Assembly (NCBI RefSeq): GCF_000819565.1 | Contig: NZ_CP004393.1 | Coordinates: forward strand, 992,001 to 1,056,000 | Length of the DNA stretch: 64,000 nt | DNA from: Celeribacter indicus | GTDB taxonomy: Bacteria; Pseudomonadota; Alphaproteobacteria; Rhodobacterales; Rhodobacteraceae | Direction: 5' to 3' | Shown here: positions 1 to 64,000 of the stretch, one piece after another | How positions within the stretch are numbered: position 1 is the first letter of the stretch | How the letters are laid out: each line of letters begins with the position of its first letter | Position numbers and translations under genes: made by a program | The notes under the pieces: generated by a model | Database searches by the model: none | The model's input: the letters and a program-made list of their open reading frames with translations, nothing else | What the model was told of the DNA's origin: nothing

Positions 1-140
1 CGCAGGACACCATCAATCAGGCGGGCCAGCAGATCGTCCAGCGCCAGTTGCAGGTCGCGCCGACACTGACCATCCGGCCCGGTTTCCCGGTCAGGATTAT
101 TTTAACCCGGGATCTCGTGTTCGAACCGGCAGGAGGTTGA
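1..140 (+). CDS. trbI: TrbI conjugal transfer protein, C-terminal end (partial)
   Basis: Frame 3 of the plus strand is open from the window edge to the TGA at 138-140 and encodes the last 45 or so residues. The string QIVQRQLQVAPTLTIRPG, followed by a FPVRIILTRDLVF-type ending, is the typical C-terminus of TrbI/VirB10 proteins. These span the inner and outer membranes in the type IV secretion channel of conjugative elements. The next gene is a DUF2274 protein, the usual neighbour of trbI in alphaproteobacterial integrative elements. Only the tail is present, so nothing can be said about the rest of the protein. The family call rests on the tail motif plus the neighbour. Confidence 0.8.
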   Translation, partial: QDTINQAGQQIVQRQLQVAPTLTIRPGFPVRIILTRDLVFEPAGG

Positions 141-142
141 CC

Positions 143-388
143 ATGACCAAGCTGAAACTCGGGCCGCTGTCTGACGACAAACCCGTCAAATTGACAGTGG
201 AGCTGCCCGCGCAATTGTACCGAAGCCTTGTCGACTACGGGCGCCTTCTGGCCGAGCCCGGCAGCCCGCCGGTCGAACCACTACGTCTGATCATCCCGAT
301 GCTGGAGCGGTTCATTGCGACGGATCGAGGTTTTGCGAAGGCGCGGCGTTCCTGTCCTGCAATTAGGGAGCAGGTCTCACGGACATGA
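143..388 (+). CDS. DUF2274 family protein of the trb conjugation operon
   Basis: An 81-residue protein beginning MTKLKLGPL and containing KLTVELPAQLYRSLVDYGRLLA, which resembles the DUF2274 family of short, probably DNA-binding or accessory proteins found directly after trbI. ATG 143 is preferred over TTG 137 because AGGAGG at 131-136 is well spaced for it. That Shine-Dalgarno lies inside the end of trbI, so the two genes are probably translationally coupled. Its 3' end overlaps the 3' end of the convergent LysR gene by 26 bp. Function is unknown; the association with conjugative transfer comes from gene context. Confidence 0.85.
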   Translation: MTKLKLGPLSDDKPVKLTVELPAQLYRSLVDYGRLLAEPGSPPVEPLRLIIPMLERFIATDRGFAKARRSCPAIREQVSRT

Positions 389-1277
389 CCTTCGCAAGGC
401 TGAGCAGACGCCGGAATGCAGGGTTGTCGTTTTTGGCTGACCAAACAGCCGAGAAGGGAAGGATCTCGTCGAGGATCGGGCGGTAGGTCACACCCGGAAA
501 CCGCGCGACGGTCATCCCCTCACACACCAGCGTCAGCCCCCGCCCAAGCGCGACCAGTGGCAGAAGATTGTCCAGCCCGACTCCTTGCACATGGATTTCA
601 GGACGTCCCCCGAACCCTGTCAGCTCTCGCACCAGGTGGGCGTGGACCTCCTCTCCCGGCGGGGCTTCGCTGACCATGAAGGTCTCGCCGGTCAGTTCGC
701 ACCAGGTAAGAGCGTCATGGTCAGCGAGCCGGTGGCTATCCGGCAGGGCCACAAATACACGCTCGTACCAAAGAGGCGCGCGCTCACAGTCAGTCCAGTC
801 CCGTGTTCTGGCGAGGAAGGCGACATCGAGGCGCAACTGGCGGATGGCGGCCACATGCTCGTCGGCACTCCCGTAGATTAATTCGATCCGAACTTTTTGA
901 TGGCGCTCGCCATAGCTCTGCAGCAAGTCAGTGAGATAACCCGAAGCAATCGAGGAATAGATGCCGATCCTCACGCATCCGGTCTCGCCTCGACCCGCTG
1001 CTGAAACACCTTGGGCACCCTCACCAACCATCCTGATAGTCTTGCGAGCGGTACTGAGGAAGCGCTGACCGGCGAAGGTTTGGGATACCCCCCACGTATG
1101 CCGATGAAACAATGAGGCCCCGATCTGGTCTTCAAGCTTGGCTATACATCTGCTGATGGCCGACTGTGACAGTCCGAGCGCGGCACCCGCTTTGCGAAAG
1201 CTGCCATGCTCTGCGGCCGCAACGAAATGACGGAGATGGCGCAACTCGATTGATGTGTGCTGTGTGACCTCCTTCAT
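363..1277 (-). CDS. LysR family transcriptional regulator
   Basis: A 304-residue protein of normal LysR length. The N-terminal winged helix-turn-helix is clear (LRHLRHFVAAAEHGSFRKAG, then LGLSQSAISRCIAKLEDQIG, about residues 11-70), followed by a periplasmic-binding-like effector domain. GGGAG lies just before ATG 1277. LysR regulators occur commonly beside the trbI-DUF2274 end of alphaproteobacterial integrative elements, so this may control transfer genes or act on the adjacent 215 bp promoter region. The effector is unknown. The gene is convergent with DUF2274 and overlaps it by 26 bp. Confidence 0.9.
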   Translation of the reverse strand: MKEVTQHTSIELRHLRHFVAAAEHGSFRKAGAALGLSQSAISRCIAKLEDQIGASLFHRHTWGVSQTFAGQRFLSTARKTIRMVGEGAQGVSAAGRGETGCVRIGIYSSIASGYLTDLLQSYGERHQKVRIELIYGSADEHVAAIRQLRLDVAFLARTRDWTDCERAPLWYERVFVALPDSHRLADHDALTWCELTGETFMVSEAPPGEEVHAHLVRELTGFGGRPEIHVQGVGLDNLLPLVALGRGLTLVCEGMTVARFPGVTYRPILDEILPFSAVWSAKNDNPAFRRLLSLAKVMSVRPAP

Positions 1278-1492
1278 TATGTGCTCCCTTCCTGCGAAGC
1301 AATGATTGCGATGTCTGCCTGTCGATATGCGGAGCCCAATTCTTTACTGCTGAATGGTGGCTAGGGCCTGAGAATCCTCTGCGTCGATTTCACTGGCACG
1401 CCAGCCTTCATGTTCAGGCATAGCTGTCCGGTTGAAATGGTTGGCAGTTCACCCCCATGTCAAAGCCAACCATCAAATTATCGATGCGAAGA

Positions 1493-2077
1493 TCAGAGAA
1501 GCCGCACCTGTGTGCCGATCTCTACCAGGTCGAACAGCCGCTCAATATTCTCATTATAGATACCAACACAGCCATTCGAAGCCGGTCTGCCGATTTTCTC
1601 AACAAGATCGATGCCGTGGATTCGATAGTATTGCCAGCTCAGGTTCAGCGCCCGGGTTCCTAACGGATTGTCCGGACCTGGGCCAATGGATCGCGGCAGG
1701 GTTGGGTCGCGCTCGCGCATATTGGGCGTTGGAATCCAAGTTGGATTTCGACGCTTGAGGACTATCTCTGTGTAGCCGCGACGGGTGAGTTCCTCGCTCA
1801 TGGGCACCGAAGAGGGGTGGACAAGATAGAGGCTCTCATCCTCGGACCAGTAGTGCAGCACGCGGGATTCGAGATCGCACAGGATCGCTCCCTTGCGCAG
1901 GTTTTGAAAGTGATCCTGCCAGCGCTGCGCCCGAAAACTCGCCGTATTGTGGCGGTTTGCTGCGGAGGGCGCAACCATGGTTACCTCCTGGGCGCGCAGG
2001 ATTGAAGGCGCGGCCAGAGCCGTCGCTGCGGTCATGCCGAATGCCAAAACCCGGCGCCTGTTCGGGAGTTCGTTCAT
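1493..2077 (-). CDS. L,D-transpeptidase (YkuD domain), exported
   Basis: A 194-residue protein with a twin-arginine-like export signal (NRRRVLAFGMTAATALAAP, ending near AQE). The YkuD catalytic motif sits near the C-terminus: IHG, then ASNGCVGIYNENI, giving the HG and S-x-GC residues of the cysteine transpeptidase. Such enzymes make 3-3 peptidoglycan cross-links or attach proteins to peptidoglycan in the periplasm. ATG 2077 is chosen because it begins the signal peptide and has AGGAG just upstream. It starts 16 bp after the stop of the CAP-domain lipoprotein gene, so the two form an operon. A MerR-type promoter sits upstream at 2709-2739. It is a second, smaller L,D-transpeptidase besides the 537-residue one at 19507. 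Confidence 0.88.
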   Translation of the reverse strand: MNELPNRRRVLAFGMTAATALAAPSILRAQEVTMVAPSAANRHNTASFRAQRWQDHFQNLRKGAILCDLESRVLHYWSEDESLYLVHPSSVPMSEELTRRGYTEIVLKRRNPTWIPTPNMRERDPTLPRSIGPGPDNPLGTRALNLSWQYYRIHGIDLVEKIGRPASNGCVGIYNENIERLFDLVEIGTQVRLL

Positions 2078-2093
2078 CTTGCTTCTCCTGCGC

Positions 2094-2681
2094 TCAGTTG
2101 GCGACTGTAAGGGTCCACCACAGCTTGTTGTTGGGCTCCTGGAACACCCCCATACCGATCCGACGTGCCATTGGATCCAGCAGGACAGCGCGTTGCGCCG
2201 GGCTTCCCATCCAGGTCGCGATAGCTTGTACTTCACTCTCATAGGTTTCTGAGACAAGTTCACCGAGGATCTCACCCACGAAACCGGCGCGTCGGGCGCG
2301 ATCCATCGGAGAACTGCCATCTGCCCCGAAGTGCCAGGCTCGGCGCTGCTGTGCCATGGACCGCGAATGGCTATCAGCCGCCGCGACAAGCGCAGAATCC
2401 AATGTGACTGGAGCAAGGCCCCGTGCGGTGCGCGTGTTGTTGACGGTTGCTTCCGCCCGCGCCCTGATCTGCACGATGTTTTCCATCGTGACAGGATAGA
2501 TCCCCTGTACGGAGGCCCCCGTCTCATCCAGGCGAGGCGGAGCCGATGGGTTGAGTTGAGCACAACCTGCAAGCGCCAGAGAAAGGCCGATACACAGCAT
2601 CAGTTTGGAACCGGCGGACGCTGAACGGCCCGCAGGAGCGCCAAGCATGCCGATGGAAGGGTTCAGGATGGTTTCAGGCAT
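2094..2681 (-). CDS. CAP/SCP domain lipoprotein (YkwD-like)
   Basis: The 195-residue reading frame has a lipobox, LALAGC, at about residues 35-40, after a hydrophobic stretch beginning MLCIGLSLALAG. A shorter start at an internal Met near the signal is possible. The mature part carries the CAP/SCP (PF00188) pattern: RARAEATVNNTRTARGLAPV, LVAAADSHSRSMA, then a HFGADGSSPMDRARRAGF block and a terminal WWTLTVAN. CAP proteins of this bacterial type are secreted envelope proteins of uncertain chemistry. It is first in a two-gene operon with an L,D-transpeptidase and follows a MerR-type promoter by about 30 bp, which suggests a metal-induced role at the cell wall. The lipoprotein call fits the presence of lspA in the same putative regulon. 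Confidence 0.85.
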   Translation of the reverse strand: MPETILNPSIGMLGAPAGRSASAGSKLMLCIGLSLALAGCAQLNPSAPPRLDETGASVQGIYPVTMENIVQIRARAEATVNNTRTARGLAPVTLDSALVAAADSHSRSMAQQRRAWHFGADGSSPMDRARRAGFVGEILGELVSETYESEVQAIATWMGSPAQRAVLLDPMARRIGMGVFQEPNNKLWWTLTVAN

Positions 2682-2708
2682 TGTAATCCGTCTTCGTGAA
2701 GCGAGGCG

Positions 2709-2739
2709 GTTGTAATTCCTCTAGCTACTTGAGCTTCAA
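2709..2739 (-). promoter_or_regulatory. MerR-type operator/promoter (site A)
   Basis: Read on the minus strand: -35 TTGAAG (2734-2739), exactly 19 bp holding CTCAAGTAGCTAGAGG, and -10 TACAAC (2709-2714). The overlong spacer with an imperfect dyad inside it is the hallmark of promoters activated by MerR-family regulators. It points at the CAP lipoprotein and L,D-transpeptidase operon. Five sites of the same build occur in this window. Confidence 0.75.
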
Positions 2740-2873
2740 TACCGGAAACGCCCATTCGGGCCGTATCTCACGGGAAGTTCAGAGATTGTGAAGATGGCCG
2801 GTGCAAGAACACTGCCCAGAACCGGCCTGATCTGGGCCAGGCTGGATACAGGAAGTCGAGACCGCGCAATCCT

Positions 2874-3482
2874 TCACGTCAGGATGCGGCGGATTTTCGG
2901 GACTGCGAATTGCCGATCCTCATGGAAGTCAATGATACCGGCAAAACTTCCGTCAGCACGGAACAGGAAGACGCCGGCAGTGTGATTCATGGTGTAATCA
3001 CCATCCTCACGCTCGATGCGCTCATAGCGGATACGAAAGTCCGCCGCGGCCTGCGCAATCTGTGCGTCGCTTCCTGTCAGCCCGAGGATGCGTGGATCGA
3101 ACATCGCTACATATTCAGCAAGAACTTCAGGCGTATCCCGCGCAGGATCAACCGAGATCAGCGCCACGGTGAGCTGTTCGGCGTCGTCACCCAATTCTTC
3201 GAGCCAGAGCGCGATATCCATCAATGTGGTCGGGCAGACGTCCGGGCACCAGGTAAAGCCGAAGAACACCATGGCCGGGCGCCCAAGCCAGTTCTGGGCG
3301 GTGACCAAACGACCCTGATGATCGGTTAGCCGCCAGCCCATCGCCTGAAACGGCAGGGGCAGCACCGGGTTAAGGCTTGAGGTCTCGTCTCCGCGGCTGC
3401 GCCAGGCACCAAGGGCCAGGGTGCCGGCCATTGCGGCCAGCACGCCGCCCGCGCCAAGAATCAGTTGGCGTCTGTCAGGCAT
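2874..3482 (-). CDS. SCO1/SenC family copper chaperone (second copy)
   Basis: A 202-residue thioredoxin-fold protein with a Tat-like N-terminus (MPDRRQLILGAGGVL) and a membrane-anchor stretch. It has the SCO copper-binding motif CPDVCPTT (CxxxC at about residue 78) and a downstream conserved His in YTMNHTAGVFLF. SCO proteins deliver copper to, or keep reduced the thiols of, cytochrome oxidase CuA sites; some act in redox defence. The start overlaps the PCuAC gene by 22 bp. It is the last gene of a four-gene unit (small membrane protein, SCO, PCuAC, SCO) read from the operator at 4766-4796. No oxidase with a CuA site lies in the window, so the client is unknown. Confidence 0.9.
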   Translation of the reverse strand: MPDRRQLILGAGGVLAAMAGTLALGAWRSRGDETSSLNPVLPLPFQAMGWRLTDHQGRLVTAQNWLGRPAMVFFGFTWCPDVCPTTLMDIALWLEELGDDAEQLTVALISVDPARDTPEVLAEYVAMFDPRILGLTGSDAQIAQAAADFRIRYERIEREDGDYTMNHTAGVFLFRADGSFAGIIDFHEDRQFAVPKIRRILT

Positions 3483-3937
3483 TCCGCTCCCCTTGCAGTC
3501 ATAGCGGTGACCGCAACATCGACAGTCACCTCTCCTGCCTTCTCGAAGGTCAGGACCATCGGATAGGTTTCACCCTGCGCGAGCGCCTGCGTCAGGTCCA
3601 TCAGCATCCCATGATAGCCACCGGGGGCCAGCGCGACCGATCCGCCTGCCGGGACGGGTATCCGCATGGCGTGCGGCATGCTGGCAACCCCATCCGTTAC
3701 CACCGTTTCATGCAGCATCGGCATCCGCGAGACCGGAGTGGCAATATCCAGCAATGCATCGTCTTCGTTGCCGGTATTCGAGATCGTCGCGTAGAATACG
3801 GCGGGCCGGTTCATACCGATGGTGGCACGCGACCAGGCTGCGCTCACGGTCAGATCGCCGGTTTGCCAGATGGGGCATTCGGCCAGGGCGGTCGAGGCGA
3901 GAAATACCAACGGCATGGCGAGAGCGGGAATGCGCAT
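3461..3937 (-). CDS. PCuAC-type periplasmic copper chaperone
   Basis: A 158-residue protein with a cleavable signal peptide (MRIPALAMPLVFLASTALA then ECPIW). The body matches the PCuAC/DUF461 copper-chaperone family: VSAAWSRATIGMNRPAVFYATI, and the Cu(I)-ligand pattern with MLHETV, SMPHAM and YHGMLM. Family members hand copper to SCO proteins or directly to CuA centres in the periplasm. The gene lies between two SCO genes: its start is 3 bp after the upstream SCO stop, and its stop overlaps the downstream SCO start by 22 bp. This strongly implies one copper-delivery operon. A short extra segment between signal and domain contains another Cys (AECPIW), plus a Cys near the C-terminus. Confidence 0.92.
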   Translation of the reverse strand: MRIPALAMPLVFLASTALAECPIWQTGDLTVSAAWSRATIGMNRPAVFYATISNTGNEDDALLDIATPVSRMPMLHETVVTDGVASMPHAMRIPVPAGGSVALAPGGYHGMLMDLTQALAQGETYPMVLTFEKAGEVTVDVAVTAMTARGAECLTDAN

Positions 3938-3940
3938 GGC

Positions 3941-4534
3941 TCAGAACCTTTCTTTCAGATCGCTCAGAATATCTTCGGCGGGAGTGCCATAGGCATATTG
4001 GCGCAACCATTGCCCGTCCGGCCCGATAAGGAAAAGACCCGGGCTGTGCGACATGGTGTAGCCATCGGGCGCGGCATCATCTTCTTCGCGTTCAAAATAG
4101 ATGCGAAAGCTGCTGGCCGCAGCCGCTGTCGCCACTTGATCGCCGGCAAGCCCAAGAATGGCAGGATGAAAAGCCGCAGTGTAATCATCGATTCCCAGAG
4201 CGCGGTCGCGTTCGGGGTCGATGGATATGAAGATGGGCTGCACTTGACCGGCATCCGAGCCCAGATCCTCCATCACCTGCGCGACCTCTGACAGGGTTGT
4301 GGGGCAGACATCGGGGCAATTGGTGAAACCGAAGAACACCAGCAAATACCGGCCCCGGAACTCGGCGCTCCCGCGCTGTTGTCCTGCTTCGTCAGGCAAG
4401 GAGAAAACCGGTCGAAACTCGGTCTCGGTCAAGACAGCTGGCGCAGGTGGTTCCTGAAGCTTCCAGATGGAAAACGCAGCTGTTGCTGCAAGCGCAGCCG
4501 ACCAAAGGACGATCTGGATTGTGCGAAGACGCAT
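3941..4534 (-). CDS. SCO1/SenC family copper chaperone (first copy)
   Basis: A 197-residue membrane-anchored thioredoxin-fold protein. A single N-terminal transmembrane helix (IQIVLWSAALAATAAFSIW) is followed by FRPVFSLPDEAG, the copper motif CPDVCPTT and the conserved His in YTMSHSPGLFLIGPDG. ATG 4534 is chosen because it gives the canonical short N-terminus before the anchor; longer frames add unrelated residues. It starts 11 bp after a small membrane-protein gene and is followed 3 bp later by PCuAC. Having two SCO paralogues flanking PCuAC is unusual and suggests division of labour, for instance metallation versus thiol reduction, which is inference only. Confidence 0.9.
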   Translation of the reverse strand: MRLRTIQIVLWSAALAATAAFSIWKLQEPPAPAVLTETEFRPVFSLPDEAGQQRGSAEFRGRYLLVFFGFTNCPDVCPTTLSEVAQVMEDLGSDAGQVQPIFISIDPERDRALGIDDYTAAFHPAILGLAGDQVATAAAASSFRIYFEREEDDAAPDGYTMSHSPGLFLIGPDGQWLRQYAYGTPAEDILSDLKERF

Positions 4535-4545
4535 CCGGCACCCAC

Positions 4546-4710
4546 TCAGGAAAGGCGAAGTAAAAGAATACCTGCGAACATGGCGACCAGGGCGAATGCC
4601 AACCCGAAGCCTGCAGCGTATTGCAAGATGTCCAGGAGCTTTCCTCCGCGCCTCCGGGCAACAAACGCCCCCCACCCGGCGCCAATCGCCAGTCCCATTG
4701 CAGCAATCAC
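4546..4710 (-). CDS. Small membrane protein of unknown function
   Basis: A short glycine/alanine-rich protein with two hydrophobic segments (VIAAMGLAIGAGWGAF and AAGFGLAFALVAMFAGILLL) separated by the basic stretch RRRGGK. The family was not recognised. The start is uncertain. GTG 4710 and ATG 4698 both give a plausible N-terminal helix; a TTG at 4758 would be nearly leaderless because the predicted promoter -10 is at 4766-4771. It is the first gene after the MerR-type operator at 4766-4796 and sits 11 bp before the SCO gene. A role in the copper-chaperone operon is inferred from position only. Confidence 0.55.
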   Translation of the reverse strand: MIAAMGLAIGAGWGAFVARRRGGKLLDILQYAAGFGLAFALVAMFAGILLLRLS

Positions 4711-4765
4711 CCGATATCTTTCTGGTTGCGGCCGGTCAGGACCGGCATTTGTTCTCAAGGATGGG

Positions 4766-4796
4766 GCTCTACACCCTCAACCTGCTAGAGCTTCAA
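4766..4796 (-). promoter_or_regulatory. MerR-type operator/promoter (site B)
   Basis: Minus-strand reading: -35 TTGAAG (4791-4796), a 19 bp spacer starting CTCTAGCAGG, and -10 TAGAGC (4766-4771). It lies in the short gap between the stop of the DsbA gene and the small membrane-protein/SCO/PCuAC operon and faces the latter. The dyad is weaker than at the zinc exporter genes. Confidence 0.65.
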
Positions 4797-4823
4797 AGCA
4801 AAACCCCAGCTCTCACGCGAATG

Positions 4824-5495
4824 TCAGACCTCGGCCTCTACGGCACTGCGAACTGCCGAAATGAGTGCATTGAAGCTCTCCACATTGAGAGGCTGTCCTT
4901 GCAGGAAGAAGGTCGGGGTCGCGCGAACGCCGAGGGTTTCGATATCCGCACGATCCTGGTTGAGGATCGCCACCGTGCCAGGGGCGCGAGTCTCGATATC
5001 CCGGTTGGCAATGTTCAGCCCTGCCTGCGCCGCTGCCGCCCAGGCAATATCGAGGTTTGGCCCGTCGTGCAGCGCCCAGTTCGGCTGGGTTTCCAGCAGG
5101 ATGTTCAGCACCGGCTCGAACAGGTTCTGACGGCGCGCAGCTTCGAGAATGGCCACCGCCTCGTCCGATCCCTGATGGAAGGCCGCATAGCGCATGACGA
5201 TGCGCAGATCATTCGGGAACTCATCGCGCAATTGTTTGAGCACAGGATGGAAGGCGCGGCAGGCCTCGCAGGACGGGTCGAAGAATTCGACGAGCGTGAC
5301 CTTTGCATCCGACGGGCCAAGCACGGGGGCAGCCGGGCGCAGCAGGACCGAGTTCAGATCCGGCACGGCTGCTGCGCGGGCCGCAGCCTCGGCTGCCGCC
5401 TCGCGAGCCCGCTGATCGCGGATATACCAGCTGCCACCTGCAAAGGCGGCAAGGCCAAGGGCGCTGGCACCGAGAAGAAGAGTGCGGCGGTTCAT
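4824..5495 (-). CDS. DsbA/DsbG-like periplasmic thiol oxidoreductase
   Basis: A 223-residue thioredoxin-superfamily protein. The N-terminal membrane anchor or signal (RTLLLGASALGLAAFAGGSW) is followed by an alanine-rich helix, then VTLVEFFDPSCEACRAF with active-site CEAC at about residues 79-82 and the cis-proline loop GVRATPTFFLQGQPL. It probably introduces or rearranges disulfides in exported proteins. It overlaps dsbB by 4 bp (ATGA), so the two are translationally coupled and are likely a redox pair. It is the last gene of a five-gene unit headed by a zntA-like ATPase. Metal ions attack periplasmic thiols, which would explain its placement under a metal-responsive promoter. Confidence 0.88.
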   Translation of the reverse strand: MNRRTLLLGASALGLAAFAGGSWYIRDQRAREAAAEAAARAAAVPDLNSVLLRPAAPVLGPSDAKVTLVEFFDPSCEACRAFHPVLKQLRDEFPNDLRIVMRYAAFHQGSDEAVAILEAARRQNLFEPVLNILLETQPNWALHDGPNLDIAWAAAAQAGLNIANRDIETRAPGTVAILNQDRADIETLGVRATPTFFLQGQPLNVESFNALISAVRSAVEAEV

Positions 5496-5923
5496 CGGGT
5501 TTCTCCTTTGGTCAGAGGTGGGCCTTTCGGCGCAAGCAGGATGGCAATCGCGGCGAATGCAGCCAGCGACAGGTATGGGATCGGCAGGCCAAGGATGCTC
5601 TGGCCCGTGCGGTCGGTGCAGGAGGGACCGTTTTGCGTGCAGGGCACCAGTGGCTCGGCGATCAGCCCGGCATAGAGCCCGGAATGATAGCCCGCGATGA
5701 CAAGACCGATGAGAGCCAGCGGCAGGGCATAGAGCCGCCCCCTCGGGTCATCGGACCAGAGCGCCATGCCCAGCACCGCCACCAGCGGGAACATGGCGAT
5801 GCGCTGGTACCAGCAGAGCGTGCAGGGCATCTGGCCCAGCACTTCACCGATGAACAGCGCCGACAGCGTGGCCGTCAGCGCGATCAGGAAAGCCAGCGTC
5901 TGGCGCGTTGCGAGGTCAGGCAT
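5492..5923 (-). CDS. dsbB: DsbB-like disulfide bond formation protein
   Basis: A 143-residue four-helix membrane protein with the two DsbB cysteine pairs: CTLC in the first periplasmic loop (GQMPCTLCWYQRIAMFP) and the second pair in the loop VPCTQNGPSCTDRTGQS. These relay electrons from the DsbA partner to quinone. ATG 5923 is chosen because it starts a typical short N-terminus (MPDLATRQ) before the first helix. It overlaps lspA by 8 bp at its start and the DsbA gene by 4 bp at its end. Its presence in a zinc/cadmium exporter operon is the notable point. Confidence 0.9.
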   Translation of the reverse strand: MPDLATRQTLAFLIALTATLSALFIGEVLGQMPCTLCWYQRIAMFPLVAVLGMALWSDDPRGRLYALPLALIGLVIAGYHSGLYAGLIAEPLVPCTQNGPSCTDRTGQSILGLPIPYLSLAAFAAIAILLAPKGPPLTKGETR

Positions 5924-6389
5924 TTTTCGCCTCCTTCGAGCCCCGGAACCCGGCGAAAAGGATCGCCACGACGCCGAGGAAAATCGCGATATCCGCACCG
6001 TTGAAGGTGGGCCAGTGCCAGTCCCGCCAGTAGAAATCCAGAAAATCTGTCACAGCGCCCTGGCGCAGCCTGTCAAGGATATTGCCCGCCGATCCGCCGG
6101 TGATCAGGGCGAAACCAGCGGCCTCCAGGGGTAGTTTCGCGCGCAGGCCCATCCAGGCAAGGCCCAGTGTCAGCACCCCGGTCAGCGCCGCCATCAAAAG
6201 CGGCGTATTGGCCATGATTCCCGAGAGCATTCCGAAACTCGCGCCGGTGTTGAAGCCCAGCGTCAGGTTGAAGCCCGGCAGGACCGGCACCGGCTGGAAG
6301 GGCGTCAGCCAGGCGAGCGCCATCCCCTTGGTGATCTGGTCGATCGTGAGCGCCAACAGCACAAAGCCAAAAAACAGAACTCTGCTCAT
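5916..6389 (-). CDS. lspA: Lipoprotein signal peptidase II
   Basis: A 157-residue membrane protein of normal LspA length with the conserved segments NLTLGFNTGASFG, GGSAGNILDRLRQGAVTDFLDF and the second catalytic aspartate in FNGADIAI. The two Asp residues of this aspartyl protease are therefore present. It cleaves prolipoproteins after lipid modification in the inner membrane. ATG 6389 overlaps the preceding methyltransferase-family gene by 4 bp. A dedicated lspA copy inside metal-resistance operons is a known arrangement (zinc/cadmium ATPase followed by lspA). Here it could serve the CAP lipoprotein at 2094-2681, which is inference. Confidence 0.93.
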   Translation of the reverse strand: MSRVLFFGFVLLALTIDQITKGMALAWLTPFQPVPVLPGFNLTLGFNTGASFGMLSGIMANTPLLMAALTGVLTLGLAWMGLRAKLPLEAAGFALITGGSAGNILDRLRQGAVTDFLDFYWRDWHWPTFNGADIAIFLGVVAILFAGFRGSKEAKNA

Positions 6390-7006
6390 GTTCTCTGACC
6401 CTTTACAAAGCCAATCCAGCGCGGCACGCGGGCCATGTAGCGGGCATAGCTCTCGCCATGGGTCGCCAGCAGAACAGATTCCTCGCTGCGGATCTGGATG
6501 CTGGCAGACCAGACCATCAGAACCGGCGCGACCAGGGTGGGCAGGCAGGGGACAGCAAGGGCCATCCCGGCCAGCACCATCGCCTGCCCGAGAAAGGTCG
6601 GGTTGCGAGACAGGCCGAACAGGCCCGTCGTCACCAGCGCCCCGGCCTGACCGGACTGGACTCCAACCCGCCATGACGCACCCATCCCCGATTGCGCCAG
6701 CAGCGCAAGCCCGGTGCCCAGCCATGCCAACGAGGCACCTGCTGCGCCGAGCAATGGCAGTCCGGTCTCGCTCCAGAGCGGATCGGTCTTGTGCAGGAGG
6801 GGCAAGGCCATCCACAGCAAAGGCCCGAGAAAGGCGAGCACGAAGGCGGCGCGAAACCCGAAAGCTGCAAGCCTTTCCCGCCCCTGGGCCGTGGCGAACA
6901 GCCAGACCCGTTGTTCTGACGATGCCAATCGCATGGTACCAAGTGCAAACAGGATCAGATAGAAGGAAAGGGCCGCAAAAGCGGCCCAGCCCATGGCTGA
7001 TGGCAT
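6386..7006 (-). CDS. Isoprenylcysteine carboxyl methyltransferase family membrane protein
   Basis: A 206-residue protein with about five hydrophobic helices and the PEMT/ICMT-type C-terminal motif GLFGLSRNPTFLGQAM, then SEESVLLATHGESYARYMARVPRWIGF. These residues bind S-adenosylmethionine in family members. The true substrate in bacteria is unknown; lipid or protein thiol/carboxyl methylation are possibilities. It starts 3 bp after the zntA-like stop and overlaps lspA by 4 bp. Such genes recur next to cadmium/zinc ATPases and lspA in proteobacterial metal-resistance loci. Confidence 0.85.
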   Translation of the reverse strand: MPSAMGWAAFAALSFYLILFALGTMRLASSEQRVWLFATAQGRERLAAFGFRAAFVLAFLGPLLWMALPLLHKTDPLWSETGLPLLGAAGASLAWLGTGLALLAQSGMGASWRVGVQSGQAGALVTTGLFGLSRNPTFLGQAMVLAGMALAVPCLPTLVAPVLMVWSASIQIRSEESVLLATHGESYARYMARVPRWIGFVKGQRT

Positions 7007-7009
7007 GGA

Positions 7010-9373
7010 TCAGCCCTCCTTCGATGGATCGAAGCGCAACAGGCGGAGGGCGTTCAGCGTCACCAGAACCGTTGCGCCGGTATCGGCGAGGATCGCGATC
7101 CAGAGTCCCGTGATCCCGAGAACCGAGGTCACGAGAAACACCGCCTTGAGCCCAAGCGCCAGCACCACATTCTGGCGGATATTGCCCATGGTGGCGCGCG
7201 CCAGCCGGATCAGCGCCGGCACATCGACAACCCGGTCCCGCAGGATCGCCGCATCGGCGGTTTCCAGCGCCACATCGGTGCCCGAGCCCATGGCCACGCC
7301 AACGCCCGCCTGTTTCAGCGCCGGGGCGTCATTGATGCCGTCGCCGATCATCATCACGCCGCCCTGCGCGACCATTTCACGGATCACGGTCAGCTTGTCT
7401 TCCGGCATCATCTCGGCGCGGAAATCCATGCCGAGTTGGTCTGCGATGGCTTCAGCTGTGCGGGGATTATCGCCAGTCAGGATCACAGGCGAGATCCCCA
7501 TGGCCTTGAGCTGGCGCATTGCATCGGCGGCATCGGTGCGCGGCTCGTCGCGCATGGCGATCAGACCAAGCGGCTGTCCCTCGCGGAACACCGCGACCAC
7601 GGTCTTGCCCTCGGATTCGAGTTCTGTGGCACGGCGGATATGCTCGCCCGCCAGGCCGCGCACCTCAGAAGCGTGGCGCGGTGAGGAAACCCAGGCTTTG
7701 GCACCACCGACCAGAGCCTCGACCCCCTTGCCGACCATGGCGCGGGCATCACGCGCAGGCAACGCCTCGACCCCCGCCGCCTCAGCGCGTTTCAGGATCG
7801 CCAGCGCCAGCGGATGCGACGATCCGGTTTCCACGCCTGCCGCGACCGCCAGCAGATCGCTTTCCGCGACATCGGGGGCGGTGACGACATCCGTCACGCG
7901 CGGCTTGCCATGGGTCAGGGTGCCGGTCTTGTCGAAAGCGATGCGGCTGACATGGGCGGCGGCCTCGATCACCGCGCCGCCCTTCATCAACAGGCCCTTC
8001 CTTGCGCCCGACGACAGGGCAGAGGCGATGGAGGCCGGGACCGAAATCACCAGCGCACAGGGGCAGCCGATTAGCAAAAGCGCGAGGCCGCGATAGACCC
8101 AGGTATCCCAGTCGGCGCCCATGGCCAGCGGCGGGATCAGGATCACCAGCGCCGAGACGGCGACAATGGCGGGCATGTACCAACGCGAGAACCGGTCGAT
8201 GAACCGCTCGGTCGGCGCGCGGGCCTCCTCGGCCTCTTCGACCAGTTGGATGATGCGGCTGATTGTGTTGTCGGCGGCAGCTTTGGTCACCGTGATGCGC
8301 AGCACGGCTTCGGTATTGATCGAGCCGGCGAAGACATTTTCACCCGGCCCGCGCGTGACCGGCACGCTTTCGCCGGTGACGGGGCTTTCATCGATGCCAG
8401 AGGTGCCCTCGGCGATCTCGCCATCCGCCGGAATGCGGTCCCCCGGGCGCACCAGAACACGTTGATTGATCTGCAGGCTTTCGGCGGACACTTCGCGGGT
8501 CTTGCCGTTTTCCTCGAGAAGCGCAGTTTTCGGCACCAGACTGGCCAGCGCGCGGATGCTGTCGCGCGCCTTGCCGGCGGCCACACCCTCCAGCACCTCA
8601 CCCACAGCAAACAGGAATACGACCAGCGCCGCCTCTTCCGCCGCGCCGATGAACAGCGCGCCCACGGCGGCGATGGTCATCAGGCTTTCGATGGTGAAGG
8701 GCTGGCCAAGGCGCAGTGCCTCGAACGCACGTTTGGCGACTGGCGCGACCCCGATCACACAGGCAAGCGTAAAGGCCCAATAGCCCCATTCGGTTGAGGT
8801 CAGCAGTTCAAAGATCCATGCCGCAGCCAACAGGATGCCGGTAAAGATCACCAACTGGCCCTTTTTCGTCTGATACCAGCTTTTGCCGCGATCTGCCGGA
8901 TCGTAATGCACATGGCCCGGGCTGCCATGGCCGCTGTCGGACACGACCGCATTTTCCGCTTTGCTGTGAGACCGGCCTGCATGGTCATGTTCGTGGGCAG
9001 AATGATCATGGCCCGAATTGTCATGATCACTGTGGTCATGCCCTGCATGATCGTGATCGTCGTGGTCATGGCCCTTGCAATCGGGGCCATGCACATGGGC
9101 GGGTTTGGTACTTTCGGGCAGCACGAAGGTCTTCTTGCCCTCGGGTTTCTGGCCACGTGGAACGATGCCGAACCCGAGCCGTTTGACGATGCCCTCGATC
9201 TCGGACGTGTCCGTCGTGCCCGGCACAAGATTGAGCGACAGCCGCTCGGTCATCAGCGCGACCCTAACCTCGCTGACCCCGGGCAGTTTCTCGACCGCTT
9301 TCGTCACCTTGACGGTGCAGGAGGCGCAATCCATCCCGCTGACCGTCCATTCCTGCCGCTTCGGCTCGCTCAT
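7010..9373 (-). CDS. zntA: Zn2+/Cd2+/Pb2+ exporting P1B-type ATPase
   Basis: A 787-residue heavy-metal ATPase. An N-terminal HMA domain has GMDCASC (about residues 14-20). It is followed by a striking His/Asp-rich linker (about residues 85-135, repeated GHDHDDHDH-like units) that probably buffers zinc. Then come the CPC ion-binding motif in GCPCALVIS, the phosphorylation motif DKTGTLT, SSHPLA, TGDN and GDGINDAPAL. ATG 9373 is chosen because AGGAG precedes it and the longer frame runs into the operator. Transcription is predicted from the MerR-type promoter at 9421-9451. It heads an operon with an ICMT-family gene, lspA, dsbB and dsbA. The CPC motif and linker favour zinc/cadmium/lead over copper. 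Confidence 0.95.
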   Translation of the reverse strand: MSEPKRQEWTVSGMDCASCTVKVTKAVEKLPGVSEVRVALMTERLSLNLVPGTTDTSEIEGIVKRLGFGIVPRGQKPEGKKTFVLPESTKPAHVHGPDCKGHDHDDHDHAGHDHSDHDNSGHDHSAHEHDHAGRSHSKAENAVVSDSGHGSPGHVHYDPADRGKSWYQTKKGQLVIFTGILLAAAWIFELLTSTEWGYWAFTLACVIGVAPVAKRAFEALRLGQPFTIESLMTIAAVGALFIGAAEEAALVVFLFAVGEVLEGVAAGKARDSIRALASLVPKTALLEENGKTREVSAESLQINQRVLVRPGDRIPADGEIAEGTSGIDESPVTGESVPVTRGPGENVFAGSINTEAVLRITVTKAAADNTISRIIQLVEEAEEARAPTERFIDRFSRWYMPAIVAVSALVILIPPLAMGADWDTWVYRGLALLLIGCPCALVISVPASIASALSSGARKGLLMKGGAVIEAAAHVSRIAFDKTGTLTHGKPRVTDVVTAPDVAESDLLAVAAGVETGSSHPLALAILKRAEAAGVEALPARDARAMVGKGVEALVGGAKAWVSSPRHASEVRGLAGEHIRRATELESEGKTVVAVFREGQPLGLIAMRDEPRTDAADAMRQLKAMGISPVILTGDNPRTAEAIADQLGMDFRAEMMPEDKLTVIREMVAQGGVMMIGDGINDAPALKQAGVGVAMGSGTDVALETADAAILRDRVVDVPALIRLARATMGNIRQNVVLALGLKAVFLVTSVLGITGLWIAILADTGATVLVTLNALRLLRFDPSKEG

Positions 9374-9420
9374 CTCAGTCTCCTGCCCGGAACCCCGGGC
9401 CTTCTTTTCACTGATTCGGA

Positions 9421-9451
9421 TTGCTACAACCTCTGGCAACTAGAGGTTCAA
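9421..9451 (-). promoter_or_regulatory. MerR-type operator/promoter (site C, zntA operon)
   Basis: Minus strand: -35 TTGAAC (9446-9451), a 19 bp spacer with the dyad CCTCTAGTTGCCAGAGG, and -10 TAGCAA (9421-9426). This resembles ZntR/CadR/PbrR-type sites. It fits a zinc/cadmium exporter operon and is the best functional anchor for the other five sites. Confidence 0.85.
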
Positions 9452-9464
9452 GCGATTTCTGACC

Positions 9465-9830
9465 TCAGTCGAACAGCCGTCGCAGGAAGGAACCATGGTG
9501 ATCGCGCCGGTCTCTGCCGTGGCCGGAATCATGGCCCGAGTCGTGCCCGTGACCACGCGACCGACCACCGTGATCGCCGTCGCAATCATCACCATACCGG
9601 GCGCGCTGATCGTTGCGCGGTGGCTCTGCCCGCCGGGGTGCGGGCATTTCGACCGTGCTGCGCTCGATGATCTTGTCCAACTCACCCCGGTCCAGCCAGA
9701 CGCCGCGGCATTGCGGGCAATAGTCGATCTCTATGCCCTGGCGGTCAGACATTACCAGATCGACCCGGCAATGGGGACAGGGAAAACCACCACTGCGGCG
9801 GGAGGGTTCGGATGCAAAAACAGGGTCCAT
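9465..9830 (-). CDS. zf-TFIIB domain protein with His/Asp-rich tail
   Basis: A 121-residue protein. The N-terminal half has two CxxC knuckles (CPHC and CPQCRGVWLDRGELDKII) typical of the TFIIB zinc-ribbon-like family PF13453. The C-terminal half is a basic and His/Asp-rich tail (GHGHDSGHDSGHGRDRRDHHG) likely to bind metal. ATG 9830 is 45 bp downstream of a MerR-type promoter at 9875-9905. A zinc store, sensor or chaperone is plausible given the tail and the regulation, but no biochemical role is established for the family. It lies between the zntA-like operon and the CDF exporter. Confidence 0.85.
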   Translation of the reverse strand: MDPVFASEPSRRSGGFPCPHCRVDLVMSDRQGIEIDYCPQCRGVWLDRGELDKIIERSTVEMPAPRRAEPPRNDQRARYGDDCDGDHGGRSRGHGHDSGHDSGHGRDRRDHHGSFLRRLFD

Positions 9831-9874
9831 GTTGCGCCTATTCGAAAGTCCATACCCGTCATGCGGGCATGGAA

Positions 9875-9905
9875 TTCCTGCATCCTCCAGTAGCTAGAGG
9901 TTCAA
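9875..9905 (-). promoter_or_regulatory. MerR-type operator/promoter (site D)
   Basis: Minus strand: -35 TTGAAC (9900-9905), a 19 bp spacer with CCTCTAGCTACTGGAGG, then a poor -10 (CAGGAA, 9875-9880). The dyad is as good as at the exporter genes. It faces the zinc-ribbon protein gene. Confidence 0.7.
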
Positions 9906-9945
9906 ATCCCGTTTGCGTGAGCAAAGATCACGACGACGTCAGGCG

Positions 9946-10881
9946 CTAGAGCCCTTCGCCCCGCCAGAGCTCGCCGGGCGGATCGACCTGAACCGTCACG
10001 TGATCAATATCGTGACGTGCCTTCAGCCAGTCGGCGACGAGCACGGGAAGCGACAGCGGATCCGTTCCGGGCGCGGGAGTCACATGCACCGTGGCCACAA
10101 CCGTCTCATCCGTCAGGGTCCAGGCGTGGAAATGCCCGGCCTCGGCCACTTCGGGCAGTTCTTCGGAAAGTTTCGCTTCGGCCTCGCGCGCGTCGAACCC
10201 GCGTGGAACCGCCTGCAACAGAACCCGCAGCGAGTCGCGCACCAGCCCCCATGCCGAGCGCACCACCAGCACAGAGACCAGCACCGACAGGAGCGGGTCA
10301 AGGACTGTCCAGCCCGTCAGCATGATGCCGATGGCCGCCGCAATCGCTCCGACCGAGCCCAGCAGGTCGCCGATCACATGCAGCATTGCGCCGCGCAGGT
10401 TGCTATCACCCTTACGACCGCGTGACAGGATCCAGACGCCGCCAAGGTTTACGAGGAGGCCGATTGTTGCCACGATCAGCATCGGCCAGGCCATGACCTC
10501 AACCGGCGCGTTGAAACGCTGGATCGCTTCCCATGTGATCCAAGCCACCAAAAGGAGCAGAGATGCGCCATTGGCCAGCGCTGCCAGCACACGCACCCGG
10601 TGAAAACCGTAGGTGCGCGTGCCGTCCGCCGGGCGTCGCGCGACTCGATAGGCGATCAATGCCAGAAGCAGCGCCGCCGCATCTGACACCATATGGCCGG
10701 AATCCGCGATGAGCGCGAGCGAGCCGGAAATCCAGCCACCCACCGCCTGTATGGCTGCGTAAGATGCGGTGAAGAAAAATACAAAGCGAATGCGCCGTTC
10801 GTTATCGGCCGTCACGACCTCGGCGTGATCGTGGCCATCATTCGGGCCGTGGGCCGCGGGATCCGATCCAGAGGTGCTCAT
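9946..10881 (-). CDS. Cation diffusion facilitator family zinc/cadmium exporter
   Basis: A 311-residue CDF protein with a His-containing N-terminus (HGPNDGHDHAEV) and six predicted transmembrane helices. The two metal-site HxxxD motifs are HMVSD in helix 2 and HVIGD in helix 5. A cytosolic ferredoxin-like domain ends the protein (HFHAWTLTDETVVATVHV). It exports Zn2+ or Cd2+ in exchange for protons. ATG 10881 has AGGAG 7 bp upstream and is preferred to a longer frame. A MerR-type promoter lies at 10929-10959. The gene complements the P-type ATPase, giving both a secondary and a primary exporter under the same type of operator. Confidence 0.93.
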   Translation of the reverse strand: MSTSGSDPAAHGPNDGHDHAEVVTADNERRIRFVFFFTASYAAIQAVGGWISGSLALIADSGHMVSDAAALLLALIAYRVARRPADGTRTYGFHRVRVLAALANGASLLLLVAWITWEAIQRFNAPVEVMAWPMLIVATIGLLVNLGGVWILSRGRKGDSNLRGAMLHVIGDLLGSVGAIAAAIGIMLTGWTVLDPLLSVLVSVLVVRSAWGLVRDSLRVLLQAVPRGFDAREAEAKLSEELPEVAEAGHFHAWTLTDETVVATVHVTPAPGTDPLSLPVLVADWLKARHDIDHVTVQVDPPGELWRGEGL

Positions 10882-10928
10882 CTTAATTCTCCTGCGTCCC
10901 ATCAGCGGGTTGGCTTCTGATGAATCAT

Positions 10929-10959
10929 CCTATGACACCTCTAGTAACTATAGGTGCAA
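10929..10959 (-). promoter_or_regulatory. MerR-type operator/promoter (site E, CDF gene)
   Basis: Minus strand: -35 TTGCAC (10954-10959), a 19 bp spacer with CTATAGTTACTAGAGG, and -10 CATAGG (10929-10934). The half-site CTATAG resembles known CadR/PbrR sites. It lies 48 bp before the CDF start codon. Confidence 0.78.
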
Positions 10960-11172
10960 GGAAAAACCTCGCGGGCGCAATCTGCTCAACCGGACGCGAC
11001 CAGAGCAGTCTGGCCCGATGGCGCAACAGCCCGAACAATTCGCCGTCATTGTCAGCACCGCGTAAGTGGCTGAGAGGGTTGTGTTTCAGGGAAGCAAGGC
11101 GGATGAGACAAGAAAGGTCGGCAGCTGCCCGCAAACTGCGAGCAGCGCCTTACCCCGCATGACGGTCGGTTC
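10960..11172. other. Gap without a supported gene
   Basis: A 213 bp stretch between the CDF promoter and cydX. A 69-codon frame on the minus strand runs through the operator and has no recognisable similarity, so it is not called. Confidence 0.5.
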
Positions 11173-11289
11173 TCATCCTTCCGGTGTGCCGGAATGACGG
11201 CGATCCTCGCTCATTTCAAACCACATCGCATTGATGACTGCGAACATCGCTGCCACCGGCAGCCCGAGCATCCAGGCGAAATACCACAT
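11173..11289 (-). CDS. cydX: Cytochrome bd oxidase small subunit CydX
   Basis: A 38-residue protein, MWYFAWMLGLPVAAMFAV then INAMWFEM. This is the single-helix CydX/YbgT signature (MWYFAWxLG and a terminal NAMWxE). CydX stabilises the haem site of cytochrome bd. ATG at 11287-11289 has GGAG upstream, and it starts 18 bp after cydB. It completes the order cydD-cydC-cydA-cydB-cydX on the minus strand. Confidence 0.93.
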   Translation of the reverse strand: MWYFAWMLGLPVAAMFAVINAMWFEMSEDRRHSGTPEG

Positions 11290-11307
11290 TTCAGAGCTCC
11301 TTCCGGG

Positions 11308-12468
11308 TTAATAGGCATTGGGATTTTTTGTCAGCTCGTCAGCGCCGACCTTGCCCCAGAGCACCCGGTAAACCCAGGCGGTATAGGCCAGAATGACAGG
11401 CATGAAGATCAGCGTGGCCCCGAGCATGATGAACAGGGTCTGGTGCGACGAGGAGGCATTCCAGACGGTCAGCGAGGAATTCGGATCCAGCGAGGATGGC
11501 AGGATGAACGGAAACATCGTCAGCCCGACGGTCGAGATGACCCCGAGAATGCCCAGCTTGGAGGCGAGCAGCGACCAGCCGCCGGCCCCGCGCGACAGGC
11601 CGAAGGCGGCCAGAGCGATACCGATCACCCCCAGCACCGGCGCAACCGCGATCCAGGGCCGGATCTGATAGGTTGCAAGCCAGGAGCCTCCCCGCGCCAT
11701 CGCAGTCAGATGCGGGTTTGACGGGCCTGCGGGATCAACAACGCCAACATAGTGATAGGCCGGAATCCCGACCGCCAGCCAGAGACCGGCCACCAGGAAC
11801 CCAAGGATCGCAATCGCCCCGGTGACAACCCCGATCCGGCGTGCCCGGACCGCGACCATGCCTTCCGCCTTGAACGAAAGCCAGGCCGCGCCATGGGTAA
11901 TCAGCATGGTCAGGCTGACCATGCCAACCAGCAGCGCGAACGGATTAAGCAGCGCGAGCAGCTTCATCAGCGCATTGCCGGGGTAAAGCGGCACCATCAT
12001 CTCGGTCAGTTGGAAGGGCACGCCCTGCAGCGCATTGCCGACCGCGATGCCAAAGGTCAGCGCCGGAACCGCGCCGCCGATGAACAGCGCCCAGTCCCAG
12101 CGGGTCCGCCATTTCGGGTCCTCTTTCTTGTTGCGGTACTTGAACCCGACAGGCCGCAGGATCAGGGCCGCAAGGATCAGGAACATCGCAAGATAGAACC
12201 CCGAGAAGCTGACCGCATAAAGCGGCGGCCAGGCGGCGAACATCGCGCCGCCGCCAAGGATCAGCCAGACTTGGTTGCCCTCCCAGACCGGGCCGATGGT
12301 GTTGATTGCGATGCGCCTCTCGACATCGGTGCGGGCCGCAAAGGGCAACAGCGCGCCAACCCCCATGTCAAAGCCATCGGTCATCGCAAAGCCGATCAGG
12401 AGGAACCCCATCAGCCCCCACCAGATCAGACGCAGCATCTCGTAGCTGATAAATTCATGCAGGATCAT
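11308..12468 (-). CDS. cydB: Cytochrome bd ubiquinol oxidase subunit II
   Basis: A 386-residue, roughly nine-helix membrane protein of normal CydB length. Family segments include [26 protein letters not shown] at the N-terminus, [23 protein letters not shown] and a terminal [15 protein letters not shown] 12468 begins the canonical [10 protein letters not shown] start. The gene follows cydA after 7 bp. It partners CydA in the quinol-oxidising, oxygen-reducing complex of the inner membrane, used at low oxygen or under stress by nitric oxide, sulfide or metals. Confidence 0.95.
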
Positions 12469-12475
12469 GCTCGGG

Positions 12476-14080
12476 TCACTCCGCTGGCTTGATATCGGTG
12501 GCAAGCACGCCGGAAAGGCGGGCCTGATGCGCTTTGTTCCAGGCGTCGGTTTCTACCGCATCCTGCACCGGGCCTTTGCGGATCGCGGCCAGCATCAGCC
12601 GGACCTCGATCACCAGAAGCACGGTGTAAAGCGCGACGAAGCCCGCCAGCGTGATCAGAAGATCTGCGACAGACAGGCGGCTTGCCGACAGGAAGGTCGG
12701 AAGCAGACCATCCACCGTCCAGGGCTGGCGCCCGAACTCGGCCACGAACCAGCCGGCCTCGATGGCGATCCAGGGCACCGGGATCATCAGGACCGCGCCG
12801 CGCAGGACCCACGTGGGATAGCGCCCCTGGCGGAAATTGGTGCGCCAGAACATGTAGGCCAGGAAGCCGAGCATCAGGAAACCCGCGCCGACCATGATGC
12901 GGAAGGACCAGAAGAGCGGCCAGACCGTCGGGATCGTATCTGCAGCGGCCTGGGCGATCTGTGCCTCGGTGGCGTCGCGCGGATCCTCGACATAGCGCAT
13001 CAGCAGCATACCGTAGCCTAGGTTGCCGCCGTTCGCCTCGAAGGTTTCGCGCACCTCGGGCGGCGTAGCCGCACGCTGGGTGCGAATGGTCTGGAGTGCG
13101 TCCCAGGCGATGATGCCGGAGCGGACACGCTCCTCGGACTCCTTCACCAGATCTTCGATGCCGGCAATTTCCTCGGTCAGGGACCGAGTGCCGATCAGCC
13201 CCATCACATAGGGAACATGCACCGCATAGCGCGTCTCGCGCGCCTCCTGGTCGGGCAGACCGAAAAGCGTGAAGGATGCGGGGGCTGCCTGCGTTTCCCA
13301 CATGCCCTCCATCGCGGCCAGCTTCATGCGTTGCGCATGGGTGGTCTCGTAGCCGCTTTCATCCCCCAGAACGATCACCGCCATGACAGAGGCCAGACCG
13401 AAAGAGCAGGCCACCGTGATCGACCGCCGCGCCAGTTCGGTGTGGCGCCCCTTGAGCAGGAACCAGCTTGAAACCCCGATGACGAAGATCGAGGCAGCGA
13501 CATAGCCCGCGCTGACGGTATGGACGAATTTCGCCTGGGCGACCGGGTTGAAGATGACCTCAAAGAAGCTTTCGATCTCCATCCGCATCGTATCGGGGTT
13601 GAACACCGCACCGACCGGGTTCTGCATCCAGCCATTGGCGATCAGGATCCACAGCGCCGAGAAATTGCTGCCGATCGCCACGCACCAGGCCACGATGCAA
13701 TGGGCGCGGGCCGAAAGCCGGTCCCAGCCGAAGAACCAGAGGCCCACAAAGGTCGCCTCAAGGAAAAAGGCCATCAGCCCTTCCAGCGCCAGCGGAGCCC
13801 CGAACACATCGCCGACATAGACGCTGTAATAGCTCCAGTTCATGCCGAACTGGAATTCCATCGTGATCCCGGTGGCGACGCCCAGCACGAAATTGATGCC
13901 GAAAAGCGTGCCCCAGAATTTCGTCATCTGCCGCCATATGGGGCGGCGGGTCATGACATAGACCGTCTCCATGATCGCCACGAGCAGCGAGAGGCCAAGC
14001 GTCAGCGGCACGAAGATGAAGTGATACATGGCCGTCACGGCGAATTGCAGTCGTGACAGATCAACGACATCAATTTCCAT
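12476..14080 (-). CDS. cydA: Cytochrome bd ubiquinol oxidase subunit I
   Basis: A 534-residue protein with the CydA landmarks. An N-terminal haem-ligand His sits in [20 protein letters not shown], a second His in [12 protein letters not shown], and the quinol-binding region is [16 protein letters not shown]. It oxidises quinol and reduces oxygen at haems b558, b595 and d. ATG 14080 gives the standard start [12 protein letters not shown]; a longer frame adds unrelated sequence. It overlaps the 3' end of cydC by 11 bp, linking exporter and oxidase genes in one transcript. Confidence 0.95.
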
Positions 14081-15806
14081 CAGTGGCCTCCTTTCTGAAG
14101 GGGGCGGTGCCCCGGACTGTGATGTGGGGAAGGGGTGGCGCGGCTGGTGGCATCTGACTGTCACGGTCAGCCGGTGGCAGTTGCAGGCGCCGGTCGGCAC
14201 CGGCCAGATCGCTTTCGCGATGCGAGACGAGAATGATCCCCGACCGGGGCAGACAGGCGCGCAGCCCCTGCAGGACAGACGCCGCATTAGCCGGGTCCAG
14301 CCCCTCGGTCGGTTCGTCGATCAGAAGGAGGTCCGGCTGCCGCAACAGCGCGCGCGCTAGCGCGAGACGCCGGGTCTCGCCGCCCGAAAGGCCCGCGCCA
14401 CGCTCGCCCAATTGCCGCACGAGCCCTTCGGGCGTCGTAAGAAAATGCGACAGGGCCACAGCCTGCATCACCGCCGCAAGTGCCGCGTCATCGGCCTGCG
14501 GATCGGCAATGCGGAGATTGTTGGCCAGCGATCCGGCGATCAGCGCGGGCCGCTGCGGCACCAGCGTCAGCCGGGCGCGCAGATCGGATTCGGGCCATTC
14601 GCACAGATCGCGGCCCAGAAGGGTGATCTCGCCCGGCTTTGACGCGGCTGCTCCGGCCAACATTGCCAGAAGGGTGGATTTGCCCGCGCCCGATGGCGCA
14701 TGGATCGCCAGTGTTTCGCCAGGGTACAGCGTGAAATCCAGAGGCGCGCTCAGCTCCCTGCCGCTGCCATGGGCGCGCACGACAAGCTTGTTGACGGTCA
14801 GGAGTGCTGCGCCGGGGCGAAGGGGTGCCGGCATCTCCGCCGTCGCCGGTTGGGCATCCGGAACCCGCCGCGCAAGATTGCGGGCCGCAAGTTCTATCCG
14901 ACCCCGCTCGGACCAGCCACGCCACAACAGCCGAAGGCATTCGGTCAGGGCAAGATTGATCAGGATCACCGTCAGCAGCAGCGCCGGCGAAAGGCTGCCC
15001 CCTAGGATCAGCGTCGCGGCAATCGCCATGCTCGGCGTGAGGTGCATCACCACCCCCGCCAGACGACCCATCAGATCCTGACCGCTGCGCGCCAGAGCCG
15101 CGTGGGCGATCGCCGCCTTTGTCTGGTCAAGCCCCTGCGGCAGCAGCCCCTGCATCAGCAGATCGCCGCGCAGCGCCAGCAGCCCAGCCGAGCGTGACCG
15201 GATCGCCTGCAAAGCCGCCTCTTCCCGACGGGCCTGGGCGCGCTGTCCGGCCCCGGCCAGCCGCGCAAGGCACAGGATTCCCATCGCCCAGATGGCCGCC
15301 AAGGCCCCGGCAAGCGCCCCGCCGCCGATGATCCAGATCACCGCCAGCCCGACCAGCAGCGACAGCGCCGCCGCAATCGTCGGGAAGACCAGACGGATCA
15401 GCAGCCCTTCAAGCGCCTCCACATCGGCGGTCAGCCGGTTAAGCATCTGCGCCGAATGGCGCCGCGCCAGCGTAGGAAGCGGCACAGCGGAAAGATCACG
15501 GAACAGCCGCAGCCGCAGCCGTTCCAGCGCCCGCAGCGTAGCATCATGCCCCAGCAGCCGCTCGCCATAGCGCGAGGCGGCGCGGATCAGCGTCAGCGTT
15601 CGGATGCCACCCGAGGGGCGCAGAAAATCGAAGACAAGGCCAAGCCCGGCCGCACCCGCCATCGCGGATGCGGTGATGAACCATCCCGAGAGGCCCAGAA
15701 GGGCGGCCCCCGCAAGCGGCACCATCGCCGCTAGAACGGCCGCGCGCCGCAAATGACGACCATTGCCCGCGTTCATTTCCCGGATGACGGCGGCAAGATG
15801 TCTCAT
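14070..15806 (-). CDS. cydC: Thiol reductant ABC exporter subunit CydC
   Basis: A 578-residue fused permease-ATPase. An N-terminal six-helix domain (about residues 1-320) is followed by an ATPase with Walker A APSGAGKSTLL, signature LSGGETRRLALARALL and Walker B LLIDEPTEGLD. CydDC exports glutathione or cysteine to the periplasm and is needed to assemble cytochrome bd. It overlaps cydD by 4 bp and cydA by 11 bp. Confidence 0.92.
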   Translation of the reverse strand: MRHLAAVIREMNAGNGRHLRRAAVLAAMVPLAGAALLGLSGWFITASAMAGAAGLGLVFDFLRPSGGIRTLTLIRAASRYGERLLGHDATLRALERLRLRLFRDLSAVPLPTLARRHSAQMLNRLTADVEALEGLLIRLVFPTIAAALSLLVGLAVIWIIGGGALAGALAAIWAMGILCLARLAGAGQRAQARREEAALQAIRSRSAGLLALRGDLLMQGLLPQGLDQTKAAIAHAALARSGQDLMGRLAGVVMHLTPSMAIAATLILGGSLSPALLLTVILINLALTECLRLLWRGWSERGRIELAARNLARRVPDAQPATAEMPAPLRPGAALLTVNKLVVRAHGSGRELSAPLDFTLYPGETLAIHAPSGAGKSTLLAMLAGAAASKPGEITLLGRDLCEWPESDLRARLTLVPQRPALIAGSLANNLRIADPQADDAALAAVMQAVALSHFLTTPEGLVRQLGERGAGLSGGETRRLALARALLRQPDLLLIDEPTEGLDPANAASVLQGLRACLPRSGIILVSHRESDLAGADRRLQLPPADRDSQMPPAAPPLPHITVRGTAPFRKEATDGN

Positions 15807-17488
15807 GCAGCCTCCCTCCCGGCCCGCAGCGCGATGACGTGATCCATCGCCCCGATCAGCCGCGCGTCATGTGTCGCGATCAGCAGCGCGCTGCCCAATT
15901 CGCGCAGTGCCAGAAGCGCCCCGGTAATCTCTTGCGCGGAGGTCGCGTCCAGATCCGCAGTCGGCTCATCCGCCAGCAGAAGCGTCGGGGGGGCAAGCAG
16001 CGCGCGGGCGATCATCAGCCTGCGCGCCTCACCGCCCGAGACACCGCCGCCGGTCTCGCCAAGACGGGTGCCAAGGCCCTGCGGCAGCGCGGCCAGGACA
16101 TGACCGGCGCGCGCGCGATGCAGCGCCTCGGTCAGGGTGTCGTCAGTGGCATCCGGTGCGGCAAGGCGCAGCCAGCGGCGCAGGCTCATCGCCGGAAAGC
16201 GCGGCTGTTGCGGCAGCCAGCCTATTGCACCGCGCAGACCTGTAGCTGTCGCGTCCGAGAGACGGATATCGCCATAGCGGATGGTGCCGGACAGGGCCGG
16301 GCGCAGTCCCGCAAGCGTGCCGAGCAATGTGGTCTTTCCGATCCCGCTTGGCCCCGTGACCGCCGTGGCCGTCCGGGGCAACAGGCATCCGTCCGGCACA
16401 GCAATCGCAGCATCCTGCCCGGGCGAAATTACCAGCCCTTGCCAGCGCAGCGGCAAGGGCCTGTCGCAGCGGGCAGGAGGGGCTGCGCCCTCGCCCAGGA
16501 TGCGCGGCCCCTCCTGCGCCAGAGCGGCCCGCGCCTCGTCCATCACCGCCATTGCCGCCGCCCGATCATGCCAGGACGCTGCCAGATCCCGCATCGGCTG
16601 ATAAAACTCCGGCACGATCAGCAGAACGAAGATCGCCCCGAAGGCGCTGATCTGTCCGCCCCACCCGCCCCAGGACACCAGCCCAAGAAGCGAGACCCCC
16701 ATCTGCACCGCGACCAGCGCCACCCCGAGCGAGGCCATCAGCTCCAGCACCGTCGAGGACAGGAAGGCAAGGCGCAGAACCTTCATCACCCGTTCGCGCA
16801 GATCAGTGGCGCGGGTTTCCAGATCGGCTCCGGCCTGGCCCACGGCGCCCAGAAACCGCAAGTCGGCAAGGGCCGCGATGCGGTCCATCAGCAGCCGGTT
16901 CAGCGCCCCCGCTTCGACCAGATGATCACGCGAGGCCGCCTGCGCCGCATAGCCGATCAACATCATGAAGACCGGGATCAGCGGCCCTGTGACCGCAAGT
17001 GCCAGCGCCGCTGTCCAGCTCTGGCTGGCGACCAGCCCCAGGATCACCAACGGCACGATCCGGGCACGGGCCATGGCGGGCAGGAACTTCTCCAGCCAGG
17101 GGCGCAGCATAGCCGCTTTCTCGCCCATCAAAGCTGCCTGTGCGGCCGCATCCTCGCCCGGTCCCGAGGGGGAGCGCCAGACCGCCGCCTCCAGCAGCTG
17201 CAATCGCAGATCGGCAATGCTGCGCGATGCCTCGACCTGCGCCGCCGCTTCGGCCCGCCAGTCCAGACCCGCGCGCACCCCGCTGAGCAGGATGAACAGC
17301 AGCGCCGCATACCAGGCCGGCACCTCGCCCGCGATCAGATCCGATATGGCCCAAGCGATCAGCGCCGCCTGCACCGGCCAGACAAGCACGGACAAAATAG
17401 AAAGGATTGCGGCCCTCCGCAGTGCCGGAGATCCGTCCAGCCTTGCAAGCGTACGGCTTCCATGCCGAGTGGATCGGTTAACAGTCAT
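15803..17488 (-). CDS. cydD: Thiol reductant ABC exporter subunit CydD
   Basis: A 561-residue half transporter with about six membrane helices and an ATPase domain: Walker A GPSGIGKTTLLGTLAG, signature VSGGEARRLMIARALL and Walker B LLLADEPTADLD. ATG 17488 overlaps nothing upstream and is the first gene of cydDCABX. The ATG of cydC overlaps its end by 4 bp. Its pairing with a bd oxidase is conserved in proteobacteria. A periplasmic thiol exporter beside dsbA/dsbB and copper chaperones fits a general theme of envelope redox control. Confidence 0.92.
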   Translation of the reverse strand: MTVNRSTRHGSRTLARLDGSPALRRAAILSILSVLVWPVQAALIAWAISDLIAGEVPAWYAALLFILLSGVRAGLDWRAEAAAQVEASRSIADLRLQLLEAAVWRSPSGPGEDAAAQAALMGEKAAMLRPWLEKFLPAMARARIVPLVILGLVASQSWTAALALAVTGPLIPVFMMLIGYAAQAASRDHLVEAGALNRLLMDRIAALADLRFLGAVGQAGADLETRATDLRERVMKVLRLAFLSSTVLELMASLGVALVAVQMGVSLLGLVSWGGWGGQISAFGAIFVLLIVPEFYQPMRDLAASWHDRAAAMAVMDEARAALAQEGPRILGEGAAPPARCDRPLPLRWQGLVISPGQDAAIAVPDGCLLPRTATAVTGPSGIGKTTLLGTLAGLRPALSGTIRYGDIRLSDATATGLRGAIGWLPQQPRFPAMSLRRWLRLAAPDATDDTLTEALHRARAGHVLAALPQGLGTRLGETGGGVSGGEARRLMIARALLAPPTLLLADEPTADLDATSAQEITGALLALRELGSALLIATHDARLIGAMDHVIALRAGREAA

Positions 17489-17823
17489 GAGTTGTCCGCA
17501 TGGTTCATCAGAGCGACCACTTCAAAAGTGGCCACATGCTGGTTCTGCCCAAATAACTCATCTGATCTGCAGGATTTGACGATTGGACATTATGTCTCTG
17601 ACAATTCGCCGCAGCAGCCAAAGTTCAATTTAACGCGACCTCAAAACTCCAGGGAAACGATCAAGGTCTTGGGCTGAATTTCACCAAGCCAGCTCATAAA
17701 ATTTTCAGCGCTATGGTGGCCAAGCATTCTGAGCATCCAAACCAATGCCTCGAGCCTGCGCCCTACATGACAAGTCGCAAAGTCTGACTGGAGGCTAGAA
17801 GCCGTCAGCAGTTGACCTCTGGG
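17489..17823. other. Divergent cydD/mntH intergenic region
   Basis: About 335 bp with no supported gene. The minus-strand 83-codon frame at 17641-17892 crosses the mntH operator and start codon and is probably spurious. No clean FNR box (TTGAT-N4-ATCAA) was found before cydD. The main structured element is the palindrome described next. Confidence 0.5.
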
Positions 17824-17867
17824 CTCTGTTGCGAATAACTTGCAACTGCAAATCATTCGCAACAGAG
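17824..17867 (+). promoter_or_regulatory. 44 bp near-perfect palindrome, probable Mur/Fur-type operator of mntH
   Basis: The arms CTCTGTTGCGAAT and ATTCGCAACAGAG are perfect inverted repeats. The centre splits into two abutting 17 bp boxes, TTGCGAATAACTTGCAA (17829-17845) and CTGCAAATCATTCGCAA (17846-17862). Both have the TTGC/GCAA edges seen in alphaproteobacterial Mur/Fur boxes. It ends 5 bp before the mntH ATG, so repressor binding would cover the promoter and start region. Confidence 0.7.
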
Positions 17868-17872
17868 TCGCC

Positions 17873-19225
17873 ATGACAGTCAAGGCCCCCACTCCACGCT
17901 TCCAACCGTCCGAAGGCTGGCGCAGCCAAAGCCCGATGCCCTCGCTGTCCGAGGTCTATGGCTCGGTCGTGGTGCCGCAGGGGCGCACGCCTTGGCGGCG
18001 GTTTATGGCCTTTGTCGGGCCGGGCTATCTGGTCGCCGTAGGCTACATGGACCCAGGCAACTGGGCCACCTCGCTGGCTGGCGGGGCGAAATTCGGCTAT
18101 ACGCTGCTGTTCGTTGCGCTGTTGTCGAACATCATGGCGATCCTGCTGCAATCCTTGTGCGCGCGGCTTGCCATCGGGTCGGGGCGCGATCTGGCGCAGG
18201 CCTGCCGCGACGCCTTTCCGTCCTGGGTCTCCTGGCCGCTCTGGCTCTTTGCCGAAGCCGCGATCATCGCCACCGATCTGGCCGAGGTGATCGGCGTCGC
18301 CATCGGCCTGAACCTGCTGTTCGGCATCCCGCTGGAGATCGGGGTGTTCCTGACTGCCGTCGACGTGTTCCTGATCCTCTGGCTGCAAAACCGCGGCTTT
18401 CGTTGGGTCGAGGCCTTTGTCATCACGCTGCTTGTGGTGATTTCGGCCTGTTTCTTCGTGCAGATCGCCATGGCCGACCCGGACTGGAATGCGGTGATCA
18501 TAGGTTTTGCCCCTTCGGTCGAGATCGCGACCAACCCCGAAATGCTATATCTTGCGCTTGGCATCATCGGGGCAACGGTGATGCCGCATAACCTCTATCT
18601 GCATTCGGGCATCGTGCAGACACGTAACTGGGGCACCGCCCCCGACGCACGGCATCAGGCGCTGCGCATGGCGACATGGGATTCCACCATCGCGCTGATG
18701 CTGGCGCTGGTGATCAACGCCTCGATCCTGATCCTGGCGGCGGCCACCTTCCACTCAACCGGCAATACCGAGATCGTCGAGATAGATCAGGCCCATGCGC
18801 TGTTGGCCCCGCTTCTGGGTGGATCACTGGCGCCGACGCTGTTCGGTATTGCACTTCTGTGCTCGGGGCTGAACGCCACGGTGACTGCGACCATGGCTGG
18901 GCAGATCGTGATGGAGGGCTTCATCAATTTCCGCATCAGCCCGGTTCTCAGGCGGCTTATCACCCGCTCCATCGCCATCGTGCCGGCAGTGCTGGTTATC
19001 CTGATCTGGGGCAGCGCCGAGATGGGGCGACTTCTGATCCTCAGCCAGGTGGTACTGAGCTTTCAGTTGCCCTTTGCCATCGTGCCGCTGGTCATGTTCA
19101 CCGCCAGCCGGAAGAAGATGGGCGATCTGGTTGCGCCGCTTTGGCTGACCTCACTATGCGCCGTGATCGCCGTCACCATTATCTGGCTGAATCTCAACCT
19201 GCTGACATCCATCGCCGGGGGCTGA
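17873..19225 (+). CDS. mntH: NRAMP family Mn2+ (divalent metal) transporter
   Basis: A 450-residue, about 11-helix membrane protein with the NRAMP metal-site motif MDPGNWAT in helix 1 (after [10 protein letters not shown]) and [15 protein letters not shown] in helix 6. The A-x-x-M/P-H residues that bind Mn2+ are therefore present. It imports Mn2+ (also Fe2+) with protons. ATG 17873 is chosen: upstream alternatives fall inside the operator palindrome, and MTVKAP is a normal N-terminus. The leader is very short, consistent with the operator abutting the start. It sits between the cyd operon and a metal-regulated L,D-transpeptidase gene. Confidence 0.92.
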
Positions 19226-19365
19226 ACAGGAACCGTTGAGACCTTCGAATAGGTTGGGCAGGATTCTTTGTCTATTGGGTCTGGAATGAGCGGCACTGGC
19301 CAATCGCCTCCTGCTCACGAAGCCTCATATTCCTGTGAGGGCAGACGTCCAGCCACATATTGGTC

Positions 19366-19396
19366 TTGAACCTCAAGTAGCTAGAGGTCCTATCAC
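19366..19396 (+). promoter_or_regulatory. MerR-type operator/promoter (site F)
   Basis: Plus strand: -35 TTGAAC (19366-19371), a 19 bp spacer with CCTCAAGTAGCTAGAGG, and -10 TATCAC (19391-19396). It is almost identical in its core to site A, although the two lie about 17 kb apart and face opposite ways. Both precede L,D-transpeptidase units. It lies 110 bp before the start codon at 19507. Confidence 0.78.
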
Positions 19397-19506
19397 CCCC
19401 GAAATAACCCACCTTCCGACCGGCCGCCTTAAAGGCAGGCTGCTGGTTCACTGTCCCGTCTCTGTGTCGGCACAGAAGCGCCGATACTGCGAAAGGACCG
19501 AGAACC

Positions 19507-21120
19507 GTGAGCACTGAGAGAAGACCCAGATTGCGCTCTGGTGCGTCCCGTCGACACATTCTTGGAATGATGGCGGGAAGCGGGTTGATGGGGTTGGTGC
19601 CTCGGCAGGTGTTTGCGCAAGGATTCCCGGCTTTCAGCTTTGCATTGGCAGAAAGTGTCTCCAATGACCCCGGGCTGGCAACCTTTTACCGGGAGACCAA
19701 CTATGCACCGGTCTGGACCGGTTCCGAGCATGCTGCGCGCAGATCGGCGCTTGTTACCGCCCTGTCGCAGGCGGGAAATCACGGATTGCCAACAGATAGC
19801 TACGATCTGGAGGGCCTTATCACTGCTTACCGCGAGGTTTCGAGCGAACGGGACAGGGCAAGGCTGGAAGCGCGGACCTCCAGCCTTTTCGTGCAATATG
19901 CCAAAGACATCAGCAGCGGTGTTCTGGAACCCATCCGGATCATCCCGCAGATCGTTCGCACCCTTCCCCGGCCCGATGTGGCGGAGCTGATGCACGGGTT
20001 CGTGGCTGCCGAGCCCACGATGTTCATGCAAAGTCTGGTGCCAACCTGCCCCGAATATTCCCGCCTGCTGCGCGCGATCTACCAACTGAAGGAACGTATC
20101 GCCGGTGGAGGCTGGGGACCGCAGATCACCGCCCGCAGGCTCGGACCCGGCGATACAGGCGAATCCGTGGTGATCCTGCGCAATCGCCTGATCGAGATGG
20201 GATATCTGCCCCGCACTGCAACGGCGTCCTACGATCACCGCATTCAGGCCGCCGTTGCCGCCTTTCAGCGTTTCCACGCGCTTGCGCCCAACGGTATCGC
20301 CGATGAGGCCACGCAGGACGAAATCAACCTATCTGCCGATGCGCGCCTGCGGTCCCTGACTGTAGCCCTCGAACGCGAACGCTGGCTCAATGTGCCGCGC
20401 GGACAGCGTCACATCTGGGTAAACCTTGCCGATTTTACCACCCAGATCATGGACAACGATCTGGTGACACTGGACACGGTATCGATCATCGGCAGTCGGC
20501 CGGATGACATGCAGACACCAGAGTTCTCGCACGAGATGTCCTATTTGGAGGTCAACCCCGATTGGACCCTGCCGCGCTCGATCATTGCGCGCACCTATTG
20601 GAACAGCCTCTCAGCGGGTGGGGCAAGGCAGCTGGAGGTCATTGACAGCGCAGGCCGTGTCGTGCCGCGCAGTTCGATTGATTTCTCACGCTATACGCCG
20701 CGCAATTTCCCCTACAGCCTGCGGCAGGCACCGGGGCCGACCAATCCACTTGGAACGGTCAAATTCATGTTTCCCAACCCTTGGGCGATCTATCTCCACG
20801 ACAGCCCGGAACGAAACCTGTTCGACAACACGCTGCGCGCCTATTCCGCCGGCTGCATCCGGCTGCAAAGACCACACGATTTCGCCTATGAACTCCTGTC
20901 GCGCCAGACCGATGACCCAGTGGGCCTATTCCAGTCGACGCTTCGAAGCCAGCGGCAAACCCGGATCCAACTGGCCGAACATGTCCCGGTTCATCTCGAA
21001 TACCGGACGGCGTTCACCGATGCCCGCGGCGGGGTTCACTTCCGCAAGGATGTCTATGGCCGCGATGCCCGGCTCTATGAGGCGCTGGATCGGGCGGGTG
21101 CTGTTTTCAGGATGAGTTGA
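19507..21120 (+). CDS. YcbB/LdtD-type L,D-transpeptidase
   Basis: A 537-residue exported enzyme with a Tat-type signal (SRRHILGMMAG, cleaved near VFAQ). The catalytic scaffold is LdtD/YcbB-like. An N-terminal domain (FYRETNYAPVWTG) is followed by a peptidoglycan-binding module (about residues 215-280, VVILRNRLIEMGYLP) and a YkuD domain ending in YLHDSPERNLFDN and SAGCIRLQRPHDFA, which hold the catalytic His and Cys. It forms 3-3 cross-links in peptidoglycan. The GTG start at 19507 has AGGA upstream. The MerR-type promoter at 19366-19396 faces it. An M23 peptidase follows after 64 bp, probably in the same transcript. Confidence 0.9.
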   Translation: MSTERRPRLRSGASRRHILGMMAGSGLMGLVPRQVFAQGFPAFSFALAESVSNDPGLATFYRETNYAPVWTGSEHAARRSALVTALSQAGNHGLPTDSYDLEGLITAYREVSSERDRARLEARTSSLFVQYAKDISSGVLEPIRIIPQIVRTLPRPDVAELMHGFVAAEPTMFMQSLVPTCPEYSRLLRAIYQLKERIAGGGWGPQITARRLGPGDTGESVVILRNRLIEMGYLPRTATASYDHRIQAAVAAFQRFHALAPNGIADEATQDEINLSADARLRSLTVALERERWLNVPRGQRHIWVNLADFTTQIMDNDLVTLDTVSIIGSRPDDMQTPEFSHEMSYLEVNPDWTLPRSIIARTYWNSLSAGGARQLEVIDSAGRVVPRSSIDFSRYTPRNFPYSLRQAPGPTNPLGTVKFMFPNPWAIYLHDSPERNLFDNTLRAYSAGCIRLQRPHDFAYELLSRQTDDPVGLFQSTLRSQRQTRIQLAEHVPVHLEYRTAFTDARGGVHFRKDVYGRDARLYEALDRAGAVFRMS

Positions 21121-21184
21121 CAGCACCCGAACCCGCCACACCCAAGATCTAAATTTCACTAACAAACCAAGGACATCCTGCCAG

Positions 21185-22363
21185 ATGACCAACACCAAAA
21201 ATACGATCGCATTGCTCTTAGCCCTTCTGGCGGGCCCACTTCACGCCGAGGCAATTCCAGCAACAGATACCGACACCCCGTCCGTCGTGACAACGACCAC
21301 CAGCGAAGCTGTTATCGCAGTGGGTGACTCTCTGGACCGGGTTCTTGCGCGCAGCGGTATTCTGCCGGCCAATCGTTTAGAAGCTGCCTTGGCGCTTGAG
21401 GGCGTCTATGATCTCCGAGACTTGCGACCAGGAGATTTGCTGCGCTGGACCACTCAGGCAGGCGATTCCAGTCGGCTTTCCAGCCTTCAGCTTTTGGTCA
21501 GCAATGGGGTGGAAGTATCGCTGTCCTTCACTGATGCGGTCGAGGCCGTAAGACTCGAGCCTGAGGTCACGACACAGGATCGTCAGGAGGCATTTGTGCT
21601 CGATGGCTCGCTCTATGACGCTCTGGTCGCGGCGGATGCTCCGGCGCGCCTTGCTGTCGATTTGACGGCATTGATGGCAGGCCAGGTGGATTTCAGGCGC
21701 GATCTGCGCGGTGGCGAGGAATTCGCGCTGGTTTGGCAGGAGGATCGATTGCCCGATGGGAGCCTGGCAGGCGAACCGCGCATGTCATACGCTCGTCTTT
21801 CACTCAATGGGCATCAGTTTGAATTGGTCGCCACAGATCCGACAAGTCCGGTCCTGCTCTTCGAGGACGGCGAACTCGTTCAACGAAGCTCGCCACCGAT
21901 CATGGGCGCCAGATTGTCCTCTGTATTCGGAAATCGCAACCACCCGGTTCTTGGCGGGCGCCGTATGCATACAGGCATAGACTATGCTGCCGCGACCGGA
22001 ACACCTGTAAGTGCAACCGGAGCCGGGCGGGTTGTCAGGGCCGAAACAATGCGGGGCTACGGATTGACCGTCGATATCGACCATGGAGGAGGCGTAACCA
22101 CCCGCTACGCCCATCTCTCAGCATTCAACGAAGGAATTGTCCCTGGGGCACGCATCCGTGCCGGAGATCGCATCGGCGCCGTTGGCGCGACAGGTCTCGT
22201 GAGCGGCCCTAATCTTCACTATGAGGTTCTGGTCGACGGTCGCCCGGTAGATCCTTTGGAGGAAGAGGTATTGCAGGCCCAGGAATTTGCAAGTGCGGCC
22301 GATATTGAAGCTCTTACAAAAGGTCGAGCGGCCACAGGCTATTCGACTGAGCAAGATAGCTGA
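21185..22363 (+). CDS. M23 family peptidoglycan endopeptidase (MepM-like)
   Basis: A 392-residue secreted metallopeptidase. A signal peptide (IALLLALLAGPLHAEA) is followed by a LysM/OapA-like N-terminal region (LDRVLARSGILPANRL, about residues 45-110). The M23/LytM domain (about residues 240-350) has zinc ligands in MHTGIDYAAATGTPV and NLHYEVLVDG. Such enzymes cut peptide cross-links to allow wall growth or remodelling. It follows a YcbB-type L,D-transpeptidase, so a cleaving and a cross-linking enzyme are paired. The codon mix appears somewhat less GC-rich than the neighbours. Confidence 0.9.
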   Translation: MTNTKNTIALLLALLAGPLHAEAIPATDTDTPSVVTTTTSEAVIAVGDSLDRVLARSGILPANRLEAALALEGVYDLRDLRPGDLLRWTTQAGDSSRLSSLQLLVSNGVEVSLSFTDAVEAVRLEPEVTTQDRQEAFVLDGSLYDALVAADAPARLAVDLTALMAGQVDFRRDLRGGEEFALVWQEDRLPDGSLAGEPRMSYARLSLNGHQFELVATDPTSPVLLFEDGELVQRSSPPIMGARLSSVFGNRNHPVLGGRRMHTGIDYAAATGTPVSATGAGRVVRAETMRGYGLTVDIDHGGGVTTRYAHLSAFNEGIVPGARIRAGDRIGAVGATGLVSGPNLHYEVLVDGRPVDPLEEEVLQAQEFASAADIEALTKGRAATGYSTEQDS

Positions 22364-22406
22364 CCGTCATTCCTGAATTAATTGCCCGAAGGCTGACGCA
22401 TAAAAG

Positions 22407-22510
22407 GTGAGTGTCCTAAAGTCTGTGTATCTGCGCCGGACCATGCGGTTTCACATACTCAAGCGGCGAAGCGCTCGCCGAACATTATCGCGAACTGGTT
22501 GCGGGCCGCA
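22407..22510 (-). mobile_element. IS256-family remnant (inverted-repeat end and transposase C-terminus)
   Basis: GAGTGTC and then a TGTGTATCTG segment match the end of the complete IS256 element at 25494-26821. The minus-strand translation RNQFAIMFGERF equals the last residues of that transposase. The sequence diverges beyond 22510. It is a truncated relative, not a duplication of the intact copy, because several bases differ. Confidence 0.8.
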
Positions 22511-22677
22511 ATTCGACAGAAGCAACACGAGTGAGGTCAGATCCCTTGGCCGAAACTTCGCTGCAGAGCTAGCCGAACGTCGGCTTTCGAGGATGCGGCA
22601 AAGGAGCATTTGTTGAGCTCGACCGCCGGAAATGAGCCGCGTTCTGCCGACTAATTCAGAATTTGTGGCGGGTGGCG
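22511..22677. other. Junction segment without a gene
   Basis: Between the IS256 remnant and the PIN fragment. No protein or RNA feature was recognised, and the frames here are short. Confidence 0.4.
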
Positions 22678-23061
22678 TCAAAGTAGTTCCGCAAACCCGC
22701 CAAGCTCTGCCGCCGTGGCGACCAGATCAGTTTGCGTCAGGGTACCGAGATAGTAGTCGACGCTGTAGAGCGGATTCTTCAGCCGGGCGCGCACCTTGCG
22801 GACCGAGGCGCAGAGCAGGCCGGGTGCTAGGTGCAGATGGTTGACCAGGAATTCGTCGGGGTGTTGCACATCGATGCTGAAAGGCGTCAGCGCATCGACC
22901 GGGAAGTCAACGAGGTTCTGGGTCACGATCACGTCGCAGCGCCCGGTGATGGCGGCGGCCAGCACGTGCCAGTCTTCAGGATCGGGCAAGCTCAGCGTCG
23001 CGATCAGTGCGTGGTGCCCCTCGATCAGACTGTCTCGCGTGGCCCGGTCCAGCAGGTCACG
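22678..23061 (-). pseudogene. PIN-domain protein, N-terminally truncated
   Basis: The minus strand encodes a PIN-domain C-terminal part: [30 protein letters not shown], then [16 protein letters not shown], ending ELGGFAELL with the stop at 22678. The acidic residues of the PIN nuclease core ([14 protein letters not shown]) are kept, but the first acidic strand is missing. At about 23062 the sequence changes abruptly into a groEL fragment on the other strand. PIN proteins are often VapC-like toxin RNases; no antitoxin gene is visible. It is non-functional as it stands. Confidence 0.7.
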
Positions 23062-23613
23062 GGTGAGGCTTTGGCGACCCTGGTGGTGAACAAGCTGCGC
23101 GGTGGCCTGAAGATCGCGGCGGTCAAAGCGCCGGGCTTTGGTGATCGTCGCAAGGCAATGCTGCAGGATATCGCCATCCTCACGGGCGGCACTGCGATCA
23201 GCGAGGAACTGGGCATCAAGCTGGAAAACGTCACGCTCGATATGCTCGGCCGTGCGAAGAAGGTCGTCATCGACAAGGACAATACGACCATCGTCGATGG
23301 GGCAGGCACCAAGGCCGATATCGAGGCACGCGTCACCCAGATCAGAGCTCAGATCGAGGAAACCACCAGCGACTACGACCGCGAAAAGCTGCAGGAGCGG
23401 CTGGCAAAACTCGCAGGCGGCGTTGCGGTGCTCCGTGTTGGCGGTGCGACGGAAGTCGAGGTGAAGGAGAAGAAGGACCGCGTCGACGATGCACTCCACG
23501 CGACCCGCGCTGCCGTGGAGGAGGGCATCCTTCCTGGGGGTGGTACGGCGCTGCTGCGTGCGGCGAAGGTTCTGGACAGTATCGCAACCGAGAATGCTGA
23601 CCAGAAGCACGGC
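23062..23613 (+). pseudogene. groEL: groEL internal fragment
   Basis: From [16 protein letters not shown] to [13 protein letters not shown] the plus strand matches the apical-to-equatorial part of chaperonin GroEL, about 180 residues in the middle of the roughly 545-residue protein. It contains [19 protein letters not shown] and [19 protein letters not shown]. The frame is intact inside the fragment, but it lacks start, N-terminus and C-terminus. It is bounded on the left by a PIN gene fragment and on the right exactly by the IS3 inverted repeat at 23614. It looks like a rearrangement scar. Confidence 0.93.
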
Positions 23614-23652
23614 TGAACCGCTCCGGGTTTGCCGGAGGCTGTTTGGTTTAAG

Positions 23653-24552
23653 TTATGCGGCTATGGTCTTAGTTACCAGAGCTGCGTAGAAGTTTGCCTC
23701 TGCTTCCGCTGGTGGGATGTTCCCGATGGGCTCGAGGAGGCGGCGATTGTTGAACCAGTCGACCCATTCCAGAGTGGCGTATTCCACGGCGTCCAGACTG
23801 CGCCACGGGCCACGGCGGTGGATGACCTCCGCCTTGAAGAGACCATTGATTGTCTCGGCCAAAGCGTTGTCATAGCTGTCACCGACGCTGCCGACCGAGG
23901 GTTCGATTCCTGCCTCGGCCAAGCGTTCGGTGTATTTTATCGCCAGGTATTGCGATCCGCGGTCTGAGTGATGGATCAGTCCCACACCAGGCTGCCGCTG
24001 ATGAACAGCCTGTTCCAAAGCGTCGAGAACGAAGCCTGTGTGAGCCGTGCGGCTGACGCGCCACCCAACGATCCGGCGCGCGAACGTGTCGATCACGAAT
24101 GCCACATAAACGAACCCTTGCCAGGTGGCGACATAGGTGAAATCGCTGACCCAGAGCATGTTCGGTGCCGGCACCCGGAATTGCCGGTTTACCTTGTCCA
24201 TCGGGCACGGCTGCTTCTTGTCAGGGATCGTCGTTTTATGCGGCTTGCCCCGGATGACGCCCTGCAGGCCCAAATCCTTCATCAACCGGGCTATCGTGCA
24301 TCGGGCCACATCAAATCCTTCCCGCCGCATCTGGCGCCAGACTTTGCGCACGCCATAGACCTTGTAATTCTCATCGAACACGCGCTCGATCTCGGGGCGA
24401 AGCTCGTCGTCGCGCTTGAACCGATCCGAGCGCAGATCAGGGTCGGCCCGTTTGGCCAGATGATCGTAGTATGTGGACGGGGCAATCGGCAGGTGCTTGC
24501 AGATCGGCTCGACCCCGAGCTCTCCACGATAATCGTCGATAAAGGCGATCAT
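23653..24552 (-). CDS. IS3-family transposase OrfB (integrase core)
   Basis: 299 residues with an HTH_21-like N-terminus and the rve DDE catalytic core: [20 protein letters not shown] (first D), [20 protein letters not shown] (second D) and [18 protein letters not shown] (E). It carries out the cut-and-join chemistry of transposition. It overlaps orfA by 4 bp in the -1 frame, so a fused OrfAB made by frameshifting is likely, as is usual in the family. The reading frame appears intact. Confidence 0.93.
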
Positions 24553-24875
24553 GACTTCGGTCGGCGGTCGAGCTCCGCCATCGCAAAATACGCCGACGCC
24601 TTCCGCAGGATCTCATTCGCCTGCTTGAGTTCGCGGTTCTCGCGCTCCAGCGCCTTCATCTTCTCGGCCATCTCGGTACTGACCCCAGCACGGTCGCCAC
24701 GATCAATCTCTGCCTTTTTGACCCAGTCATTCAGCGTGTTCGTCGAACAGCCTATCTTCGCCGAGATCGATACGATCGCTTGCCAGCGGCTCTCATGCTG
24801 ACCGGCGTTGTCCAAAACCATACGAACCGCTCGCTCGCGCACTTCAGGGGAATATTTGTTCGTTGTCTTGCTCAT
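24549..24875 (-). CDS. IS3-family transposase OrfA (helix-turn-helix)
   Basis: 108 residues with a Tnp_8-type HTH ([16 protein letters not shown], then [16 protein letters not shown]) and a leucine-zipper-like coiled coil ([20 protein letters not shown]). It binds the element ends. Its TGA overlaps the ATG of orfB. Confidence 0.92.
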
Positions 24876-25493
24876 GATGCTCCATCCTACTCAAGAGTTG
24901 GAGCCTCCGGCAAACCCGGAGCGGTTCACATGATAGTATCTGCAACTGTCGTCGTTGCGGGAGCGATGGTTGTTGCAGGCATAGTCGCCTCGTGACGCTT
25001 GGAGTGGTACGTTGATCAGCGCCGGTGAAGACGGGGAAGCCTTGGGCTTTCAGCAAGCACTTGATCGCGCGTCCTCGCTCCTGCGTACTCATCCTCGCAT
25101 CGTCTTCATGATGTGCGGGATAGCAGGATCAGGGAAGACAACCTTCGCCCAAGCATTAGAGGGCATGGGCTGCCGACGGCTATCTATAGATGAGGAAATT
25201 TGGCGTACCTATGGTCGCTTTGGTGTCGACTATCCTGAGGATGAATATCCCATCTTGCAGGCTTCGGCAGAGAAAATACTGCGCGAGCAACTCGTCGAAA
25301 TGCTGCAGACAGGAACAAAGGCGGTAATCGACTTCAGTTTCTGGAAATCCCAAACGCGAGCTGACTACCGTGAGCTTGTGCATCGTAATGGTCACCATTG
25401 CCAAATTGTGTTTCTGAAAGTTCCAGAGAACGTGCTGCGGAAGCGATTAGTTAATAGAGCTTCCCGTCGCGATGCTAATGCGGCCTTTCCAAT

Positions 25494-26821
25494 GGGAGTG
25501 TCATGAACTATGTGTATCTGGCCCGGCCCATGCGGTTTCAGATACTCAAGCGTCGAAGCGCTCGCCGAACATTATGGCGAACTGGTTGCGGGCTGCAAAC
25601 CATTCCCGGACATTTCGGCCATCCTTTTCGAATTTGCGGATTGCCAGATAGATCAACTTGGTTGCGGCCTCGTCGGTCGGGAAGGAGCCCCGCGTCTTGA
25701 TCGTTTTCCGGATCACGCGGTTCAAGCTTTCTATGGCATTCGTGGTGTAGATGATTTTCCGGATCGCGGGATCGAAACCAAAGAACGGGATCACCTCCTG
25801 CCATGCCCGGCGCCAGGCCGGGGCGATGGAGGCGTATTTCCCGGCCCATTTCTCCTCGAAGGCATCGAGCTCGGCCTCGGCCATATCGGCGGTCGGGGCA
25901 CTGTAAATCCGGCGTAGGTCCGCAGCCACGGCCTTGCGGTCCTTCCAAGAGCAGAAATTCAGGGAATGGCGCACCAGATGCACGATGCAGGTCTGGACCA
26001 TGGCGTCCGGGAACGCGGCGGTGATGGCCTCAGGAAAGCCCTTCAGCCCGTCCACGACCGCGATCAGGATGTCCTGCACGCCCCGGTTCTTCAACTCGTT
26101 CATCACCGAGAGCCAGAATTTGGCGCCCTCGTTCTCGGCGGTCCACAGGCCCAGAACCTCACGGCTCCCATCACGGGTGACGCCCAGGGCGACGTAGACG
26201 GCCTTATTCTTCACTGTCCGGCTGTCGGCGTCACGGATCTTCACCCGTAGAGCGTCGAAGATCACGATGGGATACATCCGATCCAGCGCGCGGGTCTGCC
26301 ATTCCCTGACCTCGTCCAGCACCGCATCGGTGACGCGGCTGATCAGGTCGGGCGAGACCTTCAGGCCGTAGAGATCAAGCAGGTGAGCCTGGATGTCCCG
26401 GACCGTCAGCCCGGCCGCATAAAGCCCGATGATCTTGTCATCGATCCCGTCGATCCGGGTCTGGCCCTTCTTCACCAGCTCGGGCTCGAAGCTGCTGTCG
26501 CGGTCGCGAGGCACCGCCAGCGGCAGTTCGCCGTCTTGGCTCTTCAGCACCTTGCTCGAGGCGCCATTGCGGCGGTTGGTCTGGCCGGGTGGAGCGTCTT
26601 TGCCTTCCTCGTAGCCAAGATGCGCCGTCAGCTCCGCGCCCAGCATTCGTTCCATGAGCTTGATCTTCAGCTCTTTCATCAGCCCGGCATCGCCGAGCAG
26701 ATCCTCAGGGCGCTCCACACCCTTAAGCAGTTCGTCCAAGATGTCTTTCGAAATAGTCATTCATGCTTCCTTTCGGTGCAGCATGAACCGGATCAGCCAT
26801 ACACAAAAGGTCGGACACTCT
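25494..26821 (-). mobile_element. IS256-family insertion sequence (complete, with target duplication)
   Basis: The ends carry GAGTGTC (25496-25502) and its complement GACACTC (26814-26820), with further imperfect matches inward around TGTGTAT. The flanks CTTTCCAAT at 25485-25493 and 26822-26830 form a 9 bp duplication. It encodes one transposase on the minus strand. It is intact and probably recent. Confidence 0.95.
25546..26760 (-). CDS. IS256-family transposase
   Basis: 404 residues of normal Transposase_mut length. DDE-type motifs are visible: YPIVIFDALRVKIRD (first D), VVDGLKGFPEAI (second D) and a C-terminal YTTNAIESLNRVIRKTIK block with the catalytic E. It catalyses copy-out transposition. 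It starts at ATG 26760, just inside the right inverted repeat. Confidence 0.95.
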   Translation of the reverse strand: MTISKDILDELLKGVERPEDLLGDAGLMKELKIKLMERMLGAELTAHLGYEEGKDAPPGQTNRRNGASSKVLKSQDGELPLAVPRDRDSSFEPELVKKGQTRIDGIDDKIIGLYAAGLTVRDIQAHLLDLYGLKVSPDLISRVTDAVLDEVREWQTRALDRMYPIVIFDALRVKIRDADSRTVKNKAVYVALGVTRDGSREVLGLWTAENEGAKFWLSVMNELKNRGVQDILIAVVDGLKGFPEAITAAFPDAMVQTCIVHLVRHSLNFCSWKDRKAVAADLRRIYSAPTADMAEAELDAFEEKWAGKYASIAPAWRRAWQEVIPFFGFDPAIRKIIYTTNAIESLNRVIRKTIKTRGSFPTDEAATKLIYLAIRKFEKDGRNVREWFAARNQFAIMFGERFDA

Positions 26822-26906
26822 CTTTCCAATTACAGACGATCTCCTACAGCGCTACATCCAAGGCTTTGAGCCTCCCTCCGGTCAAGATGCGTGGACCGTA
26901 GAATAA

Positions 26907-27256
26907 TCCATTGTCGAAGACTTTTTGTGGGCAAGTCAGGTCGTCTATTTTCGCTCGTCAACTCCACTGAAGCATATTCCGTTGATATCAACCACATCTC
27001 CAGGTTGGTCAGTTCGGCACGAACGGTAGGCTACGCGCCGCGCCAGATTACTAAGGGCGCTGCCCTCGCGCGGCACAAGGGAACTCTCCGGCCTTTCGCG
27101 GCATAAACGGCCCACTCCCCGCAAGCGGGTCCCCTCTCATTTATTCCACGGTGCCAAAGACTTCCCTTGCACCTTGCTACCCCGGTCTCGCCGACGGGCA
27201 AGGGTTCAGGAGCGGCGCTTCGCTTCTCTGAACCCCAAACCCAAAGGAAGAAAGAC
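26907..27256 (+). other. Leader region of the methyltransferase gene, with stem-loop
   Basis: 350 bp without a gene. A stem-loop with arms GGGTTCAG (27202-27209) and CTGAACCC (27228-27235) lies 21 bp before the methyltransferase ATG, with the loop rich in GCGCTTCGCT. It may act in transcript control. Otherwise nothing is recognised. Confidence 0.5.
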
Positions 27257-27934
27257 ATGACCGGCAACACCGATACCTCCCGCAACGTGATTTTCAATGC
27301 CGATTGTATCCAGGCGATGCGCTCATTTGACGGGGGATCAGTGAACTTCATTCTGACCGATCCGCCCTATCTCGTGAACTATCGCGATCGTAACGGCAGG
27401 AAGGTGGCGAACGACGACAACTCCCGCTGGCTGCGGCCCGCTTTCAATCAGATGCATCGCGTTTTGAAGGATGGTGGTTTTTGCGTCAGCTTCTACGGCT
27501 GGAATAAGGTCGATTTGTTCATGGACGCATGGAAGGCGGCAGGCTTTCGCGTTGTCGGGCATATCGTTTTCCGCAAGCGTTATGCGTCATCGGCGAAGTT
27601 CCTGCGCTATCAGCATGAGCAGGCTTACTTGCTGGCGAAGGGCAATGTTTGTCTGCCCGAAAACCCCATCCCGGACGTGATCGACTTCCCCTATGCGGGT
27701 AACAAGCTTCATCCAACGCAAAAGCCCGTCGAGGCCCTGACGCCGCTCATCGAGGCGTTCACGAAGCCCGGCGACATTGTGCTGGACCCGTTCAGCGGCA
27801 GTGGTTCCACCTTGGCGGCAGCGCAGCAGCTCGGCCGCAACTGGATCGGCGTCGAACTGGACAGCCGGCACCACGAGACGGCCAGCAGACGGCTTGCATG
27901 GATGCAGCAGCAGAACGGAAGGGCGGCGGCATGA
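27257..27934 (+). CDS. DNA adenine/cytosine-N4 methyltransferase (solitary)
   Basis: A 225-residue enzyme with the beta-class order of motifs: catalytic DPPY in FILTDPPYLVNY (about residues 32-43), then the SAM-binding motif DPFSGSGSTLAAAQQLGRNWIGVE (about residues 175-200). This fits N6-adenine or N4-cytosine methylation of DNA. ATG 27257 has AGGA upstream; the frame opens earlier but without a Shine-Dalgarno. No restriction endonuclease gene is adjacent, so it is probably a solitary methyltransferase. Such genes are common on alphaproteobacterial integrative elements near the DUF2285/RepA module, as here. Confidence 0.9.
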   Translation: MTGNTDTSRNVIFNADCIQAMRSFDGGSVNFILTDPPYLVNYRDRNGRKVANDDNSRWLRPAFNQMHRVLKDGGFCVSFYGWNKVDLFMDAWKAAGFRVVGHIVFRKRYASSAKFLRYQHEQAYLLAKGNVCLPENPIPDVIDFPYAGNKLHPTQKPVEALTPLIEAFTKPGDIVLDPFSGSGSTLAAAQQLGRNWIGVELDSRHHETASRRLAWMQQQNGRAAA

Positions 27935-27974
27935 GCCGCCCCACCTTTCCAACGGACCGAGAGAGGATTTTGCA

Positions 27975-28268
27975 ATGCGCTGGATCGTGACCGCCGACTA
28001 TTGGGGAAACTGCCTTGGCATGGGAGAAGACGCGGACGGCGTTCCTACCCGTGGCACGCCGGAACAGGCCGACGCCCTGCCGATGGAGTTCTGGCTTTGC
28101 GACGCAAAGGAAAACGTGGTGTTCGAAGGCCGTTGCGGCGACATTGAAGCGGATTGGTGGCATGGCTTTGAGCCGCTTATCGCGACTTGGAACACGTTCC
28201 GTTGCCGTCGCCTCTATTATCGCCGCGCTGGAAGCAAAGAACCCTGGCGCTTGCTTAAGCAGCCATAA
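27975..28268 (+). CDS. Hypothetical protein, 97 residues
   Basis: A 97-residue acidic protein, MRWIVTADYWGNCLGMGEDA then MEFWLCDAKENVVFEGRCGD, rich in Trp. ATG 27975 follows GAGAGGA. It lies 40 bp after the methyltransferase on the same strand and is probably co-transcribed. No domain recognised; a backbone gene of the mobile element is likely from position. Confidence 0.65.
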   Translation: MRWIVTADYWGNCLGMGEDADGVPTRGTPEQADALPMEFWLCDAKENVVFEGRCGDIEADWWHGFEPLIATWNTFRCRRLYYRRAGSKEPWRLLKQP

Positions 28269-28337
28269 GCCGAACGCTAAGGCGGGAGTTGAAGGAGTTC
28301 CGAAGCCTGTGCTTGGCTCCGTGCTCTGCCAAAAACA

Positions 28338-28508
28338 ATGGAAAGCATCTACCAGATCAGTTGGAACGATCTGCTGTTACTGCATGTCCCACTGGCCGCG
28401 TTGGAAATTGCGCTCGCCGGCACCGCCGGCTCGCGAGTCGAAGCGAACGGGGTTTTGAGGGCGCACACATCCAATGCGTTCATTGGATATACGATCCGGT
28501 TATCTTGA
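28338..28508 (+). CDS. Possible small protein, 56 residues
   Basis: An open frame from ATG 28338 (MESIYQISWNDLLLLHVPLA) to TGA 28506-28508 with a hydrophobic first half. No strong Shine-Dalgarno and no recognised family. It is in the 336 bp gap between two element genes and could be chance. Confidence 0.25.
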   Translation: MESIYQISWNDLLLLHVPLAALEIALAGTAGSRVEANGVLRAHTSNAFIGYTIRLS

Positions 28509-28604
28509 AAGAATGGCTACCTCCGCCACTGGCCATGGCTGACGCTTGTGATAGGGGCGGTAGTACTGAAATCGAAACGCCGCCCTACATAGGGAGGTGA
28601 CGCC

Positions 28605-29397
28605 ATGCTGTTGGGCATCGATTGGCGTACATCGGCGGACTACAGACATACGAAGACCATCCCTGCCGCCGGTTTCGCTTGGGAATATCTGCGGCGCGAC
28701 GACGAGTATCATCACGATTTCCGCGCAATTTCGCGAATGAAGAACCCTACAGGCTCCCGGCTCGATGCATTCGCACGACGCTGGGGGTTGCGATTTCCCC
28801 TGCGATCCTGAAACGCTCGCCGACCGGCAATCCCAATTCTGGATTCCGAGCCTTCAGCCCCAGGCCGTCATGTTGTCGCCGGCGCCAGCGCCGGAGCCGG
28901 CCAGCGCCGAGACGCCGGGCTTCACGCTCGCCCACCTCGATGGTCTCGATCTGCGGCGGGCGGACGATGGCTGGCATGGACTCTGGCGCGTGGATGGCGT
29001 CGCGCATCAGTTCTGGCTTCCCGAGGCGGTCCCCGACGCGGCGGCGTTCTATACCGTCACCCTGCCAATGGATTCCTTTCTCGAGCTGCGTGCCCATGCG
29101 GCGCGGCGCTTGTGGCGGTCCCTGAACGGGCGCGCGCCAGGCCCGGATTTCCGCACCATGCCCTCGCAGCTGCGCCAGTTTCATATCCTCTCTCTGCGCG
29201 CGCTTGACGCAAAGCTGCATGGCGAGAGCCATCGCACCATCGCCGAAGTGCTGCTCGGTTTTCGCGGCGACAAGACCGATTGGGAGAACGACCCGCGCCG
29301 CAACAGGGCCCGCCGCCTGGCCGCCCATGGCCTCGCCATGATGAAAGGCGGCTACCGTCTGCTGCTGCACTATCCTGTCAAGCGCCGACACGAATAG
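28605..29397 (+). pseudogene. DUF6499-DUF2285 regulator, interrupted by a frameshift
   Basis: The first frame (28605-28811) encodes a DUF6499-type N-terminus: DWRTSADYRHTKTIPAAGFA then WEYLRRDDEYHHDF, ending at RWGLRFP. The second frame, entered at about 28801, continues CDPETLADRQSQFW and then DUF2285 (LDLRRADDGWHGLWRVDG to AHGLAMMKGGYRLLLHY). Together they read as one roughly 260-residue protein. Dropping one C from the CCCC at 28797-28800 restores the frame. A clear GGAGGTGA precedes ATG 28605. Proteins of this type are putative regulators of alphaproteobacterial integrative elements. A sequencing error in the C-run cannot be excluded. Confidence 0.85.
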
Positions 29398-29545
29398 CCC
29401 CGCCATCGCAGACGGCCGCAATGGGGGCCGTGAAAGTATAGACACAAATTCGGCCCGCTACAGGTCGCCGATTCCTCGCCAAGGTTCGCCACAGCCCGCT
29501 GTCGCCGCTGACAGCAGCATCGACCGACGAACCTGAGGTGATCCC

Positions 29546-29815
29546 ATGCCCGACCCGCTGGCGGACCTGCCACCGAGATTCCTGCGCACCAAGGAGGCCG
29601 CGTATTTCCTCGGCCTTTCGCGCCGAACACTTGAGAAGCATCGCACCTATGGCACCGGCCCGGTTTATCGGAAGGTTGGCGGCCGCGTCCTCTATTCGAT
29701 CCGCGATCTGGAAGCCTGGACCGAAACTGGCGCCCGCAAATGCACGCGGGACAAGGACGCCGGCACGGTCTTTCCCCCGCACCCGCTCACGCCCGACGAA
29801 CGGAATCGGCTCTGA
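29546..29815 (+). CDS. AlpA-like helix-turn-helix protein (excisionase type)
   Basis: 89 residues with a MerR/AlpA-type HTH (LRTKEAAYFLGLSRRTLEKHRTYG, then YRKVGGRVLYSIRDLEAW), a fold used by excisionases and small regulators. GAGGTGA precedes ATG 29546. Its stop abuts the repA start, so the two are translationally coupled. This AlpA-repA pair follows the DUF2285 gene in many integrative elements. Confidence 0.88.
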   Translation: MPDPLADLPPRFLRTKEAAYFLGLSRRTLEKHRTYGTGPVYRKVGGRVLYSIRDLEAWTETGARKCTRDKDAGTVFPPHPLTPDERNRL

Positions 29816-30931
29816 ATGTTGCGGGACAACGATCACAGCCCCGCCCGACCGGAGAGCGCCAGCGAGCGCAGCCGCCTCCACCCCTTCGTGGTCGCAACCG
29901 GCGACGCCGCACCGCGCGACCAGCGAGACCTGATGGAGCGGCCTTTCTTCTCCCTGGCGAAATCGCCGCGCACCAAGCCGATTCTCTACAAAGCCGCCGA
30001 TGTCGAGGTTCAAGTCCTCGGTATGCCCGAGCACGGCATGGCAACCATCTGGGACGCCGACGTGCTGATATGGGCGGCGAGCCAGATCGTCGCGGCCGAG
30101 AACAACGGCCTCATCACGTCGCGCTTCTTTCGCTTCATGCCCTACCAGCTTCTGCGCGCCATCGGGCGGGCGACGGGCAACCGGGACTATCTTCTGCTCA
30201 AGGCGGCACTCGCACGGCTGCAATCCACTGTCATCGCCACCACGATCCGCAACGGCGCGCATTGGCGGCGGCGGCAATTTTCTTGGATCAACGAATGGGA
30301 GGAAATGACCACGCGCGCCGGCCGCGTCGAGGGCATGGAATTTGTCCTGCCCGAATGGTTTTACAACAGCGTCATTGATCGCTCGCTCGTGCTGGCGATT
30401 GATCCGGCCTATTTCCGGCTGAAGGGTGGCATCGAGCGCTGGCTTTACCGCGTCGCGCGCAAGCACGCCGGCCGCCAGCCGGAAGGCTGGTCTTTCGAGG
30501 TCGCTCACCTTCACCAGAAGTCCGGCAGCCTCGCCCGGCCGTCCGACTTCGCGCTCGACCTCCGGCGGATCGCTGCCCGCCAGTCGCTGCCCGGCTACCT
30601 GCTCCAGATCGAATGGGAGAACGGGCAGGAGCTGCTGCGTTTCCTTCCCGAAAAACTATCCACAGTGCCTGTTGATAACCATGTGAATCCTATCGGGACA
30701 TCAGGCGCACGCAATATCGGGACATCAGGCGCAAATCGTTCGCCAGACTCTATAGAAGAATCTAACAAAGAATCTTCTTTAACTGTTTCTGTGGGTGTGA
30801 AGCACGCGCCCAGTGCCACCCGCGATCATCTTGCCAATGATCCTGGGCGTTCGCAACAAGCAGCATATGAGCCATCCCGATCTGTCCGTCTTCCGTGGAT
30901 TCCAGCCATCAAGCCGGAGGACACGCCATGA
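29816..30931 (+). CDS. repA: RepA replication initiator (PF10134 type)
   Basis: A 371-residue protein. The conserved part (about residues 40-280) includes RDLMERPFFSLAKSPRTKPI, ISRFFRFMPYQLL-like sequence, DRSLVLAIDPAYFRLKGGIE and RWLYRVARKHAG, matching the replication-initiator family that binds origins with winged-helix domains. ATG follows the alpA stop directly. The C-terminal tail is low-complexity and holds a direct repeat, IGTSGA twice, encoded by DNA repeats that may be origin iterons. A parA gene usually follows, but here the sequence runs into an IS110 remnant with no ParA. Confidence 0.9.
   Translation: MLRDNDHSPARPESASERSRLHPFVVATGDAAPRDQRDLMERPFFSLAKSPRTKPILYKAADVEVQVLGMPEHGMATIWDADVLIWAASQIVAAENNGLITSRFFRFMPYQLLRAIGRATGNRDYLLLKAALARLQSTVIATTIRNGAHWRRRQFSWINEWEEMTTRAGRVEGMEFVLPEWFYNSVIDRSLVLAIDPAYFRLKGGIERWLYRVARKHAGRQPEGWSFEVAHLHQKSGSLARPSDFALDLRRIAARQSLPGYLLQIEWENGQELLRFLPEKLSTVPVDNHVNPIGTSGARNIGTSGANRSPDSIEESNKESSLTVSVGVKHAPSATRDHLANDPGRSQQAAYEPSRSVRLPWIPAIKPEDTP
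30691..30733 (+). repeat. Two 19 bp direct repeats inside repA (possible iterons)
   Basis: TATCGGGACATCAGGCGCA occurs at 30691-30709 and again at 30715-30733 with a 24 bp period. Exact repeats with a two-turn-like spacing inside a replication gene suggest RepA-binding sites, but two copies are few and coding constraint could explain them. Confidence 0.55.
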
Positions 30932-31179
30932 GCGGATCATCGATATCACCCCGAGCGGCTCACGCTTCTTTCCGTGGTCGATATCAGGATCGCCACAAGC
31001 AGGGATCGGAAGGTCGGGCGGCCAAGCTAACTCGCGTCTTCGCTGTCGCAGAATGCGATGCGGACAAGATTCTCAACGTGCTCACCCGAACCCTCGTCCC
31101 CTCGGGGGACATCTCTCCGCGGCAGCGGAACTCTCAGCCTATGTCAGCCGGCATCCATGCGGATGACAGGCAAACGGCG
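30932..31179. other. Degenerate gap after repA
   Basis: About 250 bp with open but unrecognisable frames. No ParA Walker motif is present where parA is expected. The left end of the IS110 remnant lies at the right edge. Confidence 0.4.
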
Positions 31180-32150
31180 TTAAACAGAAGGACTGGGCTT
31201 CGGCCCGATTGCCTGACCGTCACCCGTCTTCCAGAGGAAGGTGGTTCCCTCGACCCAAATGCGGTGCATCAGAACGGCCATCCGGCGCGCAAGCGCGGTG
31301 ACCGCGCGCTTATGGCCCCGGTTTTTCACCAGCCGCATGCCCCATGCCTTGAGCGACGACCAGCGCTTCACGCGGATGAGCAGGATGTGCGCGGCCTCGT
31401 AGAGCGCCGCGCGTGCCATCGCGTCACCGCTCTTGGACACGCGCCCAGTCCAATCGACCTCGCCAGACTGGTAGGCGCGCGGCGTCAGCCCCAGATGTGC
31501 GCCTACCGATTTGGAGCGCCGGAACCGAGATGGCACGTCGATGGTCGCACGATAGGTCAGCGCCACAATGGGACCGACGCCGGGAACGGTCATCAGCCGG
31601 CGGCACACGTCATCGTCACGGACGAAGTTCATCGCCACCTTTTGCAGGTTGGCATATTCGACAGCCAGAGCGCGCCTCGCGGTCAGCATCGGATTGAGCG
31701 CCCGCATCAGCATCGCACGGTCGCCGGCGAGTTCCAGAACGCGCACCTCGAAGTTGCGCTTGGACACCACGCCCATCTTCAGACCGAAGCTGCGCAACAT
31801 GCCCCTGATCGCCAGCTCGATATCCATCAGCTTGCGCACCAGCGTCTGCCTGGCCACCAGCAGGAAGCGCAGTTCCTGCGCGGTCTGCGTCTTCACATGC
31901 ACGGCGCGGAACCAGCCGGTGCGCATGATGTTGGCGATCCCGCGCGCATCGTTGCGGTCGGTCTTGTTCGGCATGGCCGACAGCGCCGCCTTGGCGTGCC
32001 GCGTCTCGATGCACACGACTGGCAGACCGGCTTCGGCCATGCCGCCGTAAAGCCATTGCGACGGAGCGCCGGCTTCAAGGCCAATCCGCTTCATCACCAT
32101 GCCGCACTGCGCGAAGAACGCGACGAGGTCGTCCGGTGTCCGTCGTCAGA
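31180..32150 (-). pseudogene. IS110-family transposase, 5'-truncated
   Basis: The 306-residue frame from ATG 32100 (extendable to about 32150) has most of the DEDD transposase: KTDRNDARGIANIM, and the C-terminal transposase_20 region with VPGVGPIVALTYRATID, SVGAHLGLTPRAYQSGEVDW and KSGDAMARAALYEAA. It lacks the first catalytic Asp segment, normally within the first 30 residues. A stop in frame lies just upstream, at the edge of the neighbouring IS3-family element. It is therefore probably inactive. Confidence 0.88.
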
Positions 32151-32210
32151 TAATTTGGGGCAGTTAGTTGGCTGAACTAAGAGAGGGTCTGGCTCATCCG
32201 GTTGATTTAA

Positions 32211-33191
32211 TTATGCGGCGGAATTGCGGTGAAGCAAACGTCGCGTTTCGATGGTTTTTCGTTTGATCCTCTCTCGTTGTTTTAGAATGGCTTGTCCGCG
32301 ACCGAAGTAGACATCGGCGGGCGTGAGGTTATGCAGGCTCTCATGATAGCGCCGGTGGTTGTAATGCTCGACGAAGGCCTCAATTTGGCTGCTGAGTTCG
32401 CCGGGCAGGTAATAGTTCTCCAGCAGGATCCGGTTTTTCAGGGTCTGGTGCCACCGCTCGATCTTACCTTGGGTTTGCGGGTGATATGGGGCACCGCGAA
32501 CATGCTCCATTTTTTGATCTTCCAGCCACTCAGCCAGTTCAACCGAGATGTAACTGGCTCCGTTGTCACTGAGGAGCCGCGGTTTGTGAACGACGGTTGC
32601 CTGATCGCAGCCGGAGGCCTGCAACGCCAGATCCAGCGTGTCGGTCACATCCCCCGCCTTCATCGTGGTGCAGAGTTTCCAGGCGATGATATAGCGACTG
32701 TAATCATCCAGGATGGTCGACAGGTAGAACCAGCCCCAACCGATGACCTTCAGATAGGTGAAGTCGGTCTGCCAAAGCTGGTTGGGTCTCGTCGTCTTGT
32801 CCTTGAACTCATCGGCGGCGGATAAAACCACGTAAGCCGGGCTTGTGATCAGGTCGTGCTCCTTGAGGACGCGATACACGGAAGACTCTGATACAAAATA
32901 TTTTTCCGTGTCCGTGAAGCGCACGGCCAGTTCCCGCGGCGACAGTTCGCTTTCCTCCAGCGCCAAGCTAACGACCTTCTTGCGAACAGGCTCGGGAATA
33001 CGGTTCCAGACCCGTGACGGTCTCGAACTGCGATCTTCCAGCGCTTCGGGGCCGCCCGATAGATACCGATCATACCAGCGGTAGAAGGTAGCCCTGGGGA
33101 TGCCCAGCTTGTCCAAGGTTCGCTTCGTCGGCAAGTGCGACTGCTCGACCAAACGAATGATCTCCAGCTTCTCGGATGCAGGGTATCTCAT
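32211..33191 (-). CDS. IS3-family transposase OrfB
   Basis: 326 residues. An HTH_29-like N-terminus (EKLEIIRLVEQSHLPTKRTL, then LGIPRATFYRWYDRY) precedes an rve integrase core with DFTYLKVIGWGWFYLSTILD (D), LLSDNGASYISVEL (D) and HPQTQGKIERWHQTLKNRI (E). It overlaps orfA by 4 bp in the -1 frame. Confidence 0.92.
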   Translation of the reverse strand: MRYPASEKLEIIRLVEQSHLPTKRTLDKLGIPRATFYRWYDRYLSGGPEALEDRSSRPSRVWNRIPEPVRKKVVSLALEESELSPRELAVRFTDTEKYFVSESSVYRVLKEHDLITSPAYVVLSAADEFKDKTTRPNQLWQTDFTYLKVIGWGWFYLSTILDDYSRYIIAWKLCTTMKAGDVTDTLDLALQASGCDQATVVHKPRLLSDNGASYISVELAEWLEDQKMEHVRGAPYHPQTQGKIERWHQTLKNRILLENYYLPGELSSQIEAFVEHYNHRRYHESLHNLTPADVYFGRGQAILKQRERIKRKTIETRRLLHRNSAA

Positions 33192-33568
33192 GAGTCGTCG
33201 CCCCCATCCCCGAGAATGCTTTTTTTGAGCAGGCGAAGCTCGAGCGCCTGCTCGGCAACAACTTCTTTGAGTTCGCGGGATTCACGACGCAGGGTTTTGA
33301 CTTCGGTCGAGTTTGCCTCTCGCGCCGTGTCGCCGGCGAGACGCTTCTTGCCGGCCTCGAGGAATTCCTTCGACCAGCTGTAATACAGGCTCTGAGCGAT
33401 ACCTTCCCGGCGACACAGCTCAGCAATGCTGTCCTCACCTTTCAGGCCATCCAACACGATCCTGATCTTCTCTTCCGCTGAATACTGTTTGCGGGTTGCG
33501 CGCCGGATGTCTTTGACAACCTTCTCGCCATGGCTCTGTTTGGGTACGGATTTCTGTCTCATCTTCAC
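33188..33568 (-). CDS. IS3-family transposase OrfA
   Basis: 126 residues with a Tnp_8 helix-turn-helix (QYSAEEKIRIVLDGLKGE, then CRREGIAQSLYYSWSKEFLE) and a C-terminal coiled coil (LRRESRELKEVVAEQALELR). It binds the ends of the element. Frame intact. Confidence 0.9.
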   Translation of the reverse strand: MKMRQKSVPKQSHGEKVVKDIRRATRKQYSAEEKIRIVLDGLKGEDSIAELCRREGIAQSLYYSWSKEFLEAGKKRLAGDTAREANSTEVKTLRRESRELKEVVAEQALELRLLKKSILGDGGDDS

Positions 33569-33628
33569 TCCTTGGTGGTTACGATGAGCCAGAAATCCTC
33601 TCTTATCAAATCGCCCTAAGCTGTCCCA

Positions 33629-34143
33629 TTGGCGCTGACGTCACACAGCGCCGCCCAGCGGCCTGTGGGTTTCGGCCGGGTCCAGTCGCCGTCATAGATC
33701 AGCAGCCGGCCACCGGGGCGGAGGATGCGGAACCAGTCGGCGAAGGCGGCCTCGGGCTCCACCAGTGTCCAGACGAGATGGCGGCAGAGGATCGCGTCAT
33801 AGCTTTCGCCGTGTTCCATCGTGCGTCCGGCATCCGCCAGCAGAAAGCGCAGGCGCGGCTTTCCGGCGTGCTTGTCCCGCGCCACGCGCAGCATGTCCTC
33901 GGAAAAATCAAGTGCCGTCACCTCATGTCCGAGATTGTGGACCAGCCGCGTGACCTCGCCCGTGCCGCAGGCAAGCTCCAGCACCCGCGCCGGGTCCGGA
34001 CCCAAATGGTCGCGCATCGGCTGCGCCCAGGCGTCCGCCTCCGGCCCCGGCGCGATGCGGTGGCCGAAGGCCAGATCGAAGGTCTGCGCCCGGCGCGACC
34101 AGTAATCGCGGATCTCCTCGGTCAGATCGTGATTTGCCGTCAC
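33629..34143 (-). pseudogene. Class I SAM-dependent methyltransferase, 3'-truncated by IS3
   Basis: From GTG 34143 the minus strand reads TANHDLTEEIRDYWSRRAQT, with SAM motif I VLELACGTGEVTRL (about residues 45-58), DFSEDML and ILRPGGRLLIYDGDW. This is a UbiE/arsenite-type class I methyltransferase. It ends at the IS boundary near residue 170; perhaps 40 or more residues are lost. The GTG overlaps the pseudoazurin stop by 4 bp (GTGA), so it belonged to the cobalamin-riboswitch operon upstream. The substrate is unknown. Confidence 0.8.
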
Positions 34144-34562
34144 CGGGCCACCGCCTCCAGTATTTCCTCGAAGCGTTGCCGCGCGCGGTCCGGCAGATCC
34201 TCGGGCAACTCGCGTGCGGTCGGCCCGCCGACCTCTATCAGCATCACCATGCCCATGGCGTAATGCGGGCTGCACTTGATGCCGTAGAGGCCCGGCTCGG
34301 TCAGCGTCACCGTGACATCCTCGTCGATCTGGGTTTTGAACGGCTCTGCCCCTTCGGGGATCATGCCGTCGATGACCGCGGCATTGTGGCCCGGCTGGGC
34401 CGGGACGAAGCGCACGCTGTCGCCGGGCGCGATGGCCAGAAACTGCGGCTCGTAGATCATCGGCCCCTGGTCGTTCCGCGTATACATCCCGACCTCATGC
34501 GTCTCGGCCAGGGCGGTGCCTGCCGTGAGGCAGGTCAGAAGAAAGGCGGCAGCGGTTTTCAT
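34140..34562 (-). CDS. Pseudoazurin (blue copper protein)
   Basis: A 140-residue periplasmic cupredoxin with a signal peptide (MKTAAAFLLTCLTAGTALA). The type 1 copper ligands fit pseudoazurin: His in PGHNAAVIDG, then Cys, His and Met in YGIKCSPHYAMGMVML. A C-terminal helix (DRARQRFEEIL) is also typical. It shuttles electrons to denitrification enzymes or other periplasmic reductases. ATG 34562 overlaps the ATPase gene by 4 bp, and the gene's stop overlaps the methyltransferase start. Its place inside a B12-type transport operon is unexpected. Confidence 0.92.
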   Translation of the reverse strand: MKTAAAFLLTCLTAGTALAETHEVGMYTRNDQGPMIYEPQFLAIAPGDSVRFVPAQPGHNAAVIDGMIPEGAEPFKTQIDEDVTVTLTEPGLYGIKCSPHYAMGMVMLIEVGGPTARELPEDLPDRARQRFEEILEAVAR

Positions 34563-35332
34563 CGGACATTCTCCAGACAATGGAAACGGAAGATCGTGGC
34601 GCCGTCGGCCGGATCGTGCAGCGGCGTGGCGCGCACCCGGAAGATGGCGGCGAGGCGGTCGGGCGTCAGAACCTCGGCCGGCGGGCCGCAGGCGATCAGG
34701 CGTCCGTCTTCCATCACGCCGAGCCGGTCGCAGCCCATCGCCTGATTGAGGTCGTGCAGCGCCATGATCACCGTGACCGGCAGGTCGCTGACCAGCCGCA
34801 ACAGCGTAAGCTGGTGGTGGATGTCGAGATGGTTGGTCGGCTCGTCCAGCATCAGAAGGCGAGGACGCTGCGCCAGCGCGCGGGCGATGTGGACGCGCTG
34901 GCGCTCTCCGCCCGAGAGGGTCGACCAGGCGTCGCGCGCCATATGCGCCATGTCGACGGCGGCCAGCGCCTCCTCCACGATCCGCGTGTCGGCGGGGCCG
35001 AAGGGTGCCAGCGCCGAGAGCCAGGGCGTGCGCCCCAACTCCACCGCGTCGCGCACGCTGAGCGCCTCGGAGGTGTCGGCCATCTGTTCGACCAGTGCGA
35101 TCCGCTGCGCCACCTCGCGCCTTGTCAGCGCGGAAAGCGGCCGGCCGTCGAGATGCACCGCCCCCGCCGGGCGCGGCGCAAGACCGGCCAGCAGGCGCAG
35201 CAGCGTGGACTTGCCCGATCCGTTCGGGCCGACAAGGCCGAAGGTCTCGCCGGGTTCGACGTCGATGCTGACGCCATCGACGATGCTGCGCCCTCCGGCG
35301 CGCCAGCCCAGATCGGTTGCCCGCAGCTTCAC
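34559..35332 (-). CDS. FecE/BtuD-type ABC transporter ATPase
   Basis: 257 residues with Walker A GPNGSGKSTLLRLLAG, Q-loop region, signature LSGGERQRVHIARAL, Walker B LLMLDEPTNHLD and switch His in MALHDLN, the layout of siderophore/haem/B12 importers. The start is GTG 35332, overlapping the permease by 4 bp. With the upstream permease and binding protein it forms a complete importer. The cobalamin riboswitch at 37561-37729 makes corrinoid uptake the best reading. Confidence 0.9.
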   Translation of the reverse strand: MKLRATDLGWRAGGRSIVDGVSIDVEPGETFGLVGPNGSGKSTLLRLLAGLAPRPAGAVHLDGRPLSALTRREVAQRIALVEQMADTSEALSVRDAVELGRTPWLSALAPFGPADTRIVEEALAAVDMAHMARDAWSTLSGGERQRVHIARALAQRPRLLMLDEPTNHLDIHHQLTLLRLVSDLPVTVIMALHDLNQAMGCDRLGVMEDGRLIACGPPAEVLTPDRLAAIFRVRATPLHDPADGATIFRFHCLENVR

Positions 35333-36369
35333 GGCCGCCTCCGGTTGCGCACGAGGATCAGCGCAAAGCCCGGCGCGCCGACCAGCGCGGTGACGACGCC
35401 GATGGGCACCACCTGTCCCGGAATGAGAATGCGCGAGGTGACGTCGGCCGCGATCAGGAACATCGCCCCCGCCAGCGCAGCGGCCGGAATGAGCCGCCCG
35501 TGTCGCGGACCGACGACGAAGCGCATGGCATGGGGGATCACCAGGCCGACGAAGCCGATGGAGCCCACGAGGCTGACCATCGTGGCGGTCATGAGCGTGG
35601 TCGCCCCGATCAGCACGACCTGCACCTGACGCACCGGAATACCCAGCGCGGCGGCCGAGGACGTGCCGAAGGAAAAGGCGTCCATTGCGCGGGCGAACCA
35701 CAGACAGGCGAGGAACCCCAGCGCCACCGCCGGCGCGGCCAGCGTGACATCCGGCCAGCGCACGCCCGACAGGTTGCCCAGCAGCCAGAACATGATGCCG
35801 CGTGCCTGTTCCGCATTGGCGGATTTGGCGATGAAGAACGATGTCAGCGCGTTGAACAGTTGCGAACCTGCGATCCCCGCCAGCACCAGATGCGCCGAAC
35901 CGCCCCCCGCCGCCCGCGCCAGCGCTGCGACCAGCAGGAAGGCCAGCGCAGCCCCGCCAAAGGCGCCGGCCGATATGCCGACAAGGCCGCCGCCGACGCC
36001 GAGGATCGTGACCGCCACCGCCCCGGTTCCGGCCCCGGCGGAAACGCCCAGAAGGTAGGGATCGGCCAGCGCGTTGCGCACCAGCGACTGCAACACCACG
36101 CCGGACAGCGCAAGCCCCGCGCCGCAGGCCGCGGCGACCAGCGTGCGCGGCAGGCGGTAGCTCCAGACGATGCCGGCGTCGATGGGATCGACCGCATGGC
36201 CCGCGCCCCACAGGTTGTTGGCAAAGACTGCCGCGATGGTGGCGACGGGCAGGGGGGTCTCGCCGATGATCACACCGGCGAGGATCGAAAGCGCAAGCGC
36301 GGCCGCCCCCGCCGCTGCCCAGAGCGCGACGGGCCGCAGCACTGCGGCGGGGGCGGCGGTATCCGTCAT
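35329..36369 (-). CDS. FecCD/BtuC-type ABC transporter permease
   Basis: 346 residues, about ten hydrophobic helices. Family segments are YRLPRTLVAAACGAGLALSG, QSLVRNALADPYLLGVSAGA and GSIGFVGLVIPHAMRFVVGP. It forms the membrane channel as a homodimer. ATG 36369 overlaps the binding-protein stop by 4 bp, and its end overlaps the ATPase start by 4 bp, so the three are tightly coupled. Confidence 0.92.
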   Translation of the reverse strand: MTDTAAPAAVLRPVALWAAAGAAALALSILAGVIIGETPLPVATIAAVFANNLWGAGHAVDPIDAGIVWSYRLPRTLVAAACGAGLALSGVVLQSLVRNALADPYLLGVSAGAGTGAVAVTILGVGGGLVGISAGAFGGAALAFLLVAALARAAGGGSAHLVLAGIAGSQLFNALTSFFIAKSANAEQARGIMFWLLGNLSGVRWPDVTLAAPAVALGFLACLWFARAMDAFSFGTSSAAALGIPVRQVQVVLIGATTLMTATMVSLVGSIGFVGLVIPHAMRFVVGPRHGRLIPAAALAGAMFLIAADVTSRILIPGQVVPIGVVTALVGAPGFALILVRNRRRP

Positions 36370-37376
36370 TGCAGGTCGAACTCCGCCAGCGCGTCGGAGA
36401 GTGTTTCCAGCGCGCCGATATTGCGGATCGACGGATCCATGCCATGCGCGTCCAGGATGACGATCCGGTCGTTCTTCACCGCCTCCATCTGGCTTGCGAC
36501 GGGATCGGAGCGCAGGAATTCCAGCTTCCGCTCCACATCGTCGGCCTCGAACCGGCGGCGGTCCATGCGGGCGACGACGATCACGGTGGGATCGGCGCGG
36601 GCGATGGTCTCCCAGCTTACGGTGGGCCATTCCTCGTTACTGTCGACCACGTTCCTGAGCCCGAGCGCCTGCATCATGTAGGCCGGCGCGCCGCCCTGGC
36701 CGGCGACATAGGGGTCGATGTCCATCTCTGCCGAGGAAAACCAGAACACCGCCGATGCCTCCTTCAGGCCGAGGCCCTGCGCCTTCTCGATCGCCGCCGC
36801 CTCGCGCGCCTTCAGATCGGCGACCAGCGCCTCGCCGCGCCCGGCCACGTCGAAGATCTGCGCCAGGTCGCTGATGCCCTGATAGAGGCTGTCCATGGAA
36901 TACAGCTCCAGCCGGGTGCCGTCCGAGCCCGCGGTGTTGTCCTTGCCGACGCAATCGGCAGGCAGCGTATAGGTCGGGATGCCGAGGTCGGCGAACTGCT
37001 CGCGCGTGGCGACGATCCCCTGCGCGCCCACATGCCATTCGTATTGCACCGCGACCAGACCGGGACGCTTGGCCACGACGCTTTCGAAGCTCGGATCGTT
37101 GTCGGCGAGCCGTGCGACCCCGGCGTTCAACTCGGCGAATTCGGGCAGCACCTCGGTAAACCAGACGGAGGTTCCGACCACCTTGTCGCCAAGGCCCAGC
37201 GAATAGAGGATCTCGGTCGCGGCTTGCCCGACCGTCACCACGCTTTCCGGTGCCGCGTCGAACGTCACCTCGACACCGCAATTGGCGAGCGTCAGCGGGT
37301 ATTGAGTTTCGGCCTGCGCTGGCAGCGCAAGCCATGCGGCGCCCAGGGCCGCCGCGGTCAGGGGTCTGATGAACAT
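36366..37376 (-). CDS. Corrinoid-type ABC transporter substrate-binding protein (BtuF/FecB family)
   Basis: 336 residues with a signal peptide (MFIRPLTAAALGAAWLALPAQA). It has the PF01497 layout: VVTVGQAATEILYSLGLGDKVVG in the N-lobe, a long helical linker and VSWETIARADPTVIVVARMD in the C-lobe. Members bind cobalamin, haem or ferric siderophores. ATG 37376 is preceded by GGAG inside the 3' arm of a hairpin. The cobalamin riboswitch upstream makes B12 or another corrinoid the probable ligand, though cobalt-related ligands are not excluded. Confidence 0.9.
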   Translation of the reverse strand: MFIRPLTAAALGAAWLALPAQAETQYPLTLANCGVEVTFDAAPESVVTVGQAATEILYSLGLGDKVVGTSVWFTEVLPEFAELNAGVARLADNDPSFESVVAKRPGLVAVQYEWHVGAQGIVATREQFADLGIPTYTLPADCVGKDNTAGSDGTRLELYSMDSLYQGISDLAQIFDVAGRGEALVADLKAREAAAIEKAQGLGLKEASAVFWFSSAEMDIDPYVAGQGGAPAYMMQALGLRNVVDSNEEWPTVSWETIARADPTVIVVARMDRRRFEADDVERKLEFLRSDPVASQMEAVKNDRIVILDAHGMDPSIRNIGALETLSDALAEFDLQ

Positions 37377-37516
37377 GAATCGTCTCCGGTATGTGATGCG
37401 ACCGGAGACAGGGAGGGAATGCCGACCCGCAGGCCGACGGCCATCGCCGGAATGGCGGCGGGTGGGTCCGTTCTGGCTGTGACGGCCGCGACGGGACGTC
37501 TTTGGGAAGACTTCAT
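37358..37516 (-). CDS. Possible 52-residue leader ORF between riboswitch and btuF-like gene
   Basis: From ATG 37516 (MKSSQRRPVAAVTARTD) to the TGA at 37358-37360, overlapping the binding-protein start by 19 bp. A strong GGGGAGG lies 6 bp before the ATG. Its sequence is basic and proline-rich and matches no family known to me. It could couple translation from the riboswitch platform to the transporter. Confidence 0.45.
   Translation of the reverse strand: MKSSQRRPVAAVTARTDPPAAIPAMAVGLRVGIPSLSPVASHTGDDSCSSDP
37382..37409 (-). promoter_or_regulatory. Hairpin sequestering the btuF-like Shine-Dalgarno
   Basis: In the minus-strand transcript GTCTCCGG (37409-37402) pairs with CCGGAGAC (37389-37382). 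The 3' arm contains the GGAG that serves ATG 37376. It would block initiation unless opened, for example by ribosomes translating the leader ORF that runs through it. Confidence 0.6.
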
Positions 37517-37560
37517 TCGACACCTCCCCGGACACCCCGTCCGGGCCGCGTTGCTGACAG

Positions 37561-37729
37561 TGTCGGCAGGTCTCCTGACTGGCGGGTCATTGCTGACAGC
37601 AGCCTTCCCATGGCCCATGGCCACAGTGGCATTATCGCTGCGCGCTCGCCGCCTACAGTTGCGGGGGCAGTTCCGGTTCGCCGGCGGGCCGGCGGCGGAT
37701 TCCCTTTTGATTCCTTGCGGAAACCGACA
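37561..37729 (-). ncRNA. Cobalamin (B12) riboswitch
   Basis: The minus-strand transcript has the class landmarks in order: a closing stem TGTCGG (37729-37724) with CCGACA (37566-37561), AAGGGAA, CTGCCCCCGCAACTGTAGG, GCCACTG, GGGAAGG, ATGACCCGCC and the B12 box CAGTCAGGAGACCTGCC. It lies about 45 bp before the leader ORF and 185 bp before the transporter genes it should control. A further hairpin (CCCGGAC/GTCCGGG, 37527-37545) next to the leader Shine-Dalgarno is a probable expression platform acting on translation. Confidence 0.95.
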
Positions 37730-37920
37730 ACGGACAAGTAACCAACCGCCTTTTCCAAAGCAAGCGCGCAAAAAGTTATGGAGGGCAGAGTTAGACAATG
37801 GTGTTCAGAATGCCTGCCTTCGCATTCAGAGACGATAGGGGCGCAGGTCGCGGAACCAGCCGGTGTTCACCTACTCCAGCGCTGCCGCCTCATTGCGGAG
37901 GATCGGGGCAAAAGCCGATA
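37730..37920. other. Gap upstream of the riboswitch
   Basis: About 190 bp that should contain the promoter of the corrinoid operon (minus strand). No gene recognised. It ends at the TA target of IS630. Confidence 0.4.
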
Positions 37921-38973
37921 AAGCGTTTCGGCTTTAACCCGAGACATATCCAGCAGCCTTGAAGTAGTTCCAGCACTCTGTTGGGTCGTAGAGCTCGCAG
38001 ATTGCGCCGATGGCGTCGAAGACTTCGGTGAAGGTTCTGGCGCCGATCTTTCGAAGGTGAGCTTTCAGTTTGGAGAATGCTTGCTCGATGGGATTGAGAT
38101 CCGGCGAGTAAGGCGGGAGGTACAGAAACCAGCAGCCGTGGTCGTGCAAGGCCTGAGCCGCCTCCTTGTTCCGATGGGTCGCCAGATTGTCCAGGATGAC
38201 AACGGTGCCGGGGGCGATCTCCGGGACAAGCACTTCTCGGATGTAGACGGCAAAGGCGGGGCCATCCATGGCACCCTTGATGACCCATGGTGCGATCAAA
38301 GCATCCGAGGCCAGCCCGGCGATCAGCGTTTGGGTTCCCCAACTGCCAAACGGTGCATCCATGGTCAGGCGATGACCCCGCTTGGCCCGGCCACGCAGAC
38401 GGGTCAGGTTGGTCTTCACTGCCGTTTCATCAATAAAGACAACGCGTTCGGGAAAGGCCGCAATGGCAGGCAGCCGATGCTTGAACCACTCAGTCCGCTG
38501 CTGTCTTACCTTGGCGCGACCGCGCTCGGTGGCGACCAGCGACTTTTTTTGTATGTGAAACCGAGCCGGGACAGCAGGTTGGCGATGGAAGAATGATGCA
38601 CCCGCACGCCTGCCGCGGCCGCCAGCGCGTCGCGCAACTCAAAGAGCGTGATGTCGGGGTCTTGCGCGACCAGTTCCTTCAGGAAAGCCTGATGCGCTGC
38701 CAGCTTTCCCCGACCACGTGGCGGGCCTTGCGGTGCGGGCTCCGCATGGCCCTTGGTCCGAACCTGACGCGCCCACCGCGCGCCTGTCGCCGCAGACACT
38801 TTCAGGCGCAACGCCGCCGCCCGCCCGCTTAACCCTTCCTCAATATACTCCTGAAACCGCGCCCGAAGCGCATTCGGCAAAGGTGCTGACATGATCCATC
38901 CTCCCAAACAGGATGAATCACATCAGCCACCTCAAGGAAACCCCCGCCGATTCAAATTCAAGCCGAAACGCTT
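37921..38973 (-). mobile_element. IS630-family insertion sequence
   Basis: 1053 bp with perfect 14 bp inverted ends AAGCGTTTCGGCTT (37921-37934) and AAGCCGAAACGCTT (38960-38973), flanked by the TA duplication typical of the family (37919-37920 and 38974-38975). It carries a two-frame transposase. Confidence 0.93.
37934..38892 (-). CDS. IS630-family transposase made by programmed -1 frameshift
   Basis: Frame A (ATG 38892 to stop 38506) encodes an HTH domain (GLSGRAAALRLKVSAATGAR) ending near TYKKS. Frame B, entered by a -1 slip at the A7G run (38543-38550), continues LVATERGRAKVRQQR with the DDE domain: VFIDETAVKTNL (D), VVILDNLATHRN (D) and SPDLNPIEQAFSKLKAHL (E). It ends at 37934. The AAAAAAAG heptamer in frame is a classic slippery site, so the split is a normal feature of the element. 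Confidence 0.88.
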
Positions 38974-38974
38974 T

Positions 38975-38995
38975 AGGCCCTGACGGCAAGGGCCT
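38975..38995 (-). terminator. Stem-loop after the permease gene
   Basis: Perfect 7 bp arms AGGCCCT and AGGGCCT with a 7-base loop, 54 bp past the stop of the minus-strand ABC operon. The expected T-run is absent because IS630 begins directly beside the stem. It may be the original terminator, now interrupted. Confidence 0.45.
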
Positions 38996-39048
38996 CGACC
39001 AAGTCGTCCACACGATTGCCACTTCCGCTTTCCGGATCGCTCATCGCC

Positions 39049-40620
39049 TTACTCCGCCGTTGCCATACCAAGCCGCTGAAGAACTCGTCGCTCAACGAGG
39101 ACCACCGCCAGGTAAAAGAGCACAGACAGCAGAACCGAGACGGCTGCCACGGCCCAGATCATGCCGTAGTCGAGAAATCCGCGGGACTGGTTCAGAAGAT
39201 TGCCCAGGCCTTTCCCGGTGGCCAGCCATTCTGCAATCATCACGCCCAACAGCGCGCGTGGCACGGTCAGGCGCGTCGCAGCGAACAGATATGGCAGCGA
39301 GGTGGGGAGCGTCACCATGCGCATCTCTTTCCAGCGTCCCGCCCCGTAGGCGCGGGGCAGATCCTGTGCGCTGCGTGGTACCAGCGCCAGTCCCTGGGCC
39401 AGCGTCACGAAAGCAGGAAAGAACGTCACCGAGATCGTCGCCCAAAGTGTCAGCGACGTGCCGCGCCCGAGGATCAGCACCAGAAGCGGCGTCAGAGCCA
39501 CCAGCGGCATGGTCTGCGTGACCAGTGCCACCGGCATGAAGGCCTCGATGGCGCGGGGAAACAGCCGTGACGAGATCGCCAACAGGAAGGCAAACCCGAG
39601 CCCGGCGGCCATGCCCGCAAACGTGATCGGCAAGGTTTCGGCCAGTGCGGCCAGCAAGCGGGTCTGTGCGCTTTCGGCCGTTGGGGCCAGAAACAGGTAG
39701 TCGACCACGCCCCAGGGTGTTTTCGAGATCAGGTCCGGGACACCTGTTGCTTTGATGAAAGCCCACCAGACGAGGAAGGGGAGCGCGATGGTGCCCAGCG
39801 TCAGGACAATCCGCTTGGCGGGGCGCCCAGCGGCTTTGGACTCCTGGGGCATGGCGGTGTTCAGCGTCACCGCACGCGTGGCACCGATGGTCCGGGTGGC
39901 GAGAAGCGCGAAAACACCATAGGAAAGACCTGCGATCAGCGTGGCCACCAGGCCGATGCCCCAGAGCCGGTCAGGCTCGCCGCGTCCGAGCGAGCCCAGC
40001 AGATAGGCACCCAGCCCCCAGCGTCCGCCGCCGCCAAACTCGGCCAGGATCGCGCCTAGAACAGCATTGGGCGCGGCCACGCGAAGCCCCGCTAGGATCG
40101 AAGGCAATGCGCCCCGGAACTGCACCCGGCGCAGGATGTCCCATCGGGTGCCGCCATAGGCGCGGATCACGTCTGTCGCGCGGCTGTCGGCCTGGCTCAG
40201 CCCGATCACGGTGGCTGTCATCGTGACGAAATAGACCCCGAGCGCGGCGAGAGCGATGCGCGGTGCCATTCCGGAAAGCGTCAGAACGAGGATCGGTGCG
40301 ATGGCGATGGGAGGGAGCGCGAAGGCTGCGATATTCACACCCCGAAACAGCCGCAGCGCCGTGGGCGAGAGCGCAAAGATGACTCCCGCGCCGATCCCCA
40401 ACGCGTTGCCGATCAGGAAACCGATTGTGGAGGCATAGAGTGTCGCCCAGATGTGGCGGGGATAGTCGCCCCAATCGATCCAGAGCCGGATCAGGATTTC
40501 GGAGATGCCGGGCAGCGCGCCGCCCGCGACAAGGTCCAACCGTCCGACAATTTCCCAGACTGCGAACAGGATCGCCGCATTGCGCAGTCCGCGCCAAGGT
40601 CCTGTTGTCTCAGCCGCCAT
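39049..40620 (-). CDS. Tandem-fused ABC transporter permease (SsuC/ThiX-like, two domains)
   Basis: 523 residues containing two BPD_transp_1 permease domains in one chain. Each has the EAA-loop: [23 protein letters not shown] near residues 155-175 and [23 protein letters not shown] near residues 420-440. About twelve helices in total. Most relatives have a single domain and act as homodimers, so this is a fused dimer. Its start overlaps the ATPase gene by 11 bp. It belongs to an importer with an NMT1/THI5-type binding protein. Confidence 0.92.
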
Positions 40621-41380
40621 GCAGCACCTCGGCGACGTGGTCGCAGACGCGGTGGAAATCCGGGTTTGAGAACAGTTCGGGCGCGCGGGGTCGATTAAAG
40701 GCCACGTCGATCACATCGACGATCCGCCCTGGGCTCGCATGCATGACCACAACGCGGTCGGCTAGAAAGACGGCTTCGTCGATGCCATGTGTAACGAGAA
40801 GTGCGGTTGAACCGGTCTCAGTCCAGATCCGCTGCAATTCGAGGTTCATCTGGCGGCGCAGGATCTGGTCCAGAGCGCCAAAGGGTTCGTCCATGAACAG
40901 GATCTGCGGATGTGTCACCAGCGCCCGCGCGATGGCGACCCGCTGCCGCATGCCGCCGGATAACTCGCCGGGCAGCGCATTCTCGAACCCCTTGAGCCCG
41001 ACGAGTTCTATCATGTTCTGGATATGGCCTGCGGCTTTGGCAATTGGACGCCCCAGAACCTCTAACGGGACTTCGATGTTGCGCCGGACGCTGCGCCAGG
41101 GCAGCAGCGCTGCGTCCTGGAAGGCAATACCGGTCTCGCCCGCCTTTGCTGCCGCCATCGGCACCTTGCCCGCGATCCGCACGTCTCCAGCATCGGGAGT
41201 CTCTAACCCAAGCGCGATACGCATGACCGTGGACTTGCCGCAGCCCGATGGGCCGATGATCGCGGTGAACGATCCCTTGGGGCAGGACAGGGTGATGTCG
41301 CGCAGCGCTTCAACCACCTTACCCCGCCCCGTGAAGGTCTTGCAGACACCAGAAAGGGAGATCCCGTCCGGGGCCTTCAT
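40610..41380 (-). CDS. ABC transporter ATPase (SsuB/TauB/ThiZ type)
   Basis: 256 residues with Walker [18 protein letters not shown]-loop [11 protein letters not shown], signature [16 protein letters not shown], Walker [12 protein letters not shown] and switch His in VTHGIDEA. This is the family for taurine, aliphatic sulfonate, riboflavin and thiamine-precursor import. Its ATG shares a base with the stop of the binding-protein gene (TGATG). Confidence 0.92.
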
Positions 41381-42351
41381 CAGATCTCCTCGATAAGCGT
41401 GGTGTCGAACATGTCACGACTGCCGTTGATGCCGACCTCAGCCAGCGCGCGCAGGTTCGCCTCAATACCTTCTTCGGTCATCGCCATAAAGCCCGCCGGG
41501 CTTTCCATAAGCGGCTGCTGGGCATTGTTGAAGAAAATCTCGTTTTCGATGGTTCGGCCGGTACCCGCAAACCACGAATCGGCCCATTTCGGCGGCCAGA
41601 GATTCGGGTCTTTGAAGTTTTCGACCCAGCCCTTGCGCGAGGCACGCAGCCAAGACACCAGCTCGGCCCGTTTGCTGGCCAGCGTTTCCTCGGTCACGAC
41701 GACCGTATCGTTGTAGATCGTGAAGCCGAAATCGTAGAGCAGGAAGGACGTCGCCTCGACGCCGTGCTGGCTGATCGTGTACGGGACGTTTGTGGTGAAA
41801 TCGAGACTAGCGTCGATCTCGCCCTGGATCAGCGGCGTGGGGTCATAGGCGTAAGGAACGATGTTGACCTCGGACGGATCGATCCCGTTCAGCGCCAGCA
41901 TGGCGTTCACGGAAATCACATTGACCGGCGGCACGGCCAGTGTCTTGCCGATCAGCTCCTGGGGTTCGTTGATGGGGTTGGATACGAGTGAAACGATCCC
42001 GATCGGGTTTTTCTGGTACTGCGCACCGATTATCTTCAAGGGCGCGCCCTGATCGGCAATCGCCTTTATCGTGGTGTCGGGCGTGGTCAGGGCAAGGTCC
42101 GCGCGGCCAGCGATGATCGTGCTTTCTGGGATCACGTCGGGGCCGCCGGACAGATAGGTCAGGTCCAGCCCTTCCTCTGCGTAGTAACCTTCGTCGATGC
42201 CGAGGAAATACCCCGCAAATTCCGCGTCATTGATCCATGCAGCCTGCATGGTGAGGGGTGTGGCGGCGCGTGCGCGCAGGGGAACGGCAGCAGCGGCAGC
42301 AGATGCTGCTGCCGTCCCCAGGAAGTGACGGCGGTTCAGTCGGAGGGTCAT
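41380..42351 (-). CDS. NMT1/THI5-like ABC substrate-binding protein
   Basis: 323 residues with a Tat signal ([20 protein letters not shown]). The NMT1/THI5 fold shows in [27 protein letters not shown], then [24 protein letters not shown] and [15 protein letters not shown]. Ligands in this family are pyrimidines, thiamine precursors, riboflavin or sulfonates. It lies 27 bp after a 5-formyl-THF cyclo-ligase paralogue, which favours a thiamine or one-carbon precursor over sulfonates. Confidence 0.9.
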
Positions 42352-42378
42352 TGTGAGGGCTCCTCTGGTTGGGATGGA

Positions 42379-43125
42379 TCAGGCGAGGCCTTGCAGACGC
42401 TGAAGCTCCTGCAAGGGCGGTGTGTCGGAAATCTGTTTGGGCTCGAGCAGGGGCCATTTCACGCCACAGGGCCGCTTGGCCCGGCGTTTGACGACATGGA
42501 CGCGCGTGGGGGTAAATATGGTGTCCACCAGAATGTCGGTTTCCGACGGTTGCAACTGATCCTCGACCAGCTGCACGTCATGCACCACTGCATGAACGGG
42601 CGTGTCCTCGTCCACGAGGCCGAGGTCGGTGAACATGCCCCATTCCAGGTCAAAGAAGCCATGCCCCTTGCCAAAGCGGACTCCGTTGAGCGACACCGCC
42701 GAAGCGCCCGTCACGAGGTAGTCGAACCGGCCTTTCCGCGCGATTTCCTCGAGCGTGATCGGCACAGCGAAATGCTCCATGCCGTCCAGCCAAGAGGCGT
42801 AAAGCGCGGCACCCTCAGGCACCGTAGCGGGATCGAGGTAAAGGAAACCGCGGTAAATGCCATAGGTCGACATCACGAAGGGCTTACCGGCCTCGATCAT
42901 CCGACGCCGGAGGTCCGCAAGGCAGTTGTCGGGCGTGATGAATGCAAAGCTGCTGTTTTGGTAGGCGGGATCCTGAACGACACGCTCGGTTGCCGCCTCG
43001 GACCCTTCGAAATCGGGGATGACTTCTGCAAAGTTCATGTGAAACCGAGTATCCGGTCTCGCCACATCCTTCAGTTTCGCCCATATCTTTTCACGGATTG
43101 TCTTGGAGGTCGACATTTTGCCCAT
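42379..43125 (-). CDS. 5-formyltetrahydrofolate cyclo-ligase paralogue (COG0212 type)
   Basis: 248 residues. The N-terminal half matches the family (REKIWAKLKDVARPD, DPAYQNSSFAFITPDNCLAD and LRRRMIEAGKPFVMSTYGIY). The C-terminal half has YLVTGASAVSLNGVRFGKGHGFFDLEW, a glycine-rich loop that aligns with the nucleotide/folate loop of cyclo-ligases. Comparative genomics has linked such paralogues to thiamine metabolism rather than folate. The start is ATG 43125 or 43116. It heads the ABC operon and is divergent from an RpiR gene. Confidence 0.82.
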   Translation of the reverse strand: MGKMSTSKTIREKIWAKLKDVARPDTRFHMNFAEVIPDFEGSEAATERVVQDPAYQNSSFAFITPDNCLADLRRRMIEAGKPFVMSTYGIYRGFLYLDPATVPEGAALYASWLDGMEHFAVPITLEEIARKGRFDYLVTGASAVSLNGVRFGKGHGFFDLEWGMFTDLGLVDEDTPVHAVVHDVQLVEDQLQPSETDILVDTIFTPTRVHVVKRRAKRPCGVKWPLLEPKQISDTPPLQELQRLQGLA

Positions 43126-43132
43126 TTCGTGC

Positions 43133-43169
43133 GTTTCATTGTTTCATAAGAATGAAACATTGGTTTCAT
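43133..43169. promoter_or_regulatory. GTTTCAT/ATGAAAC operator between RpiR and the ABC operon
   Basis: A perfect palindrome TGTTTCAT-AAGA-ATGAAACA (43140-43159) is flanked by two extra GTTTCAT half-sites (43133-43139 and 43163-43169). It sits directly before both divergent start codons and is the likely RpiR binding site. Confidence 0.75.
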
Positions 43170-43191
43170 ACATCAAGAGAAATCGTACCCT

Positions 43192-44040
43192 ATGGCCTCT
43201 CGCCTGATCCTCAGAATTCAGGAGCGTTCCGCGCGACTGACGTCGAGTGAGAAGAAGATCGCTCAGGTTCTGCTGCAAAATCAGAGCCTTGTTGAAACGC
43301 ATACCGCCACGGAGCTGGCCCGACTGGCGGGGGTTTCGAAAGCGACAACTGCCCGTTTTTTCCGCAGTTTGGGGTATGCGGACTTTGAAGAGGTCCGGCT
43401 ACAGGCCCGTGAAGAGCGCAACCGGCGCGAACCCTATGCGGACAGCGAATCGGTCGCCCAGCCTGCGACATTCGGACGAACCATTTCCGATCACCTGGAG
43501 CTGGAACTGCGCAACTTGACACGCACGTTCGAGGAGCTGCGGTCGGATCTTTTGCCCGATATCGCCCAGGTTCTGGAAGATGCGCCCCGTATCTGGTTCG
43601 TGGGCTTTGGCGATGAACAGGGGCTGGCCCGGTTGGGTCAGTCGCTGTTTGCGCGATTGCGTCATGGTGTTCACGAATTGAGAGGGCAAGGGCAGTCTTG
43701 GGCGAATGAGCTTTCGATGACAGGGCTCCGTGACGCATTGATACTTTTGACCTTCGAGCCGCGTCCAAAGGTGCTGCGACCATTATTGGCCCATGCCCGC
43801 ACCACGCGCATGCGGGTGATCACGCTCACGGATCATGTCTATGCACCTCAGGCGGAGCGGTTCTCCGAAATTGTCCTTCCGTGCCATGTCGCCAGTTACG
43901 GCGCCTTTCCGACACACGCCACGATGTCATCGGTCTTGCGGTTGATCGCTGTGGCTTATATGGGCCGCAATCCCGAGGCTGTCGGGCAGCGCATCTCCAC
44001 CTTGGCAGCTATTGATGAAGAGCTGGACCTGTTCGAGTAG
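43192..44040 (+). CDS. MurR/RpiR family transcriptional regulator
   Basis: 282 residues. The HTH_6 domain (about residues 1-77) reads TSSEKKIAQVLLQNQSLVE then TATELARLAGVSKATTARFF. The SIS domain (about residues 125-265) has RIWFVGFGDEQGLARLGQSL and LILLTFEPRPKVLRPLL. It binds phosphosugar-like or related effectors. It is divergent from the ABC/cyclo-ligase operon over a palindromic operator and likely represses both. Confidence 0.92.
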   Translation: MASRLILRIQERSARLTSSEKKIAQVLLQNQSLVETHTATELARLAGVSKATTARFFRSLGYADFEEVRLQAREERNRREPYADSESVAQPATFGRTISDHLELELRNLTRTFEELRSDLLPDIAQVLEDAPRIWFVGFGDEQGLARLGQSLFARLRHGVHELRGQGQSWANELSMTGLRDALILLTFEPRPKVLRPLLAHARTTRMRVITLTDHVYAPQAERFSEIVLPCHVASYGAFPTHATMSSVLRLIAVAYMGRNPEAVGQRISTLAAIDEELDLFE

Positions 44041-44312
44041 CCGCAAAACGTCCCGGATGTATCCAGTTTGCCGTAGAGCGTAGCGTCGATTTCGCCGCGT
44101 TTGGGGCTTGGCGTGAGTATGATCTGCTTCGGCCGCTTCCTGACGCTCGGCAGAGAGACAGGCCTCTTAAACTTTGCGACCTTTTTTGCATAGATCGCCG
44201 AAGCCGTCGGCAGCGGTCTGGTTGGTCCTCCGGCGCATGGGCGAGGAGAGCCGTCAACTCGGCCATGCGGGCTTCGAATGCGGTCATCTTCTCCTTTATC
44301 GGTGGATGACAC
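44041..44312 (-). pseudogene. Degenerate serine-recombinase C-terminal fragment
   Basis: On the minus strand MTAFEARMAELTALLAHAPE and, in another frame, IILTPSPKRGEIDATLYGKL resemble the C-terminal zone of large serine recombinases. The frame changes in between, and the catalytic domain is absent. It starts immediately after the RpiR stop. Confidence 0.5.
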
Positions 44313-44711
44313 ATTCCTTAGGCAACGGACTCGACATTCTGGTCACTCGGCAGGATCACCCCGTTCCCGGCGTAGCTCTTCCCGCCCTCTTATTAGGCAA
44401 ACGGATATTTCGTTTGTAGCTTTTGTAGCTGTTCGCTCCCCGCATGCCTCGTCCCGACGAGGGAGGCCGCAGAAAAGATGTGCGCCGCCATGGTGGATGG
44501 AGCAGCGTTGTCGGGAGTGAATAAAGTCGCCGTTTCAGGTGTTTACCTTTCGGTTCGATCAACGGGCATTCATATCCGTGGGCGGAAGAATAGGGGTAAA
44601 CTTATATGTGCTGAAAATAATACCCGGAATAGTCGGTATTAGACCGCCGCTGCGAATCGGACCTAGAGTTCGGGGGTGAATGATGGTTCCTCCGACCTCC
44701 AAGGCAGGCAA
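44313..44711. other. Boundary region upstream of the MFS gene
   Basis: 399 bp without a supported gene. AT-richer than the surroundings around 44590-44640. It contains a perfect inverted repeat described separately and probably the promoter of the catabolic cluster. Confidence 0.45.
44618..44641 (+). promoter_or_regulatory. Inverted repeat TAATACC-N10-GGTATTA
   Basis: Perfect 7 bp arms (44618-44624 and 44635-44641), about 70 bp before the MFS start. The size and symmetry suit a dimeric regulator. Which protein binds is unknown; the cluster's LysR at 54306 is one candidate. Confidence 0.5.
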
Positions 44712-46139
44712 ATGCACGGCACAGCAAGCGACAAAAGCGTGATCGAAACGCCCCGGATTTTGCCCTGGGTTGTCGCCGGGGTATTCTACCTCGACAATTT
44801 CGACGCCGCCGCCATCGTTTCGATCCTGCCTGTCGTGGCGCGAGATTTTGGTGCTGGGGTGGGTGCGGCGAGCATGGCCGTTACCGCCTATCTGGTCGCC
44901 CTGGCGATCTTCACCCCGGTGTCCGGCTGGATGGCCGATCGGTTCGGGGGACGGCGGGTGCTGGCCAGCGCGCTCGCGGTCTTCGGGCTGGGCGCAGCAG
45001 GGGTGGCGCTCGCGAGCGGGTTGACGGGACTTGTGCTGGCTCGGGCGGTGCAGGGGGTCGGCGGAGCGATGATGGTCCCGGTCGGACGGGTGGTTATGAT
45101 GCGCAGCTTCCCCCGGTCGGAATTCGTTCGGGCAATGGCGATCGTCACCACACCAGCGATTCTGGGCGGTGTGTTGGCACCCTCGCTTGGCGGCGCGGCC
45201 GCGACATGGGGCTCTTGGCGATGGCTGTTCTGGGCCGAGTTGCCAGTCGCCCTGGCGGCAGCGGTGCTGGTGCTGCGCCATGTGCCAGCCGGCGCGCCGA
45301 TCGCGCCGCGTCCTCTCAGCCCCGCCGCCTTCGTGCTCTTCGGCGTTGCGCTGGCGGGACTGACGATTCTTTTCGGTATGGTATCGGCCGGCGCGGCAAG
45401 CGGTCTGCTGTTCTGGGGCTTGATGGCGGTGGTGTTGCCGACGGGCGCGCTTGCACTCTGGTACAACCGGCGCGCGGCAGTGCCGCTGTTCGATTTCGCG
45501 CTTTTGCGCCGCAGGAGCTTCGCCGCCGCCATCGGCCCCGGCACTTTGTTCTTCATGACCGCCGGCGCGGTGCCCTTCTTGCTACCGATGCTGTTCCAGA
45601 TCGGTCTTGGCCGTAATGCCTTCGAGAGCGGAATGTTCACACTCGTCTGGGCGCTTGTTGCGCTGGTGATGAAGGCGACGACCCCAACCGTGCTGCGCCG
45701 CTTCGGCTTCCGCACGGTGCTCTGCACCAATGCCGCCATCCTCGCTGCCGCCAGTCTGGGTGCGGCGATGATCGGCCCGGCGATGCCGATCGTGGTGCTG
45801 ATGGGGGTGCTGGTCGCCTACGGGGTAGCGCGGTCGCTGCAATTCTCGGTGGTGGCTTCCTTCACCTATGCCGAGATCGAGCCGAACGATGTCGGTGCCG
45901 CCACCGGCTTTGCCGGCATGGTGCGGCAATTGTCCAACAGCCTTGGTGTCGCGCTCGCCGCCGTGGTGCTTGTGCTGATCGCGGGGGGAGGGGAGCCGTC
46001 GGCGACCGACATCAACCTTACTTTCGGGATACTGGCGGCGCTGCCGGCCGTGGCTGCGCTCATGTTCCTGCGGCTGCCGCGCGATATCGGTGCGGCGATG
46101 AGCGGACACCTGCCGCGCGGGAGGGCGGCCCCGACGTGA
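44712..46139 (+). CDS. MFS transporter (DHA2-like)
   Basis: About 475 residues with roughly 14 hydrophobic helices. MFS motif A is GWMADRFGGRRVL after helix 2, and the motif C-like TTPAILGGVLAPSLGG is in helix 5. The family exports drugs or moves small organic acids. ATG 44712 is preferred over GTG 44676, since MHGTASDKS is a more usual N-terminus. The adjacent operon imports and degrades an unknown compound, so it may handle the substrate or export a toxic intermediate. Confidence 0.85.
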   Translation: MHGTASDKSVIETPRILPWVVAGVFYLDNFDAAAIVSILPVVARDFGAGVGAASMAVTAYLVALAIFTPVSGWMADRFGGRRVLASALAVFGLGAAGVALASGLTGLVLARAVQGVGGAMMVPVGRVVMMRSFPRSEFVRAMAIVTTPAILGGVLAPSLGGAAATWGSWRWLFWAELPVALAAAVLVLRHVPAGAPIAPRPLSPAAFVLFGVALAGLTILFGMVSAGAASGLLFWGLMAVVLPTGALALWYNRRAAVPLFDFALLRRRSFAAAIGPGTLFFMTAGAVPFLLPMLFQIGLGRNAFESGMFTLVWALVALVMKATTPTVLRRFGFRTVLCTNAAILAAASLGAAMIGPAMPIVVLMGVLVAYGVARSLQFSVVASFTYAEIEPNDVGAATGFAGMVRQLSNSLGVALAAVVLVLIAGGGEPSATDINLTFGILAALPAVAALMFLRLPRDIGAAMSGHLPRGRAAPT

Positions 46140-46195
46140 CGGACTGGCCTTGAGGGGGAGGGGAGGCCCGGAAACATAAACAACAGGGAAATACG

Positions 46196-47719
46196 ATGAC
46201 ACTCAACCGCAGACGATTCCTCCAGACCGCCGGAACGCTCGCCGGGGCCGCGATCCTCGCTCGACCCGAACGTGTCCTCGCCGGCGCCGATGCCACGCTC
46301 ACTGTCGCGCTCGAATCCGTACCGAACCAGCTCGACCCGCTGCGCTACCAGACCAATCCGGGCTACCGGGTGATGGCCAACATGTACGATACGCTGCTGC
46401 GGGTGGATTATGCCGCTGATGGCGCGCTGCGCCCAGGTCTCGCCGAGAACTGGACGCGGGTCGATGCGCAGACAATCGACCTCGTCCTGCGGCAGGGCGT
46501 CAAATTCCACGACGGCAATACAATGACCGCCGAAGATGTGATATTCTCGCTCTCGGAGGTGCGTCTCGCCGATCCGGATTCACCCGGCTTCGGTACCGCC
46601 CAGCAATTCCTTTCGACCATTTCCGGCGCGGCGAAGATCGACGACCAGACGGTACGGGTAACGTCCTCGGTGCCCGATCCGGCGCTGGAGAAGCGGCTCA
46701 GCACCTGGGGGTCGCAGATCATTCCCAAGGCGGCGTTCGAGGCAGCGGGATGGGATGGCTTCGCACAGGCCCCGATCGGTACCGGCCCGTTTCGGTTCAA
46801 GGCGCTCTCGCCTGAGGCGGTGACGTTGGTCACCCACGCGGAATACTGGGACGGGGCGCCGGGTGCGGCGGGGCTTGTGTTCCGCTCCGTGCCCGAATTG
46901 TCGTCGCGTATCGCCGGGCTGCAGGCGGGCGAGTTTGACGTGATCGCCGATGTTCCGCCCGACCAGTTCTCTGCTGTTGCCGGTTCGGATGACCTCTCTA
47001 TCACCGGCGGACCCATTTCCTCGATCCGGGTGGTCAAGTTCGACACCCGCAACGAAACGCTGAAGGACGCCCGCGTGCGCCGCGCGCTCGGTCTCGCGAT
47101 CGACCGGCAGGCAATCGTCGACGCGCTCTGGCAGGGGCTGGTCGACGTGCCCAACGGTCATCAGCTGAAGTCCTACGGCGAGCTCTACTTCGCTGATCAT
47201 CCAGCCTATGTCTATGATCCGGAACAGGCGAAGTCACTGCTTCGGGAAGCCGGCTACGACGGCACGCCGATCCCCTACCGTATTCGCACCAACGCGTACG
47301 GCCCCGAACTCGCGACGGCGCAGATCCTCGTCTCGATGTGGGAAGCGGTGGGCCTGAAGATCGACCTTCAGATCAAGGAGAACTTTGCCCAGATGCTCGA
47401 GTTCCCCGGTACCGGAATGCGCAACGGCGTCGATCCGGTTCTGGTGAACGAGCCGCTGTTCGGTATCTGGCGCTCCTATAACGAAAGCGAGCGCGAGGTT
47501 TGGTCCAACGAGGCGTTCTATGAGGCGGGTCATATCTTCGAATCGAGCATGGACCTCCCCACCCGGCAGACCGCGCTGCGCAAGATGCTCGACATCTTCG
47601 ACGCCGACCCGCCGGCAGTCATCCTGCACAACATGGGCCTGTTCTACGGCAAGCGGAAGGCGCTCGGCTGGACGCCAATTCCCAATGTCTACATGGACTT
47701 CCGTGGCGTCGTGGCGTGA
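46196..47719 (+). CDS. Oligopeptide/dipeptide-type ABC substrate-binding protein
   Basis: 507 residues with a Tat signal (NRRRFLQTAGTLAGAAIL). The SBP_bac_5 signature is LRPGLAENWTRVDAQTID then LRQGVKFHDGNTMTAEDV, and the rest follows family order (DPVLVNEPLFGIW, LHNMGLFYGKRKALGW). It captures a peptide-like or other small organic substrate in the periplasm. Its stop overlaps the ATPase gene start. Confidence 0.92.
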   Translation: MTLNRRRFLQTAGTLAGAAILARPERVLAGADATLTVALESVPNQLDPLRYQTNPGYRVMANMYDTLLRVDYAADGALRPGLAENWTRVDAQTIDLVLRQGVKFHDGNTMTAEDVIFSLSEVRLADPDSPGFGTAQQFLSTISGAAKIDDQTVRVTSSVPDPALEKRLSTWGSQIIPKAAFEAAGWDGFAQAPIGTGPFRFKALSPEAVTLVTHAEYWDGAPGAAGLVFRSVPELSSRIAGLQAGEFDVIADVPPDQFSAVAGSDDLSITGGPISSIRVVKFDTRNETLKDARVRRALGLAIDRQAIVDALWQGLVDVPNGHQLKSYGELYFADHPAYVYDPEQAKSLLREAGYDGTPIPYRIRTNAYGPELATAQILVSMWEAVGLKIDLQIKENFAQMLEFPGTGMRNGVDPVLVNEPLFGIWRSYNESEREVWSNEAFYEAGHIFESSMDLPTRQTALRKMLDIFDADPPAVILHNMGLFYGKRKALGWTPIPNVYMDFRGVVA

Positions 47720-49362
47720 TGGAGGGCGGTTTGGGAAACGGGCCCCGGACGGGCCGCAACGACAATCCTCGCCGGGTCTGCATCGTTGAGAATCTGGGCG
47801 TGGCGATCGAGGGCGGGCGGCAAATTATCGAGGATGTCTCCTTCACCATCCGTCAGGGCGAATATTTCGCGCTGGTTGGCGAAAGCGGCTCGGGCAAGAG
47901 CGTAACCTGCCATGCAATGATGCGGATCCTGCCGTTCCGGCCGAAGATCTCGGGGAGGATCATCGTCGACGGCTCCGATGTCTGGACGCTGTCGCCGGGC
48001 CACCTGCGACAGTTCCGGCAGCGTTCTGTCGGCATGATCTTTCAGGATCCGCTGGCCGCGCTCAACCCGGTGCGCCGGATCGGGGCGCAGATGGTCGAAA
48101 CGCTGCGCCTGCATCATCCCGATGCGCCGAAATCCGAGCTTGAGGATCGCGCGGTCGAGGCGTTGCGTGCAGTGCGGGTGGCCAAGCCCGGCGAGCGCCT
48201 CTCGGTCTATCCTCACCAACTTTCGGGCGGGCTCAATCAGCGGGTGATGATCGCCTTCGCGCTGATGGGCGACCCGGCGCTGCTGGTTGCCGACGAGCCG
48301 ACGACCGCGCTCGACATGTCGGTACAGGCGGAGATCCTTGATCTGATCGACGAGTTGCGTGCCGCAAAGGGACTTACAGTGCTGATGGTGACGCATGACC
48401 TGGGCATCGTGGCCGACCGCGCAACCGGCCTCGCTGTAATGCAAGGAGGGCGGCTCGTGGAGGCCGGACCGACGCGCGATGTCGTGGCGGCGCCGAAGGC
48501 CGAATATGCGCGAAAGCTCTTTGCCGCTGCGCGGGTGGAATGGAACACCGCGCCGCTGCCGCCCGCGATGCGCCCCGTGCCGGTGCTGCGTTTCGAAAGT
48601 GTCAACAAATCTTATGCGCCGCAAGGCCGCGCGGGGGGCGAGCGGGTGGTCGCGGCTGAAAAGGTGTCCTTCGAAGTTGGCGCGGGCGAGATCGTTGCGC
48701 TGGTGGGCGAGAGCGGCTCGGGCAAGACCACGGCGGCGAAGATGGCCATGGGCCTTGTGCAGCCCGACAGCGGCCGGATCGAACTGCCGCGCAACGATGG
48801 CCGACCGTTGCGGCCGCAGATGGTGTTCCAGCACCCGCGCGATTCGCTCGACGCGCTGATGACGCTCGACGCACAGTTCCACGAGGTGCTGCGGGTCCAC
48901 GGCTGGCGTGACGCTGCCCGTCGCGAGGCTCGGATCGGGGAGATCTGCGACAGCGTCGGCCTCGGTCGGGCGCTGCTCCACCGGCGCCCCGGCTTTCTGT
49001 CCGGCGGTGAGGCGCAGCGCGCCGTGATCGCTCGGGCGCTGCTGCTGGAACCGGATCTGCTGCTCGCCGACGAACCGCTCTCGGCGGTGGATGTTCAGAT
49101 CCAGAAACAGATCGTCGCCTGCTTCCGTCGCCTGCGTGACGAACTCGGCATCGCCATCCTGCTTATTACCCATGACCTGCGGATCGTGCTCGAACTTGCC
49201 GACCGGGTAGTGGTGATGCGCGACGGTCGCGTCGTCGAGGACGTGCCGCTGGCTGATTTCGCCGATGGCGCGCGCGACCCTTACACCCAACGGCTGATCG
49301 ATGCGATCCCTGGCCGGAATCTCGTCGCCGGCTCTGTGACCGAGGAGCGGGCCCCGGCATGA
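47719..49362 (+). CDS. Fused DppD-DppF ABC ATPase
   Basis: About 547 residues with two complete ATPase halves. Half 1: Walker A GESGSGKSVTCHAMMR, signature LSGGLNQRVMIAFAL, Walker B LLVADEPTTALD. Half 2: Walker A GESGSGKTTAAKMAMG, signature LSGGEAQRAVIARAL, Walker B LLLADEPLSAVD. The order DppD then DppF is normal, but they are usually separate genes. The start is ATG 47719, or GTG 47716 overlapping the previous stop. Confidence 0.92.
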   Translation: MEGGLGNGPRTGRNDNPRRVCIVENLGVAIEGGRQIIEDVSFTIRQGEYFALVGESGSGKSVTCHAMMRILPFRPKISGRIIVDGSDVWTLSPGHLRQFRQRSVGMIFQDPLAALNPVRRIGAQMVETLRLHHPDAPKSELEDRAVEALRAVRVAKPGERLSVYPHQLSGGLNQRVMIAFALMGDPALLVADEPTTALDMSVQAEILDLIDELRAAKGLTVLMVTHDLGIVADRATGLAVMQGGRLVEAGPTRDVVAAPKAEYARKLFAAARVEWNTAPLPPAMRPVPVLRFESVNKSYAPQGRAGGERVVAAEKVSFEVGAGEIVALVGESGSGKTTAAKMAMGLVQPDSGRIELPRNDGRPLRPQMVFQHPRDSLDALMTLDAQFHEVLRVHGWRDAARREARIGEICDSVGLGRALLHRRPGFLSGGEAQRAVIARALLLEPDLLLADEPLSAVDVQIQKQIVACFRRLRDELGIAILLITHDLRIVLELADRVVVMRDGRVVEDVPLADFADGARDPYTQRLIDAIPGRNLVAGSVTEERAPA

Positions 49363-49390
49363 ACTCGAGGCACAGGAGAAGGAGATTCCG

Positions 49391-50314
49391 ATGAACCTTT
49401 CCATACGTCTGTTGCGCGCGGTGATCTCGCTCTGGCTGATCGTCACGCTTGTCTTCGTCTGCCTCAGGCTGACCGGGGATCCGGTACTCGCCGTAGTCAA
49501 TCCCGACGACATGTCGTCCGAGATGCTTGAGAGCTATCGCCGACAGTGGGGCTATTCAGGTTCTATCTTTGACCAATATGCCACCTATTTCCTCCGCGTG
49601 GTACAGGGCGATCTCGGCACCTCTCAGATCAGCGGCAAGCCGGCGGTGACGGTGGTGCTGGAGCGCCTGCCGGCGACGCTCCAGCTCGTGGCGATCGCCA
49701 CGGTGCTTATGGTGGGCATCGGCGTGCCTCTCGGTACGCTCGCAGCGATGAACCCGGGCGGGCGGCTCGACACCGTGATCATGACCGGCTCGACCGTTGG
49801 CTTCGCTTTGCCGAACTTTGTCCTCGGCATCGGTCTGATCCTTGTGTTCTCGGTGATGTTCCGCCTGCTGCCTTCGGGCGGTACCGGCAGTGCACAGCAC
49901 CTCATCCTGCCGGCGCTCACTGTCGGGCTGGCAAAGGCGTCGATATTCACCCGCTTCGTACGCTCTGCCGTGCTTGATGCGATTAAGCTGCCCTGCGTGA
50001 CCTCGGCCACCGCGCGCGGTCTGCCGCCGGGGCAGGTGTTCTTCCGCCACATCCTGCCCAACTGCATGATCCCGCTCGTCACGATGCTGCCCTTGCTCGT
50101 CGGCGCAATGATCTCGGCAGGTGCGGTGGTCGAGACCGTCTTCGCCTGGCCCGGCATCGGCCGCCTGGTGATCGACAGCGTCTCGCAGCGCGATCTCGCC
50201 GTATTGCAGGCCACGATCATGCTCATCGCCTTTATCATGATCACCACCAATCTGCTGGTCGATGTCGCCTATGCCTGGCTCGACCCGCGCAGCACCGTGA
50301 GGAGCGCCACATGA
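49391..50314 (+). CDS. ABC transporter permease, DppB/OppB type
   Basis: 307 residues with the DppB pattern: an N-terminal helix, DPVLAVVNPDDMSSEMLESYR, WGYSGSIFDQYATYFLRVVQGDLGTS, and an EAA-loop region RGLPPGQVFFRHILPNCMIP. It forms one half of the membrane pore. It overlaps the DppC gene by 4 bp. Confidence 0.92.
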   Translation: MNLSIRLLRAVISLWLIVTLVFVCLRLTGDPVLAVVNPDDMSSEMLESYRRQWGYSGSIFDQYATYFLRVVQGDLGTSQISGKPAVTVVLERLPATLQLVAIATVLMVGIGVPLGTLAAMNPGGRLDTVIMTGSTVGFALPNFVLGIGLILVFSVMFRLLPSGGTGSAQHLILPALTVGLAKASIFTRFVRSAVLDAIKLPCVTSATARGLPPGQVFFRHILPNCMIPLVTMLPLLVGAMISAGAVVETVFAWPGIGRLVIDSVSQRDLAVLQATIMLIAFIMITTNLLVDVAYAWLDPRSTVRSAT

Positions 50315-51162
50315 CCGATATGCCGATCCCCAGGCGCCTCCACGTGGGTAGTGTCCCGCCCGGCGTCGCTCTGTCGATGCTGTGGCTGCTGGCGGCGGTG
50401 CTGACGATCGTGCTTGCGCCGTTTCTGCCGATCCCCGCGCCTGACAAGCTCGACCTGCTCGCGCGTCTCAATCCGCCCGTTGGCCTCGGCGGCGTGCCGG
50501 TCCATCCGCTCGGCACCGACGATCTCGGTCGCGACATCCTCGCCCGGCTGATTGCGGCGATGCGCACCAGTCTGCTGCTCGCCTTCTTCGCCACCATCCT
50601 CTCCGCCGTCCTCGGCACGCTGCTCGGCATCCTCGCCGCACATTTCGGCGGCTGGGTTGATCAGGCCGTGGTTGGCGCGGTCGACGCACAGGCCTCGGTG
50701 CCCTTCGTTATTGTCTCTCTCACCCTCACCGCCTTCTTCGGCAACCATCTCATGCTGTTTCTGTTCATCCTGAGCCTCTTCGGCTGGGAACGCTTCGCGC
50801 GGCTGTCGCGGGCGATGACACTGGTTGCGCGCGGGCGCGGCTATGTGCTGGCGATGTCCACGCTTGGATTTTCCTGGCCGCGGATCTACCTGCGCCACGT
50901 CCTTCCCAACATCGCCTCCTCCCTGCTCGTTACCGCAACGATCAACTTTCCCGAGGTGATTCTGCTGGAGACCTCGCTCTCCTTTCTCGGCCTTGGGATT
51001 CAGCCGCCGATGTCCTCGCTCGGCTCGATGGTCGGGCTCGGGCGCAATTACCTCACGACTGCCTGGTGGATCGCCGCGATGCCCGCTGCGGCGATCTTCC
51101 TCTCTACTCTCGCCGTCAGCCTGATTGGAGACTGGGCACGCGCCCGGATCTCGCGGAGTTGA
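50311..51162 (+). CDS. ABC transporter permease, DppC/OppC type
   Basis: 283 residues. The family motif HPLGTDDLGRDILARLIAAMR is present, as is the EAA loop (LGFSWPRIYLRHVLPNIASSL), and it ends ISLIGDWAR-like. It completes the importer. It starts within the DppB stop codon region (ATGA). Confidence 0.92.
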   Translation: MTDMPIPRRLHVGSVPPGVALSMLWLLAAVLTIVLAPFLPIPAPDKLDLLARLNPPVGLGGVPVHPLGTDDLGRDILARLIAAMRTSLLLAFFATILSAVLGTLLGILAAHFGGWVDQAVVGAVDAQASVPFVIVSLTLTAFFGNHLMLFLFILSLFGWERFARLSRAMTLVARGRGYVLAMSTLGFSWPRIYLRHVLPNIASSLLVTATINFPEVILLETSLSFLGLGIQPPMSSLGSMVGLGRNYLTTAWWIAAMPAAAIFLSTLAVSLIGDWARARISRS

Positions 51163-51253
51163 CCTCCCGCCGACCACACCCAGACCCCCTGCTGCCTCGG
51201 CGGCCACCGGGCCCGCGCCTGCAACCGACCGGAGCCCAGAACCGGAGCTCCGC

Positions 51254-52291
51254 ATGACTTTCCCCCAAAAAACTGTCGCCCGCACCGCTCTGGCGCTACT
51301 GCTCGCCGGCTGCGGCGGTGCGCTCGCCACAGCGGCGGGCGTATCCGCAGGTTGGCTCTGCGGAGCAGCCTTGTTTGTCGCCGTCGCGGCGATCCGGCAG
51401 GTGCCGCTGGCGGTGCCTCCGGCGCTGGTGATGCCGGCCTATGTCGTACTCGGCGCCGGCATGGGCTCGGCGGTCCGTCCCGACCTACTCCTGGACTTCG
51501 GGCATCCCGCCGTTTCTGCCACCGCCATACTCCTCGCGATTCTCGCGACCACGGCAGCGGGCTATGTCGTGCTGCGGCTGTGTGGTTGGGGGGCGGAGAC
51601 GGCCTTTTTTTCCGCCGTGCCCGGTGCGCTGGTGCAATCCGTCGCGCTGGCCGAGGCGGTGCCTGGCGTAAATGTGCCAGTGGTGGCGATGGTGCAGACG
51701 CTGCGGCTGATCGTGCTGGTTACGGTGGTGCCGCTGATCATCGGGTCGGTCGGCGCGCCCGTTCCGGTGCCTGTGGCGGAAGTGCCGTTCGACCTGCCGC
51801 TCTTTCTTCTGCTGGCGACCTGCGCGATAGGCCAGTTCCTCGCCCACAGGCTGCGGCTGCCCGCCGCCCTGCTTATCGGCCCGTTTTTCGCCAGCCTCCT
51901 GTTGCACGGTTCCGGGCTCAACGCCGCGCATGTGCCACAGCCACTGCTGATCCCGGCCTATGTCGTCATCGGCGCCCATATTGGTACCCGATTCGGCCGC
52001 ACCAGCCCGGATGTTCTGCTCCGCCTGATCCTGCCTGCCCTCGCCTCGACCGGCAGCGGGATCGTCGTCGCGTTAGGCGTCGCCTGGGGGGCCGCTGCGG
52101 TGCTTTCGGTGCCGCCGATGCTTGCCTTTCTTGCTTTCGCGCCGGGTGGCATCGACGCAATGTCGATACTCGCCCTTGCGCTCCACCTCGACGCCGGTTT
52201 CGTCGTGCTGCTCCAGGTCGCCCGGTTCCTTCTGCTCACTGTGCTGCTGCCGTTCTGTGCTCCGCGGATGCAGGGTGGAGCAGAAGAGTAA
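51254..52291 (+). CDS. AbrB-family membrane protein
   Basis: 345 residues, about ten helices, with the two-fold pseudo-repeat of the AbrB/DUF2157-like membrane family. The blocks VPPALVMPAYVVLGAGMGSAVRPD and PQPLLIPAYVVIGAHIGTRFG are internal copies, and PGGIDAMSILALALHLDAGFV is typical. The role is uncertain: members are annotated as putative transporters and were historically called ammonia-monooxygenase-like. ATG 51254 opens MTFPQKTVART. It is 91 bp after the permease, so probably in the same unit. Confidence 0.82.
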   Translation: MTFPQKTVARTALALLLAGCGGALATAAGVSAGWLCGAALFVAVAAIRQVPLAVPPALVMPAYVVLGAGMGSAVRPDLLLDFGHPAVSATAILLAILATTAAGYVVLRLCGWGAETAFFSAVPGALVQSVALAEAVPGVNVPVVAMVQTLRLIVLVTVVPLIIGSVGAPVPVPVAEVPFDLPLFLLLATCAIGQFLAHRLRLPAALLIGPFFASLLLHGSGLNAAHVPQPLLIPAYVVIGAHIGTRFGRTSPDVLLRLILPALASTGSGIVVALGVAWGAAAVLSVPPMLAFLAFAPGGIDAMSILALALHLDAGFVVLLQVARFLLLTVLLPFCAPRMQGGAEE

Positions 52292-52452
52292 TGCTGCGAT
52301 GCAAATATATATCCCATGCATTCATATTGGACCAAGATGATTTCCTTTGGCTAACCTTCTCGAGAACTCTCTGTCCGATCCCGAGGCAGAGGCGGTGTGC
52401 CTCCGCTGAGTCCGGGCGGCAACGGCAGATCAAGCACAAGGAGACTTGCCAG

Positions 52453-53934
52453 ATGGCCTTACCCAACGCGGTCGATACCTATACCGACGATATCGCTCAG
52501 CTGATGGCGCATTACATTGTCAGGGCGGATGCCCGGCTCGACGACAAGCTGAAGGCGGCAGCCCGGCGTGCGCTGTCGGATTCGATCGGCGTGGCGCTGG
52601 GCGCATTCGCCTATCCCGCCGTCGCCGTTGGGCGCCGGTTCGTTGCGCCCTTTTCGGCTGAGAGTGGTTGCGTGATTTGGGGCACCCGGATGCGCGCCGC
52701 GCCCGACCGCGCCGCGATAGTTAACGGCGTGCTGCTGCGCTGCTACGACTACAATGACTTCTTCGTCGGGGAAAAGAACTCCGGCCATGGCAGCGATCTG
52801 ATCACCGGCGCGGTGGCGGCGGCCGAATGGGTGGACGCGAACGGCACCGAACTGCTCGAAGCAATCGTCATCGGCTACGAGCTCGTCGGCGCCGCGATGG
52901 ATGCCTTCTCCACCGCACCGGGCGGCTGGGACTACACCACGCTCAGCCAGTTCGGGAGCTGCGCCGCGATCGCCCGGCTACTGAAGCTCGACGAGAAGCA
53001 GACGCGCGAGGCGCTCGGCATCATGGTCGGCAATCACCTCGCCGCCGATGAGGTCGAGAGCTGCGAACTGAACGAACGTGGCGACCTGACTATGTGGAAG
53101 CGGTTTAATGCCGGCGATGCCTCGCGCAACGCGCTGGTCGCCTGTCTGATGGCGCAGGCTGGGGCAGAGGGCGCGGTGCGCCCGTTCACCGGCCGGCAGG
53201 GCTTCGTCGCAAAGCTCGGCATCAATTGGGATCCGCTGCCGATCCTCGCCGCGCGGCTCGACCCGGCGAAGCGGCCCTCGCGCGTGGCTGGAACCTATAT
53301 GAAATATTGGCCGGTCGGCTCGATGGCGCAATCGGCGATCCGCGCCGCGCTCGAGGCTCGGGCACAGGTGCCTGACCTTTCGCGGATCAAGCAGGTCCGG
53401 GTTTATTGCTGCGAAGGGGTGTATCAGCAATTCGTCGAGATGCGGCAGGACCCATGGCACCCGATCTCGCGCGAGACGGCCGATCATTCGATGCCCTACG
53501 TCGTCGGTGCCGCCATCCTCGATGGTTATATCCGGACCGAGAGCTTCGATCCGGCCCGCGTGCTCGATCCGGTGCGACAGGCTTTTGTCGCGGCAGTGAA
53601 GGTCGAGAAGGAACCTGCCCTCGGTCGTCTGTCGGATCCGAAGATCTCGCGTGCGAAGGCGGGTTATCTGTCGCGCGTCGAGATCGAACTCGAGGACGAG
53701 ACTGTGATACATGGTTCTGCGCAGCCCTTCCCCGGACACCCCGAGGCGCCCTTCACCGACGCGGAGATTGCCGAAAAGATCCGCGTCAACGCCGTTCCCT
53801 TCGCGGGCCCGGCGCTGACCGAGCGGATTATCGAAACACTGGCGCGGATCGACAGCCTGAAATCCGTGCGCGAGCTCACTGATCTGCTGGCGTTCGATGC
53901 GGAGGCCGCGCGCGTCGGCGTGGCGGCGGAATGA
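52453..53934 (+). CDS. MmgE/PrpD family protein
   Basis: 493 residues. PF03972 features are RALSDSIGVALGAFAYPA, NGVLLRCYDYNDFFVGEKNSGHGSD (a conserved active-site region) and a TYMKYWPVGSMAQSAIRAAL helix. The family holds 2-methylcitrate dehydratase, cis-aconitate decarboxylase and imino-acid epimerases, so it probably dehydrates or isomerises a carboxylic acid. ATG 52453 follows AAGGAG. The promoter region carries the motif ATATTGGAC shared with the Rieske oxygenase gene. Confidence 0.88.
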   Translation: MALPNAVDTYTDDIAQLMAHYIVRADARLDDKLKAAARRALSDSIGVALGAFAYPAVAVGRRFVAPFSAESGCVIWGTRMRAAPDRAAIVNGVLLRCYDYNDFFVGEKNSGHGSDLITGAVAAAEWVDANGTELLEAIVIGYELVGAAMDAFSTAPGGWDYTTLSQFGSCAAIARLLKLDEKQTREALGIMVGNHLAADEVESCELNERGDLTMWKRFNAGDASRNALVACLMAQAGAEGAVRPFTGRQGFVAKLGINWDPLPILAARLDPAKRPSRVAGTYMKYWPVGSMAQSAIRAALEARAQVPDLSRIKQVRVYCCEGVYQQFVEMRQDPWHPISRETADHSMPYVVGAAILDGYIRTESFDPARVLDPVRQAFVAAVKVEKEPALGRLSDPKISRAKAGYLSRVEIELEDETVIHGSAQPFPGHPEAPFTDAEIAEKIRVNAVPFAGPALTERIIETLARIDSLKSVRELTDLLAFDAEAARVGVAAE

Positions 53935-54272
53935 TCGGCGTGGCGGTGAAGGGCGAGACGCTGCTGCGCCTTTGCGCGGCCGACGATGTCCAGGAGGATC
54001 TGCCCCTGCGCGTCGAGGTCGGGGACATGAGCTACGCAGTTTTCCGGCTCGGCGATGCCTTTTACGTACTGGCAGACCTGTGCTCGCATGGGCCTGGCTA
54101 TCTGTCGGACGGGTTCGTCGAGGGCTGCGAGGTCGAGTGTCCGTTTCATCAGGGCCGCTTCGATATCCGCACCGGCGTGGCTACGGCGGCGCCCTGCGAG
54201 CATCCGGTGTCGGCCTGGGCACCTGTGGTGATCGACGGTGCGATTCATATCGACCCTCTCAACCCCGTCTGA
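53931..54272 (+). CDS. Rieske [2Fe-2S] ferredoxin
   Basis: 113 residues with the Rieske ligands CSHGPG (C and H, about residues 51-53) and CPFHQGRFD (C and H, about residues 70-73), in the order CxH...CxxH. This is a small soluble ferredoxin of the kind that feeds Rieske oxygenases. Its start overlaps the MmgE/PrpD stop (ATGA). Together with the oxygenase and reductase below, it completes a three-component system. Confidence 0.92.
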   Translation: MIGVAVKGETLLRLCAADDVQEDLPLRVEVGDMSYAVFRLGDAFYVLADLCSHGPGYLSDGFVEGCEVECPFHQGRFDIRTGVATAAPCEHPVSAWAPVVIDGAIHIDPLNPV

Positions 54273-54305
54273 AGCATTGGCGCCCGTGCCTTGTGCGGGC
54301 GCCGT

Positions 54306-55199
54306 TCAGCGCATCATCTCCTCGACAAAACGATCACGCAGGCCGTTCTCCGCTTCGCTGTTGGAGATCATGATGACCCGGCTCGTCAGGTCCGATGCAG
54401 TTTCCAGTTCCTTCCACACGATGTCGCTGATCCTGATCGCGCCAAGGGCCTTCGGTGCGATCGTCAGCCCCACACCAGCCGCCGTCAACCCCAAGATCGT
54501 TGCGGCCTCTTCTGCCTCCTGCACGATCTCGGGCACGAAACCCGCCTCGGCGCAGAGCGCGAAGACTTGTTCATAGAAACCAGCCCCGGTGCCGCGCGGG
54601 CGTAGCACGAAGGGCTCGTTGTGCAGACGTCCGATCGGTACCGGCCCCTCATGTGCCGCCAGCGGATGATCCACCGGCAGCACAAGCATCAGTCGGTCGG
54701 TGAACAGTTCGTGGACCTCAATGCAGCGCGGCAGGATCGTATGCAGCGCGGGCCGGATGAAGCCGACGTCGATGGATTTCAACAGCACCGCGTCGACGAT
54801 CTGCTGTGTGGTGCGGATGCCAAGTTCGAGATGCACCTCGGGATTCTCGATGCGAAAGCGGCGGATCGCACGGGTGAACACATCGATCAGCGGCAGCGAG
54901 GTGACGTAGTTGAGCCGCACCGTTCCGGTCTCTCCGCGGGCAGCGCGCCGCGCGGTTTCAACCGCGCGGTTGAACTGTGCGATGGCGAGTTGTGCTTCCT
55001 GGAGGAATTGCTCACCCGCCGCGGTCAACTCGACCTTGCGCTTGGTGCGCTTGAACAGAACCACCCCCAACTCACGCTCAATACCCTGGATCGCAAGCGA
55101 TAGCGGCGGCTGACCGATATGCAGCCGCTCGGCCGCGCGGGTAAAGTGCAACTCCTCGGCGACGGCTACAAAGTAGCGGAGTTGGCGCAGTTCCATCAT
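54306..55199 (-). CDS. LysR family transcriptional regulator of the catabolic cluster
   Basis: 297 residues. The HTH (LRQLRYFVAVAEELHFTRAA, then LHIGQPPLSLAIQGIERELG) is like the BenM/CatM group of aromatic catabolism regulators. An effector domain follows. It starts MM at 55199 or 55196. It is divergent from the Rieske oxygenase gene, with a CAATAT/ATATTG dyad between them. It probably activates the cluster in response to substrate. Confidence 0.92.
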   Translation of the reverse strand: MMELRQLRYFVAVAEELHFTRAAERLHIGQPPLSLAIQGIERELGVVLFKRTKRKVELTAAGEQFLQEAQLAIAQFNRAVETARRAARGETGTVRLNYVTSLPLIDVFTRAIRRFRIENPEVHLELGIRTTQQIVDAVLLKSIDVGFIRPALHTILPRCIEVHELFTDRLMLVLPVDHPLAAHEGPVPIGRLHNEPFVLRPRGTGAGFYEQVFALCAEAGFVPEIVQEAEEAATILGLTAAGVGLTIAPKALGAIRISDIVWKELETASDLTSRVIMISNSEAENGLRDRFVEEMMR

Positions 55200-55222
55200 T
55201 CACCTCACCGAATTAACTGATG

Positions 55223-55239
55223 CAATATTTATATTGGAC
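55223..55239 (+). promoter_or_regulatory. Probable LysR operator before the Rieske oxygenase gene
   Basis: CAATAT-TT-ATATTG (55223-55236) is a dyad 24 bp from the LysR start. Its right half plus flank, ATATTGGAC, recurs at 52324-52332 before the MmgE/PrpD gene, which suggests the same regulator acts on both units. Confidence 0.55.
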
Positions 55240-55300
55240 TGAATATTTGTCGGAGGTCAATCTTCCTCATGACCTAGCAAAGCCGCGAGAGGAACCTGCC

Positions 55301-56584
55301 ATGATTTCCGAAGAACAGAACGAATACCTCTGCCGTACGGGGCCGGGAACGCCGATGGGTAATCTGTTCCGCCGCTACTGGATTCCGGCTCTGTTGTCCG
55401 AGGAACTGCCGGCGCCGGACTGCCCCCCGGTGCGTGTCCAGTTGCTGTCCGAGCGGCTGATCGCATTCCGCGACACCGACGGCAAGATCGGGCTGATGGA
55501 TGAATTCTGTGCCCACCGCGGCGTGTCGCTCTGGTTCGGCCGTAATGAGGAGGGTGGGCTGCGCTGTCCTTATCACGGCTGGAAATACGACGTCACCGGC
55601 CAGTGCGTGGAGGTGCCGTCGGAGCCGGTCTCCTCGGGCTTTTGCCAGAAGATCCGTTTGAAGGCCTATCCCTGCGTGGAAACAGGCGGCGTCATCTGGA
55701 CTTATATGGGGCCGTCTGAGCATAAGCCAGCACCGCCTACCTTTGAATGGGTCCACGTCCGCCCGGAGCAGCGCTATCTCTCCAAGCGCTGGCAGGAGAG
55801 CAATTACCTCCAGGCGATGGAGGGCGGCATCGATTCGAGCCACGTCTCCTTCCTTCACAGCGGTGACCTGAACCGTGACCCGCTGCACAAGGGCACCGAC
55901 GGCGCCAAATATGCCCGTTCGACCAGCACCACCTTTGACATCCATGAATCCGGCGGCGGGCTTCTGATCGGCGCACGTCGCCAAGCCGATCCAGGCTATC
56001 ATTACTGGCGCATCACGCAATGGATGCTGCCGTGGTATACATTGATTCCGCCTTACAAGGGCAATGCTCTCAACGGCCATGCCTGGGTGCCGATGGACGA
56101 CAACAACTGCATGGCCTGGACAATGACCTTCCATCCGACCCGCGACTTGACCGAGGCCGAGCTCGCCACAATGAAGGCGGGCGGCGGCGTTCATTGCGAG
56201 CTGATCCCAGGCACTTTCCGCCCGCTTGCCAACAAGGACAATGACTACCTCATGGACCGCGAGGCGCAGCGCAGGAAAATTCACTATTCCGGTATCAAGG
56301 GGATCTCTATTCAGGATTCTTCACTACAGGAGAGCATGGGCTTCATCGCCGACCGCACGAAGGAGAATCTCGTCTCGACTGACAATGCGATCATCATGGC
56401 GCGGATGCGGCTGCGCAAGGCGGCGAAGGCGCTGGAGGCGGGGAAGGTGCCGCCGGGGCTCGACGCGGCGGCACAGGAGGTTCGATCCGCAAGCTTCATC
56501 CTTCCCGAAAACTCGCCCGAGTTCAAGGAGACGGCCTTTGCGGCCTCGCAGATGAAAATCGGCGAACCGTTCGTGGCGGTCTGA
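55301..56584 (+). CDS. Rieske non-haem iron oxygenase, large subunit
   Basis: 427 residues. The Rieske domain has CAHRGVSLWFG and CPYHGWKYDV (about residues 70-95). The catalytic domain has NYLQAMEGGIDSSHVSFLH, which supplies the His ligands of the mononuclear iron. Similar to phthalate 4,5-dioxygenase and related ring hydroxylases or demethylases, so a monooxygenation or dihydroxylation of an aromatic or related substrate is likely. ATG 55301 follows GAGAGGA. Its stop overlaps the reductase start (TGATG). Confidence 0.92.
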   Translation: MISEEQNEYLCRTGPGTPMGNLFRRYWIPALLSEELPAPDCPPVRVQLLSERLIAFRDTDGKIGLMDEFCAHRGVSLWFGRNEEGGLRCPYHGWKYDVTGQCVEVPSEPVSSGFCQKIRLKAYPCVETGGVIWTYMGPSEHKPAPPTFEWVHVRPEQRYLSKRWQESNYLQAMEGGIDSSHVSFLHSGDLNRDPLHKGTDGAKYARSTSTTFDIHESGGGLLIGARRQADPGYHYWRITQWMLPWYTLIPPYKGNALNGHAWVPMDDNNCMAWTMTFHPTRDLTEAELATMKAGGGVHCELIPGTFRPLANKDNDYLMDREAQRRKIHYSGIKGISIQDSSLQESMGFIADRTKENLVSTDNAIIMARMRLRKAAKALEAGKVPPGLDAAAQEVRSASFILPENSPEFKETAFAASQMKIGEPFVAV

Positions 56585-57786
56585 TGCGGGTCGTCATTCT
56601 CGGCGCTGGACAAGCGGGGGCCTGGGTCGCACTGACGCTGCGAGAGGCTGCACCGGAGGTGCAGATCACGCTGATCGGTGCCGAAGCGCTGCCGCCCTAT
56701 GAACGCCCGCCGTTGTCGAAGGCGGTGCTGGCAGGGGCGGACGTGTCGACGGCGCTGATCCGCCCTGCGGAATTCCAGGCCGGGGCCGGAGTCGATCTCC
56801 GCCTCGGCACTCGGGCGCTGCATATCGACCGGGGGGCACGTTGCGTGCATCTCTCGCAGGGCGGGCCGATTGCCTATGACAAACTGGTGCTGGCTACTGG
56901 CTCAGCTCCCCGGCGGCTTCAAGTGCCTGGGGCGGAACTGCCGCATGTCCGGGTGCTGGGAGATGCGGAGGATGCGCTTGACTTGCGGGCGCGGCTGCGG
57001 CCGGGCCTGCGGGTGGTCTGCCTGGGTGCTGGCTTCGTCGGACTCGAATTCGCCGCCATGGCAGTCCGGGCAGGGGCTGAGGTGACCGTGCTCGACACTG
57101 CTGCGCGCGCGCTTGGCCGGGTGCTGCCGGCCGAGGTCGCCGAGGTTCTTGTGGCGCGACATCGGGCCGAGGGGGTGCGGTTTGCCTTTAACGTCGGTGT
57201 CACCATGATCACCCCCGAAGCGGTGCGCAGCACGGCGGGCGACATTCCGGCTGATCTGGTGCTCATGGGCATCGGCAGCAGGCCGCGGACGGAACTCGCC
57301 GAGGCCGCCGGCCTCGTCTGTGACGATGGCGTGATGACCGACGAATTCGGCCGCGCCTCCGACCCCGACATCTTCGCCGTCGGCGACATCTCGCGTCATC
57401 CGAACCCGCTTCTGGGCCGCACGATCCGACTCGAAAGCTGGGCCAATGCCCAAAATCAGGGGATCGCTGTCGCGCGGGCGCTGGCGGGAGGGCAGGAGCC
57501 CTATGCCGAACTGCCCGCGTTCTGGACCGAGCAGTACGACTGGATGGTGCAAATGGCTGGCCTGCCAGCCGCCCATGACCGACTGATCTGGCGCGGCATG
57601 CCGGGCGACCGCAGCTTTCTCGCAATGCAGATGCTTGGCGACCGTGTCGTCGGCGCGATCGGCTTCAACGCGGCACGCGACATTCGGGTGTTGCGCGGGC
57701 TGATCCTTGGCGGCCGTCCAGCGGATGTCGCCTTCCTTGCCGATCCGACCCGCAACCTCCTCCGCTATCCAAAGGACGCCGCATGA
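56584..57786 (+). CDS. FAD-dependent ferredoxin reductase
   Basis: 400 residues of the rubredoxin/ferredoxin NAD(P)H reductase type. FAD motif GAGQAGAWVAL is at the start, PPYERPPLSK follows, the NAD(P)H-binding motif is LGAGFVGLEFAAMAV and the second FAD motif is DIFAVGDISRHPN. A reductase C-terminal domain ends the protein. It passes electrons from NAD(P)H to the Rieske ferredoxin. Confidence 0.92.
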   Translation: MRVVILGAGQAGAWVALTLREAAPEVQITLIGAEALPPYERPPLSKAVLAGADVSTALIRPAEFQAGAGVDLRLGTRALHIDRGARCVHLSQGGPIAYDKLVLATGSAPRRLQVPGAELPHVRVLGDAEDALDLRARLRPGLRVVCLGAGFVGLEFAAMAVRAGAEVTVLDTAARALGRVLPAEVAEVLVARHRAEGVRFAFNVGVTMITPEAVRSTAGDIPADLVLMGIGSRPRTELAEAAGLVCDDGVMTDEFGRASDPDIFAVGDISRHPNPLLGRTIRLESWANAQNQGIAVARALAGGQEPYAELPAFWTEQYDWMVQMAGLPAAHDRLIWRGMPGDRSFLAMQMLGDRVVGAIGFNAARDIRVLRGLILGGRPADVAFLADPTRNLLRYPKDAA

Positions 57787-58457
57787 GCCCCATTTTTTCT
57801 CTCGATGGTCGCCGGGTTCTGGTGATCGATGCATCGCACGGCGTTGGTCCCGCCGTCGCCGATACGGTCGAGGCTGCGGGGGCTGCCGTGCTGCGCCGCG
57901 ACCTGGACGGGTCCGAGCCCGACGCCTGGTTGGACGGGATCGAGGAGGCGGAAGGACCGATTGATACCCTGATACTTGCCGCGCCGCCGGTGAGCAACAA
58001 ACCGGTGCTGGAAATGACCGCGGCGGAAATGCGTGCAATTGCCGAGGCCGAGATGGTCGGTCCCGCGCTCGTCATGCAGGAGGCGGCGCGGCGGATGGCC
58101 GCGCGCGGCTTCGGCCGGATCGTGGTCTTTGCCTCGATGTCGGCCAAGACCGGCCTTCACCATCACGTCGCCCCCCATGCCGCCGCAAAGGCCGGGCTTC
58201 TTGCCTTCATGCGCGTGCTTGCGGCCGAGATCGCTGGCAGCGGCGTGACCGCGAATGGTATAGCGACCGCGCTGTTCGAGCCGCAGACTGCGCGCATGAG
58301 TGAGGAGAAGCGGAGCCGGCTGCTGCGCGAGGTGCCTGTCGGACGCTTCGGTCGCTCTGTCGAGGCGGCGCATGCGGTGTTGTTCCTGCTGGCGCCAGAT
58401 GCCGGTTACATCACCGGCGAGACCCTGAACATGTCCGGTGGACGTTTCATGGACTGA
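57783..58457 (+). CDS. Short-chain dehydrogenase/reductase lacking the catalytic Tyr
   Basis: 224 residues with SDR shape. The YxxxK motif is altered to HAAAK in HHHVAPHAAAKAGLLAF, and the cofactor loop TGxxxGxG reads DASHGVGPAV. The active Ser region (IVVFASMSAKTGLH) and the C-terminal GETLNMSGGRFMD are normal. It may be catalytically dead, or use other residues. Overlaps the reductase by 4 bp. Confidence 0.82.
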   Translation: MSPIFSLDGRRVLVIDASHGVGPAVADTVEAAGAAVLRRDLDGSEPDAWLDGIEEAEGPIDTLILAAPPVSNKPVLEMTAAEMRAIAEAEMVGPALVMQEAARRMAARGFGRIVVFASMSAKTGLHHHVAPHAAAKAGLLAFMRVLAAEIAGSGVTANGIATALFEPQTARMSEEKRSRLLREVPVGRFGRSVEAAHAVLFLLAPDAGYITGETLNMSGGRFMD

Positions 58458-58493
58458 GCCCTATCCACAGATACATGCGAAAGGACAGCATAA

Positions 58494-58904
58494 ATGGCCA
58501 TCGGCACGCGTATTCATGGCTACCGCAATTCGGTTCCCCGCAATATCAAGCTTTTCGGTGCAAGCGCCGGGGCGCAGAGACTGGTAGCGGACATCCTCTA
58601 TGAGGGTCCGCCCAATCTGCTTTGCGACCGGGTAGCGACGGAAGGCGTGCGGCTCGATCTACCGGTGGCAGGACAGGTGCCGAACGCCGTGATCGTTGTG
58701 CATGTTAACGGTGAGCCAGTGGTTTCGGCTTTACCCGTGCTGCGCACGGCGTCGATGTTGTCGCTGGTGGTGATCGAGGCAAACATAGACGTTATTGTCC
58801 CGCCTGCGCCGGAGCTTCGAGCCCTTCAAGGAGTGGCGGATCTGTTCGTCACCACCTCGGACTGGGATTTCGTCGCCGAGCTTGTGGGCAACCTGGCGAG
58901 TTGA
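58494..58904 (+). CDS. Unrecognised 136-residue protein of the catabolic operon
   Basis: Reads MAIGTRIHGYRNSVPRNIKL then FGASAGAQRLVADILYEGPP and VPNAVIVVHVNGEPVVSALP. No signal peptide; alternating beta-like segments. A GGACAG-type sequence lies upstream. It is last in the oxygenase unit. It could be a small accessory or ligand-binding protein, but I cannot name a family. Confidence 0.7.
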   Translation: MAIGTRIHGYRNSVPRNIKLFGASAGAQRLVADILYEGPPNLLCDRVATEGVRLDLPVAGQVPNAVIVVHVNGEPVVSALPVLRTASMLSLVVIEANIDVIVPPAPELRALQGVADLFVTTSDWDFVAELVGNLAS

Positions 58905-59054
58905 CCGAAGCGCAGGGTGTGACAGAGCGCCTCGGGCTCTGGCTAAAAACCACCCGTTCTCATATCCCCTGTATCAGGGTCCGCACGAAAATTCCCGCTT
59001 TTTAAGTCGGCGAGGCATGGGGTTGCAGCCTTTTTCGCATGGGTTTCGGCGCTC
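58905..59054. other. Gap after the catabolic operon
   Basis: 150 bp with no supported feature; it probably marks a segment boundary. Confidence 0.35.
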
Positions 59055-59581
59055 GTGGCCATGCATGTCACACGGCATTCCGAATTCGTGGAGACGACGA
59101 CCGGTATTCTGACGACGTGGCCGACGCGATGGATTCTGCCGGTGGTGGGGTTGGTCGTCGCCTTGGAGGCCATGAATGCGGTCTCCCTCGCACCCTTTGC
59201 GACCTCGTCCTATTACGCCATGTGCAGGGCGCCGGTTCCGACTGCCGCGGACTGGCAGGACAAGCGCGCCCGCGTCGCCTCGGGCACCCAGGCGCTGCTC
59301 CTCGAAAGGCTCGGCGCGACGCGCGTGGTCGTGACGGCGCCGGAAATTGCCGAGGCCATGGCGCGTGGACAGATCGACTGCGCCATCATCCCCTTCACCT
59401 TCCTGAAGTCCTATTCCGTCGCAGATTCCGCGAAGTATATCGTCGACCTCCCGATCTTGGTGAGCTGGGCGATTTCACCCCGCATTATTCGCCGAGCCGG
59501 CTCGGCGGCGCGCTGGAGGCGGGTTGAAGCCGTTCTTGCCGGCTTCTGGGCACCAGCATGTTGCCGATGAGAGCTACGCAT
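59055..59581 (+). pseudogene. TRAP transporter remnant (DctP fragment, possibly DctQ tail)
   Basis: FATSSYYAMCRAPVPTAADW, then VVTAPEIAEAMARGQIDCAI resemble the middle of DctP solute receptors. The frame shifts near 59458, where a second frame reads DFTPHYSPSRLGGALEAG. The start (RWILPVVGLVVALEAM) looks like a membrane-helix end, as in DctQ. It stops at the IS1380 end. Confidence 0.55.
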
Positions 59582-61232
59582 CCCGGTTTGGTTGAGAGAG
59601 TGGACGAGACGACATCCTTTGGATGATTTCGCCCTTTGGATCGGCCACGACTTCTGGCCGCCCCTGGGCGTTCATTCTGTCGGCGGCATCTGCAACTTGC
59701 TCGCGATTATGGGTCGGCCCCGCGTAGCATCTGGATCTGCGGCCAGATGGCGGCCCAGTAGGGCGCGGCCGTTGCGGCAAGTATCAAGGTCATGCGCCGG
59801 GCTGAGATGATGAGACGAGCGCCGGCGCGCAGCACGCGTTCCCGCAGGCGGCGCAGGCTCCAAGGGGCTTTCGTGGCGCGCGCCATGGCCCGGCGCGCCA
59901 CGTGCATGATCTGGTAGGCGAGCATGGCGACGAGCAACCGGACTTCGTTGCAGGCGAAGGCATCGATGGGGGGCGTGACCGATTTCGGCTTCTTGCCGCG
60001 CAGATGGGTCTTGGCGCGATTGGTGGAGGACAGCGCTGGAGACAGCACGTCCATCAGCTCGCCCATGTGGCCTTCTGCTTTGCCGCGCTGGCGATAATGG
60101 TCCAGCAGGGCCTGCCCCTTCATCTGGAAGCGCGAGATCGAGGTGACGAGGAAGAAGCGGTCGAGCAGCAGATCGCCCTCGCGCTCCTTGACCACCAGCA
60201 CCACACGGCGGGGCTCGTCCCAGCCCTGCGCCTGGTATTCCAGCTCATGCGTCCAAAGCCGCGGTTCCGTCGGCCGTCGTCCCGGCGGTCGCTTCATGTG
60301 CGGCGCCGCGAGCCTGTCGAGGGCTGCGTTCGCCCGCAGGCGGGCGACGTGGTGGATGCCGCGCCCCTCCAGGCCCGACAGGAGCGCGCCAGAGGGGAAG
60401 CCTGCATCGATGCGCACGGTCGTGATCTTGCACAGGCTGGCCTCGGCCCGATCGACGACGTCGAGAATGACGTCCAGCGCACCGTCGGCAGTGCCGACAT
60501 TGCCGGGGCGTAAACGCGCGTCGAGCATGTCGCCGGTCTCGGCGATGGAGGTGACCAGCGGGTGATAGACCCGGGTCCGGTAGTGCCCGTTCCACTCGGC
60601 CTTCGGTTGATGGCCATGCACCTCGATGGGCAGACTGTCGACGTCCAGCGTCATGCGAGTGCGCCGCTGCCCGCCATTCTCGGCGCGCAGGTTCCGACCG
60701 GCGAGTTCGAGGGCAGCCTCCCGCAGAACCTTCAGGTTGCCTGGCTCCGCCAGCATCGCTGTGCAACGCGAAAGCGTGGGCTGAGAGGCCAGCCCAGGGT
60801 GCCCAGTCAGCGGCGTCAGCCCGGCCGACGAGGCGGCCGCCACACGCATCGCTGGATCATGCCGCAGGGCATCCGCATCGTCGTGGTCCTGCCAACCCTG
60901 AGCAACCAGGAGCACCATGGTCCGCAAGAGCGACGGCAGGTCATGCACGACATCGGCTTGGCGGCGGCTGTCCTTCATCCGCGCCGCCATCCAGCCGATA
61001 ATCCCGGTCGCGTCGAGAGCTTCTCGCAGCAGTACTGCGCCAGGATCGCCCGTCAGGCGCTCGGCGCGAGTTTCGATCGAAAGAGAGCGGTTGAATCCGG
61101 CCGTGACCGGCCGTAGCGTTTCACCCATGCGTGCGTCCGAAGCTGCTGGCGGATTTTGGTGTAGCAACTTGATTCTACGGCGCTTTCAGGCGCACGCAAC
61201 CTGCCCCCATCGATTTGGATGAATAAACCGGG
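59582..61232 (-). mobile_element. IS1380-family insertion sequence
   Basis: 1651 bp. The ends CCCGGTTT (59582-59589) and AAACCGGG (61225-61232) form an inverted repeat, and the size is typical of IS1380. The bases outside (GCAT and TTCA) do not match as a target duplication. One transposase is encoded on the minus strand. Confidence 0.8.
59707..61167 (-). CDS. IS1380-family transposase
   Basis: Up to 486 residues; the start is TTG 61167 (MLHQNPPAASDARMG) or ATG 61128. DDE domain: TLDVDSLPIEVHGHQPKAEW (D), VRIDAGFPSGALLSGLEGRG (D) and HYRQRGKAEGHMGELMDVLS (E). The reading frame is complete, so the element may be active. Confidence 0.92.
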   Translation of the reverse strand: MLHQNPPAASDARMGETLRPVTAGFNRSLSIETRAERLTGDPGAVLLREALDATGIIGWMAARMKDSRRQADVVHDLPSLLRTMVLLVAQGWQDHDDADALRHDPAMRVAAASSAGLTPLTGHPGLASQPTLSRCTAMLAEPGNLKVLREAALELAGRNLRAENGGQRRTRMTLDVDSLPIEVHGHQPKAEWNGHYRTRVYHPLVTSIAETGDMLDARLRPGNVGTADGALDVILDVVDRAEASLCKITTVRIDAGFPSGALLSGLEGRGIHHVARLRANAALDRLAAPHMKRPPGRRPTEPRLWTHELEYQAQGWDEPRRVVLVVKEREGDLLLDRFFLVTSISRFQMKGQALLDHYRQRGKAEGHMGELMDVLSPALSSTNRAKTHLRGKKPKSVTPPIDAFACNEVRLLVAMLAYQIMHVARRAMARATKAPWSLRRLRERVLRAGARLIISARRMTLILAATAAPYWAAIWPQIQMLRGADP

Positions 61233-61349
61233 TTCACTCGACCCCAACTCGGATTGCTCCGGTGTGAAGCACTGAAGAACCACCAGCTCCTTCGCCAGAG
61301 CGGCAATGAATTGGCGGTCCTTCTGAGCTGCTCCGTTGCCTTTATCCAT
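61233..61349 (-). pseudogene. IclR-family regulator N-terminal fragment
   Basis: From ATG 61349: KDRQFIAALAKELVVLQCFT then PEQSELGSSE, the usual start of IclR regulators before the HTH. The homology ends exactly at the IS1380 right end. The rest of the gene is missing; on the other side of the IS lies a TRAP transporter fragment, a common iclR neighbour. Confidence 0.75.
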
Positions 61350-61729
61350 GCTCTCTCCATCGACTCAGAGGCTTGTTCCACAAGCGGTTCCGATCCCGCG
61401 GAGCTTAGCCGCACGGGGGACGCGCGGGTCAAACCCTGCTCCTCCTGTCCTCGCAGGCCGCAGACCGCGCCCGCCCCTGCGCGGTAGAGGGGGGTATATG
61501 CCCCGGCATCAGGAGGCCATGCGCACGGGCGCAATCGCGTGGCATGCGCGTGAGGCTGGTTCGATGGCCGACGCCCGCACATGGCCCGGACCCCGCCCGG
61601 AGGGTCGAGACCCCTCACAGTCTCGGCGGCGTCCGCCCCTGCTGCGGGTCTTTCCCCGGCTCAATCCGGGGGACTGTCACAAAACCTTCGCGGCCACGTC
61701 GTAATGCACGGGCGGGAAAGGGGGCTGAC
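61350..61729. other. Intergenic region before the ABC ATPase operon
   Basis: 380 bp, GC-rich, no supported gene. CTGTCACAAAA near 61674 resembles one half of a Pho box, but the second half is poor. It may hold the operon promoter. Confidence 0.35.
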
Positions 61730-62833
61730 ATGGCAGCGATCGAGATGGAGGGGGTGTCACGGGCCTTCGGTGCAACGCCGGCGGTCGACAGGATGTCCCT
61801 GGCCGTGCCCTCGGGCACGTTTCTGGCGTTGCTGGGACCCTCGGGGTGCGGCAAGACCACCTTGTTGCGGCTGATCGCGGGGCTGGAGCGGCCCGACGCG
61901 GGATGGATCGCCCTTGGCGAGCGTGTGGTCGCCGGCCGCGGGCGGTTCGTCCCGCCCGAGGCGCGGGGGCTCGGGATGGTCTTCCAGTCCTATGCGCTCT
62001 GGCCGCATATGACCATCGCGGGCAATATCCGCTTCGGCCTGAGGGCGAAAAGGATGTCGCGCGCCGAGGAACAGGCGCGCATCGGCGAGGCGCTGGAAAT
62101 GGTCGGCCTCACCGGAATGCAGGACCGGCGCCCACATGAGCTGTCGGGCGGGCAGCGGCAGAGGGTGGCGCTGGCCCGCAGCCTCGCGGTGCGGCCGGGC
62201 CTGATCCTGCTCGACGAGCCGCTGGCCAATCTCGACGCCCATCTGCGCGAGACGATGCTGGCCGAGTTCCGCCGCATTCACGCCGCCTCGCGCACCACCT
62301 TCGTCTTCGTCACCCACGATCAGGACGAGGCGATGGCGGTCGCCGGGCTGGTCGGGGTGATGAACCGGGGACGCCTGGAACAACTGGCCAGCCCCTCCGA
62401 TCTCTATCGCCGCCCCGCCACGCCGATGGTCGCCCGCTTCGTCGGGCATGGCCGGACGCTGCCGGTGCATGTGACCGGACGGGAGAACGGGCTGTGCCGG
62501 TTTTCGGTGCAGGGGCGGAGCGTCGTTTCGCCCGGCGATGCGCCGCCCGGTCCGGGCTGGTTGTGCCTGCGTGCCGGCGATCTTGCGGCGGCGCCGGGAG
62601 GCGGGCTGCGGGCACGGGTCCTGGATCATCGCTTCCAGGGCGGGAGCTATCGGGTCACCGCCTCCCTCGAAGGGGTGGAGGAGGGCGGCGTGGTCGAGGT
62701 CATGCTGCCGCGCGCCCCCGCCTCGGGCGAGAGGATCGAGCTGTCGCTACGCGGAGGCTGGGTTCTTTCGCGCGAGGCACCGAGGGGCGAGACGGCGTTT
62801 CAGGACCGGCTGCTGGCGGGCGCGACGGCATGA
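61730..62833 (+). CDS. ABC transporter ATPase (PotA/UgpC/FbpC type)
   Basis: 367 residues. Walker [18 protein letters not shown]-loop [12 protein letters not shown], signature [15 protein letters not shown], Walker [12 protein letters not shown], then a C-terminal TOBE-like regulatory domain (about residues 245-360). ATG 61730 is chosen at the start of [13 protein letters not shown]. It lacks an adjacent permease in the window, unlike normal operons, and is followed by a metallo-hydrolase overlapping by 4 bp. The import substrate is unknown; phosphonate or phosphodiester is a guess from the neighbours. Confidence 0.9.
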
Positions 62834-63897
62834 GGCTCACGGCGCTTTCGGGGCTGGGCACCAAGGGGCCGGCCTGTTTCCTGCTGGAGATCGCGGGGCG
62901 CCGGCTGATGCTGGACCTCGGGAAGGGACCGGACGGGGACACCCTGCCGGACCTGACCGGGGTGGGGCCGGTCGATGCCATCCTGTTCTCGCATGGCCAT
63001 GCCGATCATACCGGGGGGCTGCCTCTCGCGGTGCGGCTGGGCGATCCGCCGCTCTTCGCTCCCGAACCCGCCATCGCCCTGTCCCGCGATCCGGCGATGA
63101 AGACGGCGCGCCCGCTCGCGGCTTTCGCCCAATTCGGCCTTCCCTTCGACTGCGGTCCCGCGGGCCATGCGCCGGGGGCCTGCTGGATGCGGATCGGCGG
63201 TGACGGCGGGATGGTCTATACCGGCGATGTGTCGGCGGAAAGCACGCTCTACCGCGGCACCCTGCCGCCGCCGGCGCGGGTGATGGTCTTCGATGCGTCC
63301 TATGGCGCGGCGGACGAGCCGCTGGCCGATCAGGTGGCGGATCTTTTGACACTCGCGGAGAGGCCGCTGCTGCTGCCCGCCCCGGCGGGTGGGCGGGGGC
63401 TGGAAATGGCACTCGCCTTCCGGGCGGCGGGGCACCGGGTCTCGATCTGCGCGGCGCATCGGGCGGTGGCCGGGGCGATGGCGGACCGGCCGGACTGGCT
63501 CGTGCCGGGCGGTGCCGGGGCGCTGGGGCGGCTTCTGGCCGAGGCCGGGACGCTGACGCCCGACGGGCCCGTCTCCGGTGTCATGGTCGCCGCCGGGCCC
63601 AATGCGGAACGCGATACCGCCGCGGCACTGGCCCGGCGCATGATTGCGGAGGGCAGCGGGCGCGTGGTCTTCACCGGCCATCTGGCGCGGGGCACCCCGG
63701 CCCCCGGTTGGGTCGCCGCCGGGAGCGCCCTGTTCCGCCGCTGGAACGTGCATCCGACGCTGAGCGGGCTCCGCGATCTGTTCGGCGCCGTGCGTCCGGC
63801 CCAGGCGATGCCGGCCTTCTGCGCCCCCGAGGCATCGGCGGGCCTGGCTGCTGCGCTGGGCCGTCCGCTCGTCACGACGCCCGAGGTGGTGTGGTGA
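62830..63897 (+). CDS. Metallo-beta-lactamase-fold hydrolase
   Basis: 355 residues. The metal-binding motif HGHADHTGG is at about residues 54-62, with DLGKGPD before it and TGDVSAESTLYRG later. The C-terminal half (ASYGAADEPLADQVADLL, VVFTGHLARGTPA) resembles beta-CASP-type MBL enzymes acting on phosphodiesters. The ATG overlaps the ATPase stop. The natural substrate is unknown. Confidence 0.85.
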   Translation: MRLTALSGLGTKGPACFLLEIAGRRLMLDLGKGPDGDTLPDLTGVGPVDAILFSHGHADHTGGLPLAVRLGDPPLFAPEPAIALSRDPAMKTARPLAAFAQFGLPFDCGPAGHAPGACWMRIGGDGGMVYTGDVSAESTLYRGTLPPPARVMVFDASYGAADEPLADQVADLLTLAERPLLLPAPAGGRGLEMALAFRAAGHRVSICAAHRAVAGAMADRPDWLVPGGAGALGRLLAEAGTLTPDGPVSGVMVAAGPNAERDTAAALARRMIAEGSGRVVFTGHLARGTPAPGWVAAGSALFRRWNVHPTLSGLRDLFGAVRPAQAMPAFCAPEASAGLAAALGRPLVTTPEVVW

Positions 63898-64000
63898 TCC
63901 CGCTCCTGTCCCATCCCTTTCTCTTCCTGCGCCACGGGCAGACGGCGGCGAATGCGGCGAACCGGATCGGCGGGACGACCGACGACCCGCTGGACCGGAC
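63894..64000 (+). CDS. Histidine phosphatase family protein (partial, cut by window end)
   Basis: Starts GTG 63894 (overlapping the previous stop) and reads IPLLSHPFLFLRHGQTAANA; RHGQT is the catalytic phosphohistidine motif of the phosphoglycerate mutase-like fold. Only 35 residues are visible. With the MBL hydrolase it suggests a phosphate ester pathway. Confidence 0.85.
   Translation, partial: MIPLLSHPFLFLRHGQTAANAANRIGGTTDDPLDR

Follow-up and report, generated by a model that had tools for sequence, protein, structure and literature searches.

A predicted CadR/PbrR-like operator joins metal exporters to envelope-enzyme genes in Celeribacter indicus, with a candidate regulator on another replicon

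Why should a single promoter design stand before metal exporters and before enzymes that build the cell envelope? MerR-family metal-resistance systems usually consist of transporter and regulator genes, and regulons of the CadR/ZntR type, few per genome, usually do so too, according to excerpts of a published survey (PMC1526738). In the window, the whole stretch of 64,000 nucleotides of Celeribacter indicus DNA analysed here (contig NZ_CP004393.1, positions 992,001 to 1,056,000), a sequence-only reading had described six promoters with a TTGAAC-like -35, a spacer of exactly 19 bp and a dyad. We found all six, each with TTGMAS, exactly 19 bp of spacer, a -10-like hexamer and a dyad near CTCTAG-N3-CTAGAG; only the one at 19366 lies on the plus strand, the other five being on the minus strand. 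The layout stands as described; in detail, the -10s at 9875 (CAGGAA) and 10929 (CATAGG) are weak, and the -35 at 10929, TTGCAC, departs from the description. The exporters, copper chaperones, zinc-ribbon protein and envelope genes reported behind the promoters are likewise present. The P1B ATPase unit is longer than had been proposed, taking in a methyltransferase, LspA, DsbB and DsbA, and while the operators fill the proposed span of 2709 to 19396, the outer units extend past it, to 1493 and 22363.

2709..2739, minus: operator S1, TTGAAG-19-TACAAC, 38.7 bits; before the CAP-domain gene and small L,D-transpeptidase
2094..2681, minus: CAP-domain (PF00188) protein, first gene of the S1 unit (Pfam)
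1493..2077, minus: small YkuD L,D-transpeptidase, catalytic-type SNGC motif (Pfam, motif)
4766..4796, minus: operator S2, TTGAAG-19-TAGAGC, 34.8 bits; before SCO-PCuAC-SCO
3941..4534, minus: SCO1/SenC protein, CPDVCP (Pfam, motif)
3461..3937, minus: PCu(A)C copper chaperone (Pfam)
2874..3482, minus: second SCO1/SenC protein, CPDVCP (Pfam, motif)
9421..9451, minus: operator S3, TTGAAC-19-TAGCAA, 38.6 bits; before P1B ATPase-methyltransferase-LspA-DsbB-DsbA
7010..9373, minus: P1B ATPase, CPC motif at 437 (Pfam, NCBIfam, sequence)
6386..7006, minus: PEMT/ICMT-like membrane methyltransferase (Pfam)
5916..6389, minus: LspA signal peptidase II, extra copy (Pfam, copy number)
5492..5923, minus: DsbB, extra copy (Pfam, copy number)
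4824..5495, minus: DsbA-like thioredoxin, CEAC (Pfam, motif)
9875..9905, minus: operator S4, TTGAAC-19-CAGGAA, 35.8 bits; before the zinc-ribbon gene
9465..9830, minus: TFIIB-type zinc-ribbon protein, His/Asp-rich tail (Pfam, sequence)
10929..10959, minus: operator S5, TTGCAC-19-CATAGG, 33.6 bits; before the CDF exporter
9946..10881, minus: CDF cation exporter (Pfam)
19366..19396, plus: operator S6, TTGAAC-19-TATCAC, 40.3 bits; before the YcbB-type L,D-transpeptidase and M23 gene
19507..21120, plus: YcbB-type L,D-transpeptidase (Scaffold, PG_binding and YkuD domains; SAGCIR), extra copy (Pfam, motif)
21185..22363, plus: M23 metallopeptidase, HTGID (Pfam, motif)

The window's L,D-transpeptidases carry a YkuD domain and a catalytic SxGC cysteine; the motif of the small window enzyme, SNGCVG, lacks what we take to be the usual Arg of the YkuD motif, and the YcbB-type enzyme has a paralogue at C1:2639347. 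The window P1B ATPase is of the Zn/Cd/Pb type by its CPC motif and by Zn/Cd models scoring best, with 542.6 bits against TIGR01512 (above the cut-off of 313.5) and 863.6 bits against the Zn/Cd/Hg/Pb model PRK11033 (below the cut-off of 1005).

To ask how specific the operators are, we wrote a degenerate search pattern from the six window sites, without drawing on the two matches on contig C3 or the 133 from relatives. Across the 4.97 Mb genome the pattern singles out eight perfect matches, the six in the window and the two on C3, against none for the reversed pattern. Because a scan allowing two mismatches fared worse than its reversed control (65 matches against 148), we used only matches with zero or one mismatch, together with scores from a position weight matrix (PWM) built from the relatives' 75 unique sites. 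The window sites score 33.6–40.3 bits on this PWM, which is partly circular because its training sites were retrieved with the pattern written from those six, a circularity that only positions 23–33, the -10 region, escape. The only other window matches of at least 8 bits are four of these palindromes on the opposite strand, and the best score across 60 Markov-simulated windows was 12.0. Among the 75 unique relatives' sites the TA of the -10, which lies outside the search pattern, is conserved at 93% (T) and 100% (A). On the genome, family and PWM scans, with their controls, we rejected a chance origin of the six sites. We predict that they are the operators of one MerR-family, CadR/PbrR-like activator, which would bind them in trans.

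The earlier proposal of a regulator acting from elsewhere is supported: none of the genome's 12 PF00376 matches falls in the window, and the plasmid-like C3 carries a CadR/PbrR-like gene whose divergent promoter contains the site. There the operator at C3:67801 sits between divergent genes, with its dyad within the 19 bp spacer, and the MerR gene is C3:67264; at E<=1e-35 a search of the genome matched this MerR to itself alone. Its best PDB match is the solved CadR, and C78, C113 and C121 align with cysteines of chain 6jgv that we take to be CadR's metal ligands; these three and C133 are invariant in seven aligned sequences, the C3 regulator itself included. Its metal specificity is soft, because it misses every NCBIfam equivalog cut-off, with CueR (TIGR02044) highest at 120.3 bits against 147.4, the MerR model close below, CadR-PbrR (TIGR02047) at 110.5 against 151.45 and ZntR (TIGR02043) at 105.9 against 167.95; since the TIGR02047 cut-off is missed, we call it CadR/PbrR-like, not CadR. 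Judged by its gene content (repABC, a relaxase and VirB4-, VirB10- and VirB11-type genes), C3 is probably a conjugative RepABC plasmid. It carries a parallel regulon comprising a P1B ATPase, an L,D-transpeptidase and the series SCO-DsbB-DsbA-PCuAC-SCO-M23-DUF411-ZIP-LspA-Lnt, together with CcdA, whose site is weaker. The C3-encoded MerR should be regarded as the best candidate regulator here, one that would act in trans on the chromosomal island.

Envelope enzymes behind the operator, as noticed in the window, recur on C3 and in many relatives. Across 295 family genomes the operator pattern has 141 sites in 71 genomes against 27 sites for the reversed control, counts that overstate independence because many copies are near-identical. 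The first gene after the operator encodes a P1B ATPase at 39 of the 141 sites, SCO at 32, an L,D-transpeptidase at 25 and CDF at 10; 21 first genes are unlabelled and one further site has none. For 18 of the 21, Pfam gave seven metal-unrelated assignments (for example EPSP synthase, acyl-CoA dehydrogenase and TPR), none for four, and CDF (2), ArsP permease (2), plastocyanin, MerT and DctQ for the remaining seven. In named records, 74 of 80 MerR loci have the operator divergent to the MerR gene. Of the 71 genomes with a site 63 contain such a MerR, against 54 of the 224 without, a comparison that takes no account of relatedness and is in part a consequence of adjacency. Many Rhodobacterales carry the shared operator type, on plasmids as well as other replicons, and our best reading is that the regulon spread on plasmids. 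Phaeobacter inhibens P24 and Dinoroseobacter shibae DFL 12 also have the plasmid module. A Jannaschia plasmid has a YcbB-type gene with only a weak site (13.4 bits), and a Pseudorhodobacter turbinis relative has no site of at least 9 bits within the surrounding 25 kb. Related loci with pump, Dsb, SCO or LspA parts were found in Aurantimonas, Jiella, Fulvimarina, Oricola and a Kordiimonadales genome, with no labelled transpeptidase or M23 gene in them.

We consider it likely that these operators define a CadR/PbrR-like regulon of the Zn/Cd/Pb type, in which the C3 regulator would work in trans and couple metal export to a second set of envelope enzymes. A cytoplasmic rise in Zn, Cd or Pb would be sensed by this regulator, which would untwist the 19 bp-spaced promoters, those of the chromosomal island included. 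The output would comprise the P1B ATPase and CDF exporters; from the window, L,D-transpeptidases, the M23 endopeptidase, LspA, DsbA/DsbB and SCO/PCuAC; and from C3, the parallel set, which includes Lnt, another L,D-transpeptidase and the weaker-site CcdA gene. We infer the metal's identity, co-induction, binding in trans and the function of the second set from these arrangements. Being copper proteins, SCO and PCuAC do not follow directly from a Zn/Cd reading.

What might the envelope genes be for? Five families have exactly one copy outside the operator-linked units of the genome, namely LspA (three in all), SCO1 (five), DsbB (three), Lnt (two) and the YcbB-type enzyme (two at E<=1e-40), so the regulon adds further copies. 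Among its non-transport members the transpeptidases, DsbA, DsbB, CcdA, SCO and Lnt are cysteine-dependent, and M23 and PCuAC are metal-bound; such dependence in many members would be expected of a programme standing in for housekeeping enzymes that thiophilic metals poison, although the idea of a poisoned thiol fails for some, LspA being an aspartyl protease and M23 zinc-dependent. The envelope genes may thus be a spare set of envelope-biogenesis enzymes, with the function and benefit this would imply, a conjecture that we prefer to the earlier 'repair or harden' because the copy numbers fit it better. More tentatively, a conjugative plasmid may bring a sensor, pumps and metal-inducible spares of thiol- or metal-dependent envelope enzymes, the sensor also commanding a chromosomal second copy. 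With the same reserve, the spare set would span peptidoglycan cross-linking, lipoprotein maturation, disulfide formation and copper loading of the oxidase.

The transpeptidases and the M23 enzyme could instead remodel peptidoglycan, altering the wall by 3-3 cross-links and trimming against metal entry without replacing poisoned copies. The two-component Cpx system offers a parallel, although it is an envelope stress system where here the sensor would be a MerR metal regulator. Its likeness lies in a stress-induced L,D-transpeptidase, LdtD, which the Cpx response of E. coli induces according to excerpts of PMC6863773. Hardening of this kind leaves unexplained the extra LspA, Lnt, DsbB and SCO, each beside a single copy elsewhere, as well as DsbA, CcdA and PCuAC, and we think it unlikely. 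Alternatively, the operators may serve the exporters only, the envelope genes hitch-hiking on a mobile metal-resistance island with sites that are relics or accidents. The genes do lie on mobile modules, that of C3 matching plasmids of Phaeobacter and Tritonibacter at 100% identity across 9 kb, and the abundance of near-identical copies also speaks for passengers. The operators nevertheless precede three L,D-transpeptidase types distinct at 50% identity (the 25 operator-linked enzymes form 13 clusters at 90%), with the -10 conserved likewise. Among the 30 best-scoring YcbB-type loci, 28 lack the operator (<=1.5 bits) and only the window's and that of relative G121 have it; the G121 gene, 77% identical to the window's, stands among differently ordered genes and has an operator to itself, with SCO-PCuAC-SCO-M23 behind another operator. 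This makes the passenger explanation distinctly unlikely.

Other doubts concern the regulator and its metal. Another MerR might control the window operators, or these might be orphans of a lost regulator, C3 playing no role. Another MerR that also has the extra cysteine, C78 in the C3 regulator, is encoded on C4. In Gemmobacter aquarius a helix-turn-helix gene lies divergent to the same unit of P1B ATPase, methyltransferase, LspA, DsbB and DsbA, which suggests that a dedicated regulator may have accompanied the island's evolution. That we find this quite improbable reflects the poor site adjoining the C4 MerR (13.0 bits), the DNA pattern that the window sites share with the C3 regulator's own promoter, and the absence from this genome of any further match to that regulator at E<=1e-35. 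A copper-responsive, CueR/HmrR-like regulon, whose SCO, PCuAC, Dsb and transpeptidase genes would answer copper damage, draws on CueR being the regulator's top NCBIfam score, on copper chaperones among the first targets, and on copper as a reported inhibitor of L,D-transpeptidases (PMC6863773, in excerpt); a limited literature search found nothing comparable for Zn or Cd. The regulator, however, has the CadR-aligned C78, a third cysteine absent from the genome's three CueR-like MerRs, and both regulon P1B ATPases favour PRK11033 (863.6 and 562.6 bits) over CopA PRK10671 (338.6 and 360.9). The HmrR/CueR site, ACCTTCC(AG)..CTGGAAGG as excerpted from PMC1526738, with its dyad TTCCAG..CTGGAA, is unlike the window operators, and the box beside the CueR-like gene at C1:2899624 also differs (27.3 on the PWM). 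CueR/HmrR control was set aside on the missed cut-off, the extra cysteine and the site CTCTAG..CTAGAG, and we judge a copper regulon quite improbable too.

The likely Zn/Cd/Pb-type regulon is then a variant of known MerR metal regulons with envelope genes added. It resembles CadR-cadA and ZntR-zntA in its MerR activator with CadR-type cysteines, its long-spacer promoter dyad and its P1B and CDF targets, and differs from them in placing about a dozen envelope genes under the shared operator and in having its best candidate regulator on another replicon. Unlike the ZntR site, a 22 bp palindrome in a 20 bp spacer (PMC1526738), all six window sites have 19 bp. CueR/HmrR regulons share the 19 bp spacer and likewise count copper chaperones among their targets. 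A comparable layout is the pbr lead-resistance operon (PbrR, PbrA, PbrB, PbrC) of Cupriavidus metallidurans pMOL30, likewise a plasmid-borne MerR regulon joining a P1B ATPase with a signal peptidase, predicted for PbrC; the L,D-transpeptidase, M23, Dsb and SCO genes found here are not described for pbr in the excerpts of that source (PMC1526738). Among the papers listed by searches of an open-access library, none describes such a metal and envelope regulon in its title or opening abstract. One operator type common to pumps and to enzymes of peptidoglycan cross-linking, lipoprotein maturation, disulfide formation and cytochrome oxidase assembly points to concrete candidates for the metal's actual periplasmic targets, and gives a possible example of a chromosomal island under the command of a plasmid regulator.

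The window's cydDCAB and Nramp promoters have no PWM site of at least 8 bits, so those genes are not counted in the regulon. In relative G239 (locus L096), a 42.6-bit site precedes a unit containing cydA and cydB.

Six MerR-type promoters with a TTGAAC-like -35 and an exact 19 bp spacer had been proposed from a sequence-only reading, and all six operators are present as described (6/6 with this -35 and spacing), all but the last of them on the minus strand. The -35 is TTGAAG in two sites and TTGCAC in one, and each site has the dyad CTCTAG-N3-CTAGAG or a near variant. Pfam matched the accompanying gene assignments (exporters, copper chaperones, a zinc ribbon and two envelope units):

2709-2739, minus strand: S1, ahead of a CAP-domain protein, then a small L,D-transpeptidase
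4766-4796, minus strand: S2, ahead of SCO-PCuAC-SCO
9421-9451, minus strand: S3, ahead of P1B ATPase-methyltransferase-LspA-DsbB-DsbA
9875-9905, minus strand: S4, ahead of a zinc-ribbon protein
10929-10959, minus strand: S5, ahead of a CDF exporter
19366-19396, plus strand: S6, ahead of a YcbB-type L,D-transpeptidase, then an M23 peptidase

The P1B ATPase contains a CPC motif, and the Zn/Cd/Hg/Pb models score it far higher than the CopA model does.

The sequence-only reading had also proposed a genome-wide scan; a degenerate pattern derived from the window sites matches the 4.97 Mb genome perfectly at eight places, these six plus two on another contig, C3, and the reversed pattern has none. 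A weight matrix was trained on 75 unique 33-base sites from relatives (C. indicus sites excluded); with it, the window sites score 40.3, 38.7, 38.6, 35.8, 34.8 and 33.6 bits; the only four further window matches of at least 8 bits are the same palindromes on the opposite strand, and the maximum in sixty first-order Markov windows was 12.0 bits. Because the training sites came from the pattern written from the six sites, the matrix is partly circular across its first 22 positions; independent support comes from the C3 matches, the excess in relatives, the identity of the downstream genes and the -10, whose TA, although absent from the search pattern, is conserved in the relatives (T at 93% and A at 100% of the 75 unique sites).

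None of the genome's 12 MerR-family (PF00376) matches falls in the window, in keeping with the view that the regulator acts from elsewhere, and the CadR/PbrR-like gene with an operator in its own promoter that this view called for was found on C3 (C3:67264). This gene, which no other gene of the genome matches at E<=1e-35, faces a divergent promoter containing a perfect operator match. Its C78, C113 and C121 align with the cysteines of a solved CadR, its best PDB match; the second, 5gpe, is another MerR-family chain. C78 is missing from three CueR-like MerRs of the genome; a fourth MerR, on contig C4 (119912-120090 region), has the extra cysteine and adjoins a poor, related site (13.0 bits). 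Since the C3 protein reaches none of the NCBIfam equivalog cut-offs and CueR gives the highest score, we term this candidate regulator CadR/PbrR-like only; residue preferences of such regulators are listed in a recognition study (PMC5045206), which carries no weight in this naming since the mapping of positions is uncertain.

Judged by gene content, C3 is a plasmid: it starts with ParA, RepB and RepC family genes, which align across 3.6 kb at 98.4% identity with the repABC genes annotated on Pseudosulfitobacter plasmids, and carries conjugation-type genes (relaxase, VirB4-, VirB10- and VirB11-type). Its metal module (C3:67000-76000, equivalent to 7000-16000 of fetched locus L043) shows complete identity across 9 kb with plasmids from Phaeobacter gallaeciensis, P. 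inhibens and Tritonibacter mobilis, which suggests very recent transfer. The module repeats the window's content using different proteins:

Operator unit: SCO-DsbB-DsbA-PCuAC-SCO-M23-DUF411-ZIP-LspA-Lnt
Operator unit: P1B ATPase
Operator unit: L,D-transpeptidase, site with one pattern mismatch, 36.0 bits
Weaker site: ahead of a CcdA gene, 19.3 bits
Weaker site: ahead of a transglutaminase-CDF pair, 11.1 bits

The plasmid thus carries the candidate regulator together with one copy of the programme, and the chromosome carries the six operators with another copy; from this two-replicon gene layout we infer control in trans, in which the plasmid-borne regulator would act on the chromosomal operators.

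In the mechanism that we propose, a MerR-type activator would sense Zn/Cd/Pb and open the over-long promoters, which would yield pumps and replacement envelope enzymes together. Among the recurrent non-transport members, many are cysteine proteins (transpeptidases, DsbA, DsbB, CcdA, SCO and Lnt) or metal proteins (M23 and PCuAC), and a catalytic-type cysteine is retained in the window and C3 transpeptidases. L,D-transpeptidases are reported to be inhibited by copper (Peters 2018, as cited in PMC6863773), and we predict that Zn and Cd inhibit them too; LspA falls outside this thiol idea and may simply be required in bulk. A 2006 comparative study (PMC1526738) presents MerR, CadR, PbrR, ZntR, CueR and HmrR systems as usually comprising transporter and regulator genes and points out that the lead operon includes PbrC, a predicted signal peptidase; searched by term, its main text gave no mention of transpeptidase, disulfide or SCO1, and among the titles and opening abstracts listed in an open-access literature search we found no description of the envelope part of the regulon.

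The genome encodes three LspA, five SCO1, three DsbB, two Lnt and two YcbB-type transpeptidases (E<=1e-40), with exactly one copy of each outside operator-linked units, and none of these five outside copies has a pattern match nearby with up to two mismatches allowed. Operator-led units hold 3 of 11 YkuD (L,D-transpeptidase) genes, a fourth (C3:83572) lying just 3' of the C3 P1B gene, and the operator is linked to 2 of 7 M23 genes. YcbB-type enzymes occur in nearly all genomes of the family (278/295); operators occur at 2 of the 30 best-matching loci, those of the window and of the related genome G121, and the remaining 28 peak at no more than 1.5 bits.

Perfect operator matches occur in 71 of 295 family genomes (141 sites versus 27 for the reversed pattern). 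We examined the regions around all 133 sites outside C. indicus, naming each first gene after the window or C3 protein that it matched best in phmmer. With the eight C. indicus sites included, the first gene is most often P1B (39), SCO (32), L,D-transpeptidase (25, counting S1 although its CAP gene comes first) or CDF (10), and more rarely transglutaminase-like (6), DUF411 (2), PCuAC (2), M23 (1) or zinc ribbon (1); one further site is labelled CydC (its first ORF has no Pfam match), 21 are unlabelled and one has no gene. Many copies are near-identical; the 25 transpeptidases collapse into 13 clusters at 90% identity and into three at 50%. G121 provides an independent link joining the window's units, with separate operators ahead of P1B-methyltransferase-LspA-DsbB-DsbA, a YcbB-type transpeptidase and SCO-PCuAC-SCO-M23.

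Among the best 80 of 576 confirmed MerR-locus candidates from named records, a set partly overlapping the training genomes, an operator of at least 20 bits is divergent to the MerR gene in 74 and at least one operator is present in all 80. Labels in these best 80 include SCO (70), DsbA (71), M23 (66), Lnt (45), LspA (30) and two L,D-transpeptidase labels (32 each); no transpeptidase or M23 label occurs in the Aurantimonas, Jiella, Fulvimarina, Oricola and Kordiimonadales loci, the five groups outside Rhodobacterales examined within this set.

Within the window's island lies cydDCAB (11308-17488; cytochrome bd and the ABC transporter for its assembly), at which the matrix scan found no operator. 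A 42.6-bit operator precedes a unit containing cydA and cydB in the relative G239 (L096:9639), and on Haematobacter pOT1-8 (L149) cyd genes are divergent to an operator-linked P1B operon. A long inverted repeat (ctctgttgcgaat...attcgcaacagag, 17820-17870) just ahead of the Nramp importer gene at 17840 resembles, by eye, a Fur/Mur/MntR-type box. The island's right edge (22678-24552) holds a PIN-domain gene, a groEL-like stretch (read by eye as a fragment at about 23060-23616) and an rve-domain transposase.

At three loci (L063, L089 and L128) 387-aa proteins, of which two are ArsP_1-type permeases, also lie behind the operator adjoining a MerR gene and apparently form a further target class, and in the relative G288 a plastocyanin-like copper protein is first behind the operator (L116:4861-5376). 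On Gemmobacter aquarius plasmid unnamed2 (L154), a P1B-methyltransferase-LspA-DsbB-DsbA unit and a divergent helix-turn-helix gene flank a 33.1-bit site, an arrangement that would fit loss of a dedicated regulator from the window island.
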